Program-made: the position numbers and the translations under genes
Source: Cladocopium goreaui
Taxonomy: Eukaryota > Sar > Dinophyceae > Suessiales > Symbiodiniaceae
NCBI GenBank assembly: GCA_947184155.2
Contig: CAMXCT020001413.1
Location: forward strand, 643,501-707,500
Reading direction: 5' to 3'
DNA length: 64,000 bases
Notes under the pieces: generated by a model
What the model was told of the DNA's origin: nothing
Seen by the model: the letters and a program-made list of their open reading frames with translations, nothing else
The model's database searches: none
Shown: positions 1 to 64,000 of the stretch, piece after piece
How the letters are laid out: every line of letters starts with the position of its first letter
Numbering within the stretch: position 1 is the first letter of the stretch

Positions 1-604
1 AATGTGTATTTTTTGAACATTGAGTGAGATTTAAGTGATTTTTCTGGAAAATAGCGTTGTTGTAAAAAAACAAGGATCGAGTGATTTTTCTGTATTTAAT
101 AGTTTTTGTTACCATCGAGCAAATTTTCTTATCAGTGATTTTTCCAATAAAAAATGCTCAACATACACTCGAACCAACCTTAATTCCGTAAAAAAAATTA
201 CTCGATGGCTGAATTTCAGTTTTAGGAGGAAACGAGTTGATCCCGATAGTGTTTCGAGCATGGTTCGAGCATGGTTCGAGCATGGTTTGAGAGCGAGTGT
301 TCTCAGAGAGAATTGCAAAATCCTTCGTTTTTGTGGGCGGCCATTTGCCCCCCCCCCCCACCGGTTGTTCTTTGATGTGAGCGACCCGGATTCCGTCCAA
401 AAAGCTTTCCCCCATCCACTTGAAAGATTTTTGATGTTTTTCCGGGCCCGGGGTCGGAGGGCCGGCGCCAGCTTCGCACACCGGCAATGCCCAAAGGGTT
501 ATGTATTGAGCGTTGGTGCTGTTCATGTGCTCTGCGCGTGCGCGCAGGTGCAGAGCACAGTGTGATGTTCTTGTCATGGCGCAGCTGTAACCATTTTACC
601 ACAC
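1..604. other. Unassigned DNA with one arm of an inverted repeat
   Basis: No gene is supportable here. The reading frames overlap on both strands and show no recognisable domain. A stretch near 378-484 is the reverse complement, with substitutions, of 1282-1380; both contain the GC-rich core GTCGGAGG next to GCGCCAGCTTCGCACAC. A short C-run lies near 350. Confidence 0.5.
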
Positions 605-728
605 ATCATTTTGTCGCATTTTTGTGTTTGTGCTTGTGCTTGTGCTTGTTCTTGTTGTTCTTGTTCTTGTTGTTCTTGTTGTTGTTGTTGTTGTTGTTGT
701 TGTTGCTGCTGCTGCTGCTGCTGTTGGA
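605..728. repeat. TTG/CTG trinucleotide-rich microsatellite
   Basis: The run begins as imperfect TTGTGC/TTGTTC hexamers, becomes pure TTG and ends in about six CTG units. Every frame through it encodes a homopolymer-like Leu, Val/Ala or Cys-rich string, so the open frames are composition artefacts. Confidence 0.9.
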
Positions 729-779
729 ACACAGCTTATTTTCGCATTTTCGTGGACCCCTAAAGATCGTCAAATAGGC

Positions 780-2040
780 GATGTCTTCGCATATTTTTGC
801 AAGCCTCGGAGCAAAAAAACACAGTAAATACCGATGTTTTTTGCACCTCGGAAATCCAAAACCATGGTATTTACGATGTTTTTTGCCTCGGGTAGCAAAA
901 ACTACAGTCTTTACGGTTGTTGTGCCAGTGCCTAGCAAAAAGCATTGGTATTTACGCAGTTTTAATACGACAAGGACAAAAACAATGTATTTTACAATGT
1001 TTTTGCTTCCCGAGCGCAGCAAGAAATCGTGAAAAATTGTTCAAAAACGGTCCAAAATTAATTTGCAAAAGCACCTTATAATTTTGGCATTTCTTTTCCC
1101 GGCCCCGGACTTCCGGGGGTCGCAGGCTAGGGCGTAAATTGCGGGACGTCTGATAGGTCGGCGCATCGGCTTGGAGGGTCGGCGGTAGGTCCGACTGGAG
1201 GGTAAAGGATCATAAATTCGGTTCCGCCGGCTCCACACGAGTGGCTTGCCCCACGAGCGTCCCAGAGCGACTATATAGAGCTCTGTGTGCGAAGCTGGCG
1301 CCGACCCTCCGACGCCGGGCCCCGAAAAACACAAAAAATCTTTCATTCTGCTGGGGGCGCTTAATCCGGGTCGCTGAAAAGCGTCTCCAAGAGCATAATC
1401 CCGCCCACCCCATTTTGAGGGGATCTAAAATCGGAAAAAAGCGCCGTTTTGACACATTTTTCAGACGATTTTTAGCTTTTCGAAATTAACAAAATGCTGT
1501 AAATTATAGCGTTTTAACGTCTTTTGCGGGAGCAATGCAAAAACGCAGAAAATGCTGTAAATACCATTACATTTTAAACAAGAGATGCACAAAACACTGC
1601 AAATACCAGTGTTTTTGAAAGCAAAGCAAAAAAACACTATAACAGCATTTTTGGCCGGTTGATTGCCAAAAATGCTGACCGCCAAAAATGCTGGTATTTA
1701 CACATTTTTTGCAATTTCAAGAAAACGTGGAAGGCACGAAACACTGTAAATAGCAGTGTTTTGGCAACTTTTGAATGCCGAAACGCTGGTATTTACGTAG
1801 TTTTTTGCCCGTGACAATTACAGCATTTTTTGCACTTTCTGAACCGATTTTTGCCTTGATGAATGCAAAAAATGTTGGTATTTACGCGTTTTTCAAAAAT
1901 CGAAGATCGTGACGTGACTGAAATAACAGTGTTTTAGCCACTTTCGGGGACTAAAACTGTGGTATTCACGCGGGTTCTTACCATCTGACAGAGTAAAATG
2001 TTGTAAATTACAGCACTTTGTGCACTGTTTATGTTCAATT
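780..2040. repeat. Family of short dispersed hairpins
   Basis: Many 25-35 bp inverted repeats share the pattern AAAACACTG, a loop close to TAAATAC, and CAGTGTTTT. Clear cases are 1591-1615 and 1739-1761. The arms vary (ACACTG, ATGCTG, ATGTTG, ACTACAG) while the loop stays near TAAATA. Units lie irregularly at 800-1020 and 1495-2020. The part between, 1040-1490, is GC-richer and contains the second arm of the 378-484 inverted repeat. Function unknown; they could be remnants of very small fold-back elements. Confidence 0.7.
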
Positions 2041-2204
2041 TTGGAACGAGCGATGCTTTCACATATTCTTGGCATTCTTCAACAAGAAGCGACGTTACGG
2101 ATTGAAACTAGACGGCAGTGTGGCCCGAAAGAAAGCTGGAGGGAGGAGACGAGAAGATAGCACACAAGAAAATATGATGATGAATGCTGCTGGTGAGGAG
2201 CTTT

Positions 2205-2745
2205 TACACAGACGCGTTTACACACAGAGGCTTTTACGCACAGAAGCTTTTACACAGAGAAGTCTTTATACAGACTGGCTTGTACACGCAGAAGCTTTCA
2301 CACAGAGAGAAACCTTTACAGAGAGGAGCTTTTACGCACGGAAGCTTTTACACAGAGAAGTCTTTATTTTACACTGAGGAGATTTTGCACACAAACGCGT
2401 TTACACAGAGGAGCTTTTACACACAGAAGCTTTTACACAGAGAAGTGATTATACACACAGACGCGTTTGCACACAGAAGCGTTTACACAGAGAAGCCTTT
2501 ACACAGGAGCTTTTACACACAAGGGCGTTTACACACAGACGCTGTTACTGTGACACAAAGAAGCCTTTACACAGAGAGCTTTAACCCACAGGCGCGTTTA
2601 CAGACAGAAACTTTTACGCAAAGAAGTCTTTACACAGAGAGCTTTCACACACGGAAGCTTTCACACACAGAAGTTTTTACACAGAGAAGTCTTTACACAG
2701 AGAAGCTTTTACACGCAGAAGCTTTTTCACACAGAAGTTTATCCA
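2205..2745. repeat. 16-bp minisatellite (TTTTACACACAGAAGC type)
   Basis: Diverged units read TTTACACACAGACGC or TTTACACAGAGAAGC. The unit is about 16 bp, so each frame cycles through all three phases; none holds a stop, which explains the long open frames. The same satellite lies in the opposite orientation at 37.95-39.59 kb. Not considered coding. Confidence 0.85.
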
Positions 2746-2759
2746 TGAATGTGCTCAAA

Positions 2760-4445
2760 AAAGCATAAGGAATATATTTCTGAAGCAGCAGGTCCTCATT
2801 CAATAGCTTTCAAGCCCACCCTGCGATGACACCGAGGGTCAAATACTCCGGCGGAGCCGACGATGAGTGTCAGCTCTAAAATAAATCTTAAAGAAGAATT
2901 GAGGCTAAAGGATGACACATGCATCAAAAATAGGGGCGCATGGGAAAGCGAAAAAAACCCCGTAAATTGCGGGGTGTTTGTAGGATCTGCGGTTTTTACA
3001 CCCCGCGGGCGAGTCACAGACAACTTAGCTACAAGAACAATGCATGTGTGAACTACTGACTGTCCTATACACTCTCAGGATTCATTCCGCGGACAACATC
3101 TCTCCGCGGACAACTGACTCCTGCTGTCGGCGCCGCGGATAAACGCGGACAAAGGTTTCAAAACGCGGACCACTTATTCTAACTTAAAACGCGACCTTCC
3201 GAAGCAGCCTGCTGCAGACTGTGGTCTTACAGAGCTTCTTCAATAAAGTTTCAACTTTTTCCCTTGCTTCTGCAACAGATGCAGCGCCGCGCTGTTCCCA
3301 AAATTTCTGCGCTGCTCGAGCTTTCTTGTCAACAGGTGCAGCCATGGCAACACACTTTGCCACTGACGAGAGGGGAAAAATAAAATAGAAACATCAAAAT
3401 TGCGCAGTATGAACGCATCTATGAAAGCATGCAAATATAGCTGGGAATATATATATAACCTAGACTCTCACCCAACTTGTTTTGCTAAAAAAAGCAACTT
3501 TCTAACTTCTTCCTAACTTTCTCCTAACTTTCAACTTTGGCATGCTCACAAAGTTATAACTTCCTAACTTACTTTCAGATGGAGGAAGAACAACGTACTT
3601 TAAGATGGAGGAAAAACATAAAGTTAGCACGAAATTGTGAGGTTACATCCCAGGTTACCTGGTTATAACCCAGGTTTTAAATTTAATAGAAAGGTTGCTA
3701 TTACCTATGTTATACCCTCTTAACTTTCCGGCGGTTCCAAAAAAGCTTTCCCCCCAGCAATAAAGTCTGAAGCCGGTAAACAAAAACTTGAACGTGAACC
3801 TTAGAACCCGTGGCAGCCCGTTTTTTCCGTAACATGCCGGTTGCCGCAAAGTGGAGCTGGACAGATTGAAACTGCTGAAATTGCGTGACCCTGGGTACAA
3901 CACTTGCTTCTTGAGCCTCCGAAAAAAGTAGCTGCGTGGCTGGCTTTCCATTGCAGATAATATCTCAGAGAATGACGGTCGGACTTTGCCAGGATGCGCG
4001 CAAAAAGACAGGCCAAGTAAGTGTATAATTTCTGCGCTTCTCAAGAAAGACCGCCTGGCATAACCAAGTTCTCTTAAAAGCATTCGCACTGTTGCAGCAA
4101 CTTGCAAATTTCCATGCTAATAGGCGCTGGAACGCCCACCTGGAAGCAATTATGAAGAAGACCCGCGAAAATTCGCAAAAATCTCGACTTATCTTATTTG
4201 GCAATGTTTTACTAGTGAGTGTTCCGTGGGCCATCAGCAGCCTTAGCCAAGCTTGCTGGCACCAGCATCATTATGGCGGCAGTGCCAGCCTGTCCCTTGA
4301 TACTGGCAAGACCAACAGGCACCAGCATCATTATGGCGCCGGTGCCATCGCCAACCCAACATCAACCATCCCAAAGCACGTATGACGCCGGTGCAGCGTA
4401 TGGTGTCGACCAGCCCGTCCTGGTAATCCGCCAATGAATCCAAGC
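2760..4445. other. Unassigned DNA
   Basis: No gene is recognised. A short cluster of CGCGGACAA-like words lies at 3085-3180. The tract 3480-3720 is rich in CTAACTT and AGGTTA words. The remainder shows no repeats or domains that I can support. Confidence 0.5.
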
Positions 4446-4449
4446 CCAT

Positions 4450-5790
4450 GAACGTCAGAGGGTTTCTCTACACTTTGTTTGCTTGGATTGGGCTAAAGTT
4501 TTTGATTCCCTGACGCATGCAGCTAGCACACCACTCAGTACCAGAGGCGCTCATTAATGCAGTCCAGTCTCTGTATGAGGATCCATCTTTCCAAGTGCTG
4601 GACTGGGAGGAATTGTCGTCCCACGACAACAGGAAGCGGGACTTAGACAGGGCTGCCCATTATCCCCATACTGTGGAGGCCGAACATGAATCCCGATTTA
4701 GTCTCCTCCCCAGTGTTTTTCCCACGCAACCCCCAAGTTGGGATCTCCAATTTGCCGATGATATAGTGCTAATGACCAATTCCGCTCAACTTTGCTAATC
4801 GCCTTCTCCATGGGGTCCAGCGTCACGGGTACCGATTCGGTCTGGAACTTAACCTGGAAAAATGTGAGCACCTTGCGTTACACAGCTCCGAGCACATCTA
4901 CACCCGCACGGGTAATATAGAGGCAACATACCTAGGTGCGCAATTGACACCAGAGTGTTCTCCTGATCACATTGTCTTGTCACGCATGCGAAAGGCCAGT
5001 GCTGCCACGAAGGCCTTAGCAAGTTTTTTCAGTGCCTCTTTCCTCTCACCGGCTTTTCGCCTTCGAGTGTACCAGCTCATCGTCCAGAGCATTCTCCTTT
5101 ATTCTATTGAATCCATAGTTCCCACCCCTGCGCATCACCAACGTATGGATGCTCTCCACTTTTGCGTGCTACAGCAGATCTTCAAACTCAGATCTTCATT
5201 TTGCCACAGGGTTTTGCAACCTTCTGGCTCCCCGTGCTCAAACAACAATCTCCACACCCTTGCTAACTCCCATGGAAAAATATCTATACACCATCTCAAC
5301 TAGCTGCCACCCGACGACTTCAACTCCTTGGTCATTTGTTGCGCCATGAAAAGCTGCGCTGAACATTTGGTTTCCTTCATGCTTTCACACGCATATCGTT
5401 TTCTCCGAGGAAAAAACATTCGACAGGGCAGACCCCGCCCACCCTGGGCCGAACTAGTTCTGACAGAAGCCGATCGACGCATGCAAACTGCACAAGAAAC
5501 TGTCCCAGCCATCACTGACCTGTCTCATCCTTTCTTTTCTCCCCTCCAACAGCTACAGAAGTATATTTTACCCATGGCCCTACAGTCACAGATTGGCAGG
5601 TTAATGCGCGCATCTACCGACCAGTGCGGGAAGCAGCTAGAAGCAGGGCTCTTTGGCGAAACGTCACGCGACAATACCCCAAACCCGTTCCCCTTAGCCG
5701 AAGGCAACGCCACTACACCATGGATAGCACCACACAATGGAGTTCCAACTGCGCAACACACAACCGGATCTCTTTATCCTCCTCATTAAT
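4450..5790 (+). pseudogene. Non-LTR (LINE) retrotransposon reverse transcriptase remnant
   Basis: Read across frames, this segment gives the ordered motifs of a non-LTR reverse transcriptase. Motif A is LDWAKVFDS (near 4480). Motif B is GLRQGCPLSPY (near 4640, in a different frame). Motif C is FADDIVLM (near 4755). Then follow the NLEKCEHL and YLGAQL blocks, a long helical thumb (about 4940-5200), LLGHLLRHEKLR (near 5310) and the C-terminal RGRPRPPW-like signature (near 5435). At least three frame changes and several stops separate these pieces, so it is dead. The 5' part of the element (endonuclease, ORF1) is missing, as expected for a 5'-truncated LINE copy. No poly-A tail or target-site duplication was identified. 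Confidence 0.85.
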
Positions 5791-5794
5791 TGGG

Positions 5795-6895
5795 GATTAC
5801 ACTAATTGGGGATTAAGAATGCGTACGCGAACGATGACCTTCCACATCCCTTTCAGAACCACGTTGTTTAAATCATTTTCTACAACAAACCCTCTATTAG
5901 AACTGGAAAATTTAAAAGGTATTTCGGTCGAGGCTGACAGGGAGAGTGACTTTCCCTTTCGTTAAAAAAACGGTTTTTCTGAGAGCTGATTCCTTTGCAC
6001 AAATGGTATATACTCTTATCTTACAACAAGGAGATCATACCATTTATGGGTACAGAGTTTTGTCTTTTTCAGTGCTGATATATACTCTTTAACAGGGAGA
6101 TAATATCAATCACATTTTTCTCCACATGCTTCCACTGAGCAGATTAACTTTGCTGAGAACGAATTCTATACCAACTCGAATTCTGCCCGTTGTTCACTTG
6201 AATGAGTGACTTTGGAGACCCGAATTTTAATCCATGTATTTCGTGTTTTGGTCAATTGTTTTTCGTCTGACCTGAAATTCAGAATCTTGCATCCAAGTAG
6301 GCACTTTTCACCGATAGAGCATTTTGCCGTGATCGACCGCGCATTGCGCACCATTGTCGAAAATGAATTCGAGAGCATATCTGTAGGATATTTTTGTTGC
6401 AGATGATATATTTCATTAGCGCTCCGTTATTTTTGTCGTTATTTTTGTATAGACTCCACTGCGCACTCTCCGCCATTTTTGTTGATTAGCCAACGTGGAA
6501 TCTAGTTTACCTGCTAGAACTCTTACTCTCAATTGGGTACGACAAAGTGTAGGGCTCAACTCATTGCCTTGGAATTTGTGCCTGTGTTTCTGTTTTGGAC
6601 CGAACCCTATCAGGGCATAGCATGAGTACTGAGCGCAGTTTACATGTGCTGTCAAGGCCCAAGAGAGAGATATAGAGGCACAGCTTGTACACTAGGTGCT
6701 GCGCTGACTGGCTATTGGCCGACAGTGGGAGACTAGTGCTTCAGCCTGGGAAGACGGTTTAGCTGATCCTTGAATACTACTGCCCCTCATCAGCCCTCCT
6801 CCCAATCCCCCCTTCCATTTTTTAAATTTAAGTCCAAGTTTGCATACTTGCAGGTACACTATATACCCTACATGCACATGCATATTTATACCATT
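5795..6895. other. Unassigned DNA
   Basis: No gene or tandem repeat is recognised. Composition is moderately AT-rich and open frames are short. The segment separates the LINE remnant from the ACAT microsatellite. Confidence 0.5.
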
Positions 6896-6899
6896 TTCA

Positions 6900-7366
6900 G
6901 AATCATACACACACAGACATATATACATACAAACACACACACATATATATATATACACATACACATAAATTATGTGCTACATATACTCACTACATATATG
7001 TAGATTATGTAGATGTAAACAAATACATATGCATATGCAAATACATGTTCATATACACATATGTATATATATACATATATACATATATTCATTTCTACAT
7101 ACATACATCTTCATATTTTGATGTAAATGCATACATATGTTTATATCCATATATACGTACACATTTGCATACATGCATACATATATACGTACATACATAC
7201 ATACATGCATACATTCATTCATTCATTCATTCATTCATTCATTCAATCAATCATTCATACATACATACATACATACAAACGTACAGATAAACAAACAAAC
7301 ATACATGCATGCGTGCATACGTGCGTGCATACATGCATGCACGCATACATACGTTCATACATACAT

Positions 7367-7397
<31 letters not shown>

Positions 7398-7895
7398 TAC
7401 ATGCACACATACATGCACACATACAGATAGACAGACATACATACATACATACAGATACACAGACATACATACATACAGATAAACAGACATACATACATAC
7501 AGATAAACAGACATACATACATGCATGCATGCATGCATACATAGATACATACATAGATAGATAGATAGATAGATACATCGATACATAGATACATACATAC
7601 ATTCATGCATACATACATACATACATACATATCATTCATACATACATACATGCATACATACATGCATACATACATACATATACATACATACATACATAAT
7701 TACATACATACATACATACATACATACAGATCATACAGATCATGCAGATCATGCAGATCATACATATCATGCATATCATACATATCATACATACATATCA
7801 TACATACCATGAATATGATACATAGCATACATGTGATGCACATCATACATATCATACATATCATACATATTTTACATTTACACAGCCATATACGG
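6900..7895. repeat. Long compound ACAT/ATTC/ACAG microsatellite
   Basis: Almost uninterrupted tetranucleotides: ATAC/ACAT throughout, with ATTC runs (7209-7250), ACAG runs (7365-7400), GATA runs (7555-7575) and at the end decamer-like ATCATACAT/GATCATGCA units (7730-7870). All frames on both strands stay open as HTYI or YVCM strings and are not genes. Confidence 0.95.
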
Positions 7896-8039
7896 TGTAT
7901 ATATATATATAAACATACTTACTTACTATGCACACATTGTGTCACTAGATAAACCCTAGCCTAACACAAAACAAAATTTAAATAGATCCTACGCCTGAAA
8001 CCCACCACAAACAGAACCTAAACCAACCCTAAATGAACC

Positions 8040-8300
8040 CTAAACCATCGAGACATCGATGAAAACCATCGAACAATCGATTAAAACCATGGAAAAACCG
8101 ACAATCATGGAAAAACCGATGAAAACCATGGACAAATCAATGAGAACCATGGAAAAAACGATGAAACCCATGGAAAAATCGATCAAAACCATCGAGAACT
8201 CGATAAGAACCATGGAAATCGATGAAAGCCATGGAACAAGTAATGAAAACTCTGGAAAAACAATGATAACCGTGGAGAAAAGATGAAAACCATGCAAACA
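8040..8300. repeat. 21-bp minisatellite
   Basis: About twelve units of roughly 21 bp built on the words AAAACCATGG and AAAAATCGATG. Because 21 is divisible by three, both strands carry a repeated peptide pattern in one frame (for example MEKSIKT on plus, FSMVLID on minus). This is an artefact of the period. Confidence 0.85.
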
Positions 8301-8304
8301 TTTA

Positions 8305-9438
8305 ATCAACACATAGACAAATAGTTCGGGGAAATTGAATTTGGTCTGAGGGGTTGGTTTGGGTGCACTTGCAGACCAACAATATATTTTTTGATCCCAA
8401 TATTTTTTTTGGGATCCCGTGGGATTTTTTTGATCATAATAATATTTGTTTGATCGTCTTGCCAAATGATGATTGCTCAGTTCTTGATCGTTGTTATATA
8501 ATGTAATCGTGCAGATTGTCCTGACTGGTCCACGACCCCTGTTTTGCATCTTCAGTTGTCCACCAAAATATGTTTCGTCATTTTTTGTCAACACCTGCCA
8601 TCAAACTGTTCGAAGTGCATGTCAGGATACCTGTTTGGTTTTCCTATGGGTTTCTTCATTGCAGTGGTCGCTGGAGGCCAGTTGTTCCTTCAAAACACTG
8701 CTTTGGAGTACTTACAACGGTTGACGAATTGTCAACGTCAGCCCTCCTCAGTTGTACATCCCTGTAATCCCTTGATGCTTCAACTTCGGGATTGATTCTT
8801 CATTTCCTGCCCTAGCGCTGCTGAGCAGGGGTCGCTGGGGCAGTTTGTTTTTTGCTATCAAGGACACTTCTGTGCGAGACCCAAATAGACAATGCAAGAC
8901 AACGCAACACAATATGCAGTGAACGCATACACATTTTTTCAGGTCAAACTTTTTGGCTCTTCTTGAGGCGGCCGTCTTTGATACGACTTGCGGCAAATAA
9001 CAAGGTGGGATTGAGTCATTTGAGTTGTTGAATTGTTGAGCTGTCGCCCAATCTGTTCACAGTCATGTATAGTTATGGGCTGCTGAGATCTTTCAATATC
9101 TTTCAATATCTCTCAATTATTTTTCAATATCTTTCTGAATTTTTGAGCAAGGTTTTTCGCCAAATGAACCGTGCAGTTGAGCTTGAAGGCGCAAGGAATG
9201 GTGGTCACCTCATCTCACAATCATTCACACACACACACAAAATTTCAGATTTTCGAATGACGTTCGGTTCCTAGAAATTCTGTTTGGTCAGAGTTGATTG
9301 ATTTCGATCAGCGCTCCGGAAGGGTATCAGTATCCGTTTAAATCGGAGTAGTTTCAAGGGCAGAATGGGTTTAGAGATGCAGGTTACCCTGCGACTTGTG
9401 CCCATCCCGTGCAAAACTTGCCCAAACACAACTCAGTA
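8305..9438. other. Unassigned DNA upstream of the retroelement
   Basis: No gene recognised. Minor features are a few TTTCAATATCT repeats near 9090-9130 and a short CA run near 9230. No similarity to the M1 module was found by eye before 9441. Confidence 0.5.
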
Positions 9439-9440
9439 TG

Positions 9441-9925
9441 TGTGTGTGGCACATCTGTACAGATGTAAAACGTCAGGGTTCTTGCAGTTGTCAGCAGGGG
9501 GCACAGGTGTGACTCTGGTTCCTGTGCCAACGAAGACGGCCAGAAGTCACAGTGATATCAAAGGGAGACGTCCCTTTGACGTACCTGCTTCAATTTCATT
9601 TCATGTCATGTTTCTGGGACGGGATGTGGCTAACCCAAGAACCACCGTGCCGTTTCCAAACCATTTTGTTTTCAACTTCTCGTGCTGCACTGTTGTTGCA
9701 ATCTGTATTTATTTATTTTCGACGTCTTGGTCCTGGTCTACGGTTCATTTGATGTGGATTTCGATTTGATGACATTCATGGCAGCGATTGTCTTCTCGGA
9801 GTACCTCATATATTGATCAGCTTAGGATAGCTTAGGTTCCCATTTTTGTTTGTTCCTGACTAATTTGCATGTTGCAGGACTCAGTTCCTGATGGGTCTCT
9901 TCAAAGATCCAATTTTGTCTAGTGT
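9441..9925 (+). ncRNA. M1 structured RNA module, copy 1
   Basis: Starts in a GT run. Head hairpin ACATCT/AGATGT at 9451-9466. Outer helix GCAGG (9494-9498) with CCTGC (9584-9588). Inside, helix B GGCACAGG (9500-9507) pairs with CCTGTGCC (9521-9528). Its loop TGTGACTCTGG (9508-9518) pairs with 9540-9551, apart from one bulged base, giving an H-type pseudoknot. AACGAAG (9529-9535) lies between. Hairpin D is TCAAAGGGA/TCCCTTTGA (9558-9579). Hairpin E is GTGG/CCAC around a 12-nt loop (9626-9645). The tail carries CAGGA/TCCTG and a GGGTCT/AGATCC hairpin that includes a G-U pair, and ends TCTAGTGTA. It is the 5'-most unit of the large retroelement. Ribozyme, translation or priming roles are all possible; none is shown. 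Confidence 0.6.
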
Positions 9926-10390
9926 AATATCCATGGTGACTCCGACATGGCGCTATGGAGTCACTTGAGGCAACCCCTTTGCGGGCGACCGTCGACCGTG
10001 GACGAACTTGACATCGGAATTGACACTTTTAAATTAGTAATTCGTTTAAGTAAAGCGAAACAGTTGGCCTTTCCGTTCTGCACCATCTTTGTGATGCCCC
10101 GCTGGTCCTACGGTCCCAGGGAGCCTTGTGGAATGCGTCCCTACTAGCGCAAAGCCTTTCGGAACAGTCAGAAACTCCCTGTTTGCTCACGCAGCTATTT
10201 TGAAGGGACATATGAACTGCAACATGACATGAATGCCAGGCAGGCACATGAATGGTTTCTGGTGAGGTTGAACATTTCGTGCATCTAATTCGTTGGAACC
10301 TGATCAGCTGTTTATGCCACTGCGGCACGACTTGACTACGGTCCTGAAGGGGAGTAACGCACGACTTCTAGTGTAGTTGGAACTGAGTCC
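9926..10390 (+). repeat. M2 leader of the retroelement (copy a)
   Basis: Homologous to M2 copies at 27690 and 28720. It begins just after TCTAGTGTA with a hairpin GTGACTCC (9936-9943)/GGAGTCAC (9957-9964); copy b has GTGGCTCC/GGAGCCAC, a compensatory pair change. Further conserved words are TTAAGTAAAGCGAAACAG (about 10047), CAGTCAGAAA, CAGCTGTTTATGCC and GACTACGGTCC. No ORF is conserved among the copies, so it is read as a non-coding leader. Confidence 0.6.
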
Positions 10391-10454
10391 TGTTTGATCT
10401 TTTATCATTCAATTCGAGTGCGAGCTTTGATCCCGTGGCACCATCCTTCGGCAT

Positions 10455-12483
10455 CATGGCCGACTTCATCGAGCCCATCACCTACAGCACCAACGTGGCC
10501 TCCTTCCGCACCGCCGACTCCTACACCTACATCGTCAACGATGCCTACACCTTTACCTTGGCCAACTCCTTCACCGACATCTACTCCGCCCCCAGTCCAC
10601 CATCATCCTGCTCACCATCCAGATTACCCACAATTTAGCTCCGGCTTCATTTTCGACCTCGACACCCGGCCCCGGTGACCATCTTTTCGGGCAAGCCTCT
10701 ATGTTGCATTCTTCGTGGCCCACTATGACCCCTTCGCCGATGCCGACAAGTTCGCCAACTCCGCCAACAGTCACATCCGTCACCACTCCACCTCAATTAT
10801 CACAGCCGAACATGCCTTTGACCGCACCTTCACATCCGGGCTTTGCAACTTTTGCATCCAGCGGGCGTTTTGAACCTCCAACCTTCCCTACACCAACAGC
10901 ATCTTTTTCGACACATCCGGGGCCTTCTCTTACAACTCCATGCCATTCCAGTCCGACTCTCGACGCCACCATGTCCCATCCAGCTCCACACAGTACGGCA
11001 ACCACACCAACAGCCAATTCCGACAACTCCTGCCACACCAGTACCGCCATCTCCACTACCTCCTGCCGCACCAAAACACACAGCCGTCAAAGCTGCACCA
11101 AAACTACGACCTGACAAACGCCCAGAGAAGACTCGTCGACCTGCTCATCCACCTGCTGTTCCGCCGGTACCAGTTCAATCCCAAGCACCACCCAACACTA
11201 CTCAACAGGAACTCACCACCTTGGGCACCACTGCCAAAGAGCTTGCGGAATCAGCTCACCTCCTACAACAACAACAGCAGATCATCATCGAATCTCAGCG
11301 TCTCCAACAACAACAACAACTTCACCAGAATCCTCCTCCTCCACCTTCAACAACTCCACTACCAACCGCTCCAACTCCAGCATCCAAAGCCAGGCCAACA
11401 GAAACACCTCCACCCGTTCCACTGCCTGCATCTACTTCTGGAACGGCTGCGCCATCTATTCGCATTCCTTCGGCTTCACCTATCGTAGTGGCTTATCACC
11501 TCGACCTCGCCGATCCCGATCTCGCCGACGATCTCCACGCCGATCTCAACATCGCCGACAAGCCCGTCCCCGATCTCCTCTACCACGTCAACGATCCAGC
11601 ACACATAACCCCAAGAGTCGACGAACACCTTCACCATATCGTCGCCGATCTCCAGCACGACGTCCTGCTTCTCGTCAACAACATCGAACACCTGATCCTC
11701 CTCGTCACAGTCGAACGCCATCTCGCAATGCCATTGTGCTGACTCCTGCCCCCAGGAGCTATGATTCAACATTCATCCCGTCTCCCGATGCTGACGACAC
11801 CTGGGGCAATTGGCGCGACAGGCGACCATCTGGTCATCGACCTCGCTCTCCAACTGGTCCTCCACCGACCTCGGCGTCTCTCGCGCCTGTGGGCTCGGTT
11901 TCATTCAGGATTGCCGACGGGGACTCGGACAACAGTGATCAAGAAGATAATTTTTCCATAGGCGACTACGAGGCTGGAGACACCGCTGTGGAAGAGCTGA
12001 AAGCAGCAGCAGTTGACCCCAATCAGGTCCATTGTGTGGCCGAGTTAAGCCCAACCCACTCCGTCCAACTTCGGGAAACCTCCACGCACAAGCTCTTCAA
12101 CAAATTCATCGATGAGATATTTGCCCAACTGGCCAAGCCCCACATCACGGAGTCTAATGAGACGATCTATATACATCAAGGCGGATCGTGCCACAGTCAC
12201 CAACATTGCACGGTGTTATGCAAGAGCAAACCTGTTGGACCTCAGCCTTGCTCGTCAGACCCATGGCTACTTTATCCAGCCGGAGAACTTGCTGACCGTC
12301 ACGGTCCCAACGGGCTTACCACCTAAAGCCACCTTCAAAGGGGAATTCTCACCAGACGAATCCGCCAAAACGATCCAGAGAGCCAGTGTGGCGATGGGGA
12401 TTGATGCCTGCAAACTTAAAAACTCCTCCACGGATGAGATTGTGCTCAAGGTCATGACGGTGGCGATGCTGATGAACTCCTGA
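10455..12483 (+). pseudogene. Retroelement ORF1: Pro-rich, RS-rich, gag-like
   Basis: The coding path changes frame several times. A start MADFIEPITYSTN lies at 10455. A Pro/Gln-rich stretch follows at about 10840-11480 (for example LLQQQQQIIIESQRL). At about 11480-11740 another frame gives a domain packed with RS, RR and SP pairs like an SR-protein tail. An acidic segment (GDSDNSDQEDNF) follows, then a conserved C-terminal region ending near 12481. The ending, PDESAKTIQRASVAMGIDAC, is related to PAEALETVQRVAVMMGMPVG in the element at 56.5 kb, so this C-terminal part is a real conserved domain. A nucleic-acid-binding, gag-like role is inferred from composition only. Frame changes near 11480 and 12150 indicate decay, or an error-prone copy. 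Confidence 0.55.
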
Positions 12484-12691
12484 ATAGCCAGCCACCTGAA
12501 TTCTCGGGACTCAAAAGCAGTCCACATCATGAGAGACCTCACCGTTGTTCATGCAGGTATTTTGTCGCTAGCTCTGCTCACCCCGTTTACTGTGTCTCCT
12601 TCGATTGAAGTTTTTTACGCCTTCCGTATGATTCAAACGATGTTGATGGGTCAGTATATATGTTCTGCTGCACCCAAAAAGTAATTCGAAG
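12484..12691 (+). other. Spacer between retroelement ORF1 and the nuclease/RT frame
   Basis: About 200 bases without a supportable frame. The equivalent spacer in the 55-57 kb element is similar in size (about 56560-56800). Confidence 0.4.
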
Positions 12692-13538
12692 TTGCAAGCT
12701 CCGATCAACGGCACACCTTTTCGGCGATTATTTCATTGCACATCGTGGGATGACCTCGCGTCTTTCCTCAGCTGTTTCAAACAAATGAACGCTGTGTATG
12801 TCAGGTTTTCTCATATCGCGAATTTCCAACCAAAGTTTTATTTGGGTTCCACCTCGTCGTTTGTCCTTTGTCGCGAACATTCTCGTTACCGAAAGTTCTT
12901 ACAAGTCCAACAAAAACAAATTTTTCTTGGCCGAAGTGGCTTTGAGATTTTGGTGCCGATATGACAACTTTTGGATGTGGTCGGTTTTGCCTATTTACAC
13001 CAACAAATCAAACTTCTGGGCTTTGGAACAAGCCTTAATTCAATTGCGGCAACCTCGGCTGAATACTTCGTTCATTTATCAATTTTTCAGCTGTCGGAAG
13101 GGGCTTATCGCCTGTTCCAAATTTTCCAGCTCGCGACAATTCGGAACCTTCTCGCTGTGGCGCAAACTTCGTTGGGCTTCCACCCCACAACATGTTCGAC
13201 GAGCTCTTCAGTCCCCTTTTCCATCGGCGAGTACACCTTTGGGAAATCATCCCGGATTTGGGCAGCAACTCCGTCAAGCGGCTTCCACATGGAGAAAAAA
13301 ATCAGATCCGACGAAATCGGCACCCAGGGATGCTACTTCATTCGACGTTTGGCCAACAACCTCGGTGAACCTCAGCGCTCCTATGCCATCAACGCCATCG
13401 ACAGGGCCCTGAAGTTTTGGAAGGCAAAACCTGTTCGCAAACCAACTCCACTCCGAGCACCTTGAATCCTTTCACCCACTTGGACCCGAGATCTTCGCAA
13501 ACTTCTCACGTCTCATACCCACAATACCAAACAATGCA
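12692..13538 (+). pseudogene. GIY-YIG endonuclease domain of the retroelement
   Basis: Two overlapping frames join into one domain: VYVRFSH, then KFYLGSTSSF, CREHSRYRKF, after a frameshift near 12920 LAEVALRFW, and EQALIQLRQPRLNTSF (about 13025-13070). This matches the GIY-YIG nuclease plan: a degenerate GIY strand, the YIGS strand (here YLGS), the Arg and His of REHS, the catalytic Glu in ExxLI and the PxLN ending. The element at 56.8 kb has the same domain intact (KFYIGSAMHH, DREYSHS, LELALIQEWQPRLN). After the domain both copies continue with RRLANN, a Trp-rich block, then SxxxxLCNH. A GIY-YIG domain upstream of the RT is the order of one branch of Penelope-like elements. Confidence 0.7.
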
Positions 13539-15209
13539 ATGTTACCCGGCCTTCAACCGCCTTCTACGAGCGTCGTCTTCACCAAGTACCCTTCAGTCAT
13601 GGACAGCCTACTATGCAATCACAAGGACCAAGCCACACGATGGGCCGATGGGGAATCGCCAACATGCACGTGTCCAACCATGCGACCATATATTAATATC
13701 TATCCTGCACCTCCAGAAGATCAACACCTCATCCTTGACGGCGACACTTTGCACTTCCAGGACCAGCCCTTAACCTCCATTGCGACGGGCTCCCTACAGA
13801 ACAAGATCTTCCCACCTCAAAAAGAGATCTTCAAATCCCTCCAAGATGCTATCCCAACGTGGTCCAAAAAGAACTCACTCCCCTCGGTGTCCTGTCGGAA
13901 TATTGAGGACCTCTGGACCAGCTCAAGGCACAACCACAATATTTCACTCCACGACCACATCACCCACAAGGACATCGCTCGTTTTCAACAATTATTCCCC
14001 GATGCCGTGTTCCACAACGAAGACAAACGGGCTACTTCGCTTCGAATAATATTCTGCCCCTTCGTATACTACGAATGCCTCACGAACACCTTTTCTGACC
14101 CTCTGGTCTTTCGGAAACTCGATGCCACTCCAGCTGCCATCATCGACAACACCATCGACGAGATCACCATGCAGTTTGGCAAGATATACCCCTGGGCCTT
14201 GGGCTCTGGGCGAGACCTCCCGAATGCCTTACGTCCTACCGAAGAGGCAAAAACAGTTTCGCTCTGGCAGACCGATCGTCAGTTTCTTCTCGGCACCTTT
14301 TCGACCGATGCTGAATTGCATTGCCAAACTCATCTATCAACTTTTACCCAAAGCTTTCCCACACAACTTGGCAAAGGGCGACGTCTTTGCCCCCTCATCA
14401 AACTCCTCAAGACCACTGACTTTGACGCTATATCTACCCCACAAATCTACAATTAAAATCTTGCAGGCTTCTTCACGAGCATCGACACAGACCGATTCCT
14501 GGACAGCTGGCGCCTCACGCTTCAATACTTGTCATCCACTATGAGCACCAACCCCGATGAAATCATTTCCGTGAAACCCACGACTGGCAACACGACCGGT
14601 GACGTGGTCAAAGGCCGAAGGTGTCGCACCCCCAACGTAACCCGCAAGATCTACATCAGAGACATTGAGGCCATCATCCTCATGTCCTTGAAGATGACCC
14701 AGTTCTCCTCTGTTTACCAACAAATTCGTGGCTCCCCGATGGGATCTCCACTGAGCCCCGCTCTTTGCTTGATGGTCGTCCCACTCTCCGAGGAGATCTG
14801 GCATCGCACCTTTTCCGATACTCTGGCTTCGATGGACCTGACATCCCGCCTTCTTCGCTATGTGGACAACAGACTTTGTTTGGTGGATCCCTCTTGGCAC
14901 TACGAACCAGCTTTCGCCAACTTCCTTCACCCGGAGTTCGACGGCAAGCCTGTTATCCTGGAAACGGAACCAGACCAGGAATTCTTGGGCTTCTGCATTG
15001 AGTTTGAACCCTTCGCTCTACGATATCGTCCACCGAGAGACTTTAACCAGGTCATGGCTCCATTCTCAGCTTCACCGCTGGACGTTCAACTTTATGGCTT
15101 TGTGTCCAGACTGTTTTTGGTCGCTAAATGTGCGTACTTAATCCGAACAGCTACGAGGTTTTGCCGCATTGCATCGCTTGTACAAAGCTGCAGGCTTCCA
15201 GGAACCTGA
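13539..15209 (+). pseudogene. Penelope-like reverse transcriptase, broken
   Basis: The frame has one TAA (14454-14456). It first gives FTKYPSVMDSLLCNHKDQAT and a CTCP cysteine pair shared with the 57.7 kb element, then EDKRATSLRI. An RT finger block, RPIVSFFSAP and AKLIYQLLP (14225-14390), appears only in the +1 frame, so a frameshift pair surrounds it. Motif A NLAGFFTSIDTDRF follows directly after the TAA (catalytic Asp codon 14484). Motif B is GSPMGSPLSPALC (near 14735). Motif C is RYVDNR (14856-14873), with Asn in place of the usual second Asp. A later block EFLGFCIEFEP resembles motif D/E. The TAA replaces a codon in a conserved stretch and looks like a simple CAA-to-TAA change. MGSPLSP is typical of Penelope-like RTs. 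Confidence 0.75.
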
Positions 15210-15453
15210 CCTCGTGTCGGCTTCCAAACCAATTCGTCGCTACCTACATATAATTCGCGTTGGTAAAACTCTGCATCAAGTTGCTGCATCAGCACCTTCT
15301 CAGACTTGGAACCTTGAGCAACTCAGGTCAATTCTAATTATTTGGTTTTTGCGTGGCCACTATCCCAGTTCACTAGTCATTTATTCCCCACGAATGTGCT
15401 CCTGATTTCGGACGCCATGGCTACGTCTTCGTCTTTGACTACCATTCCCCTTC

Positions 15454-16050
15454 ATGAACCGGTTTTTCAACAATTTCTCCATGATGTTCATCACGCTTAT
15501 ACCTTCTCCTACATCGGGCCATGTCATTACTCCTACGCTGATTCCGAACATCGAACCAACCTCATTGCCTAGCACCAGCGTATGGAACCAGCCTCCTGGC
15601 TTCTTGCCGAACTTGGACTACTCCGATGAAACAAATGCCTTTATCGATGGTGCGCCTTTGCCCTCACCCGACCTCGAAGCGGAAGAGAAATTCATGCAGG
15701 AGCTCGTGGACTACAACCTACCTCCGCCCCACCAACATGTCGATGCACCAGTCCCAGCCTCGGTCCCTACTCCGCCAAAACTCTCTACGGCATCACAACT
15801 TCCATCGAAGAAGCGACTAGCCAAGGCAACCCCGAAAGCCCCTGGAAAACGCCGTCGCAAGGCCTCTTTGTCGCCAGTTCCCTCTCCGAGCTCCCCTCCC
15901 ATCTGGACTGACGAGGACAAGAAGATCCTTCGCACCCTCAAAACCGATGAGAGATCCCGTTTCTCTTGGAAGGTCATCGCCGGCAAGTTGGGCAAACCGG
16001 AGCACGATGTCCGGACTATGTGGAACCACATTAAGAATCGAATGGGATGA
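15454..16050 (+). CDS. Myb/SANT-domain protein inside the retroelement
   Basis: A 198-codon frame; its acidic and Pro-rich first half is followed by a basic linker (KRLAKATPKAPGKRRRK) and one C-terminal Myb/SANT-like repeat. The repeat starts WTDEDKKILRTL, continues FSWKVIAGKLGK and ends VRTMWNHIKNRMG. The tryptophan spacing and the final W-N-xIKN match a Myb DNA-binding repeat. An alternative upstream start in another frame (MATSSSLTTIPLHEP at 15417) may be the original N-terminus if a frameshift near 15530 is assumed. A single Myb repeat with a basic linker suggests DNA or chromatin binding, perhaps for target choice; this is inference. It lies 240 bp after the RT frame, on the same strand. 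Confidence 0.6.
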   Translation: MNRFFNNFSMMFITLIPSPTSGHVITPTLIPNIEPTSLPSTSVWNQPPGFLPNLDYSDETNAFIDGAPLPSPDLEAEEKFMQELVDYNLPPPHQHVDAPVPASVPTPPKLSTASQLPSKKRLAKATPKAPGKRRRKASLSPVPSPSSPPIWTDEDKKILRTLKTDERSRFSWKVIAGKLGKPEHDVRTMWNHIKNRMG

Positions 16051-16292
16051 CCTCTTCCACCACGTATCACTTCTTTCCAAACTTCGGCGATATTCGACTA
16101 CAGGACGGAAAAAAGGTGCACAACTCGTGAATCATCATTTTTCTCCATAAGGGTTTGCTTTACACTTCCTTGACACTTTGACTTTTTGTGAATCGGGTTG
16201 TTCGATTTTCGTCGCATGTACACCATAGCTCCTTGAGTGTTTTACACATGTCGCTTTGTGCCCACCTCGATCGCTAGTGTATGCAACGAGCC

Positions 16293-16958
16293 ATGACGAC
16301 CGATTTGCCCTTCTCACCTTCGAGATCTCGCTCGCCTACACGTGTTCCCCCGTCTTCGTCTACTGGCCCGTCACCATTTCATCGACCACCCGGATGGCAA
16401 CCGCCTACCGCTCATCGACCTAGTATTTTGCAAATTGACCTCAAGCCAATGCAACAACTTGCCAATCTAGATCCATACTACAATATCCTGGCCCCGCAAG
16501 TCGCTGGCAACCTTACTACCGATGAATACGACAGCTTGTTCCAAGCCTACAAGGTTATCTATCCAGATTACGCTGCACGACACTATGTTGGTGAGATCAA
16601 AACTATGGTGGTGGACCTAATGGCGCAGCGTTGGTCCATCTTCCCCAACACTACAGACTTCTATCTCTCGGTGGACACCGACAGGGCAACCAAATGCTGG
16701 ATCAACCTCGACATTCGATTTTGGACATCCTCAACTGGCATTATCCTGCTTGGAAAACTCATCAACATCTCTACGATTCTCTACGCCTTTACCAATCCTC
16801 CGGCCTTGCCATATTGCCCCACATCCAGACACCTCGGAAACAGGCTTGGTGGTTCGCATTCAAAGCATTCCTCGAAGGCATCCATTTTTCTCACCGGCCT
16901 TGGTGACAATACCATGATTCATCAGACAGCGCGAGTCCAGAAAGGAAAAAGACCTTGA
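16293..16958 (+). pseudogene. Retroelement ORF of unknown function, RSRSP start
   Basis: Starts MTTDLPFSPSRSRSPTRVPP, a Ser/Arg/Pro-rich leader like the MAESDRSRSPVPARN start at 55251. A folded-looking region follows (LDPYYNILAPQVAGN, YVGEIKTMVVDLMAQRW). Near 16720 the better frame changes: RKQAWWFAFKAFLEGIHF occurs two bases out of phase and ends near 16906. No known family recognised. The shared leader type suggests it belongs to the same element system. Confidence 0.4.
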
Positions 16959-17109
16959 GTGCATGTGTATTGTAGGACAATACTGCTTTCCTGATTTAAG
17001 TCCGGACATGTGGCATCACGTCCTTTGGCCGATTCCTTTCCATAGGATATCTTCCCAGGCTGGTTTAGGCTCTGACATTATTCTACCACACGCGCTTATT
17101 CTCAACCTC

Positions 17110-17762
17110 ATGGCATCGCCTCCCTATTCCTACACCGACATGTATGGAACCCAGCAAGCGCTACCACTATCGGAGAATCTCGAGGAACAATACATCCCTA
17201 GTGGCGACCCTTCGTCGGTATCATACATCCCTCGAGCTGCTCGATCTGTTCCCCACGCCCATACAGTTCATACTATTCACGTGAAGAAGATCACCTACCC
17301 CCTGACGTCTAGACTCCCTGAACTCTGTGTGTTGGAAACCAATCAAGATGGACTGGAAACGTGGCGCTCCATTGAGACCTTCTTGGGCAACCTTCAACTC
17401 TCTCAGGATCCCAGAGTTATACGGGCGATGGCAAACCAGTGGCGCATTCATTACGAAGTTCAACCAATTTCGACATCATCGCCTTCGGAGTCACTCAACC
17501 CAGTGCTTCCACACCCAGAACATTCGAATGTGCAATTTGGACAACCCGTTTCAGTCTTTCCGGACCATACGTTCATTCTCCAATCGTGTTGGGGACGTTC
17601 TGCCTACCATCATTCTCAAGTCCCTCCAACATCGCTATATTGGCCCCCTTCCCGCACTACACCTCCGACATCACCGTCCAGGCTACTTTTGCGACACAGT
17701 GCTCCTACACACGGATCCGGCATCTTCGTTATATCACCCTGGACCTCCTCGATCTGGCCTGA
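17110..17762 (+). pseudogene. Retroelement ORF of unknown function
   Basis: Start MASPPYSYTDMYGTQQALP; then HTVHTIHVKKITYPLTSRLP and LETNQDGLETWRSIETFLGN. Around 17470 the sequence makes better sense in another frame: FDIIAFGVTQPSAST, FECAIWTTRFSLSG, VLGTFCLPSFSSPSNIAIL, ending ITLDLLDLA. I therefore read one beta-rich protein of about 215 residues broken by a frameshift. I do not recognise the family; a structural or accessory protein is a guess. Confidence 0.4.
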
Positions 17763-17963
17763 GTAGCCACGCAGATATGTCCGATTCGAGCGTCTAACTA
17801 GCTAGCTTGTTCTCAACTTGGCCAAAGGAAAAACAGAGGCTTATTGACGTGCCGACCTTTTCACGATCCCTTCATCACTCTCGATTGTATATGTTCACAT
17901 TTTCTATTTGATTCTAGTCTACTCCGCAGACCTTTTGATTCATCCCGCTCACTTTCTTTTCGC

Positions 17964-18819
17964 AATGGCTCCCAAAGGGCTTCGGCAGCACCCGTATCGC
18001 GCCATCTCCAATGTCGAGACCTCCGTTGGCACTCAAACATGCTCCTGGTATGCGGGACGTGGAGGTCAACCTGCAGGCACTGACCCACCTCCGGACAGAC
18101 CGGTCCTGATCATCGTTGACATCTCACAGTTGTACACCGAAGAAGTGACGCCAGTAGTCCGCCGTACGCTGGGACCAATCCCAGTCTCCAGTCATTGTGA
18201 AGAAGAAGTGTTCTGGGTCTCTCGTCGATGGGTAGCCCGTTGCCGGGATCTCCATGATCCAAAGTTCCTGAGTGTTGTTGGAATAGGTAAAAATCTTGAA
18301 GTAAATCTGATGCACCAACCGTTCATTGAATCGGCCATGTTGAGGAGGAGTAAGATGATGATGTCCCGAAGTTGGAAATGGAGCCGGAGGTTGGGTTCCT
18401 GGGGTGGCTGAATACATCCCCAAGTTGGTCACGGGATTCTCAGGTGCCGAAGAGGAAGATGCCAAAGTGGTAGTAGCCGGGTAGTAACAGACTCCGGTGG
18501 ATTCAAAGGTGCCGCCGAAGAAGATGCATCTGGTGATCGAGCAGTGCCTTGTGAGGATCGAGGCAATCCGTTCGCTGATTACTATCCACCGGACATGGAA
18601 ACTGCTTTTACACAGACGCCTCAGCCGGCCATCGCCGCCCTTGCAACCCAACTACATGATCGGCTTTTCTCGCCTCCGGTCTCTGGAATGGGATCTGGTC
18701 CCTTGGACGTCGCTAGCGAAATCTTGGACAACCTGACCCCGGATCAACTGAATGCCTTTACCGAAGCTCTGCGCATCTGGTCATCTTCTCGTACTGAGGA
18801 GCTCTGGGATGTTGATTGA
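17964..18819 (+). pseudogene. Last retroelement ORF, unknown, interrupted
   Basis: MAPKGLRQHPYRAISNVETS starts a frame that reads PVLIIVDISQLYTEEVTPVV and EEEVFWVSRRWVARCRDLHD, and stops at 18409. The same frame is open again at 18544-18819 with MGSGPLDVASEILDNLTPDQ, LNAFTEALRIW and a terminal ELWDVD. The middle is Met/Glu/Ser-rich in alternative frames and is probably damaged. A minus-strand frame over 18124-18651 is treated as a shadow. Function unknown. The M1 terminal modules follow 70 bp downstream. Confidence 0.35.
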
Positions 18820-18890
18820 AGCTGACCGAATGGTGGTCACACTGATTTCTGTACCATAGCCTAGCAGTTTTCGCTTCTGCTGCGGCCGGG

Positions 18891-19375
18891 CGTGTGTGTG
18901 GCACATCTGTACAGATGTCAAACTTCAGGGTTCTTGCAGTTGTCAGCAGGGGGCACAGGTGTGACTCTGGGTCCTGTGCCAACGAAGACGGCCAGAAGTC
19001 GCAGTGATATCAAAGGGAAACGTCCCTTTGACGTACCTGCTTCAATTTCATTTCATGTCATGTTTCCGGGATGGGATGTGGCTAACCCAAGAACCACCGT
19101 GCCGTTTCCAAACCATTTGTTTTCAACTTCTTGTACTGCACTGTTGTCGCAAGCTGTATTTATTTATTTTCGACGTCTTGGTCCTGGTCTACGGTTCATT
19201 TGATGGTATCTGGTGGATTTCGATTTGATGACATTCATGGCAGCGATTGTCTTCTCGGAGTACCTCATATATTGATCAACTTAGGTTCCCATTTTTGTTT
19301 GTTCCTGACTAATTTGCATGTTACAGGACTCAGTTCCTGATGGATCTCTTCAAAGATCCAATTTTGTCTAGTGTG
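18891..19375 (+). ncRNA. M1 structured RNA module, copy 2
   Basis: Near-identical to copy 1. Head 16-bp palindrome at 18903-18918. Outer helix 18946-18950/19036-19040. Helix B 18952-18959/18973-18980. AACGAAG 18981-18987. Pseudoknot helix 18960-18970 with 18992-19003, where one T-A pair of copy 1 has become a U-G pair. Hairpin D 19010-19018/19023-19031. Tail hairpin GGATCT/AGATCC, then TCTAGTGTG, which runs straight into copy 3. It forms the 3' boundary of the large element. Confidence 0.6.
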
Positions 19376-19640
19376 TGTGTGAACCATCTGAATAGATGTA
19401 AAACTTCTACCATGTTTCTGCAGGGGGGCAGTGAATCTCATTCCATCCACTGCCCAACGAAGACGGTGGTTTGAGATTGTGATATCGGGACTGATCATCC
19501 CGACGTACCTGCAATTTCCAATTTTCAGTTTGTCGTCACTGGCCACCGGCTAAGCCCAGAACCGGCATGTCGCTTTTCCAACTGTTTTCGAACCAAACAA
19601 CTGTACGATTTTCGCAATCTGACTGAGCTGCATCAGAACA
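19376..19640 (+). ncRNA. M1 structured RNA module, copy 3 (truncated)
   Basis: Head CATCT/AGATG at 19385-19398. Outer helix 19420-19424/19508-19512. Helix B GGGCAGTG (19426-19433)/CACTGCCC (19448-19455). AACGAAG 19456-19462. Pseudoknot AATCTCA (19434-19440)/TGAGATT (19472-19478). Hairpin D TCGGGA/TCCCGA (19485-19503). Hairpin E CCGG/CCGG around the 12-nt loop (19546-19565). Every helix differs in sequence from copies 1 and 2 but still pairs. The tail hairpins and the TCTAGTGTG end are missing. Confidence 0.6.
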
Positions 19641-19730
19641 AGTAAATCCTTCGAGCAAGGACGTAGAAAGTTTTCCTTCGCACAGTTTCTCACCTCTAAT
19701 CATCCAAACCGTTCCTGTCAGGTTTACTGC

Positions 19731-19800
19731 GGTGTTTTTTGCACGTATGATGCATTCCGAATCAGTATATAATTCGATAAGATATTTCTGAGCAAGTGTG
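19731..19800. repeat. Dispersed repeat shared with 41317-41390
   Basis: The words GTGTTTTTTGCACGTATGAT, GCATTCCGAATCAG and TTCTGAGCAA, followed by a GT run, recur in the same order and orientation near 41.3 kb. Possibly the edge of an older mobile element. Confidence 0.6.
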
Positions 19801-20039
19801 TGTGTGCCAGTGCGTGTGACAGTGTGGAAGTGCGCATTGAGTTTTTGCTCGAAGGCAACAGCTCATATAGCTGTGCCCTCCGGCATTAGGAACCAGACTC
19901 AGAGGATTTCTGCCTCTCCCAGCTTTAAGCTCCCAATCGCCTTTGCCGTTGAGAAGTGCATCTCTTCGTTCCAAAAGCGCCATGATGGCTCGGCTCGCGT
20001 GCCAAAAGATGGCCCACATTTGTGTTTGGGTTTGGCCTG

Positions 20040-20340
20040 TGTTTGTTTGTCAGTCGGTTTGTCGGTTTGTCGGTTTGTCGGTTTGTCGGTTTGTTTGTTT
20101 GTTTTGTTTTGTTTTGTTTTGTTTGTTTGTTTGTTTGTTTTTTGTTTGTTTGTTTGTTTGTCTGTTTGTTTGTTTGTTTGTTTGGTTTGTTTGGTTTGTT
20201 TGGTTTGTTTGTTTGTTTGTTTGTTTGTTTGTTTCTGTTCGTTTGTCTGTCTACAGTTTGAATGTGTGCCTGCGTGTCTGTGTGCCTGCGTGCCTGCATG
20301 CCTGCGTGCCTGCGTGCGCGTCTGCTGCGTGCAGGAACAA
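20040..20340. repeat. TTTG/CTGCGTGC simple repeats
   Basis: Runs of GTTTGTCG, TTTG/TTTTG and TTTGG units (20055-20240) are followed by CCTGCGTG-type octamers (20270-20320). Both strands stay open with FVCLFV or NKQTNK strings, which are not genes. Confidence 0.9.
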
Positions 20341-20379
20341 ACGAAAGCGTCTGCTGTGAGTCAAAATGTAAAGCCCCGA

Positions 20380-20490
20380 TCCATACCCTGAACCCACACG
20401 CCGGTCCATACCCCCGATCCATACCAAAACGCAGGTGATCCAGACCTTTCCATACGTCTGGATCACCGCGGGCCGATCCATACCCGAATT
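20380..20490. repeat. GATCCATACC repeats with a perfect 12-bp hairpin
   Basis: Four to five CGATCCATACC/GGTCCATACC words surround a perfect inverted repeat, GGTGATCCAGAC (20434-20445) and GTCTGGATCACC (20456-20467), with a 10-nt loop. Confidence 0.75.
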
Positions 20491-20494
20491 TTGA

Positions 20495-22020
20495 CGCAAC
20501 CCCTGGTCACTGCGGTTGGGAGTTGCTTGGGGTTTGGCTGCAGTGATATGCTGGTACCTGGTATTGCAAATTGTACCGAATTGACTTCTGTTTTCTAAAA
20601 GCTTTCCCATGCGGCCAGCCAAAACCTGCCAGAAACTGATCAGCTGATTTTGACTGCACTGCCCGTTGGTCAAAATTGAACTTGCACGATTTGTGATGAA
20701 GTAACTAGCTTGAAGACCCTGTTGAGGATTCAAGATCATTTTTCTCTTGCGGCTCTCACCGCTGATCCCATTCTCTATTCTGTCATATGCCTGCGGTCTG
20801 AGCAGAGTGCGAGACTGAGTTTGGAAGAAATGCAAATTTTAAGATCAACACAGAAAAATAGAATCGCAGTGAGTAGACTGAAATGTGAAGAAAACAAGAC
20901 TGTGTGGCTGGGTGATGTCTGAGCATTGCGAATGCAACACTTACTGGCAGTAAAAAAAGACTTGTTGAGGAACCTTCAGAAGCTTTCCAATACTGCTTGA
21001 GGCTTGAGGAAATTGTAGGAGTTTTGTGGCGAAACTCTGTGTTCTTCCCTCTCTTGTATTTGGACTAAGGTATCGTGCTCAGCATTTCTTGTTGCAAATC
21101 TTTTGGGCTTCATGCCTTGCACTGCAGCGCAAGCCGCTGAGTAACCACTGCAGTGTCGCATGCGCGAACTGTACGGACAGCATTCATATGTCATTTTCCA
21201 TCAGTAGCAATAAATTGGCTTTGCTACATAGACCTCGCAGATGTGCGCGTACTGTGTGCTCATTGATTCGAGGCTCGTCTATGCCGCCACACATGCTCGG
21301 AGCGTGCTGGAATCTGGCGGCGCGTTGCCATTGCCGGGCCCTCGGTTTGATTTGGACACCGATCACAGCCTTCCAAGATCTTCCAAGATCTTCCAAGATC
21401 TTCCAAGATCCTGAAAGCCAATTCAACGGAGGCCTACCTATATTGCCGCAGCGGTAGCTACAATTGTCCTTCTCCTCCTAGTTACGAAGGCACCGAGCAT
21501 CAAGACCTCTGTTCGTGATAAATTTGCAGGATTGAACTGGGTTTTGTTAGTTTTGAATGGTTTTGGTACAGAGTTTTTTTGTAGGTCTTGTTCACCGGTT
21601 GTTTCGCTTCTCAGCTTAGCACAGGTGGCAAAGAGAGCTCTTGATACTGCAAGCGACAAAGAGCCCAGCTGAGCCGAAAAGTGCTGAGCGGTGAAACAAC
21701 AGATTGGAAACTTCAGACATATGTTTTTTCGAAATCTGTCAGAATCTTTCATGTTACTTGCTTCCATGATCTTTCGTGTCATGACAAGACACGAAGAGTT
21801 TCATTGCAGCTTCTGCTCAAGAACGAGCTGTCCAGGAATTGAAGTACTTTCTTTGGAATGGGCACCAGAGGAGAATGCACCAAACACGGCGTACCAAAAA
21901 CAGACAAATGTGCAGCTTTCATCCGCTTTCTACTTTCTAGTTCCCGAATGCGTAGCAAGGGTTCCCGTTTCACTCTGGGGGTCTGGGGGTTGAGGGTGTG
22001 TTCGCTCGACGTTGCGTTCG
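20495..22020. other. Unassigned DNA
   Basis: No gene recognised. A four-copy 11-bp tandem repeat of CTTCCAAGATC lies at 21370-21413. Open frames overlap on both strands without domain signals. Confidence 0.5.
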
Positions 22021-22022
22021 CG

Positions 22023-22425
22023 AGCGCAACCGTCCGCAACCGTCCGCAACCGTCCGCAACCGTCCGCAACCGTTCGCGTGAGGACCGTATGGCCGTGCCT
22101 ATGGGAAGTTTTACAGAGGTGGTCCTTTTTGGAGGTTTCAGACGTCTGGTTGCTTCGTTTCGCGTGGCAGGCGTGGCACTTCGTGACATTCAGACGTGTT
22201 CTGCAACGTGTCGAAAGTCGTTTTGCGTGGCAGGCGCAATACTTTTGCGACGTTTTCAGAAGATGTGTTGCAGTTTTCGTGGCAGGCGCAGCACTTTGGA
22301 CACGTCCATCGTCATTTTTCGTGGCAGGCGCAGCACTCTAGACGCGTCCTGTGGCGTGTTTTTTGTAAATCGCATTGGCAGGGCTGCGTCAAGTGGTGAC
22401 AAGGTGCAAATTCCGTGGCAGGCGT
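22023..22425. repeat. 10-bp tandem repeat and GTGGCAGGCG-type repeats
   Basis: Five copies of GCAACCGTCC (22026-22075) precede four or more copies of a unit with the core GCGTGGCAGGCGTGGCAC or GTGGCAGGCGCAGCAC. The same core builds the array at 39.73-40.56 kb. Confidence 0.8.
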
Positions 22426-22454
22426 GGCATTTTCTGACATGTGCTGAAAATTGA

Positions 22455-23085
22455 CGGAAGCCTCGCACGAAACATCGATTTTGAGGTTGCAAATTTTCAG
22501 GTTCTAAGGAAAACTCGTAGGAAAACGTCGATTTTGAAGCTGCAAAGTGTGAAAAGTGGAGGAAGTCTCGCACGAAATGCTCGTTTTGGTGCTCCCACCT
22601 GTCTCTTCTCGCATGTCTGGTTTTCCCGTGGCCTCGCCGTGTCTATGGGGGAAGCTGCAAAACTTGTCTTTTTATCTTGTCGGCAACTGTGAAAATTACC
22701 GGAAGTCGCGCACAAAATGCTGGTTTTTCTACATCCACGTGTCTTGTCTCGAGTCGCTGGTTTTCCTGTGGCGTCGCCGTGTCTATGGGGGAAGCTGGAA
22801 AACGTCTCCTATTCGAATGTGTCCAAGCAGGTTGTCATGCCGTTTTGCGTGGCAGGCGTGGCACTTTGTGACATTCCAAGCTGTTTGATAACGTGTTGAA
22901 AATGTCAAAATTGGAGGAAGTCTCGCACGAAATGCTCGTTTTTCTGCATCCATGCGTCTCGTCTCGAGTCTCTAATTTTTCCTGTGGCGTCATCGTGTCT
23001 ATGGGAGAAGCCGCAAAATCTCTCCTTTTCGAAGGTTTCCATGCAGGTTGTCACGTCGTTTTGCGTGGCAGGCGTGGCGCTTTCC
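22455..23085. repeat. Diverged tandem repeat, three to four copies
   Basis: Each copy carries GGAAGTCTCGCACGAAATGC, a TGTCTCGTCTCGAGTC-like stretch, GTGTCTATGGGGGAAGC and sometimes the GCGTGGCAGGCGTGGC core. Copies begin near 22555, 22700 and 22915; the first part, from 22455, is more degenerate. Confidence 0.75.
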
Positions 23086-24330
23086 TCACCCCACTCCACA
23101 CTTTACACTCCTCACTTTACACTCCACACTCCACACTCTACACACCACACTCTACACTTTCCATTCCAGACTCCACACTCTACACTTTACGCTCCACACA
23201 TCTCCACACTCCACACTTTACACTCCCCATTCCGCACTCCACACTTTACACTCCACACTCCACACTTTACACTCCTCACCCCACACTTTACACTCCTCAC
23301 TCCTCACTCCACACTTTACACTCCTCACCCCACACTTTCCACTCAACATTCCACACTCCACACTTTACACTCCACACTCCACACTCCACACTTTACACTC
23401 CTCACTCCACACTTTACACTCCTCACTCCACACTTTACACTCCACACTCCACACTCTACACTCCTCACTCCACACTTTACACTCCTCACTCCACACTTTG
23501 CACTCCACACTTCACACTTTCCACTCAACACTCCACACTCCACACTTTACACTCCACACTCCACACTTTACACTCCTCACTCCACACTTTACACTCCACA
23601 CTTTACACTCCACACTCTACACTTTACACTCCACACTTTACACTCCACACTCTACACTTTAGACTCTACACTATGCACTCCACACTTTACACTTTACACT
23701 CCACGATTTCCACTTTACACTCCACACTTTACACTTTACACTCCACGATTTCCACTTTACACTCCACACTTTACACTCCACACTTTACACTCCACACTCC
23801 ACACTCTACGCTTTACACTCCACACTCCACACTCTACACTCCACACTTTACACTCCACACTCCACACTCTACACACCACACTCTACACTTTCCACTCCTC
23901 ACTCCACACTTTACACCCCTCACTACATTCCACACTCCTCACTCCACACTTTACACTCCTCACTTTACACTCCACACTCCACACTTTGCACTTTACACTC
24001 CTCACCCCACACTCTACACTCTACACTCCACACTCCACACTCTACACTCCACACTCTACACTTTACACTCCATACTCCACACTCTACACTTTACACTCCA
24101 CACTTTGCACTTTACACTCCTCACTCCACACTCTACACTCTACACTCCACACTCCACACTCTACACTCCACACTCTATACTTTACACTCCGTACTCCGCG
24201 CTCTACACTTTACACTCTGCATTCTACACTTTACACATTCTGCACTCCCCACTCCTCACTTTACACTCCACACTCCTTACTTCACACTCCACACTCCACA
24301 CTCTACACTGTCCACTCCACACTGCAGACT
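23086..24330. repeat. CACTCCACACTTTACACTC minisatellite
   Basis: About 1.2 kb of irregularly alternating 7-8 bp words CACTCCA, CACTTTA, CACTCTA and CACTCCT. No phase contains a stop in the plus-strand frames, giving frames of 472-480 codons of HSTLYTP/HFTLHT peptides that I do not regard as genes. Edges are sharp. Confidence 0.95.
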
Positions 24331-24334
24331 CGTA

Positions 24335-25800
24335 ACAAGGGAAACATGTACAAGACTGTTCAATTAATCGATTGCAGAAAGGTATTGTGCGTCACTGCAT
24401 AACCATGTGTTTTGATACTGTACCATTAACATACGTGTGAGCATTCGGGTTCGTGGGTTTCATCTTGTTTTTTTTTGGTTCTTGGTCCTCTATTCATTTG
24501 GACTGCAATGAAACAACATTTTGACATGTATTGACTGATGTTCAATGGGACCGATCTCCAAACCATTTTGATATCACCAGCACAGCCTAAAAACAATTGT
24601 GTCACAGTAAATGCAAATGCCGCGGCATGTTTGCATGAAGTGACAACAAAACACACTTCAGCAACCAAAAGGCTGCATATCAGCGAGCATCTCGTGTAAA
24701 ATGGTGTGCAGCTATGGAGGTTGAGGGAAGCATCCACTTAGCTTTGTTCTTCTTGCTTTGCTTGAGAACCATGAGAATCAGGCTCATGAGTAGAAATTCG
24801 GTCAGACGAGAATTAAAAGGAATCATAACCTTTGAGATCTCAATGGTGAAGCTGCGCACCGTCTCTTTTTTTTGGTTTTGCAGATGAGCTTGCTTTCACA
24901 GCACCACTAGCATCGCTGCCTGTCTCCGAAGTCATCTCAATCACTTGCAGGTTTTGGCATTTGCCTTCCAAGCGACAAAGGTTGGAAACTCAGATGTGAC
25001 ACGTAAACTCTGAAGGCCATGGAAAGATCTAGAAGCAAGCTGCAAAACAAAGGCTGGACCAGCATGTCCCGAGCATGTCCACACCATGTCCCGCGCATGT
25101 GCAGAGCGTGTCCAGGTTTGTTAAACTCATGAAACAAGTTCCAAATGTTCCAAACAAGTTTGATTGTTTTGATTGAGCAAATTTGACCCAAACAGATTTG
25201 ACAAATTGAAAACAGCTGGCACTTTGCTGGCACCGACTTGGCGAGTGCATTCTCAAGCTAGGAAGCTGTAGGAAGCTGTAGGAAGCTGTAGGAAGCTGGC
25301 CAGTTAGTGGTGCAATGAGACGTTTCACCAGTCCTTTGACGAATATGGCAAAGCTTCGGAAGATGTCAGGCGCGGCAATGCCTCATGAATCTGCCTTTAG
25401 TGACATTGCCGAGAAAGGTGACTAGCTTCAACTCAGCAGTCCCAAGCTGAAAGATGGCTCCACTCAAGGAAAAGCGTAAGGGATGAGAAATTCAATAGCG
25501 TAGGTCAAGAGACTTTTGCAGGACTCCCTCCTACGACTGGATATCTTGCTTTGAAATCTTTGAATCTTTTCGGCACTGGGAAATGGTACTGTAAATGGAG
25601 AATTTCGCTCAATTTCGGAAAGAAACAAACAGATCCACCCCCTCCAATGAGTTTATGATCTTTGGAAGCATAGAAATAAGGCAATGCAAAAGGAGACATG
25701 GGTTCAGTTTGGCTAAGATGAGGCAACTTTACCCCTGGCAACGGAGTGCTTGTCCAGACACCTAAACTCCTAAAGGGGGTGATAAATGTGATAACTTTGC
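24335..25800. other. Unassigned DNA, may hold the 5' exon(s) of the next gene
   Basis: No domain is recognised. A four-copy AGGAAGCTGT decamer lies at 25259-25298. The TauD-like gene downstream begins at a splice acceptor, so at least one 5' exon should lie in this interval or further upstream, but I could not identify it. Confidence 0.45.
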
Positions 25801-25804
25801 TCAG

Positions 25805-27030
25805 GTTACGCTGTAGCCTCCCTCGGTGCAAGTGCGAGCATCCGCGATATGGAAGCTGTAGCGCTCCAGCTGATGGGCGTCGACCCATTGAGCACCGGGA
25901 GCTACAATGGCCGTGGGGGTGTTGTGCGCAAAAGCAACTTTCCTGCAAGATGTCCCGAATGGTCCCGAATGGTCCCGAATGGTCCCAAATGCTCAAACGG
26001 TTTTAAAGCAAACATAGCAAACATAGCAAACCTCGACCCAAGTTTGATCGTCCGAAGGCATCCTCTTTTGGATCGTCCGGAAAAGACCTTGCCGCCATGT
26101 GTTAAACTGCGAGGCATTGATGGCACTGGCTTCGTGGATTCGGCAGCGGGAGCACCAAAGGAGTTAACGATTCAATTCCACAATGAGATGGCATATGCAG
26201 CGGAATTCCCGAAGTATGTGACCTTTGCGATGGTCAAACAGGCAAATGTTGACGGTACAACTACACTGGCAGACAATATGCTTGTGCAGCAGAAGCTTTC
26301 AGCTTCTTTGTTGAAAAAGTTTCACGAACTTGGTGTTCAGTATATCCGTTTCCTGCATGATGAGTCAGAGAAGAGTGCTCCAGATTTCTACAATTCTTGG
26401 CAGGGTGCTTTCCAGACAAGCTCGATGGATGTTGCTTTGCAGAACGGGAACAATAGGACCAACTTCTCTATCTTGAAGAAACACGATGACAGACGCCTTC
26501 GCCACATCCTTTGGTGCCCCGTATTTCATCAGCATCCAACCCTTGGAGAGCTTTTCTTCAACTCGGTGCTGAACAGACACGGCTCGTGGATGGATGGTCA
26601 TTCTTTCTTCGGAAAGCTGCCAAACAGCGAGCGACCGTACCACTGCACTTGGGGTGATGGCAGCGAGTTCAATGATGAAGAACTTGCAGAGATCAGGACG
26701 GCTTACTCTGAGAGCACCGAGTACATCAGACTAAATCCTGGCGATGTTCCGAGTCTGAACTGCTGGTCAGTAGCAATTTCCATTTGGGGACCCACCATAG
26801 TTGGACAATTCCGCATAACTATTTTCTTGGAACGCCAAGATTCAACTTTAGCCAGGTCCTAGTGTTTGCCCGTCTCTTCGTCTCAGGTATTGGTTCTGGA
26901 CAACCTCAGAGTTGTGCATGGTCGGACACCATACCGGGGTAGTCGCCTCCTGGGTTTGCTTTTGTCTGACATGGTCCCCCGACAACCCTGTGAGCCGCCA
27001 CCAGCTTTTGCAAAACTCTTGCAGGGGTGA
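25805..27030 (+). CDS. TauD/TfdA-like 2-oxoglutarate/Fe(II) oxygenase
   Basis: Two exons are inferred. The first recognisable exon starts after a CAG acceptor at 25804 and reads YAVASLGASASIRDMEAVAL, 14 residues before the first Met (25849). From that Met, the iron ligands are His111 and Glu113 in FHNEMAY, then TTTLADNMLV, a long middle section with HPTLGELFFNS, and EYIRLNPGD. A 141-nt GT-AG intron (26746-26886) follows. Exon 2 gives VLVLDNLRVVHGRTPYRGSR with the distal iron His (about 310), and ends at 27030. HxE...HGR and the LVLDN strand are the signature of the taurine-dioxygenase/SyrP-like branch; these enzymes hydroxylate small molecules with 2-oxoglutarate and oxygen. Substrate unknown. 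Residues 36-62 are encoded by 12-bp and 9-bp tandem repeats, an odd low-complexity insertion. 5' exons are missing from the model. Confidence 0.8.
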
Positions 27031-27250
27031 AACTGGATTGAAAAAGGAAATGATTTGCAGTGCATTATTTGCACAATAGGCCATGGTTTACCAGCATCAA
27101 ACCTGCTTCTATGTCACTTGTTGGTTGTGTCCAATGTTCAGGTTGAAGAGGAGAGCGAGGCTTGTACCCGATGAGTGCTATCAAGGACAGAAAGAGGTTT
27201 GGGCTTCCAGCACCATGCCACTGATGCCACTGGGAAAAGACTTGGCTCTG
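27031..27250. other. Intergenic spacer
   Basis: About 200 bases between the oxygenase stop and the next M1 head; a 3' untranslated region is likely within it. No polyadenylation signal can be named. Confidence 0.4.
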
Positions 27251-27689
27251 TGTGTGTGTAACATCTAAATAGATGTAAAACTTCTCCTTTTTTCTTTTTC
27301 TTTCTTCTCTCCTTTTAATAAAGCAGGGGGACCATCCATGTGCTGTGTGCGATGGTCCAACGAAGCGGCCACAGTACATGCGGATATCACGGCCGATCAC
27401 CGTGACGTACCTGCCTTTTGCAATTTCCTGGAATGGCAAGGGGCCAAGCCAAGAACCCCAGAAATAGAAATGTCGATTTTACACGGTTGTCGCAATCTGA
27501 AATTCACCTCGACTATTCTTTCGATGTTTGGCTTTCCTTCTATTTGACGGCGATTCTGGTCACGATGGTCTTTTTGGAGAACTTCAATTATTCGAATACT
27601 TCTTAGGTTAATTTGTTTCCCGTCCGATTTGCATGTTAAAGGACTCCGTTACTGATGGATCTCTTCAAAGATCCAATTTTGTCTAGTGT
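27251..27689 (+). ncRNA. M1 structured RNA module, copy 4
   Basis: GT run, then head ACATCT/AGATGT (27261-27276). Outer helix 27323-27327/27410-27414. Helix B GGACCATC (27329-27336)/GATGGTCC (27351-27358). AACGAAG 27359-27365. Pseudoknot CATGTGCTGTG (27337-27347)/CACAGTACATG (27370-27380) with one G-U pair. Hairpin D TCACGG/CCGTGA (27387-27405). Hairpin E GGGG/CCCC around CCAAGCCAAGAA (27440-27459). Tail hairpin GGATCT/AGATCC, then TCTAGTGTG, joined directly to M2 copy b. Almost identical to copy 9. Confidence 0.6.
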
Positions 27690-28454
27690 GATATCCATGG
27701 TGGCTCCGACATGGTGCCATGGAGCCACTTGAGGCAACCCCTTTGTGGGTGACTGTGGACGAACTTGACGTCGGAATTGACACTTTTGAATTAGTAATTC
27801 GGTTAAGTAAAGTGGAACAGACGGCCTTACCGTTTATCAGCCTTATGAGTTGTCCCGCCATTCCTGCTGTCCTTTGCGAACCCTTGGGATGATCATCTCT
27901 CTGCTGGATGTCGATCTGAACAGTCAGAAACTTTAGATTTACCGCTGCAGCTCCAGCTTTTAAAGTACAGCATGACATGAATGCCAGGACATGAATGCCA
28001 GGACATGAATGCCAGGCAGGCACATGACCTTCAGGTGTGGTATTTTTCGTTTTTGATGGTTTCTGGTGAGGTTGAACATTTCGTGCATTTAATTCATTGG
28101 AAGAACAGCTGTTTATGCCATTGCGCACGACCTGACTACGGTCCCGAAGGGGGGTAAGGCCCGACACCTGTTGTAGTTGGAACTGGGTCCTTTTTAGATT
28201 AATTGTTTTGGTTGTTTCACGCCCGTCACCAACTAGTCCCCATTCGGTCCCTAATTCTTCCATTGTGATTCTCCGTAATGTGTCGTGGGTTTAGGTGTGT
28301 GCTCTGTTTTTGTCAGGTCCGTTTCGCCGCGTAGGTTGGTTCTGGAGGTCCGTTCGTTCCCTTCCCCCCCTGCGCTGTTCTGGCCTTTTGCCCGTCATCT
28401 GTGTCCGCTTTTTCCTCCCTCTTGCCTTTCAGGATTGACCCGGCTCCGGCCGGG
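27690..28454 (+). repeat. M2 unit, copy b (short element derivative)
   Basis: The first 500 bp match the leader at 9926-10390, including hairpin GTGGCTCC (27700-27707)/GGAGCCAC (27721-27728), TTAAGTAAAGTGGAACAG, CAGTCAGAAA, CAGCTGTTTATGCC and GACTACGGTCC. A T- and C-rich 3' part follows, ending GGCTCCGGCCGG before a GT run. No ORF. It looks like the two ends of the large element with the coding interior removed, that is, a non-autonomous derivative. A short three-copy ACATGAATGCCAGG repeat lies near 27977-28018. Confidence 0.55.
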
Positions 28455-28719
28455 TGTGTGTGTGTAACATCTGAATAGATGTAAAACGTCTCTCTTTTTC
28501 TTCCTTCTGTCCTCTCCCTTTCTAATAATAATAGCAATGCAGGGGGACAGGGCTCTCTGATGCTACTCTGTCCAACGAAGCTATGCATCAGAGAGGGAAG
28601 CATCCACTGGCCATGGATGTGTACCTGCAAACATGTCTAATGGTCTAGGCTGGTTTGCACGTTACAGGACTCAGTTCCTGACGGATCACTATAATGATCC
28701 AGTTCTTGTCTAGTGTGAT
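28455..28719 (+). ncRNA. M1 structured RNA module, copy 5 (short form)
   Basis: Head ACATCT/AGATGT 28467-28482. Outer helix 28539-28543/28624-28628. Helix B GGACAGGG/CTCTGTCC (28545-28552/28566-28573) with one G-U pair. AACGAAG 28574-28580. Pseudoknot CTCTCTGATGC (28553-28563)/GCATCAGAGAG (28585-28595), a perfect 11-bp match. Hairpin D CATCCA/TGGATG (28601-28619). Hairpin E is absent. Tail hairpin GGATCA/TGATCC replaces GGATCT/AGATCC of other copies. Ends TCTAGTGTG, joined to M2 copy c. Confidence 0.6.
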
Positions 28720-29451
28720 TTCCATGGTGGCTCCGACATGGTGCCATGGAAGGGTGAATGATGACTGTCCTGACTTCCGAATTCACACATTTTAATTTGG
28801 TAATTCGATTAAGTAAAGCGAAACAGCTGGCCTTACCGTTTTCCAGCCTTTTAGGGTTGTCCCGCTGGTCCGTTGGTCCCAGGGTTCCTCGCCGAAATGC
28901 CTGTCTATCAGAGTGAAGCCGTTCGGAACAATCAGAAATTTCGCTTTTTCGCTGCAGCTTTCATGAGTGAAGTGACATGTGCATTACTACGCGACACAGA
29001 GATCAGGCAGGTACATGGCCTTAGGTGTGGTCCTTTTTTGCTTTTTGATGGTTGTCTGGTGAGGTCAAACATGTTGTGCACCTAATTCGTTGGAATTTGA
29101 ACAGCTGTTTATGCCCTTGTGGCTGACCTGACTACCGTCCCGGCAAGGGAACAACGCACGACCTCTAGGTATTTAGGGACTGAGTTCTATTTTTTAAAAC
29201 TAATTGTTTTGGTTTTTCTTGTTTGCCTTCAACTAGTCCCTCATCTGGTCCCTAATTCCCCGCGTGCCTCTCCGTAATGTGTCGTGGGGTTTAGGTGTAT
29301 GCACTGTTTTGGTCAGGTCCGTTTCGCCGTGTAGGTTGGTTTTGGAGGTCCGTCTGTTCCCCTCCCCCCTGCGCTGTTTTGGCCTTTTGCCCGTCGTCTG
29401 TGTTCGCTTTTTTCTTCCTCTTGCCTTTCAGGGTTGACCCGGCTCCGGCCG
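28720..29451 (+). repeat. M2 unit, copy c (short element derivative)
   Basis: Parallel to copy b along its length, with the same order of conserved words and the same GGCTCCGGCCGG end before a GT run. The first hairpin is rebuilt as TTCCATGG/CCATGGAA. The 3' part (29230-29450) closely matches 28210-28455, so b and c are tandem duplicates together with the M1 copies ahead of them. Confidence 0.55.
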
Positions 29452-29729
29452 GGTGTGTATGTGTGTGTGTGTAACATCTGAATAGATGTAAAACTTATTA
29501 AAACTTCTCTCTTTTTCTTCCTTCTGTCCTCTCCCTTTCTAATAATAATAACAATGCAGGGGGACAGAGCTCTCTGATGCTACTCTGTCCAACGAAGCTA
29601 TGCATCAGAGAGGGAAGCATCCACTGGCCATGGATGTGTACCTGCAAACATGTCTAATGGTCTAGGCTGGTTTGCACGTTACAGGACTCAGTTCCTGACG
29701 GATCACTATAATGATCCAGTTCTTGTCTA
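29452..29729 (+). ncRNA. M1 structured RNA module, copy 6 (short form)
   Basis: Head 29474-29489. Outer helix 29556-29560/29641-29645. Helix B GGACAGAG/CTCTGTCC (29562-29569/29583-29590), with an A-U pair where copy 5 has G-U. AACGAAG 29591-29597. Pseudoknot 29570-29580/29602-29612. Hairpin D 29618-29623/29631-29636. Tail hairpin GGATCA/TGATCC. Runs through TCTAGTGTG directly into copy 7. Confidence 0.6.
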
Positions 29730-29985
29730 GTGTGTGGGAAACCCTGAATCAAAGGGTAAAAGCAGGGGGCCCGTGGACGCATAGATGGCACGGGCCAACG
29801 AAGACCCATCTATGTCGTCGTGAAAACGTACCTGCAAAACTCTCATCGTCAGAAATGGGAAGGTGGCCAAGCCAAAAACCACCCATGCCGACATGCCATG
29901 ACAGGACACGGCATGCTAACGTAACAACATGACATGACATGTATCATTTCATCTCATTTCACCCTCTCCCTTCGGGAGTTTTCCA
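29730..29985 (+). ncRNA. M1 structured RNA module, copy 7 (variant head)
   Basis: The head stem is rebuilt as ACCCT/AGGGT (29741-29757) with the loop still starting GAAT. Outer helix 29762-29766/29831-29835. Helix B GGCCCGTG (29768-29775)/CACGGGCC (29789-29796). AACGAAG 29797-29803. Pseudoknot CATAGATGG (29780-29788)/CCATCTATG (29806-29814). Hairpin D shrinks to CGT-GAAA-ACG. Hairpin E GGTGG/CCACC around CCAAGCCAAAAA (29862-29883). It lacks the usual tail and ends near GGGAGTTTTCCAA, then GTGTG. Confidence 0.6.
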
Positions 29986-29989
29986 AGTG

Positions 29990-30295
29990 TGTCTTTCATG
30001 CACCCGGATCTCTGATAAAGTGCCGGGGAAGCTTGGTGGTGCGTCTGCCGGGGATACCAGATTACAAGAATGAATCCAGCCATGACGTTGCCAGAAGCCA
30101 AATCCGCACAAGCATCCAGATTCCGCACAAGCATCCAGAAGTCTCCATCAGGGGTTGAATGTTTTCAGCATAAATCCAGAGGCCACGCCAGAATAAATCC
30201 AGAGTGAAACTTTCATCCCTCAGAAAAACCCCGTGTCATCCCATGATTCATGATTCATGTTCACTTAGCAATCATGTAAAAACCTAGCACTGAGA
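29990..30295. other. Spacer with small repeats
   Basis: Contains two copies of TCCGCACAAGCATCCAG (30101-30140) and ATGATTCATGATTCATG. No gene recognised. Confidence 0.5.
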
Positions 30296-31255
30296 GAAAC
30301 AGCACCATGCCGTTACCAGCCTTTTTTGTCGGTCGTTGGTTGCTTGCTGAACAGCCGGAAATTCGGATGCAGTGGTTTGCTTTTGTCAGCCTTTTTCAGT
30401 GGAAATTGAACTGAACGCCGTGAAACTTCCTTTGGTTTTTGTTGGAGCGAGAAAAATGCCACACCTCATTCATGACACCCACGGCCCATGTACACAGAGA
30501 TTTGAGCACCACGTTCCATGTCACAACCCAGCACAGAGAAACAGCACCATGCCGTTACCAGCCTTTTTTGTCGGTCGTTGGTTGCTTGCTGAACAGCCGG
30601 AAATTCGGATGCAGTGGTTTGCTTTTGTCAGCCTTTTCCAGTGGAAATTGAACTGAACGCCGTGAAACTTCCTTTGGTTTTTGTTGGAGCTAGAAACATG
30701 CCACACCTCATTCATGACACCCGCGGCCCATGTACACAGAGATTTGAGCACCACGTTCCATGTCACAACCCAGCACTGAGAGAAACAGCACCATGCCGTT
30801 ACCAGCCTTTTTTGTCGGTCGTTGGTTGCTTGCTGAACAGCCCGAAATACGGATGCAGTTGTTTGCTTTTGTCAGCCTTCTTCTGTGGAAATTGAACTGA
30901 ACGCCGTGAAACTTCCTTGGGTTTTTGTTGGAGCTAGAAAAATGCCACGCCTCATTCATGACACCCACGGCCCATGTACACAGAGATTTGAGCACCACGT
31001 TCCATGTCACAACCCAGCACTGAGAGAAACAGCACCATGCCGTTACCAGCCTTTTTTGTCGGTCGTTGGTTGCTTGCTGAACAGCCCGAAATACGGATGC
31101 AGTTGTTTGCTTTTGTCAGCCTTCTTCTGTGGAAATTGAACTGAACGCCGTGAAACTTCCTTGGGTTTTTGTTGGAGCAAGCAATGCGTCACAGACATTT
31201 GAGCAACACGTTCCATGTCACAACACAACACCGTGGAAACAACACACTAGATTAC
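30296..31255. repeat. 244-bp tandem repeat, about four copies
   Basis: GCACCATGCCGTTACCAGCC recurs at 30302, 30544, 30788 and 31032. Copies are more than 90 percent alike by eye; the last is truncated and diverges after 31175. Each copy has open frames on both strands, but there is no domain signal and the frame is not preserved between copies (242- and 244-bp periods). The array sits exactly between M1 copies 7 and 8. Confidence 0.9.
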
Positions 31256-31299
31256 AGACCATTTCTGGTTCGAAAAATCGTGCCCTAGCGGCTTGCTGT

Positions 31300-31553
31300 G
31301 TGTGGGAAACCCTGAATCAAAGGGTAAAAGCAGGGGGCCCGTGGACGCATAGATGGCACGGGCCGACGAAGACCCATCTATGTCGTCGTGAAAACGTACC
31401 TGCAAAACTCTCATCGTCAGAAATGGCAAGGTGGCCAAGCCAAAAACCACCCATGCCGACATGCCATGACAGGACACGACATGCTAACGTAACAACATGA
31501 CATGACATGTATCATTTCATCTCATGTCACCCTCTCCCTTCGGGAGTTTTGAA
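31300..31553 (+). ncRNA. M1 structured RNA module, copy 8 (variant head)
   Basis: Nearly identical to copy 7. Head 31309-31325, outer helix 31330-31334/31399-31403, helix B 31336-31343/31357-31364. The linker reads GACGAAG in place of AACGAAG. Pseudoknot strand CCATCTATG at 31374-31382. Ends GGGAGTTTTGAAA, then a GT run shared with copy 9. Confidence 0.6.
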
Positions 31554-31999
31554 AGTGTGTGTGTGTGTAACATCTAAATAGATGTAAAACTTCTCCTTTT
31601 TTCTTTTTCTTTCTTCTCTCCTTTTAATAAAGCAGGGGGACCATCCATGTGCTGTGTGCGATGGTCCAACGAAGCGGCCACAGTACATGCGGATATCACG
31701 GCTGATCACCGTGACGTACCTGCCTTTTGCAATTTCCTGGAGTGGCAAGGGGCCAAGCCAAGAACCCCAGAAATAGAAATGTCGATTTTACACGGTTGTC
31801 GCAATCTGAAATTCACCTCGACTATTCTTTCGATGTTTGGCTTTCATTCTATTTGATGGCGATTCTGGTCACGGTGGTCTTTTTGGAGAACTTCAATTAT
31901 TCGAATACTTCTTAGGTTAATTTGTTTCCCGTCCAATTTGCATGTTAAAGGACTCAGTTCCTGATGGATCTCTTCAAAGATCCAATATTGTCTAGTGTG
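31554..31999 (+). ncRNA. M1 structured RNA module, copy 9
   Basis: Nearly identical to copy 4. Head 31570-31585, outer helix 31632-31636/31719-31723, helix B 31638-31645/31660-31667, AACGAAG 31668-31674, pseudoknot strand CACAGTACATG 31679-31689, hairpin D 31696-31714. The tail ends TCTAGTGTG, followed by a longer GT/GC run and a tenth head. Confidence 0.6.
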
Positions 32000-32055
32000 T
32001 GCGTGCGTGTGTGTCTGTGTGTGTGTGAACCATCTGAATAGATGTAAAACTCAGC
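32000..32055 (+). ncRNA. M1 head only, copy 10 (truncated)
   Basis: GT run and head hairpin CATCT/AGATG (32031-32045), then AAAAC, after which similarity is lost. This marks the right edge of the M1/M2 cluster. Confidence 0.5.
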
Positions 32056-32064
32056 ATGATACAG

Positions 32065-32225
32065 TAACGGTTCGATTCGGTTCGATTTGGCTCACATTTC
32101 CGGTTCGCAGCGCGCGGTTTGGTTCATAAACGGTTATTTAATAAAATAAACGGTTCGGTTCTACCGGTTCGGTTTCCAAAAAAAACGATTCCACCGGTTC
32201 GCTTCCACCAGTTTATTGAAAAAAA
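32065..32225. repeat. GGTTCGGTTC-rich tract
   Basis: Irregular AACGGTTCGG, CCGGTTCG and GGTTCGATT words. No gene. Confidence 0.6.
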
Positions 32226-32269
32226 TCCTAATTAGTTCTCGATCTTTATCGTGGCAGCAGCTTCAAGCT

Positions 32270-32830
32270 GAATCCCCATTGTGGTAATAGAATCTCAAAG
32301 CGGTAGCTGAATCTCCCATTGAAATTCCCCCTGTTCTGCGGTAGCTGAATTCAGCATTGTGGTGGCTGAATCTCCCATTGTGGTGGCTGAATCTCCCATT
32401 GTGGTGGCTGAATCTCCCATTTTGGTGGCTGAATCTCCCATTGCGGTGGCAGAATCTCCCACTATATTGGCTGAATCTCCCATTGTGGTGGCTGAATCTG
32501 CCATTGTGGTGGCTGAATCTTCCATTGTGGTGGCTGAATCTCCCATTGGTGGCTAAATCTCCCATTGTGGTCTCCCATTGTGGTGGCTGAATCTCCCACT
32601 GTGGTGGCTGAATTTCCCATTGTGGTGGCTGAACCTCCCCATTGTGGTGGCTGAATCTTCCATTGTAGTGGCTGAATCCCCCATTGTGGTGGCTGAATCT
32701 GCCATTGTGGTGGCAGAATCTCCCACTGTGGTGGCTGAATCTCCCATTGTGGTCCCATTACGGTGGCTGAACCTCCCATTTGTGGTGGCTGAATCTCCCA
32801 TTGTGGTGGCTGAATCTCTCATCACGAAAG
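32270..32830. repeat. 21-bp minisatellite (GTGGTGGCTGAATCTCCCATT)
   Basis: About 25 units, some shortened. Because the period is seven codons, plus-strand frames repeat WWLNLPL or VVAESPI and minus-strand frames repeat NGRFSHH or GDSATTM. Interpreted as a satellite. Confidence 0.95.
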
Positions 32831-32850
32831 GTAGCGTCAGCTACCTGAGT
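32823..32850. repeat. Hairpin motif shared with 60086-60114
   Basis: CACGAAA, then GGTAGC-GTCA-GCTACC, then TGAGTTCT. The same frame of words occurs at 60086, where the stem is a full 16-bp palindrome. A similar CAGCTTACC word lies near 35683. Confidence 0.65.
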
Positions 32851-32999
32851 TCTCCGAGCTTCAGCACAATCATAGGTGGTATTGGGGGGCCAGCCCTGGT
32901 CAAACGTAGAATTCTAGGCGCTATGTATTAGATATCAATTATTAGGCCCCCCCCCCTTGAAATGGTCATGGGTTCATTTCCCGGGTCACCAGAGGCACA

Positions 33000-33345
33000 C
33001 CCTCCATACTCTCCATGAGGAGATGTCCCTGTAGTCCAGCATAATTGGCATGGTTCAGCATCAGGAATGTTTGCTGCAAGGGGTCTCAAAAAGGTGTTTT
33101 TAATAAGCCCCTTTTCGTGCATTATTTCAAACTGCACAAGACACTGCATCATGCTGCCATGCTCTGGATAGAACATCTGATTAATAAACCCTTTGTTGAA
33201 CAGCTGGACGGCGTTCTTATTTATTTTTTTTTCGATGCACCAACACCGGTTTTGCGCGTCAAAGATGATTTTATCCACAGCATGACTGCATGATACCGTG
33301 CCTTGTGCAGCGTGAAATGACGCACGAAAAGGTCTTTATTTACAG
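33000..33345. mobile_element. Fold-back element, copy 1
   Basis: Arms 33111-33167 and 33275-33331 are inverted repeats of 57 bp with about ten mismatches, separated by roughly 107 bp. The left flank (GATGTCCCTGTAGTCCAGCA) and the upstream block at 32850-32945 recur at 35.7-35.8 kb next to copy 2. No ORF; a MITE-like or hairpin-forming element is likely. Confidence 0.75.
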
Positions 33346-33349
33346 AAAA

Positions 33350-35690
33350 GGACGCCAGCAGGGCCCCAATTTACCACGTTTCTAAAAAGGCAGTGTTTTG
33401 AGGTGTGTTACAAAAACGCATTTGGAAGAGAAATATGTTTGCTTTACAGCTTTCTCGTTGAGTATCTAAAAAGGTATCGTTTGTTGTTTTGAACACAAAT
33501 AATTTGATGGATTATATAGAGCGCCTTGGAAAGTCTAAAGCTTCAGAATGCATAGAAAGAAAGTGATTGATCCTAGGGGGTATAAAAAACATATACACAT
33601 AATATTTATTATATTGAAAATAATTATATATAAATATAAATATAAATATATATTTATATAAATATATATTTATATAAATATATATATATATATACACACG
33701 TATATATATATATACACATTTTTTTAAGGAACCTCCCTTAGTCTATAATATATCTACTATATATATATATCTATATTTGTTTTTTGAGACCCTGCTTAGA
33801 CCCAGACCCCCCTCCCCCAGAGCTCCGAGCTCCCTAGACCCAGCTCCAACGGTCTTTACTACGTAGTATGAACAATACCACTCAGTTTGTTTATTCTGAA
33901 AAGAGCGTCATCAGTAAAAGATATAAACTTAACAATTTTGCAGACTCATTACCCTTAGACCCAGCTTGGATGCGATATTTTGATCTTTTTAAAGCTTTCG
34001 ATTTTCTTCACTGCATGGCAAGGACATACTAAGCTTAGAAAAGAAACACACTATGTCTTAGGACCATGTAGTGCCACTACAAGGGCGAGCGCATGATATT
34101 CAAAAGTTGCACAAGAAGAAAACAGGATGGAAAGTAGAACAGTTATACACCCATATATATATATATTTATTGAAGAAAATCATTTAGTTCAAAAACATGC
34201 TACATTTGTCATGGCCATGAAGCTCAATATCTATTTGAATGAGTAATCTTGAATGACCATCTACAGTCATCCCAGGGGAGCAGGCAGCTAGATCATATAT
34301 TTTTCGTGATTTGCGTAGCCAATTTTCTCTCATTGAGGTCTTTGTGCAGTCCATCTCCACACATGGGTCAATTCAAGCTCGATTTCAAATAGAGCCAACA
34401 ATAGTGCTACAACATTCAAATCTACAAACAAGCTTGCAACGTATGACATGGCGCAATGCAGTGATTACTTCTATTTGGTTATTTGCAAGGTAATTCAAGA
34501 GATAGTTAGGATCACCCTTGCTGCAGTATCTTAATCTGCTGATAATATCTTTCGAAAAATGCGGAAAAAAGTAGGCATGCGGCATACCCTTGAAGATGTT
34601 TGCTTTATTCACAAATTTTGATTGCAGGATTTTCTGTCCATATTATTTCCATACTGTTTTCATATTTGTTGAAAAATGCATAGTGTAGCATGAAAAGAGC
34701 ATGATACAACTCACCACTCTGCAAAGGTCTTGCCAGTGAAGAACATGTCATGTGCAATTTCTGTAACACAATGGTGAGTCATGTATATGTATGCTATCTG
34801 CTTGTGTACCCAGCGCAGCTTGTAAGTGACACTGTTTGCAAAGTTTCCTGTTTGCCCGCATTGTTGGCTTACCAAGATTGTTTCTAAGCATTCTTATATA
34901 TTCCATGCGCGCTATATAAAAGTTGAAAAATGAGTTTGCACTGTACATATGTGAGAAGAGTGATTTGCTCCATGCCTTTTCATGATCACTATTGGTTTGT
35001 GATGAAGCTTGCGCTTTATTGCAAGACTTGAAAGAGCCATTGAAATCTGTTCACATTTGGGTTAATCTTGGGACAAAACTTGAGTCCTGTAAGGTTTCAA
35101 ACCTTGATATACCCTTTGCAAGTACAATTGCCTGCATTTCTCATGGTGTTGCTGGCTGTACTTTAGTTTGTTTCTGGTAGAAACCACCAAATCGAAGCAA
35201 TAGTAATACAGTTGCATGAACAAATTTGTATGGTGATGTCAAACGGGCACTTGTTCAACATGGACTATGAGATTTGCTTAGCTTTTCTCATCGACCATTT
35301 TTGGGTATTGTAACATGTGTATATATATACATACATGTTACATGTTCATGCGATGATACACACATTGAATTTGCTACTTGCCATTGGTGTATTTATAATC
35401 TGTTCATGCAAAGAATAAATAATGTAGAACTAAGGGTATGGGCCCTATCTCCAACTCTACTATGCTATTCTATATGAACTTTCCAGAACCAAATGAAATA
35501 TACAATAGGTAACAATGCAACAGCAACAAAGCAATATAAGCAACATAGAGTAAATCAGTAACAAAACATATCAGTAGAAATAAGCACAGTTTATCAAAAA
35601 AACATCACAAAACACTGTAAAAATGGGGCCCTGGTGGCGTCCCTCTCTCTTTATTTTTCCCACTTTTTAACCGTCAGCTTACCGAAGTTC
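33350..35690. other. AT-rich DNA without recognised genes
   Basis: Contains TATAAATA runs (33600-33780). I see no gene; frames are short. Composition differs from the GC-richer neighbours on both sides. Confidence 0.5.
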
Positions 35691-36035
35691 TCCGTGCTTC
35701 AGCACAATCATAGGGGGTATTGGCGGGCTAGTTCGCGCAAAACGTAGAATTCTAGGCGTTATGTCTTAGATTTCAGTTATAAAGCGGGGGGAGATGTCCC
35801 TGTAGTCCAGCATAATTGGCATGTTTCACTTCAGCCTCAGTAACAGTTGCTGCAAGAAGTCTTAAAACGAGGTTTTTAATGAAGCCCTTTTCGTGCATCA
35901 TTTCACGCTGCACAAGACGCTGTATCATGCTGTCATGCTCTGGTGTTTTAAATAAGATGTTCTATCCAGAGCATGACTGCATGTTACAGTGTCTTGTGCA
36001 GCGTGAAATGATGCACGAAAAGAGGTTTATTTAAA
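35691..36035. mobile_element. Fold-back element, copy 2
   Basis: Arms 35887-35943 and 35966-36022 are 57-bp inverted repeats with only three mismatches and a 22-bp loop, so an RNA or single strand from here would form a long hairpin. The flanking order GCTTCAGCACAATCATAG, GATGTCCCTGTAGTCCAGCA, left arm, right arm repeats copy 1. Confidence 0.8.
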
Positions 36036-36054
36036 AGCTCCTTTTTTAGATTTG

Positions 36055-36885
36055 TCCAAATCCCAAAATCCATCTCCAAAAGGCTCCTGGCCACGATTTT
36101 GCCCAAAATGGCCATTTCCAGCTTCCTATGTCAGCAGTTTAATGGCCAGCTGGAGCCTGCCCAAATGCCAAAATCCAGCTCCAAAAGGCTCCTGCCAGGA
36201 TTTGGCCCAAAATTGCCGTTTTTAGTCTTTCCTATGTCAGCGGTTTAATAACCAGCTGCGCCAGCTGGGGCCTGCCCAAACCCAGCGGCCGTTTCTAGTT
36301 TTTCCTATGTCAGCTTGCGCAAATGCCAAAATCCAGCTCCAAAAGGTTCCTGGCCAGGATTTGGCCCAAAATGGGTGGGGCCTGCCCAAATCTAGTTCCA
36401 ACAGGCTCCTGGCCACGATTTTGCCCAACATGGCCGTTTCCACCCTTTCCTATGTCAGCGGTCCAATAACCATCTCAACCTTGCCCGCGAAAATCTAGCT
36501 CCAAAAGGCTCCTGGCCAGGGTTTGGCCCAAAATGGCCGTTTCCAGTCTTTCCTATGCCAGCGGTCTTATAACCATCTGGAGCCTGCCCAAATGCCAAAA
36601 TCCAGCTCCAAAAGGCTCGTGGCCACGATTTTGCCCAACATGGCCGTTGCCAGCTTTTCCTATGTTAGCGGTCAAATAACCATCTGGAGCCTGTTGAGAT
36701 GCCAAAATCCAGCTTCAAAAGCTTCCTGGCCAGGATTTGGCCCAAAATGGCCGTTTCCATTCTTTTTTTTTGGTCAGCAGCTTAATAGCCAGGTGGAGCC
36801 TACCCAAATGCCAAAATCCAGCTCTAAAACGCTCCAGGCCAGGATTTGGCCCAAAATGGCCGTTTCCAGTTTTTCCCGAGAGCGT
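36055..36885. repeat. Tandem repeat of about 107 bp, eight copies
   Basis: Units contain CCAAAATCCAGCTCCAAAAG, GGCTCCTGGCCAGGATTTGG, AAAATGGCCGTTTCCAG and CCTATGTCAGCGG. Copies are variable in length and some are partly deleted. A lone fragment reappears at 39650-39722. Confidence 0.85.
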
Positions 36886-36924
36886 CTGAGCGCAGGGTTC
36901 TTCCAATAGTGGGGGTCTGTAAAA

Positions 36925-37380
36925 CATCTTCTCATCTTCACATCTTCTCATCTTCACATCTTCTTATCCTCACATCTTCTCCTCATCCCTCATCTTCTCA
37001 TCTTCACATCTTCTCATCTTCACATCTTCTCATCTTCACACCTTCTCATCTTCACATCTTCTCATCTTCACATCTTCTCATCTTCACATCTTCTCATCTC
37101 CACCTCTTCTCATCTCCACATTTTCTCATCTTCACATCTTCTAATCTTCACATCTGCTCATCTTCACATCTTCTCACATCTTCTCACATCTTCTCACATC
37201 TTCTCACATCTTCTCACATCTTCTCACACCTCCACTCACATCTTCTCACATCTTCTCACATCTTCTCACATCTTCTCATCTTCACATCTTCTCATCTCAC
37301 ATCTTCTCCTCTTGCCCTCTTGCCCTCTTGCCCTCTTGCCCTCTTGTCCTCTTGCCCTCTTGCCCTCTTGCCCTCTCCTT
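36925..37380. repeat. CATCTTCTCATCTTCA and TTGCCCTC minisatellites
   Basis: Words of 8-17 bp (CATCTTCTCATCTTCA, then CACATCTTCT) change at 37315 into about nine CTTGCCCTC units. Open frames here are repeat artefacts. Confidence 0.95.
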
Positions 37381-37440
37381 CTTTTCTATTTCTCTTTTGA
37401 AGGCGGGAGCAGGGGCAGTGCCAACGAGACGGCACGAAAC

Positions 37441-37944
37441 GCAACCCTTTCGCACGAAATGAGGGTCGAGCGTCAAAAACTGAAGTAAAATTGCGATTTT
37501 ACTTGTCCCGGAGCAACCCTTTCGCACGAAATGAGGGTCGATCGTCAAAAACTGAAGTAAAATTGCGATTTTACTTGTCCCGGAGCAACCCTTTCGCACG
37601 AAATGAGGGTCGATCGTCAAAAACTGAAGTAAAAGTGCGATTTTCCTTGTCCTGGAGCAACCCTTTCGCACGAAATGAGGGTCGATCGTCAAAAACTGAA
37701 GTAAAATTGCGATTTTACTTGTCCCGGAGCAACCCTTTCGCACGACATGAGGGTCGATCGTCAAAAACTGAAGTAAAATTGCGATTTTACTTGTCCTGGA
37801 GCAACCCTTTCGCACGAAATGAGGGTCGATCGCCAAAAACTGAAGTAAAATTGCGATTTTACTTGTGCTGGAGCAACCCTTTCGCACGACATGAGGGTCG
37901 ATCGTCAAAAACTGAGGTAAAATTGCGATTTTACTTGTGCCGGA
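37441..37944. repeat. 72-bp satellite, exactly seven copies
   Basis: Seven units of 72 bp with no length change (504 bp). Each contains GCACGAAATGAGGGTCGATC and a perfect hairpin GTAAAAT-TGCG-ATTTTAC. Seventy-two is divisible by three, so frames of 177 and 247 codons stay open on the two strands. A few positions vary (AAATG/ACATG, TGAAG/TGAGG, CCCGG/CCTGG/GCTGG). Confidence 0.95.
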
Positions 37945-37947
37945 CTT

Positions 37948-39590
37948 GTCTGTGTGTAAAAGCGCCTGTGTGTAAAAAGCGTCTGTGTGTAAAAGCGTCT
38001 GTGTGTAAAAGCGTCTGTGTGTAAAAGCGTCTGTGTGCAAAAGCGTCTGTGTGTAAAAGCGTCTGTGTGTAAAAGCTTCTGTGTGTCAAAGCGTTTGTGT
38101 GTAAAAAGCGTCTGTGTGTAAAAGCGTCTGTGTGTAAAAGCGTCTGTGTGTAAAAGTGTTTGTGTGTAAAAGTGTTTGTGTGTAAAAGTGTTTGTGTGTA
38201 AAAGCGTCTGTGTGCAAAAGCGTCTGTGTGCAAAAGCTTGTGTGTGTAAAAGCCTCTGTGTGTAAAAGCGTCTGTGTGTAAAAGCGTCTGTGTGTAAAAG
38301 CGTCTGTGTGTAAAAGCGTCTGTGTGTAAAAGCGTCTGTGTGTAAAAGCGTCTGTGTGTAAAAGTGTCTGTGTGTAAAAGCGTCTGTGTGTAAAAGCTTC
38401 TGTGTGTAAAAGCCCCTGTGTGTAGAAAGCGTCTGTGTGTAAAAGCGTCTGTGTGTAAAAGCGTCTGTGTGTAAAAGCGTCTGTGTGTAAAAGCGTCTGT
38501 GTGAAAAAGACTGTGTGCAAAAGCGTCTGTGTGTAAAAGCGTCTGTGTGTCAAAGCGTCTGTGTGTAAAAGCGTCTGTGTGTAAAAGCGTCTGTGTGTAA
38601 AAGGGTCTGTGTGTAAATGTGTTTGTGTGTCAAAGCGTCTGTGTGTAAAAAGCGTCTGTGTGTAAAAAGCGTCTGTGTGTAAAAGCGTCTGTGTGTAAAA
38701 GCGTCTGTGTGTAAAAGTGTCTGTGTGTAAAAGCGTCTGTGTGTAAAAGCTTCTGTGTGTAAAAGCTTCTGTGTGTGTAAAAGTCTCTGTGTGTAAAAAG
38801 CGTCTGTGTGTAAAAGCGTCTGTGTGTAAAAGCGTCTGTGTGTAAAAGCCCCTGTGTGTAAAAGCGTCTGTGTGTAAAAGAAAAAAAAGTGTTTGTGTGT
38901 AAAAGCGTGGTGTAAAAGCGTCTGTGTGTAAAAGCGTCTGTGTGTAAAAGCTCTGTGTGTAAAAGCCCCTGTGTGTAAAAGGTCTGTGTGTAAAAGCGTC
39001 TGTGTGTAAAAGCTTCTGTGTGTAAAAGCCCCTGTGTGTAAAAAGCGTCTGTGTGTAAAAGCGTCTGTGTGTAAAAGCGTCTGTGTGTAAAAGCTGTGTG
39101 TAAAAGCTGTGTGTAAAAGCTCTGTGTGTAAAAGCGTGTGTGTGTAAAGTCTCTGTGTGTAAAAAGCGTCTGTGTGTAAAAGCGTCTGTGTGTAAAAGTC
39201 TGTGTGTAAAAGCGTCTGTGTGTAAAAGCCTCTGTGTGTAAAAGGGTCTGTGTGTAAATGTGTTTGTGTGTCAAGCGTCTGTGTGTAAAAGCGTCTGTGT
39301 GTAAAAGCGTCTGTGTGTAAAAGTGTCTGTGTGTAAAAGCGTCTGTGTGTAAAAGCTTCTGTGTGTAAAAGCGTCTGTGTGTGTAAAAGTCTCTGTGTGT
39401 AAAAAGCGTCTGTGTGTAAAAGCGTCTGTGTGTAAAAGCTTCTGTGTGTAAAAGCGCCTGTGTGTAAAAGTCTCTGTGTGTAACAGCGTCTGTGTGTAAA
39501 AGGGTCTGTGTCTAAAAGCGTCTGTGTGTAAAAGCTTCTGTGTGTAAAAGCGTCTGTGTGTAAAAGAGCCTGTGTGTAAAAAGCGTGTCT
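37948..39590. repeat. 16-bp minisatellite (GTGTGTAAAAGCGTCT)
   Basis: About one hundred units of 16 bp with occasional indels. It is the reverse complement of the satellite at 2.2-2.7 kb. The minus strand has no stop in any phase of the unit, giving frames up to 452 codons (FTHRR, FYTQTL and LHTDA cycling). The plus strand has TAA in each unit. Confidence 0.95.
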
Positions 39591-39649
39591 CCATACTAAC
39601 AACAGAAGACTCTGCTCCTCTACGCTCTCGGGCCATCCGTCGTCTAGTT

Positions 39650-39725
39650 TTTTTGTCAGCAGTCTTATAGCCAGGTGGAGCCTGCCCAAATGCCAAAATC
39701 TAGCTACAAAACGCTCCTGGCCCGT
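39650..39725. repeat. Solo copy of the 107-bp repeat
   Basis: Matches GTCAGCAG, ATAGCCAGGTGGAGCCTGCC, CCAAATGCCAAAATC and GCTCCTGGCC of the array at 36.06-36.88 kb, in the same orientation. It lies between two different satellites. Confidence 0.8.
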
Positions 39726-39727
39726 GA

Positions 39728-40560
39728 CGCCGCGGCACTTTGCGTGGCAGGCGTGGCACTTGGTGACATCCACCTTCGTTTCACGTTGCAGGCGTGGCAC
39801 AATCTCACATCCAAGGTCGTTTTGCGTGGCAAGCGTGGCGCTCATGGCACTGGGTGGCGCCCTTGGGCCCGGTTTAGTCGCGCGTAGTCGCGCGTGGCGC
39901 CGCGGCACTTTGCGTGGCAGGCGTGGCGCTTGGTGACATCCACCTTCGTTTCACGTGGCAGGCGTGGCGCAATCTCACATCCACGTCGTTTTGCGTGGCA
40001 GGCGTGGCGCTCATGGCACTGGGTGGCGCCCTTGGGCCCGGTTTAGTCGCGCGTAGTCGCGCGTGACGCCGCGGCACTTTGCGTGGCAGGCGTGGCACTT
40101 GGTGACATCCGCCTTCGTTTCACGTGGCAGGCGTGGCACAATCTCACACCCACGGTCGTTTTGCGTGGGAGGCGTGGCGCTCATGGCACTGGGTGGCGCC
40201 CTTGGGCCCGGTTTAGTCGCGCGTAGTGACGCCGCGGCACTTTGCGTGGCAGGCGTGGCACTTGGTGAAATCCACCTTCGTTTCACGTGGCAGGCGTGGC
40301 GCACTCTCACATCCACGGTCGTTTTGCCTGGCAGGCGTGGCACTCATGGCACGGTCGTTTTGCGTGGCAGGCGTGGCACTCATGCCCTTGGGCCCGGTTT
40401 AGTCGCGCGTAGTCGCGCGTGACGCCGCGGCACTTTGCGTGGCAGGCGTGGCACTTGGTGACATCCACCTTCGTTTCACGTGGCAGGCGTGGCGCAATCT
40501 CACATCCACGGTCGTTTTGCGTGGCAGGCGTGGCACTCATGGCAATGGGTGGCGCCCTTG
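39728..40560. repeat. Array of about 170-bp units, five copies
   Basis: Units start at GCCGCGGCACTTTGCGTGGC near 39728, 39899, 40068, 40231 and 40424 (spacing 163-193). Each contains the GTGGCAGGCGTGGC core three times, and CTTGGGCCCGG with a GTCGCGCGTA dimer. Frames on both strands stay open because of the composition. Confidence 0.9.
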
Positions 40561-40969
40561 GTCCTGTGTGTTTCTGAAATTTGTCGTTGGTTGATATACG
40601 TCATATAACCATGGTGCTTGCCACTGTGACTGTGTCGTGACTTGACAGGCATGCGCTCTGTACTTGTCTTCCATAGTTGCATTGACAACCAGCTACATTC
40701 GTGTTCTACTTTTGCGGCCAGGTACCTTTCCTCTATGTCATCATCGTCGGATTCGTGGCTGTAGAACAGGCGCGGCTGTCACGTAGCACATCTCGTTGCA
40801 CCACATGGAGCACAGAAGATCATGGAACACCTCATTCAGCCCATTCCAGGTCCGCAGTGCTGCCGCATGCAGAGCAGATGACATTGCAGCGCTGGCAAAA
40901 AAATGTCTGCACTGTCGCGCACTCACGTCACTTTCACACACACCATCTTTCACGCGCAGCTTTGTCACA

Positions 40970-41175
40970 CGCATACATACATACATGCACACATACATAC
41001 ATGCATGCATGCATGCATACATGCATACATACATGCATACATGCATACATACATGCACACATACATACATACAGACAGACAGACAGACAGACAGACATAC
41101 ATACATACAGACACACACACACATACATACATACATACGTACGCACGTACGTACGTACGTACGTACGTACATGCA
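40970..41175. repeat. ACAT/ACAG/ACGT microsatellite
   Basis: Tetranucleotide runs: CATA/CATG, then ACAG, then ACGT near 41143-41170. Not coding. Confidence 0.95.
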
Positions 41176-41316
41176 TACTATCTTTTCACATACTTTCACA
41201 CACAGTCTTTCACCACCTCCTTTGTCTTTCCTTCCTTCCCCGTCCCCGCTACAACCTTTGAAACTCAGTATTGGAAGAAGTTGACTTGTGGGGTTATCCG
41301 GTCCTTTAATTGGAGT

Positions 41317-41410
41317 GTTTTTGCACGTAAGATGCATTCCACATCAGAATGCGCAATGATAGTTCTGAGCAAAAGTAAGAGTGTGTGTGTGTGTGAGTGT
41401 TTGTGTGTGT
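41317..41410. repeat. Dispersed repeat shared with 19731-19800, with GT run
   Basis: Carries GTGTTTTTGCACGTAAGATG, GCATTCCACATCAG and TTCTGAGCAAAA, then a GTGT run, in the same order as near 19.73 kb. Confidence 0.6.
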
Positions 41411-41414
41411 GTTT

Positions 41415-42257
41415 TGTGTTTGTTTCGTTATGTTATATAATGTCATATATTTCTTTTTCATTTCCGCACATTATGAAAGTGTAGTAGTGAAATGGGTCAG
41501 CTTGTCGCGTATGTCGTGTCATTCCCACCATCCAGGAAACTGTATGCAGAATGATTCCTGAAATCGGACCCAAATTGTTGTGCCAAACCCAAATTAGTGA
41601 GCCTTCCCACGCCAGGTGAAAATGAGACACGAAGGCTTTGAGCCAAGGCAAGATAGCTTGAATATCGTTTAAATTTGTATAAACTTCGACTTCCCATGCC
41701 ACTCGTGGAAATAAGGGACCAAATTTGGTGTTGTGGAGAGAAAGGTTCAGGACTGTCTTTGTGAGGCACAGGTCTTTTGTCAGTTCGACCAAATCCAAAA
41801 GGCAACGTTGTATAAGTGTGGAGCATGCACAACAGTTTTGGACACAAGAGTTCCGTATAGTTTTGTGATGTCTGGTGTATTTTTTTCTATATTTTTTCCA
41901 CTCGTTTGTGCCGCTCTCTTTGCTGCCTTGGCTCAAAGACACAACTTGCCCTCTTGAGCCGGGGGCAACTGTGTGGTGCAGTGCCTGGGCGAGAAGGATT
42001 TGATCGCCTGGTCAATGAGGGCAAGCACTTGGACCTTGGGTTCAAGATTCAATGAGGGAATCAAAGGATTCAAAACATTTGGTGAAATTCAAAACAAAGG
42101 ATTGAAAGAGAAATTCAATCTTTTTGCAAAAGGCCGACGGCCGATTTCTGTGACAAGCTCACAGAGATCAGTCAGTGGGTGCTTGGCAAAAGCACGCCAC
42201 TCATCATGGCCCTCCCGGGCTTCGGGTCTCAGCATGCGTGGGTCTATGGTGCCTGGC
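41415..42257. other. Unassigned DNA upstream of the hydroxylase gene
   Basis: No domain recognised. An open frame runs from 41973 in phase with the gene below. I do not include it because the family has no matching N-terminal extension, though a transit peptide or a further exon is possible. Confidence 0.4.
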
Positions 42258-43817
42258 ATGTCCGGCTTTAGGGGGCCACCTTTCGTTGGTGCAACACGTG
42301 GTATGAGGATCCTCGTGGCCACCCCGGTCAATGAAGGGAAGCAGGTTGACATGGAGTTTGCCGATGGCACTGCATATCGTTGCTTGACTTGAAATGAGAT
42401 GAATTGAGATCAATTGGAAGTACATTTTTGGTAAACTTACAGTTTTAAGATGGTTCAACGTTTCCTGTAATTTTGCGTGGTCCATTCAAATCTGTTGCGC
42501 GAGAGTTCTATGATGCTTGCAGAAATTCTCCAGCCAGGCTTTCACACAGCGTGGATCAAAGACTCCCATCCAAATCTTACGGGCAATGACTATTACAGAA
42601 AGTCTGCCCAGACACTTTTTGAAAGCGATCAGTACACCGCAGACACAGTCAAGACTGCTTCTGATGGTTCTCTCATTGCAGTGAACTTCAAGAATCACTT
42701 GGACGAAAATGCAGTGACCGAGGAGTACCCATCAGCCTGGCTGCATGCATTTGCACCCTATGTTGGAAGCCCCCTCAACCAGAAGGCCAAGCCAAGGATC
42801 AATGGTTCTGGGCTGCCTGGTACTGGATCATTGCTGGACGACCTGTACAAAAACAGGAAGCCCTGGGATTCCAGTCTCGTGATGCCAAGATTCAACGGGC
42901 AGGAAGTGCTCTACGATGAAAACAAACAGATTGAATTCTTGGAAGCGATGATGGATCCAGGTGTGGCAGTGGTCACAGATGTTGGCAAGCCCAAAAGCTT
43001 GGAGCACTCGGATTGTGGTCAACCTTTGGAGGACTTCATGTTTGACATCCTTGGGAGGGCAAATCAGCATCCAGTGCGTGCTACTCGCTTTGGTGTGATT
43101 CACACAGAAGCTCGTGCTGCAGAAGCTGGCTCAGACTATGATGTCAAGAACCCACTTTCCATGCACACAGATCACTCCGTGTACCACGGTACACCTGGCT
43201 ACTTGCAGTTCATGTATCAGGCCCGTGGCTCGGTGACATCCAAAGTCTGTGATGGCCTGGCTTTGGCAGAATATCTTCGGGAGCATTATCCAAAGGACTT
43301 TGAGATGCTTTCCCGAATCAATGTCACTCACTCTTCGAGAAACAGTATCTACGCCAAGGATGGACAGTACCGCAGAGAATCACATGCAGAGGGCTTCTGC
43401 TTTGAACTGGTGCACACACACCCAGTCTTCACCCTCGACGAAGATGGCAGCGTGCTCAAGGTTGTGCAGTCCGAGACAAAACGTGGCATCTCTGCCCTTC
43501 CTTTTGAAGCCTATGAGCCGTACATGAATGCCTACAAGAGATGGATGTCTTTGTGCGAGGAACCCCGATTCAAGTGTGCCTTCGAGTGGCCGGAGCATTC
43601 CATGGTTGTGATGAACAACTGGAGGGTCTTGCATGGCCGCGCGGAGGTGTCTGCCGGAATGCCCAGAACTATGGTTTTTGCCTATGTGATGAAGACCATC
43701 TATGAGAACCGCCATCGGCTCTTGAAGCAACGGCAGGCTGAGCAGAAGAAACCTGAGCTGAACCAAAGGTGGCTAACCCGCCTACCGAATCAGGTTCTGA
43801 CCTCCTTGGTGGATTGA
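42258..43817 (+). CDS. Gamma-butyrobetaine/trimethyllysine hydroxylase-like oxygenase
   Basis: Exon 1 (42258-42378) gives MRILVATPVNEGKQVDMEF and DGTAYR. A 159-nt GT-AG intron (42379-42537) joins in phase to FHTAWIKDSHP, restoring the family's DG...F..xWLRDN entry strand. The spliced protein is about 466 residues, somewhat longer than the family's usual 390-420. Iron ligands are His250 and Asp252 (SMHTDHSVYHGTPG) and His406 in NNWRVLHGRAE; Arg417 (MPRTMVFAYV) should bind 2-oxoglutarate. The family hydroxylates trimethylammonium compounds in carnitine synthesis. The N-terminal subdomain lacks the three cysteines that hold zinc in the animal enzymes; only a single candidate His (KNHLDEN) remains. 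Substrate is therefore uncertain. Alternative in-frame starts exist at 42234 and upstream. Confidence 0.85.
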
Positions 43818-43819
43818 TT

Positions 43820-45240
43820 AAAGATAATTGCTATACTTTTATCCTTCTTGAATTGATTGGCTTTTTCCGTACGTATGCCCTAATTTCGAATGAATTGGAC
43901 GTTAAGCCGTACGCACCAGCCTCAACTCTGAATTGGTTGGGCTTGCCAGTTCCTCTTCCCGGGCGACGGCAGCGGCTGGGGCTTGTTGATGTTCGTTTGG
44001 AGAAGCAAGCAGTTCAATTATCAACCCAACTAGTAGATACTAGTAGCAGCTTTATATACATATATACTTACATATGCTCATATGCATTTCAAATTGATTT
44101 CAAGCCTAAATATTGTTGTGCTGTTCTGGGTTCATTGCATGGTTTTCCATAGGGCCTGGCACGATTCATGTTTCACAATCAATGTTTTGGGACTTATATA
44201 CTCTATCAGCGGGTGGCAAAAAGTTTGGAGACCGGCATTGAGCGGCCAAGAACGGAATGGTGCTTAGATCAGATCAGAGGCGTTGTTGCTCTTTAGACTT
44301 GCGTTTTCTTGACACAATTCAACGCGAATTCCATGTGCACGTTCTTTTTTGCCCCCAGGTGTCCGACGCAAAGAAATCAGACATCGAAGGCATGGAAGGC
44401 ATGGAAGGCAAGAGATTGGGCTGATCCTGCGAGTTTGCCATCTTGAGTTCTGTCTGTTGAGAGTTGCCATCTTGACTCAGTCTTCAATACTTTAATGAGC
44501 TGCTAAGTTGAGCGGGAGTGCTCTTGAAAGGTCTGTATAGGGATGAACGGAAATGGCTTGTCCTTATCATGGAAGAAAGGGAGAGCATCTGATGAATTTT
44601 GCAGCAAACTCAGCAAACTGCTTAACTTGGCTTTGCTTTGCTTGTTGGGATTGTTGAGCTTTTACTCGAAGAGTTCCTTTAAGGACAGGATCAAAGTGCA
44701 GCTGATGGCTTCATAGCCCTTCGGACTCTCTCACTTACTAATATCCTTTATATAATAGCCTCACAGTTGAACACGAAACCTTTATATACTGTAAAGAAGC
44801 AGCAACTAATTCAGTCCCTGTCGGATGACGTTTAAACATGGCGTGTAGGTGTAGCAGTGGTGCGTTTAACCGCCCTTTGGACAAGCACCCTGCCACCTGG
44901 ATCAGGTTTGAGATTTGCAGTCTGTTCAGTCTGGGGCAGCAAAGAAAAAGCTCAGTTTGCTACAGAGCGTTGGGAAATGTTCCTGCTTTGATCAATTGCT
45001 TGCTTGTTGGCTTAGTTAGCTATGTGTACATATAATTACATATTACGAAAGCCAGCCGGGAAGCTGGCTCGGCTAGTTGTTATTCGCGAACGAAGTGAGA
45101 ATATAGGGGGTCTGGGGGGGAGGTAGTTGCCAAAAGGTGCCAAAAACGTCATAAATAGGATAGGTGGTGTTTGAGGCGAGAAAAAAGTATGGTTTTGCAG
45201 GGTAATGTACCATGGGACCATGTGGCAAAACAGTGACGGT
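43820..45240. other. Unassigned DNA
   Basis: No gene recognised. Minor repeats are GGCATGGAAGGCATGGAAGG (44391-44410) and an ACATATATAC stretch near 44055. Confidence 0.5.
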
Positions 45241-45285
45241 GGGTATCGATTCCCCCTAGGTCCGGTTGTTTTCTAGGTAAATGGG

Positions 45286-46655
45286 TCAAAAGTATGTGGG
45301 TGAAACAGGTATGGGTGAAAAGTCTGAGGGTGCAAAGTCTGTGGGTGAAAAGTCTGTGCAAGACGAGTTTCTGGGTGAAGAGTCTGTGGGTGAAAAGTAT
45401 ATGGGTGAAAAGTATATGGGGGAAAAGTCTGTGGGTGAGAAGTATATTGTTGATCCGTCTGTGGGTGAAAAGTATATGGGTGAAAAGTATGTGCAAGAAG
45501 AGTTTTTGGGTGCAGAGTCTCTGGGTGAAAACTCTGTACAAGAAGAGTTTCTGGGTGAAGAGTCTCTGGGTGAAAAGTCTATGGGGGAAAAGTCTGTGGG
45601 TGAGAAATATATGGTTGATCCGTCTCTGGGTGAAAAGTATATGGGTGAAAAGTATGTGCAAGAAGAGTTTCTGGGTGAAGAGTCTCTGGGTGAAAAGTAT
45701 ATGGGGGAAAAGTCTGTGGGTGAGATGTATATGGTTGATCCGTCTGTGGGTGAAAAGTATATGGGTGAAAACTCTGTGCAAGAAGAGTTTCTGGGTGAAG
45801 AGTCTCTGGGTGAAAACTCTGTGCAAGAAGAGTTTTTGGGTGAAGAGTCTGTGGGTGAAAAGTATATGGGTGAAAAGTATGTGCAAGAAGAGTTTTTGGG
45901 TGAAGAGTCTGTGGGTGAAAAGTATATGGGTGAAAAGTATGTGCAAGAAGGGTTTCTGGGTGAAGAGTTTCTGGGTGAAGAGTCTTTGGGTGAAAACTCT
46001 GTGCAAGAAGAGTTTTTGGGTGAAGAGTCTGTGGGTGAAAAGTATATGGGTGAAAAGTATGTGCAAGAAGGGTTTCTGGGTGAAGAGTTTCTGGGTGAAG
46101 AGTCTTTGGGTGAAAACTCTGTGCAAGAAGAGTTTTTGGGTGAAGAGTCTGTGGGTGAAAAGTATATGGGTGAAAAGTATGTGCAAGAAGGGTTTCTGGG
46201 TGAAGAGTCTCTGGGTGAAAAGTATATGGGTGAAACGTATGTGCAAGAAGAGTTTCTGGGTGAAGAGTCTGTGCGTGAAAAGTATATGGGTGAAACGTAT
46301 GTGCAAGAAGAGTTTCTGGGTGAAGAGTCTGTGCGTGAAAAGTATATGGGTGAAACGTATGTGCAAGAAGAGTTTCTGGGTGAAGAGTCTGTGCGTGAAA
46401 AGTATATGGGTGAAACGTATGTGCAAGAAGAGTTTCTGGGTGAAGAGTCTGTGCGTGAAAAGTATATGGGTGAAACGTATGTGCAAGAAGAGTTTCTGGG
46501 TGAAGAGTCTGTGCGTGAAAAGTATATGGGTGAAACGTATGTGCAAGAAGAGTTTCTGGGTGAAGAGTCTGTGCGTGAAAAGTATATGGGTGAAAAGTAT
46601 GTGCAAGAAGAGTTTCTGGGTGAAGAGTCTCTGGGTGAAGAGTCTCTGGGTGAAA
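45286..46655. repeat. 15-bp satellite with 60-bp higher-order repeat
   Basis: The base unit is GTGGGTGAAAAGTAT. Four variant units form a 60-bp higher-order repeat, of which five consecutive copies (46261-46560) appear identical. Fifteen is divisible by three: plus frames of 494 and 458 codons (GEKYM/GEESV, VKSIW) and minus frames of 504 and 518 codons remain open. The GEKYM frame continues 41 codons past the array, to 46765. I favour a satellite, because codon phase gives no preference for one strand. Confidence 0.95.
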
Positions 46656-46769
46656 AGTACCAACTCTTAAACCTCAAAAAAAACCCAGAAACCAAAAACA
46701 GGTTGAGCCGGATCCAGAAATTTGAACATATTTTGAGAATTCCTGGAGCCATTTGTTTGCAGTAGGTTT

Positions 46770-49700
46770 TTTTGTTTAATGACATTTGATTCGTGTTATT
46801 TAAGTTGATCATAAACCAGTCATGATTTAGACAAATGATCAATTTATATAAATTTCAAACAGGCAGGAAAACTGGGTGCTCACAGGATCACTGCGGGACG
46901 CGAGTCCCAAAAATGATTTTCACACTTTGGCGCCTTGGGCATGGACATGCTTTGGACAGCTTTGGAAGATTTTGAAGGCTTTCAAATTGGCGCTGCATGG
47001 TTCCCGTTAGCCATTTTAAAACCAATTCTCTCGATTTCTATGCTCCGTCGTGGTTTGTAGCCATGATCGGAGTGGAAGTGCCTGATGGCCAACTGAATGG
47101 TTCCTTGGATGAATCAAGCTGCCAATATTCGAAGAATATCTTTAGCTTCACCCAAGAAGGTTGCCCCGTAAAATTGTAAACTTGAGTTTGGCATCAGCAC
47201 ATATCCGCAACAGAAACCCACGACAGCGGCATTGAACCCGCGTAGCACAAGCACCTTGAACAGTGCCTGCACAGCGACACCTTGCATAGTACCTTGGGCA
47301 GACCCTTAGCAAAGTTTCGAATCAAACGCTCAAACGTTTGGAAGTCAGAACCCGCTGCACCGCTTTCAGCTAGTTGGGATAAAGTAACCGCACGTGAGAA
47401 ATCGTGTATAGAACTGCATAGACATGCCATGATATGCCCAACACAACTAAGGCGGTATACATCGGTATACTGTAGTCACTGTAGTAAGCATTGCGCCTTT
47501 GTGTTCAAAGGCGCGGGTTTGTTATTCCAGGTTCTACGGACATCCAGCTCTCCAGCCCTGTGAATGGCGCCTCAGGCAGCGGGAAGAGAGAATTTGTCAC
47601 CCAATCCTCCATGTCATCCATGTCTGCGTCCGCAAAGCAAGTGCAAGCACATGCCATGGCAGAGATTGGAAGTGATTGAAGTGACACCAATGACAAATAA
47701 TGACAATCACTAGATATCACTAGGCCACTATGCTTTTGAATGCTCTTCGTATTGAGATGGGCCTGGGATGTTTGTTCTCCTGCAGGCTATGAGTCTGAAG
47801 CACCTCGTGGTCTATTCGGTCTTTGGTCCTCCCTGCCACTTGGGGTCACAAGGACTCACCGCAAGCAGAGCAACGAAGACTTCAGACTAAAACGACCGCA
47901 GTGATTGCTCGACTTGTCACTCATTTTTGGGCTAGCCACGTTTATAGCTGGGCTGACGGCTGACAAATTACAGTTGCACTACGTATGTTACACTGTGTTA
48001 CACGTTACACTACATTCACCCGTTGCCAGCGCCCAATGCAAGTGTCCGATCCATCGGAAGCTGAGGTTTGGTTGTAGCTCCAGTTGTCCACGGGGCAAGG
48101 CTTGTGCCAAGGAAGTGCAGAACTTGCCGGTACAGCCCGACAGATGTCCTTTCGGACACGGCTCGGTTGGAGCTGCACCATATCCCAACTATGTGCAGCC
48201 CTCGGATTTGGTCATTGCTTTAAACATAGCAAGTCCGCAAGGTGAAGTTTCAGCTCGCTGATACTGGAAACATTTGGTCGTAACCAGTTGTTCGATGAAC
48301 ACCAACGTACCCACCATAGGGATTGGACCCGCAGCCACATATCCAAACATTAAATGAAGTTGGAAAAAAAAACAACTTCCAAGTTACGGATCCACAAATA
48401 GCCTTCAATTACAGTGAACTTATACATTTGGCTCGCATGGTGCGTTTACATCTTGCGCTTTCCCATCCCACTTTACTGTGTATAATATATATATATATAT
48501 CCCGCGTTTTTATCTTACTTATAGTCACGTACAAGTCTCAACTTACACATCTAATTTAGACATCTCAACTGACAACTCTCACTTTGAATAATTATATCAC
48601 TCGCTTTACATTGTTTTTACATGAGGGGATTTGAGTCAGGGATCAGCATGACCAATCAGATTCTGTCAGTCCGGATCAGCGTCAGAGAGGTATCGGGATC
48701 AGCGTCACATGTCATGATCTACTTGGGACGTCTTGGGACGTCTTGGGACGTCTTGGAACAGTCGGGATGATCGGGATGGCTGAGATGGCTTTGGTGGGCT
48801 TGTCAAACTTGTCAGCTGATCCCTTCTGTGGCCGACATCTTCCCCTGCCACCCAGCATCACCCATAAAGATGACAACATTGTTGGAACGCACCTGAACAA
48901 CCCAGCGGACAAACTTTCCCGGAATACTTGTCTGGCTGTGGAAGCTACTTCCAGTTCAAACATTTCAATGTACTTCAATAAGTCCTAGTGAGCCCCATTT
49001 CGTGGAAAGAAGCATTGCAACTTCTACCTGGCAATTTGCGGCGGATTTGCCATGTAATTACAGTACGTTGTTTGCCAAGAAACAGTTACTGTAACAAAAA
49101 TGCGTTTTTTCGGGTGGCAGGTTAACAAGTTTTACAGAGACACATCTTTCACAGTGGAGAAGGTAATCGCTTCCTATGGTTGCTTCAGCGAAGTGGACAC
49201 AGCTATAATTACCGCCTCGGTTTTTCTTGCATAGCGTTGCAACTTGTAACGCAACAAACATGGCGTAACAGGCGTGCAAATCTAAGTTATGCTGTGTTGG
49301 AAACAGATGCTGGAAACTGGAAAGGGACACTGAAAGCTCAAAGCGCTTTGTTGCTTTGGATTTCCACAGTTTTTTGGTGCTTACCATGTTTTTAATTCAT
49401 CTCCTTGACGAGTATTTCGCAGACCACCGCCTTAATTTGCTTCCCTAATGTTCTCCAGCCTGCATTTTGATGAATTACCTGTTTTTTTTTCTGAACAAAA
49501 TATCAGTTTACTTTCCGCGGGCACGTTGGGAGCGGAACCTTGTCCCAAGGGTTACCATAGCATAGTGAAAAAAAGGGGCGTGTATGAGGATGCTTTTGCG
49601 AGCCTTCGTTTTCAAGTCCTTGCAGTTGTCGAGAGCCAAAGTGCTTGTTTAAGTCAAAGCGAAATGTTGGCACGATGATGTACTATCGATCGCACCTCAA

Positions 49701-51240
49701 TATCCAAACAACTACTTGACAGCCCTGTACAATCAGATGAATAAACACACCTGGACTTGCAGGCGGAAAAATAAACCGCTTGAGTAATCAACCTAGTTTC
49801 AGCATGCATGCTGCAGATTGCAGAATCCGAATCTGGAGAACATGTTTTTTTGGTGGCCGGCCGGCGGGTTGTTGAATGGTTCAATACCAACTTCTAAGTG
49901 TCCAACTACATAATCGGTATTATTGCCGTGATTCTGACGCTACTTCCAGACCCATCCGAAAAGACCAAAGTTACCACCCATGTAGTTGGTAGGCGGTGCG
50001 TAGACGGCCGCCTACTTTCGGGCAATTTTTTCTTGTTTCTAGGGTGGGGTGGGGTGGGGCAACAAAGTGCGTACTTTACGCACGCTACGTTGATCATGGG
50101 GTGGCTTGGGGTGGGGCGGGGAAATAACGCCACTTGCGCCGCACACTCCAGGGGCGCTACGTTGATTATGGGGTGGGGTGGGGCAACAATGTCGCTTGCA
50201 TTGCGTACTCCACGGATGCTATGCTGTCACCACTTTTTTGGGGTTGGTGTGACCTAACAGATAAGAAGCATTGATATTAGTATGAGACGTAGGCCAGGTA
50301 ATAAGGTGGACGCAGTTGATGCTACTTCCTCTGGCACTTACTGAAGCTGGTCTGAAAGAAGGAAGAAAAGGTGTGCTGCCAAAGTAAATGTTCCCCAAAT
50401 TTGAAAACATTTCAAACATGATAGAACTTTGGTAATTCAAACAAAAATATTTGAAACAGCTTGTCGAAGGAAGTTTAGAAGTCAAACTTCCGACATATTA
50501 TGGACAGATGCAGCAACAGTGGTGGGAGCAGTAAGAGAAGAGAAAGGGTCAGAAGAGAAAGAGTCAGGACTGGTTGTCCTTGCCAGTCAGACTGGTTTGC
50601 GGTTTCTTTGCACGTCGGGGGCCAGATGCCCCATGGCTCCGCATTGAAAAAGACCAGCAGTTTGTCAGACCAAATTGTTTTGCATTTCAGGTCACCGCAC
50701 CGATTTGAGGTTCATGGAGCTCACGGAGGTCTGGTTTGTCCAGCCGGCTGTGTGCCCAAGATGGACATGCGCAGGGGCGCTCATTTGATGGAGACCCCCC
50801 ATCAGGCACTGGTCAGAGAGCGCCCTGGACCTAACCCAATGAGATTTGGCCAGTTGGCTGACTGTAGCTTTGTGGTTGCCTGTTTGGCTTTGATTTGTGA
50901 TTTAATCGGCAACAAGGGATAGAACTGAAAAATCATGAAGCGTAGGGATGCGTAGGGATTATTTCATGAGTTGGATCGTGAAACCACCCAGTACCCGACC
51001 AGCGTATGGGAGGCAGCTGAACTCGGCGAGCCATTTTTGAAACATATTCAATCCTTATCAATCCTTTACCGCAAAGGATGGGTAGGGCTTGATATTTACA
51101 TCGCATAGACCACTTTAAATTGATCGCTTCCCGTTAAAGTTGATTGAATTCGTGGAACCTTTGGCGCCCCATGTGTGAGCCATTGAATCAGAACTAATCA
51201 GAGAAATGGTCAGAGATACCGGTTTAAGAAGAATCTTTAG
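46770..51240. other. Long stretch without recognised genes
   Basis: No domain was found on either strand. Minor features are a triple TTGGGACGTC decamer (48723-48752), a short TA run (48485-48500), and three GGGGTGGGG-rich units with CGCTACGTTGAT at 50040-50200. Frames at 47905-48261 (Cys-rich CKCPIH, CSSSCPRGKAC) and 50500-50922 are open but not recognisable. Confidence 0.45.
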
Positions 51241-51254
51241 AGCGGGGATGCTGA

Positions 51255-52610
51255 ATGAGGATTATCAACTCCACAAATCAAGATCCAACTTGCAGCTTGG
51301 CACAGCTTTGCCTAGCCTTGCTAAGGATGATTGAATACCAAGAGTTGTATCACCGTGAGAGAGGAAATAGTGAAGCAACCAAGCAGACACGCGTCGATGA
51401 AATCCTCCAAGAAATTTGCGAGACTGGCACCTACAATTTGACTCTTGATGAGCTGGAGCACGGAGCGCGTGTCGCTTGGAGAAATGCTCCCAAATGTGCG
51501 AATCGGAAATTCTGGGAGATGCTGAACGTCATGGATTTCAGACATGTTAAAACCAACCAGGAGATGTTCCAAGCTTGCCTAGAGCTCTGTGAGAAAGCAA
51601 TCATGGATGGAGCAGCCACCACCAATGTGGGCATTTTTAGAGCCCAAACTCCTGGCACCAAAGACGGCCCTCGCATTTGGAATTCTCAGCTCTATCGTTT
51701 TGCGTACCACAAAGCTTCCGGCCTGGGGGACCCAGCCGAGGAGGAATTCACTGAGATAGTGAAAAGCTGGGGCTGGAAGCCATCGGAAGAGACGAATTTC
51801 GACATTCTACCACTTGTTTGTCAAATTGATCCGCTGCAAGCTCCAGAAATGTTTGAAATCCCCAAGCACTACCAGTTCACAGTTGCCATAGAGCACCCTG
51901 AGCCCAGCCACAGTGTTATTTCAGACATGGGGTTGCGCTGGTATGGCGTTCCTATGGTGAGCAACATGGATTTCTCCATTGGCGGATTGCTTTTCACAGC
52001 TGCACCGTTCAATGGGTGGTACTCCGTGACTGAGATCATTCGAAATTACACGGATGAAGGACGGTACAATCTTTGCAAGCCCGTTGCGGAAAAGATGGGT
52101 TATGACACTTTAAGCAATGCTTCCTTGTACAAAGACCAAGTAGTTGTGGACTTGACCAAGGCAATACTCTACAGTTTCAGAAGGCAAGGTACTGCCATCG
52201 TGGACCATCACACGCTGCTTGAGCAGTTCTTCGTGTGGTATAATAAGGAAAAACAGAAACGCGGCTATGTACCAGGAAACTGGAAGTGGATCATTCCACC
52301 CATTGCTGCTCACCTCACTCCAAGCTACTTGCAGCTCAACAAGATGACCGAGTACACCTTGACGCCTGCGCTCTTCTACGCCCCTGGCGGCAGTGTGTAC
52401 TACCAGGAGTACCTGGCAAAGACCAAAAATATCGATGAACCCGAAGATCAAGAGAAACAGCAGGAGTCCGAGTTCAAAACAAAAGATGAAATAGCTCAGA
52501 TTACAGTAATCTATGCAACAACAGCTGGGACGTCAAAGAAGTATGCTCGACACTTGGTAGAGACTCTTTCTGGCATCTTCAAGGTGGCCCTTTTGAATGT
52601 CGATCCTTGA
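51255..52610 (+). CDS. Nitric oxide synthase oxygenase domain, truncated in flavodoxin domain
   Basis: The 451-codon frame covers a whole NOS oxygenase domain: ETGTYNLTLDELEHGARVAW, the heme-ligand Cys81 in WRNAPKCANR, RIWNSQL, DILPLV, GLRWYGVPMVSNMDF, PFNGWYSVTE with the arginine-binding Glu260, RYNLCKPVAEKMG, DHHTLLEQF and NWKWIIPP. NOS makes nitric oxide and citrulline from arginine. After residue 377 a short charged linker replaces the basic calmodulin-binding helix of animal enzymes. QITVIYATTAGTSKKYARHL then begins an FMN-binding flavodoxin domain, but the frame stops 40 residues later. No further reductase was found downstream to 53.7 kb. A missed intron after LLN (a GT lies there) or real truncation are both possible; with no reductase it would need a partner. 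No intron interrupts the oxygenase part. The start is the first Met of the frame. Confidence 0.9.
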   Translation: MRIINSTNQDPTCSLAQLCLALLRMIEYQELYHRERGNSEATKQTRVDEILQEICETGTYNLTLDELEHGARVAWRNAPKCANRKFWEMLNVMDFRHVKTNQEMFQACLELCEKAIMDGAATTNVGIFRAQTPGTKDGPRIWNSQLYRFAYHKASGLGDPAEEEFTEIVKSWGWKPSEETNFDILPLVCQIDPLQAPEMFEIPKHYQFTVAIEHPEPSHSVISDMGLRWYGVPMVSNMDFSIGGLLFTAAPFNGWYSVTEIIRNYTDEGRYNLCKPVAEKMGYDTLSNASLYKDQVVVDLTKAILYSFRRQGTAIVDHHTLLEQFFVWYNKEKQKRGYVPGNWKWIIPPIAAHLTPSYLQLNKMTEYTLTPALFYAPGGSVYYQEYLAKTKNIDEPEDQEKQQESEFKTKDEIAQITVIYATTAGTSKKYARHLVETLSGIFKVALLNVDP

Positions 52611-52734
52611 CCGCACGAGACTGCTGGAGTCCCGGCAGGGCTTTGAGATCAATGTTCGAGGGTGTGAAAGGTAGTACCAGCATTGCTGGCATCACCTTTG
52701 CACTTTTCAAGAAACTCCGAGTTACGGAAAGTGA

Positions 52735-53270
52735 GCAGTAGCATCATTTCACAGCATCGCATTTCACATCTCTCAACTTCACATCTTCTCAACATCGCAC
52801 TCACTTAACCTCGTATCTCTCAATCCACGCCTTCCCGACCTCAAGTTTACTCGACTTACCTCCCTCCGCACATCTTCTCAACCTTGCATCCGGTCAACCT
52901 CACACTCGCTCAACCTCAAATCCCACATTTTCGCAACCTTACATCTCTCACCTTCACATCTTCCCAACCCCACATTTACTCAACCTGAGCTTCACTTACC
53001 TTCACATTTTCTCAGCTTCCCACTAACTCAACCTCGCATCTTCTCAACCTCACGCCCTTCAATCCCAAAATATCCCACATCTTCTCAACCTCACACCTCT
53101 CAACACATCTTCTCAATGTCGCGTCTCAACTTCGCATTTTCTCAGCCTCACACTCACTCAACATCGCATTCACTTGACTGCGCATCTTCTCAGCTCACAC
53201 TACATAACTCAACCCCGCGCCTTCAACCTCACATTCACTTCACCTCACATCTTGGCAAGCAGCAGAAGCT
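52735..53270. repeat. Degenerate CTCAACCTCACATCTTCT repeat
   Basis: Irregular words CTCAACCTCACATC, TTCTCAACCTCGCATC and CTCACTCAAC in a pyrimidine-rich strand. Not coding. Confidence 0.8.
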
Positions 53271-53274
53271 ATTC

Positions 53275-53755
53275 CGATGGGGTTTCTTTGGTGTTTCGCA
53301 AGTTCGTGTCACCAGATCGTAGTGGAATGGCTGCATCAACATGAAATTTGAATGTTAGCATTGGCACGAAACAAAGGTCTTATTCTGACGGCAGGCGATC
53401 TCCGCGTAGCGTCTGAACGTTTTCGGGACGCAAAAGCATTGGAACTGAGGTGTGAAGGGAGAGATTGTGTGTGTTCGTGGTAGCGCCGTGCTGTGGTCTG
53501 AATCAAGGCTACATTTTGTTACAGTAAGCTCCCTTTTGTATATAATTGTGTTTGTGGTGTTTTGCAATGCAGTGTGAGCGGATCGCGGTGGAACTCTTGC
53601 ATCAAGGTGAAGCAATGGTTTTCCCCGAAAGCTCCTGCGAAGGGCTTTTTCCAAAGAACTGCTGCCAAATTCAACTTTTCACTTCATCTACACTGCCAAA
53701 TTTCACAAAGCCTGCTTTTAAGCATGAGGTTTGCGAATAAGGACTCGGTATAGGG
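53275..53755. other. Unassigned DNA
   Basis: No gene recognised. It could hold 5' untranslated sequence of the next gene. Confidence 0.45.
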
Positions 53756-54904
53756 ATGCAAGTTTTTTCAAAGGCTGAATCCAAGTTTGAGAGATTAGAT
53801 GCGCGCGATTTGAACACATATGGTTTTCAGAATTTGATGGATCAGCTTCCAAGCCAGGGCTACATGGAAGATAATTCCAAGCAACGAATGAGGGCTGCAT
53901 GTGAACTTACAGATGCCGAGAAACCTCAACCATGCATCACGGTTGATCAGACAAAATTCCAGTCCGTCTATGACATAGAGTCTATGAGTCCATCAGGTGA
54001 GTACAAACCTCATCTCAGGCTCACGCCTGTTGGGCAACATTGATGTCTCCAAGGCTCAGGTGCTCGATCTGCGCACCACCAATATGATGGCACTTATGTT
54101 CCCACTTCCTGAGATCTCTCGGTTCTCTATGCCTGAACCGTTCAAAGGGAAGCAATTTAGAACGTGGGCCTTGATCCACCGCACTCCAGCAGAAGGTGCT
54201 CAAAACATTTTGCTGGAAGGATTCGTTCGCCCGGCAAACTGGTCTTACAATCCAGATTATCGCAGGTGTGACATCCCCACATTTGGAGGATACTACCTTG
54301 GCCTTGAAATTGGACGTGAAGACAGTTTCCCTGAGTGGGCTGCACGTGACTTAATGGATCGAGCCCAGAAACGGGGCAAAGGACAACAAAAGGTGCTCAT
54401 TTGAGCCTTGATCACATCAGCTTCAAAGCTGGGGGTAATGAAACGGCTCAGCTGAACATCCCACATTGTGGCATCGTCACAACATCAGAGAAGTACATGG
54501 TTGCTCTACTTAATGGATCGAGTCCAGCTTCAAAGCTGGGGGTAATGAAACGGCTCAGCTGAACATCCCACATTGTGGCATCGTCCCAACGTCAGAGAAG
54601 TACACGATTGCTCGACTTAATGGATCGAGCCAAGAAACGGGGCAAAGGACAACAAAAGGTGCTCATTGGAGCCTTATATTGTGGAGCTGATAATCACATC
54701 AGCTTCAAAGCTGGGGGGAATGAAACGGCTCAGCTGAACATCCCACATTGTGGCATCGTCACAACATCAGAGAAATACAGGATTGCTCATAGCAAACATG
54801 TGGGACTCTGCTTCTTTGCATTAAAGTGGCATAAGATGATGTCACTTACCGGGGAAGACGACACCGCTCACCCTTGCCAGCAGAGACACTGCCGGGCACT
54901 ATAG
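53756..54904 (+). pseudogene. Unknown gene with ART-like signature and internal duplications
   Basis: The first frame (53756-53996) joins the second (from 54019) if 22 bases bounded by GTGAGT and CAG are removed, giving SPSGSRLLGNIDVSKAQ. The protein continues WALIHRTPAEGAQNILLEGF, IPTFGGYYLGLEI, EWAARDLMDRAQKRGKGQQK and stops at 54402. A second set at 54629-54904 (DRAKKRGKGQQKVLIGALYC, KAGGNETAQLNIPHCGIVTT, SEKYRIAHSKHVGLCFFALK) supplies the missing C-terminus. The H-T...IL-x-x-G-F...G-Y-Y-L-G spacing is reminiscent of ADP-ribosyltransferase folds; this is only a suggestion. The stop at 54402 arises where GTGCTCATTTGAGCC replaces GTGCTCATTGGAGCC plus about 20 bases, so this copy is probably broken. 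Confidence 0.5.
54419..54785 (+). repeat. Three partial copies of a coding segment
   Basis: AGCTTCAAAGCTGGGGG, ATGAAACGGCTCAGCTGAAC and CCCACATTGTGGCATCGTC occur three times (from about 54419, 54529 and 54702). They are partial duplications of the C-terminal exon of the unknown gene; the third is the intact one. Confidence 0.85.
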
Positions 54905-54909
54905 ATGAC

Positions 54910-55245
54910 ACCACACCTGCTCATCCCTAAGGCGACTAAGGTGATGACCACTCCAATTGTCAGACCGGAAACCGGCTGATCCATTTCTAGGGAAACCTGG
55001 ACAGATATAACAGCAAAAGAGACTGCTCGGCTGTCGCAATCTGATTCTTCTCTGTCTTTCATTGGTTTGTTCTTTTCTTTCTGTTCCTTTTTACTTACTT
55101 GACAATGCAAGATGATTATTCAATTGCACACTTGACTGCGGATATCTGTTGTGCACCCTTGATCTTGATGTGACTTCATTTTGGCATTGATTCATGTTTG
55201 CAGCCTTACCAGTTTTGTGATCTAGTCCCTCGCTGTTCGTGCCTA
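54910..55245. other. Spacer, possible diverged element leader
   Basis: No gene. It contains CTGTCGCAATCTGATTC, similar to GTTGTCGCAATCTGAAATT inside M1 copies 4 and 9, and precedes the second GIY-YIG element. It might be a remnant of that element's leader, but the M1 core is not present. Confidence 0.3.
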
Positions 55246-55250
55246 CAAAC

Positions 55251-56562
55251 ATGGCTGAATCTGATCGTTCACGCTCGCCTGTGCCTGCGCGAAATCGATT
55301 TGATCCACGTGGACAACCTCAACCACTACCATTCTTCCCTCGATGGTGTGGACCTATATGAGTTCAGCTGTCCGGCACTTACAAAACATGCCAAGACCTC
55401 AGAATCGACTATCTTGGGCGGCCACTCAGTCGGGACCTTACATGATGGGACGTATGTGGACACCACCTGTCCTACCAACCAGCTGGGCATCGTTACAACA
55501 GTTTCCACCCGCTCCACTAAACGCTCCTCCACCACCTACCTTGCCATACCCACAACCTCATGAAGGTCCACCAACACAACCATGCTCACCTACAACGCCG
55601 TCGATCTCTCCATCTCAACCACGCTCGACCAACACTCCACAATCTGATCAAGCACCAAAGACGGACAACAATGAGGCCACTAGAATTTATGGCTTTGACC
55701 TCAATCCACACTGGCAAGAAGATGGTGACCACTATGACAATCAGAAGATCAATGGGCTCACCCTTCCCAGATCCATCCGTCAGTCAGCCTTCACGCAAAA
55801 ACTTGACATCGAAGGATGTGATCCTCTGTCATTGCCGCTGGCTGCGCTTATGACCCAACAAGCCAACAACCATTGGCTTCGGAAGTTGGCTCATGGCCGT
55901 GAAGTCGTGAAGTATATTTGATCCCGACAGGGGACATTGCTGCGGTGGTGTTCACGACGGAACTTTGGACTCAGCTCAGAAACGGTGGCATCGACCTGGA
56001 CAGGGTCTCACATCTTCGAGCCAGACAGGATGGGAAATTGTTGGACCAGACGGCAAACACCAAGTATGCTGCACAACAAATCGCAGAACGGATCCAAGGA
56101 TGGCCACCGGCCAGGGCCACGGATCCCGATTCCCAAAATGAGATCAGCTCCGGAACCAACTGGCTGAAACTTCGTCAACGTACAGGAGAAGACATCAACG
56201 AAAACACGACACCTCCGCGACCAGGTCAATCCAGTTCAAGCCCCGCTGCAACTCCCATCCAACGGGCACTCATGAACAGCTCCAACACTCCTGCTCCACC
56301 GGCCTTTGAACCAGCATGCCTACTCACCCTTCCCACCACAACTAACCAATGGCTGGTTGACAATATGCCAAGTACTCTGGCTGTCCGAGCCTTTGGAAAG
56401 TGGCTCAACGTGCCGTACTGATCACCAACATTACAAAGACAGAAACATGGTGGGGCCGACAACCAGCTGAAGCCCTGGAAACTGTCCAGCGTGTAGCAGT
56501 CATGATGGGCATGCCTGTCGGCCGCATGAGCAAAAACTATGATGTCACCAATCTCCTCTGCT
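55251..56562 (+). pseudogene. Second element: ORF1 (Pro-rich, gag-like)
   Basis: Start MAESDRSRSPVPARNRFDPR and PFFPRW, then a frame change to a Pro/Gln-rich stretch (PPPPTLPYPQPHEGPP). A folded region follows (ATRIYGFDLNPHW, GLTLPRSIRQSAFTQK, LRKLAHGREVVKY). A further frame change leads to DIAAVVFTTELWTQLRNGG and another to PAEALETVQRVAVMMGMPVG, near 56475-56530. The last block is homologous to the end of ORF1 in the element at 12.4 kb. At least three frameshifts, so dead. Confidence 0.5.
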
Positions 56563-56801
56563 GATGGCCAATTGACTAGCTCCTCAGCTTCGAAGGAAGC
56601 TCAAGCACAAAGCGCTTCAATCCAACTTACAGGCTCTTCATTCGATGATTCTGGTCATCTACATTTTGACTCCCTTCACCATGGCTTCTACGCTCTCTCT
56701 TGTCAAGGCTTTCGCATCATCCAAACTCGGATGATGGTACTGTCAGTCAGTCCTTCATGGTCCTAGGCCCAATCGGAAGCTAAAAGCTCAATCTCACCCA
56801 T

Positions 56802-57756
56802 TTGTTGGGATCTACACTCACAGCCCACAACCTTTTTTCGCAGAATTTTTTTGCAGTCCCAGTGCGTCTATCTTCGTTTCACACAATTATGAACATGCAA
56901 CCCAAATTCTATATTGGGTCTGCCATGCACCACACTCTGGATCGCGAATACAGTCACTCCAGAAAGTTTTTCCAACTCACCAAAGACAAACTTGTCCAAG
57001 TCGAATTGGCTCTTCGCTCTTGGAAAGAACACGACAACCTGCATATCTGGGCTCCAATCCCAATTTTCATGGAACGAGCTGACGACCGATGCCTCGAATT
57101 GGCTTTGATTCAAGAATGGCAACCCCGCCTGAACAATCCATTTGTATGTCAGTTCTTCCATCCACGGAAAGGCATCCTCAAAAAACCTGGGATGAACACC
57201 GACGCTCAGTTTGGACTTGCCACCCTCTGGCGACGATCCGAACACAAGTTCACTCCACAGGTTGTCAAAGACATCCTGGCATCGGAACGGTTTCAACACC
57301 GATTGGAACATATTGGAACTTTGGACTATCATTCACGCCTTAGGGTCAAATGCCAAAGCACGATTTGAGCAGACCAAAATGCTCCGGTCCAATGATGGCG
57401 GCCTCACATTGTGCTATGCTTTACGCCGTCTGGCAAACAACATCCAGGATCCTTACCGCACCCTTTCCCTTCAATCCATCGATGCCTCCATCAAATGGTG
57501 GCAAGGGAAACCGGCACCACGAGCCTCAGCGCTCAGGGCCCCCTGGTCTTTGAGTCCAAACCTCCAACGCACCTTAAAACAATTTCTCCGGAAATGGCAT
57601 CTACAAATTCTGGCTTACCAAGTCCCTTGTCATTTACCATCCTTCAAAATGGTGTTCATCAAACACGCAGCGGTGTTGGACCAACTTTGCAACCACGAAC
57701 AGGCCATCTCTCAATGGTCCACCGGCACTACTGCCACTTGCTGCTGCCAACATTAG
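56802..57756 (+). pseudogene. Second element: GIY-YIG domain and start of RT frame
   Basis: The GIY-YIG domain is intact in one frame: KFYIGSAMHHTLDREYSHSR, VELALRSW, LELALIQEWQPRLNNPF. After a frameshift near 57340 the linker continues (YALRRLANNIQDPYRTLS, SALRAPWSLSPNLQRTLK, FIKHAAVLDQLCNHEQAISQ) and a CCCQH cysteine cluster is equivalent to CTCP in the 13.6 kb element. It ends at 57756 before any RT motif, so the reverse transcriptase is lost. It shows that the nuclease plus linker is one conserved protein in two diverged families. Confidence 0.65.
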
Positions 57757-57759
57757 TCC

Positions 57760-58725
57760 AAATACAAATTATAGTACCTGCAGATGACATGGGAGTTGTC
57801 GGACATACCCAAAAAACGCAAACTCCCATGTCATCTGCAAAGTGGAAAAAACAGAAAAATGCATAAGTCCCGTGTCATCTGTAAAGTGCATCGGAAAAAA
57901 AAATCACATGACATGGGACCTCTGCATCCAAAAAGATGCAAAACATGTCATGTCAACTAACTCACACACTGTACATTTCACATCCCACATGAACAAAGAT
58001 AGTATATTAGTGTATGACTACCTACTAGCAGTTGGAATAATCCAAAATTATACGTCAGCAGTTAGAATATTCCACAGTCACATGAATCCATTCACCTCCT
58101 TGCTCTATTTAGCAACTATTTAGCAGCTATTCAGAAGCTATTTAGCAGCTCTTTAGCATTTATTCAGCGGCTACTTGCCAGCTATTTAGAAGCTATTTAG
58201 CAGCTATTTCGAAGCTATTTAGAAGCCATTGATCAATTATTCAGCAACTATTTGGAAGGAATTTAAGGGAATTTTAAGGACTTAAGGAATTGGAAGTTCC
58301 ATGTAATGTTGTAAATTCGTCTTTTAAGGAATTTAAAGGGACTTTAATGAATTTCAAGGAATTTTAAGGAATTTGAAAGAATTTTAAGGAATTTAAAGGA
58401 ATTTAAAGGACTTTTAAGGAGTTTTAAGGAATTTAAAAGAATTTACAAGATTTTAGAGGAATTTAAAGGAATTTACCTGCCATTTCCCATCTTGGACGTC
58501 TGTGTCTTCCTGGAAGTCCCATGTCATGTGTAAATTTGATCACTTATTCCTATGTCATCTGTCAATAAAATGGAAAAATACCTGCCCGTTAGGTCGGCGC
58601 ATAACTCCCATGTCATGTGTAAAAGAAAAATCCATAGCAAAATCGATACATAAATCCCATGTCATGTGCCAAAAAACATCTGCTAAATTGGCCGCAAAGT
58701 CCCGTGTCATCTGCGCCTAGTATAC
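57760..58725. repeat. CCCATGTCATCTG words, AGCTATTTAG and AAGGAATTT repeats
   Basis: The word CCCATGTCATSTGYAAA, or its reverse complement, occurs about ten times between 57780 and 58715 with variable spacing. Between them lie AGCTATTTAG decamers (58100-58245) and AAGGAATTTAAAGG words (58255-58480). No gene. Confidence 0.75.
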
Positions 58726-58729
58726 TTTG

Positions 58730-59300
58730 CTTCGAGTGATCCCCACCATGACATTTCAAAACAGCTTGTTGACACCACTTTTGTCTGAAGCTTTTGTCAC
58801 GGGACTTTTGCCCAACTAACTATCCCAATCATTTGTTTCACCTGGCAGGTCATTGTGCATTCAGTCCAAACAGGGTCATTGTGCATGTCAACTGTCAAAC
58901 AGGATATAAACATGTCAGTGGGCCATGTGAAGTAAACTCCAGAGCTCTCAACAGGTTTGCTTAAACATGACCAAACAGGCCAGTGGACCACCTGAGCCAA
59001 ACAAACAAACATGCCCAAACATGTCAGCACACCGCCTGTCAAACATGTTTGTAAAAACATGACTGAAACAAGCCAGTGGACCACCTGAACCAAAGTCAAA
59101 AGCTCGCAAGCTCGTGTGTAAACTAGACAAAACCATGCCAGTGTTACTTCACCAGATCGCTGCAGCTGCAACTCTCTATTCCTCCACCAGACCTCTTCAA
59201 TCAAAACCGATTAGGTCCCACAGGTAGAGCAACGTGTCAGGCCTATGCCTCCCCCGGACCTCTTCAGTCAAAACCGATTAGGTCCCACTGGCAGAGCACT
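58730..59300. other. Unassigned DNA with a 66-bp direct duplication
   Basis: GACCTCTTCAATCAAAACCG plus ATTAGGTCCCAC is repeated 66 bp apart near 59190 and 59256. CCAGTGGACCACCTGA also occurs twice (58980, 59075). No gene recognised. Confidence 0.5.
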
Positions 59301-59303
59301 GTG

Positions 59304-60100
59304 TCAGGATGCTTGCAATGCATCATAGACAGGCCAGGACTGCAGCCGCTCCAGCGTCGAAGCAGCTTTGGTTTCCAACTTGCCAGTCAGTTCTCGCAAG
59401 TAGGTAGGAGGGCCTCTGCGTAAAAGCTCCTCCACTTGCTCCGTGAACCCCAGCAAGATGAGATTCTTCAGTTTGCGGGCACGCGTCAGCATGACATAGA
59501 TGGCTAGCCACCAGTCGGCATCCTCTAGGCCACCACCACGACGCAAATCAACCAGCACACCTCCGTCCAAAGTCAAGCCTTGCGCGCTGTAAGCAGTGCG
59601 CAGCATGCCATGCAAAAGAGGAAACTGCCAGCGAATCACTTCAATTTTCTCGGTTTCCTCGCCTAGCTTCAAATCAATTTTGAACTCTGCATGCACCAAT
59701 TCCACAAAGAACAATGTCTTTGCGTCAGTTGTGTGATCGGCCACATTCTGAAACTTTTCTTCCCACGTCTGCAACAGAGCATCTTCCATGGGCGAATTCT
59801 TTCCTTTAAGTAATTTCACCCAGATACCTTTGGCCATGTAGTCCGGAAAAAATGACAGAATCCAGGTTCCCGACGGTCCAGGCGCTTCTGATCTTCATGG
59901 TGCAAATCCACTTTCACTACCACTGCCAGTTTGTCTTTAACCAATCCAAGGTGTGGAGCCAAGACATCCGCCAGTCGCACAACCATGTTCTCGTGCACCA
60001 GTAGCATGCCTTGCAATTTGCCAGTGCGATGCGGGTTTGGAACAGTGAGCAGCTGATGTGTCAGCTGCTTGTCTATGGCTTTTTTCACGAAAGGTAGCCT
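59304..60100 (-). pseudogene. C-terminal remnant of a PIF1/RecD-like helicase
   Basis: On the minus strand one frame (60088 to about 59870) gives GKLQGMLLVHENMVVRLADV and GLVKDKLAVVVKVDLH. A frameshift leads to the second frame (59837-59304). That frame contains FPLLHGMLRTAYSAQGLTLD (the A/T-x-x-x-A-Q-G-x-T motif of superfamily 1 helicases) and YVMLTRARKLKNLILLGF (the final Y-V-x-L-[ST]-R-A motif). The N-terminal Walker motifs are absent; the similarity ends at the hairpin near 60.1 kb. PIF1/RecD-like helicases unwind DNA and also form the C-terminus of Helitron transposases; a transposon origin is possible but no Rep domain is present. Confidence 0.65.
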
Positions 60101-60114
60101 AGGCTACCTGAGTT
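60086..60114. repeat. 16-bp palindrome motif shared with 32823-32850
   Basis: CACGAAA, the palindrome GGTAGCCTAGGCTACC (60093-60108), then TGAGTTCT. It coincides with the end of helicase similarity, so it may mark an element boundary. Confidence 0.65.
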
Positions 60115-60211
60115 CTATGTACTTTAGTACTAGTTTAGTACTGGGGGAGGTGGGTGCTCCTTTCCCGGAAATTGAGAGCCGAGAGTCACGAACGGAGACT
60201 TAGGGGGGGGG

Positions 60212-60495
60212 GGCCCCCCCCCCCATTCGATTCCCCCCTGGTCCGCATCTCTTTCTTTCTTTTTCTCTGACTATGTACTTACCTCCTTATCCATCTATCT
60301 ATCCATGTATCTATCTATTTAGTTGTCTATCTATGTATCTATTTATCTATCTATCCTTCTATGTATCTATCTATCTATCCTATCGATCTATCTATCTATC
60401 TATCTATCTTTTTATCGATCTATTTAGCTATCGATCTATCTATTTATCGATCGATGCTTCTATCTGTCTATCTATCTATCCATCTATTTGTTTAT

Positions 60496-60535
<40 letters not shown>

Positions 60536-60609
60536 ATCCGTCTATCTCTCTATCTATCTATCTATCCATCTATCTATATATATATATCTATTATCTATCT
60601 ATCTATCTG

Positions 60610-60656
<47 letters not shown>

Positions 60657-61935
60657 CTCTATCTATATATCTATCATACATACATACATACATACATACA
60701 TACATACATACATACATACATACATACATACATACATACATCATACATACATACATACATACATACATACATACATACATACATACATACATACATACAT
60801 ACATACATACATACATACATACATACATACATACATACACATACACACATACGCAGATACGCACATACATACATACATACAGACATACATGATGTATCAT
60901 AACATAACATTATATGACTTAGTGTGAAAAAAATTACATCACATACATACATACATACATACATACAGACATACATGATGTAACATAACATAACATTACA
61001 CGACTTAATGTGACATAACATTACACCACATTACATAACATTACATTCACACATACATACATACATACATACAGACAGACAGACAGACATATTTACAAAC
61101 ATACATGGATACAAAAGAGTTATCTGGTTAGTGGCCATAGTCAACTGGCCCCATGGCCTGCAACATACACCTAGAATCCTTTCTCGGGCATTGTAGAAGG
61201 AAAAAACAATTACGACCGAGTTTTTCTACTCCGCTCACAAACTCGGTCGTAATTCTGTGGGGCATTTGTTGGCTCTGAATTCGTCACAGCCAAGCAAGAA
61301 AGCAACACTGGACACGTCATACCACTTATACTGTTTCATAGCTCTGGTTTACTAAGTCATCCAAATGGACTGTCGTCTATGTACTTGGCTTACACCCCCA
61401 GTTACCCCAGACTGGCTCCATTTCATTTCAAATTGGCCATTTCATTGCAAACTGGCTCCATTCCATGGATGAAATTTCCCTTTCTCATGGGAATCCATGG
61501 CAAAACAATCCTGTGGATGAAATGTCTCCTTTTCACCCGCCTGCGCTTATGCCCGCCGGGCATAAGAACAGGCAGGCCCTTCATCGAACAGGTTTTGGGC
61601 CTAAAATGATGCAAAAACAGCCTTTACCCTGCCAAACCTGCGCTGCCAAAGCCCCGCCTGCGCTTACGCCCGGTGGGCATAAGAACAGGCAGGCACCCAG
61701 GCCTGGACCAGGCCCTTGCAAGATGATTCCAAGATATGTAGGCCCAACATAGCTGACATGGACGTACTTGGGGCCAGCAAGTCAAAAGCCAACAAAAAGC
61801 AACATATGCGCAACAATGGCACAACAAACCTGCAAGATGACCTGACATGGGGCTCAACAAGCGTCTGAAAAGTGGACGACATGGACGAAATTGAGCTCAT
61901 GTTTGGCCCAGAAATGTGTACTTTCTGTGTTCTTG
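60212..61935. repeat. 1.73-kb direct duplication, copy 1
   Basis: Begins at a C-run followed by CATTCGATTCCCCCCTGGTC and ends at TTCTTGG. It contains an ATCT then ATAC microsatellite (60270-60900), a 16-bp perfect inverted repeat (61208-61223/61239-61254) and two CTTATGCCC/GGGCATAAG hairpins (near 61545 and 61662). No gene; frames over the microsatellites are artefacts. Confidence 0.9.
61208..61254. repeat. Perfect 16-bp inverted repeat
   Basis: AATTACGACCGAGTTT, a 15-nt spacer, and AAACTCGGTCGTAATT. It would form a strong hairpin. It is conserved in the second duplicate. Confidence 0.9.
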
Positions 61936-61936
61936 G

Positions 61937-63672
61937 CCCCCCCCCCATTCGATTCCCCCCTGGTCCGCATCTCTTTCTTTCTTTTTCTCTGACTATGTAC
62001 TTACCTCCTTATCCATCTATCTATCCATGCATCTATCTATTTAGTTGTCTATCTATGTATCTATTTATCTATCTATCCTTCTATGTATCTATCTATCTAT
62101 CTACCTATCTATCTATCTATCTATCTTTTGATCGATCTATTTAGCTATCGATCTATCTATTTATCGATCGATGCTTCTATCTGTCTATCTATCTATCCAT
62201 CTATTTGTTTATTTATCCATCTATCTATCTATCTATATCCTTCTATCTCTCTATCTATCTATCTATCCATCTATCTATATATATATATATCTATATATCT
62301 ATTTATCTATCTATCTATCTCTCTATCTATATATCTATCATACATACATACATACATACATACATACATACATACATACATACATACACACAGACATACG
62401 CACATACATACACACAGACATACGCACATACATACATACATACATACATACATACATACATACATACATACATACATACATACATACATACATACATACA
62501 TACATACATACGCACATACATACATACATACATACATACATACATACATACATACATACATACACATACACACATACGCAGATACGCACATACATACATA
62601 CATACAGACATACATGATGTAACATAACATAACATTATATGACTTAGTGTGAAAAAACATTACATCACATACATACATACATACATACATACATACAGAC
62701 ATACATGATGTAACATAACAGAACATTACACGACTTAATGTGACATAACATTACATCACATTACATAACATTACATTCATACATACATACATACATACAT
62801 ACATACAGACAGACAGACAGACAGACATATTTACAAACATACATGGATACAAAGGAGTTATCTGGTTAGTGGCCATAGTCAACTGGCCCCATGGTCTGCA
62901 ACATACACCTAGAATCCTTTCTCGGGCATTGTAGAAGGAAAACAAATTACGACCGAGTTTTTCTACTCCGCTCACAAACTCGGTCGTAATTCTGTGGGGC
63001 ATTTGTTGGCTCTGAATTCGTCACAGCCAAGCAAGAAAGCAACACTGGACACGTCATACCACTTATACTGTTTCATAGCTCTGGTTTACTAAGTCATCCA
63101 AATGGACTGTCGTCTATGTACTTGGCTTACACCCCCAGTTACCCCAGACTGGCTCGATTTCATTTCAAATTGGCCATTTCATTGCAAACTGGCTCCATTC
63201 CATGGATGAAATTTCCATTTCTCATGGGAATCCACGGCAAAACAATCCTGTGGATGAAATGTCTCCTTTTCACCCGCCTGCGCTTATGCCCGCCGGGCAT
63301 AAGAACAGGCAGGCCCTTCATCGAATAGGTTTTGGGCCTAAAATGATGCAAAAACAGCCTTTACCCTGCCAAACCTGCGCTGCCAAAGCCCCGCCTGCGC
63401 TTACGCCCGGCGGGCATAAGAACAGGCAGGCACCCAGGCCTGGACCAGGCCCTTGCAAGATGATTCCAAGATATGTAGGCCCAACATAGCTGACATGGAC
63501 GTACTTGGGGCCAGCAAGTCAAAAGCCAACAAAAAGCAACATACGTGCAACAATGGCACAACAAACCTGCAAGATGACCTGACATGGGGCTCAACAAGCG
63601 TCTGAAAAGTGGACGACATGGACGAAATTGAGCTCATGTTTGGCCCAGAAATGTGTACTTTCTGTGTTCTTG
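61937..63672. repeat. 1.73-kb direct duplication, copy 2
   Basis: Same order as copy 1: C-run, ATCT (62010-62340) and ATAC (62340-62620) microsatellites, ACAG run, the 16-bp inverted repeat (62945-62960/62976-62991) and two GCCC hairpins. The offset is 1722 bp at the left and 1737 bp at the right, the difference lying in the microsatellites. Non-repeat parts differ by only a handful of substitutions, so the duplication is recent. Confidence 0.9.
62945..62991. repeat. Perfect 16-bp inverted repeat, second copy
   Basis: Identical arms and spacer to 61208-61254. Confidence 0.9.
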
Positions 63673-64000
63673 GAATAGGCAAATTTTTCCGAATCTGTTT
63701 CCTAGAAGATGAAATAAACGCAGCATAGAGCCAACATAGAGGGAAGATGGCCTGACATGGGATCAATTAGCTTTCAACAAATGCCACAAAGCGTCAGCAT
63801 AAGCCTGGCATAGGCCCAACATGGCCGCAAGATGGAATGGCACAGGGTCAATAAGGGTTCAACAAGCACCTAAAAAAAACAACAAAGGCAAGATGGACGC
63901 TTTTAAGGCTTGATTTTCCTCGTTGTGTGACAATGAATCCAGTAATTACTCTGTTCAATCAGCCACACCAGTAAGTACACCACCTAAAAAAGAAAAGTGG
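63673..64000. other. Unassigned DNA at window end
   Basis: Continues past the duplicated segment. It contains GGCCTGACATGGGATCAATT-like words that echo GACCTGACATGGGGCTCAAC inside the duplication. No gene recognised. Confidence 0.45.

Follow-up and report, generated by a model that had tools for sequence, protein, structure and literature searches.

A pseudoknotted, covariation-supported RNA in the terminal repeats of dinoflagellate Penelope-like retroelements, tentatively read as a self-cleaving ribozyme

M1 is an RNA domain that acts in cis and measures about 74-100 nt; evolution has changed its sequence almost completely while keeping its knotted shape. By its repeats and coding sequence, the carrier of M1 is a Penelope-like retroelement with one M1 in each terminal repeat (pseudo-LTR); what is new is the RNA fold, not this carrier. 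Whatever its function, M1 is an RNA family supported by covariation and without a match in Rfam. The reading that we favour, at a probability of roughly 0.4, is that M1 is a new self-cleaving ribozyme in the pseudo-LTR niche where other Penelope-like elements carry hammerheads, its main rival being a protein-binding signal for retrotransposition.

The window, which is the whole 64,000-nucleotide stretch of Cladocopium goreaui DNA that was analysed, holds nine M1 copies, all on the + strand (E 2e-10 or better), according to a covariance model derived from 12 M1 copies, four of these from the window (Table 1). These nine copies represent five sequence families (2+1+2+2+2), so the window provides five independent pieces of evidence and not nine. 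AACGAAG followed 30-60 nt on by GTACCTGC occurs seven times, with 0.00 expected from shuffles; both copies outside this pattern have a shorter spacer, and one of them reads GACGAAG. The sequence-only reading had counted nine complete copies, each with hairpin D and preceded by a head hairpin. The number holds, but two copies (29762-29835 and 31330-31403) lack hairpin D and carry GTGAAAACGTACC in its place. The head hairpin is likewise present, but it is part of the terminal repeat's 5' end and stands a few to about 80 nt upstream of the core; arrangements like the one at 9439..9471 stand before the other M1 copies. Separately, a head hairpin without M1 is present at 32016-32060.

Table 1. M1 copies and retroelement parts in the window
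Feature	Position	Strand	Basis or remark
5' terminal repeat (pseudo-LTR)	9439..9925	+	approximate ends, modelled on full-length elements (from TG run to TCTAGTGT)
(TG)n run and head hairpin (ACATCTGTACAGATGT AAAAC), 5' edge of terminal repeat	9439..9471	+	
M1 core, family GGCACAGG	9494..9588	+	in the 5' repeat of the window's retroelement
Helix A of core 9494..9588	9494-9498/9584-9588		
Helix B of core 9494..9588	9500-9507/9521-9528		
C of core 9494..9588	loop 9508-9520		pairs with strand after AACGAAG (9529-9535)
3' part of core 9494..9588			hairpin D, then GTACCTGC
RT coding region of the window's element	12484..15252	+	pieces in three frames, 48-77% identical to L036 protein
3' terminal repeat of the window's element	18892..19375	+	ends approximate
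M1 core, family GGCACAGG	18946..19040	+	3' terminal repeat of the element with the 9494..9588 copy
M1 core, family GGGCAGTG	19420..19512	+	unit directly after the 18946..19040 unit
M1 core, family GGACCATC	27323..27414	+	covariance model
M1 core, family GGACAGAG, B5 = GGACAGGG here	28539..28628	+	covariance model
M1 core, family GGACAGAG	29556..29645	+	covariance model
M1 core without hairpin D, family GGCCCGTG	29762..29835	+	covariance model
M1 core without hairpin D, family GGCCCGTG, linker GACGAAG	31330..31403	+	covariance model
M1 core, family GGACCATC	31632..31723	+	covariance model

In the fold, an outer helix A (GCAGG/CCUGC) encloses an 8-bp hairpin B, and nearly all of the 13-14 nt in the loop of B can pair with the segment after the AACGAAG linker, forming C (mean 12.2 bp), which covers about one helical turn and is often bulged. 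The loop measures 13-14 nt in 26/28 families, which fits a pseudoknot that has to cover one turn. The segment after AACGAAG is itself probably closed by a 2-bp pairing, E (46/56 pairs; no significance in the phylogeny-aware covariation test), hairpin D is optional, and the strand GUACCUGC completes the fold. The downstream pairing of the B loop had been proposed from the sequence, and is confirmed by four significantly covarying pairs in C; at about one turn, it is longer than the ordinary H-type pseudoknot. Nor is GTACCTGC an unpaired part, as had been assumed, since its last five letters are the 3' strand of helix A.

Energy folding, which covers nested folds only, yields B or C as alternatives and not both, and of five window copies only one is clearly more stable than its shuffles (z -2.95; the other four -0.3 to -1.6). 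B appears in some copies and C in others at similar energies, which would suit a two-state RNA switch whose two helices never form together. Such a switch would need neither the loop length seen in those 26 families nor the 8-bp frame that B keeps throughout, and A-form geometry, by our own estimate, permits one turn with 1-3 unpaired loop residues; we consider a switch improbable.

Covariation across families carries the structural claim. In an alignment of 140 copies, a phylogeny-aware test found 13 significant column pairs, six in B, four in C, three in D and none elsewhere (an initial run against 12 null alignments had yielded 14, the additional one also in C). Swapping partners between families destroyed the pairing (0/20,000 permutations as good), and with an anchor free of pairing, helix B was complete (8/8) in 17/21 families and 7/8 in the other 4/21, again with 0/20,000 permutations matching this. 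On the tree, paired columns show as many as 37 changes, the unpaired core hardly any. In both the family counts and the 140-copy alignment, pairing was used to place the 5' strand of B and the D arm, so the test favours B and D; no pairing entered into the anchoring of C columns in the alignment or the covariation tests. The family counts were made after dropping 16 of 163 unique copies with a poor B, and the alignment leaves out copies with a poor B or a loop outside 12-15 nt, together with two that lacked the anchor.

The proposal that M1 is under selection for structure, with B, C and D changing and still pairing, is thus borne out by all 13 significant pairs and by the partner swaps. With covariation present in the larger alignment and no clear Rfam match, the view of M1 as a new-looking structured RNA under structural selection stands.

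All nine copies in the window have the same helix A, which therefore shows no covariation there. Across families, it has one compensated change, in an amplified GCGGG/CCCGC subfamily, where the compensating change occurs in 5/6 copies as against 0/14 other GTACCVGC copies and 0/20 GTACDTGC copies; copies with an uncompensated helix A look like decaying copies. The same subfamily bears on the idea that a 3' splice acceptor, cut between GCAG and G as in spliced-leader trans-splicing, produces helix A as an apparent by-product. In many copies the stretch before GCAG is T-rich; of 92 distinct upstreams, 30 reach 75% pyrimidine or more over 12 nt. The remaining 62/92 upstreams fall below that level, the GCGGG/CCCGC subfamily has no AG and keeps the pairing, and B, C and D are left unexplained. 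We rejected this very improbable reading, which the subfamily and the upstreams contradict.

The unpaired parts had been described as almost fixed. The patterns used to search for copies fix AACGAAG and, mostly, GTACCTGC, so that their invariance arises partly from how copies were selected. In a model search that did not demand the core letters, over 36 loci that had themselves been collected by the core pattern, AACGAAG was present in 64/65 hits and the whole exact pattern in 61/65. Since most copies had been gathered by those very letters, the near-fixity is an independent finding only in part.

The host is a dinoflagellate also by its spliced-leader sequence, which occurs 172 times in the 1.17 Gb genome (control 0). 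Exact matches to the M1 core pattern number 3,674 in this genome (control 6), and copies often lie 1.0-1.5 kb apart in the same orientation. An identical core can be found with differing leaders and differing downstream sequence, and D arms are swapped as whole units. We considered the core as a self-moving cassette and set this aside; in our reading, D-arm exchange and varied flanks come from template switching where short motifs are conserved. In viral and prokaryotic contigs, exact-pattern scans gave no credible M1 among the matches listed: upstream GCAGG accompanied 5/238 of these listed loci versus 128/155 in the own genome, and a B-like helix 5/238 versus 124/155. We read these matches as chance, the best of them being without the remaining M1 parts, and a search with a guessed 14-nt pattern returned chance matches only. 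Literature titles and abstract openings, a coverage that most subscription papers lie outside, contained no earlier description of the motif.

M1 lies in both pseudo-LTRs, and on the reverse transcriptase (RT) strand in 7/7 elements. These elements are inserted between (TG)n repeats, with (TG)n at both outer ends in 5/6 (the sixth is incomplete sequence), and their terminal repeats of about 380-585 bp are 97.0-99.7% identical in six elements; C15 reaches the end of the sequence taken for it. From M1 to M1, six elements measure 8-15 kb and contain further ORFs, one of them Myb-like. In the window's own element, the two repeats are 96% identical (9440-9671 vs 18892-19123), about 340 nt of the 5' repeat come after M1, and the RT region lies between the repeats on the strand of M1. 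M1 is common to elements whose RTs are 23-24% identical, and in C24, the most distant, nothing in the repeat except M1 can be aligned with another repeat.

The element proteins point to a Penelope-like RT with a putative N-terminal endonuclease. Pfam RVT_1 matches 6/6 of them weakly (best E 1.6e-4), the NCBIfam group II RT model gives 0.0013 for L036 and nothing for L033, the RT motif GSPMGSPLSP can be read in L036 and L038, and PDB sequence searches with these proteins found nothing. Ahead of the RT, L036 and L038 carry a GIY-YIG-like motif, VYIRF...FYVGS...E.ALIQ.WQPRLN, and the GIY-YIG-like part of L033 sits in a separate overlapping frame; Pfam PF01541 matches L036 weakly (E 0.022) and gives no match for the L038 and L033 pieces. 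A CxC lies between the putative endonuclease and the RT in three sequences only (KCACD in L036, TCCCK in L038, LCTCH in L033). The N-terminal GIY-YIG Penelope-like elements Chlamys and Naiad, in the account of Craig and colleagues from 2021, reportedly encode GIY-YIG before the RT in one ORF, with a CxC between them, and have pseudo-LTRs, tandem copies and microsatellite insertion. The M1 carriers resemble them in the candidate GIY-YIG-like motif before the RT, CxC, pseudo-LTRs, tandem copies and microsatellite targets, but differ in their length, their further ORFs, including the Myb-like one, and M1. This N-terminal GIY-YIG group is said to be without canonical hammerheads.

Rfam gave no match at gathering scores in the window and loci, and on short stretches with lax filters, unrelated matches far below gathering scores (best E 0.28), its models scoring no pseudoknots. 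Across 79,870 bases of elements and loci, no hammerhead or other Rfam family was detected, and the twister, twister-sister, hatchet, HDV-like, hairpin and glmS models had no credible match in the window or loci. The hammerhead box CTGANGA (CUGANGA) is found in 0/28 families and 1/88 copies. The observation that the helix order is unlike HDV, hammerhead, twister or group I/II cores agrees with these searches. Pseudoknots are known from R2 5' RNA and telomerase RNA. M1 resembles these in tying a pseudoknot to a target-primed or telomerase-like RT; the comparison rests on Rfam only, where no match was found.

Minimal hammerheads of unknown role occur in the pseudo-LTRs of other Penelope-like elements (PMC7761336). 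M1 shares with these type I hammerheads the kind of element, the pseudo-LTR site, a small RNA with a conserved core and tandem units, but has another fold without the CTGANGA core, and hammerhead activity is established whereas M1 is a candidate. Pistol, as described in PMC6154101, has three stems, a pseudoknot of six bp that joins the P1 loop to the P2-P3 junction, and cleavage at a short G-U junction linking P2 and P3. In both pistol and M1, the hairpin loop finds its partner strand downstream, beyond a short linker, and a further hairpin follows, an order that could suggest a known ribozyme in disguise (permuted hammerhead, pistol, twister or HDV), and non-circular hammerhead permutations do exist (PMC10085705). 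M1 nevertheless places an outer helix ahead of its 8-bp hairpin, its pseudoknot runs to about 12 bp (mean as above) in place of six, and its second hairpin is dispensable; the pistol Rfam model does not match it, and the strand orders are only partly alike. With the lax-filter and CTGANGA results, this makes a disguised known ribozyme highly improbable, and the Rfam models and motif search led us to rule out the known classes.

We weigh a new self-cleaving ribozyme against non-catalytic roles. Helices A, B, C and E would bring the near-invariant unpaired parts (AACGAAG, the G after E, and the GUA adjoining helix A) together as an active site, and M1 would cut tandem or read-through element transcripts in each pseudo-LTR. 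For this reading speak the confinement of all 13 significant pairs to B, C and D beside a nearly fixed unpaired core, the same-orientation copies 1.0-1.5 kb apart, which resemble ribozyme-processed tandem units, and the sense-strand position in both pseudo-LTRs. Against it, the insertion ends lie at (TG)n runs, 23-115 nt upstream of M1, with no obvious boundary at M1; nested folds give B or C only, E is weakly supported, and for A there is just the one compensated change. Ten other conserved motifs that were ribozyme candidates in a comparable study showed no cleavage in vitro (PMC10085705). The hammerhead of the Anolis element could be dispensed with for insertion in vitro, and RNA-seq reads neither began nor ended at its cut site (PMC11167929). 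That hammerhead cut RNA only in the presence of added element protein (PMC11167929); M1, too, may cleave only with the help of its element's protein.

Alternatively, M1 could be a non-catalytic binding or positioning signal, comparable to the R2 and telomerase RNA pseudoknots, that the element's RT/endonuclease needs for retrotransposition. The carrier RT is Penelope-like, from a group related to telomerase, M1 sits at both ends and is kept in young copies with 97-99.7% identical repeats, and pseudoknots with fixed loops are common protein-binding sites. However, M1 is alike across RTs of about 23% identity, more conserved than expected of a co-evolving binding site, and the TG junctions have hairpins of their own. 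In Anolis, moreover, insertion in vitro proceeded without the full pseudo-LTR, and the RNA that it did require lay within the first 172 nt of the ORF (PMC11167929). We hold this alternative to be somewhat less likely than the ribozyme. Being compactly knotted and close to the 5' end of the transcript unit, M1 might instead protect or recruit, as an exonuclease-resistant RNA or a translation or stability element, but M1 is equally present in the 3' repeat and has no start codon associated with it, and in L031 and L036 it is about 0.9 kb to the beginning of the first long stop-to-stop frame downstream; such a role is distinctly improbable.

Taken further, the ribozyme reading would make M1 a new structural ribozyme class built on a one-turn loop pseudoknot, replacing the hammerhead in N-terminal-endonuclease Penelope-like elements in thousands of dinoflagellate copies, a proposal that we hold tentatively and at somewhat less than even odds. 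According to PMC12477816, Penelope-like elements were unreported in the TSAR supergroup before Ectocarpus; one from a dinoflagellate, an alveolate, would be a further TSAR member. M1 also gives a possible reason for the apparent lack of hammerheads in N-terminal-endonuclease Penelope-like elements, and it makes the question of what a ribozyme does in a pseudo-LTR testable in a second, unrelated fold.

The sequence-only reading had counted nine complete copies of M1, a small pseudoknotted RNA motif, in the window (643501-707500 of its contig) and ascribed a single fold to them. A covariance model trained on 12 copies, for which RNAalifold alone gave helices A, B and D, returned exactly nine matches there (E 3e-20 to 2e-10), all on the plus strand and forming five families; the common fold thus holds, save that hairpin D is missing from two copies. 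Genome-wide (1,165,616,438 bases, 6,202 contigs), the core pattern CCAACGAAG-N20-50-GTACCTGC gave 1,840+1,834 matches and its control 2+4, while a pattern scan for the dinoflagellate spliced leader gave 81+91 occurrences and 0 for the reversed pattern, which identifies the host as a dinoflagellate. For the pattern CCAACGAAGN20-50GTACDTGC, about half of the matches listed are not M1 but another repeated sequence (CCAACGAAGCTTCCGCCACAAGG...). In line with the proposed novelty, no Rfam family matched at gathering scores and none meaningfully at E values up to 10; no earlier description was found in a literature search that covered few subscription papers, and exact-pattern scans of viral and prokaryotic contigs recognised no M1 outside this genome among the matches listed.

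The anatomy of M1 was examined in 163 unique copies; at 70% similarity, the 147 with a good B helix group into 28 families. Across these families, helix B is an 8-bp hairpin (mean 7.8/8 paired) with a loop of 13-14 nt in 26/28. This loop pairs with the strand after the AACGAAG linker to form helix C (mean 12.2 bp), which measures 10-14 bp in 25 families and 6, 8 and 18 in the other three, and is interrupted by one or more bulges or internal loops in 22/28. The dinucleotide after AACGAAG can further pair with one after C (AC/GT, CT/AG, CG/CG and others); this pairing E occurs in 46/56 pairs, with 0/20,000 permutations as good, and is a likely part of M1. The D arm is optional, and the near-fixed 3' motif GTACCTGC completes the domain by closing the outer helix A (GCAGG/CCTGC). 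Because nested energy folding yields B or C, one at a time, M1 might possibly switch between them, but the fixed B-loop length favours a knot of one helical turn.

Selection on these pairings, proposed from the window copies, was borne out in a larger alignment. For 140 copies aligned by column, average-product-corrected G scores were compared with 150 null alignments evolved on a FastTree tree with about as many changes per column as the real one; 13 pairs covaried at E<0.05, all of them predicted (6 in B, 4 in C, 3 in D), and the same 13 emerged under two null rates. No significant covariation was seen for A and E in this alignment. With a pairing-free anchor, B was paired at 8/8 positions in 17/21 families and 7/8 in four, compared with a mean of 4.4/8 for swapped partners. 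C strands scored 25.3 with their own partners versus 13.1 with swapped ones (28 families), the own strand being the best partner in 23/28. As for helix A, a subfamily with CCCGC for CCTGC, which supplies most of the GTACCVGC matches listed, carries GCGGG for GCAGG in 5/6 fetched copies; in other families, 14 sporadic variants have uncompensated changes, as do 20 GTACDTGC variants.

M1 lies in both terminal repeats of six elements that were retrieved almost from end to end, the repeats of each pair being 97.0-99.7% identical, and in these and the window element the reverse transcriptase (RT) and M1 share a strand (7/7). Long ORFs at two loci, L036 (923 aa) and L038 (1,001 aa), are 46% identical and carry, in order, a GIY-YIG-like motif, a CxC motif and RT motifs. 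Pfam profiles matched weakly, with RVT_1 in 6/6 proteins (best E 1.6e-4) and GIY-YIG in one protein piece (E 0.022); PDB searches found no relative. The elements are bordered by (TG)n repeats, and a TG run lies at most 115 nt upstream of M1 in at least one copy for 37/41 families. By these motifs and weak profile matches, the carrier appears to fit Penelope-like elements with an N-terminal endonuclease, which reportedly lack canonical hammerheads. Inspection by eye of the full-length elements (L031-L039, L067-L068) also revealed hairpins at the TG junctions, for example GTGGCTCC...GGAGCCA after the 5' repeat and CCCGCTACATGCGGG before the 3' repeat, which are candidate reverse-transcription start or protein-binding sites.

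Features of the window and of locus L036, an M1-containing locus of the same genome
Location	Strand	Feature	Remarks
window 9440-9671 and 18892-19123		terminal repeats of window element	M1 in both; 96% identical
window 12484-15252		RT region	between repeats; broken frames
window 23080-24400		dense 7/14/21-nt minisatellite, CTCCACACTTTACA-like	crossed by 480-aa open frame
window 30273-31269		tandem repeat, ~244 bp, four copies	between M1 units; copies 2-4 72-96% identical to first
window 32277-32822		21-nt tandem repeat, GGTGGCTGAATCTCCCATTGT-like	begins ~200 nt past M1-less repeat head (5' hairpin) at 32016
window 39774-40475	-	AACGAAG x5, spacing 163-193 nt	rejected as M1: no M1 model match there; other repeat
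window 56877-57750	+	second Penelope-like RT remnant, N-terminal half	40-44% to L036 protein; distant from M1
L036:1674-4343	+	long ORF upstream of RT, proline/arginine-rich	no Pfam match at E 0.1; conserved C-terminal part also in L031
L036:4442-5977	+	long ORF upstream of RT	no Pfam match at E 0.1
L036:8761-9555	+	downstream ORF, Myb-like DNA-binding domain	PF13921, E 9.6e-4, under curated cut-off

Other Penelope-like elements carry minimal hammerheads, located in pseudo-LTRs where mapped and reported to be of unknown role (PMC7761336); M1 likewise sits in the pseudo-LTR but has a different fold. In an Anolis element, the hammerhead cleaves only with protein added and in vitro insertion does not require it; the element's reverse transcription begins at an internal site, a stem-loop close to the ORF start (PMC11167929). 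An active site needs near-fixed unpaired letters combined with freely varying helices of fixed length, and we therefore rank a self-cleaving ribozyme first, tentatively and at a probability of about 0.42, a value held there because ten similar-looking motifs did not cleave in another study (PMC10085705). Ranked second, and rather unlikely, is a binding signal for the protein of the element itself.

The near-fixed letters call for a qualified reading: since the search patterns required AACGAAG and mostly GTACCTGC, the choice of copies accounts for part of the constancy of these letters. When 36 retrieved loci (157,643 bases) were searched with a covariance model, 64 of the 65 matches contained AACGAAG and 61 the exact pattern, which is support rather than proof since the loci were themselves pattern-fetched.

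Across the genome, one and the same M1 core occurs next to leaders and downstream sequences that are unrelated, and near-identical B-C parts occur with different D arms (L027 versus L048; L102 versus L106), the arms being swapped as whole units. Breakpoints fall at short conserved motifs, and an informal look at the copies compared revealed none separating the two strands of one helix. We take these mosaics as copies that would have arisen by template switching under selection for pairing. In the divergent element C24 (locus L033), whose RT shares 23-24% identity with the L036 RT, the terminal repeat with M1 masked had no blastn match (E up to 1e-3) to six other repeats; unmasked, it matched two of the six, within M1 save for a few flanking bases. 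As this repeat aligns with others essentially in M1 alone, M1 is its most durable part.
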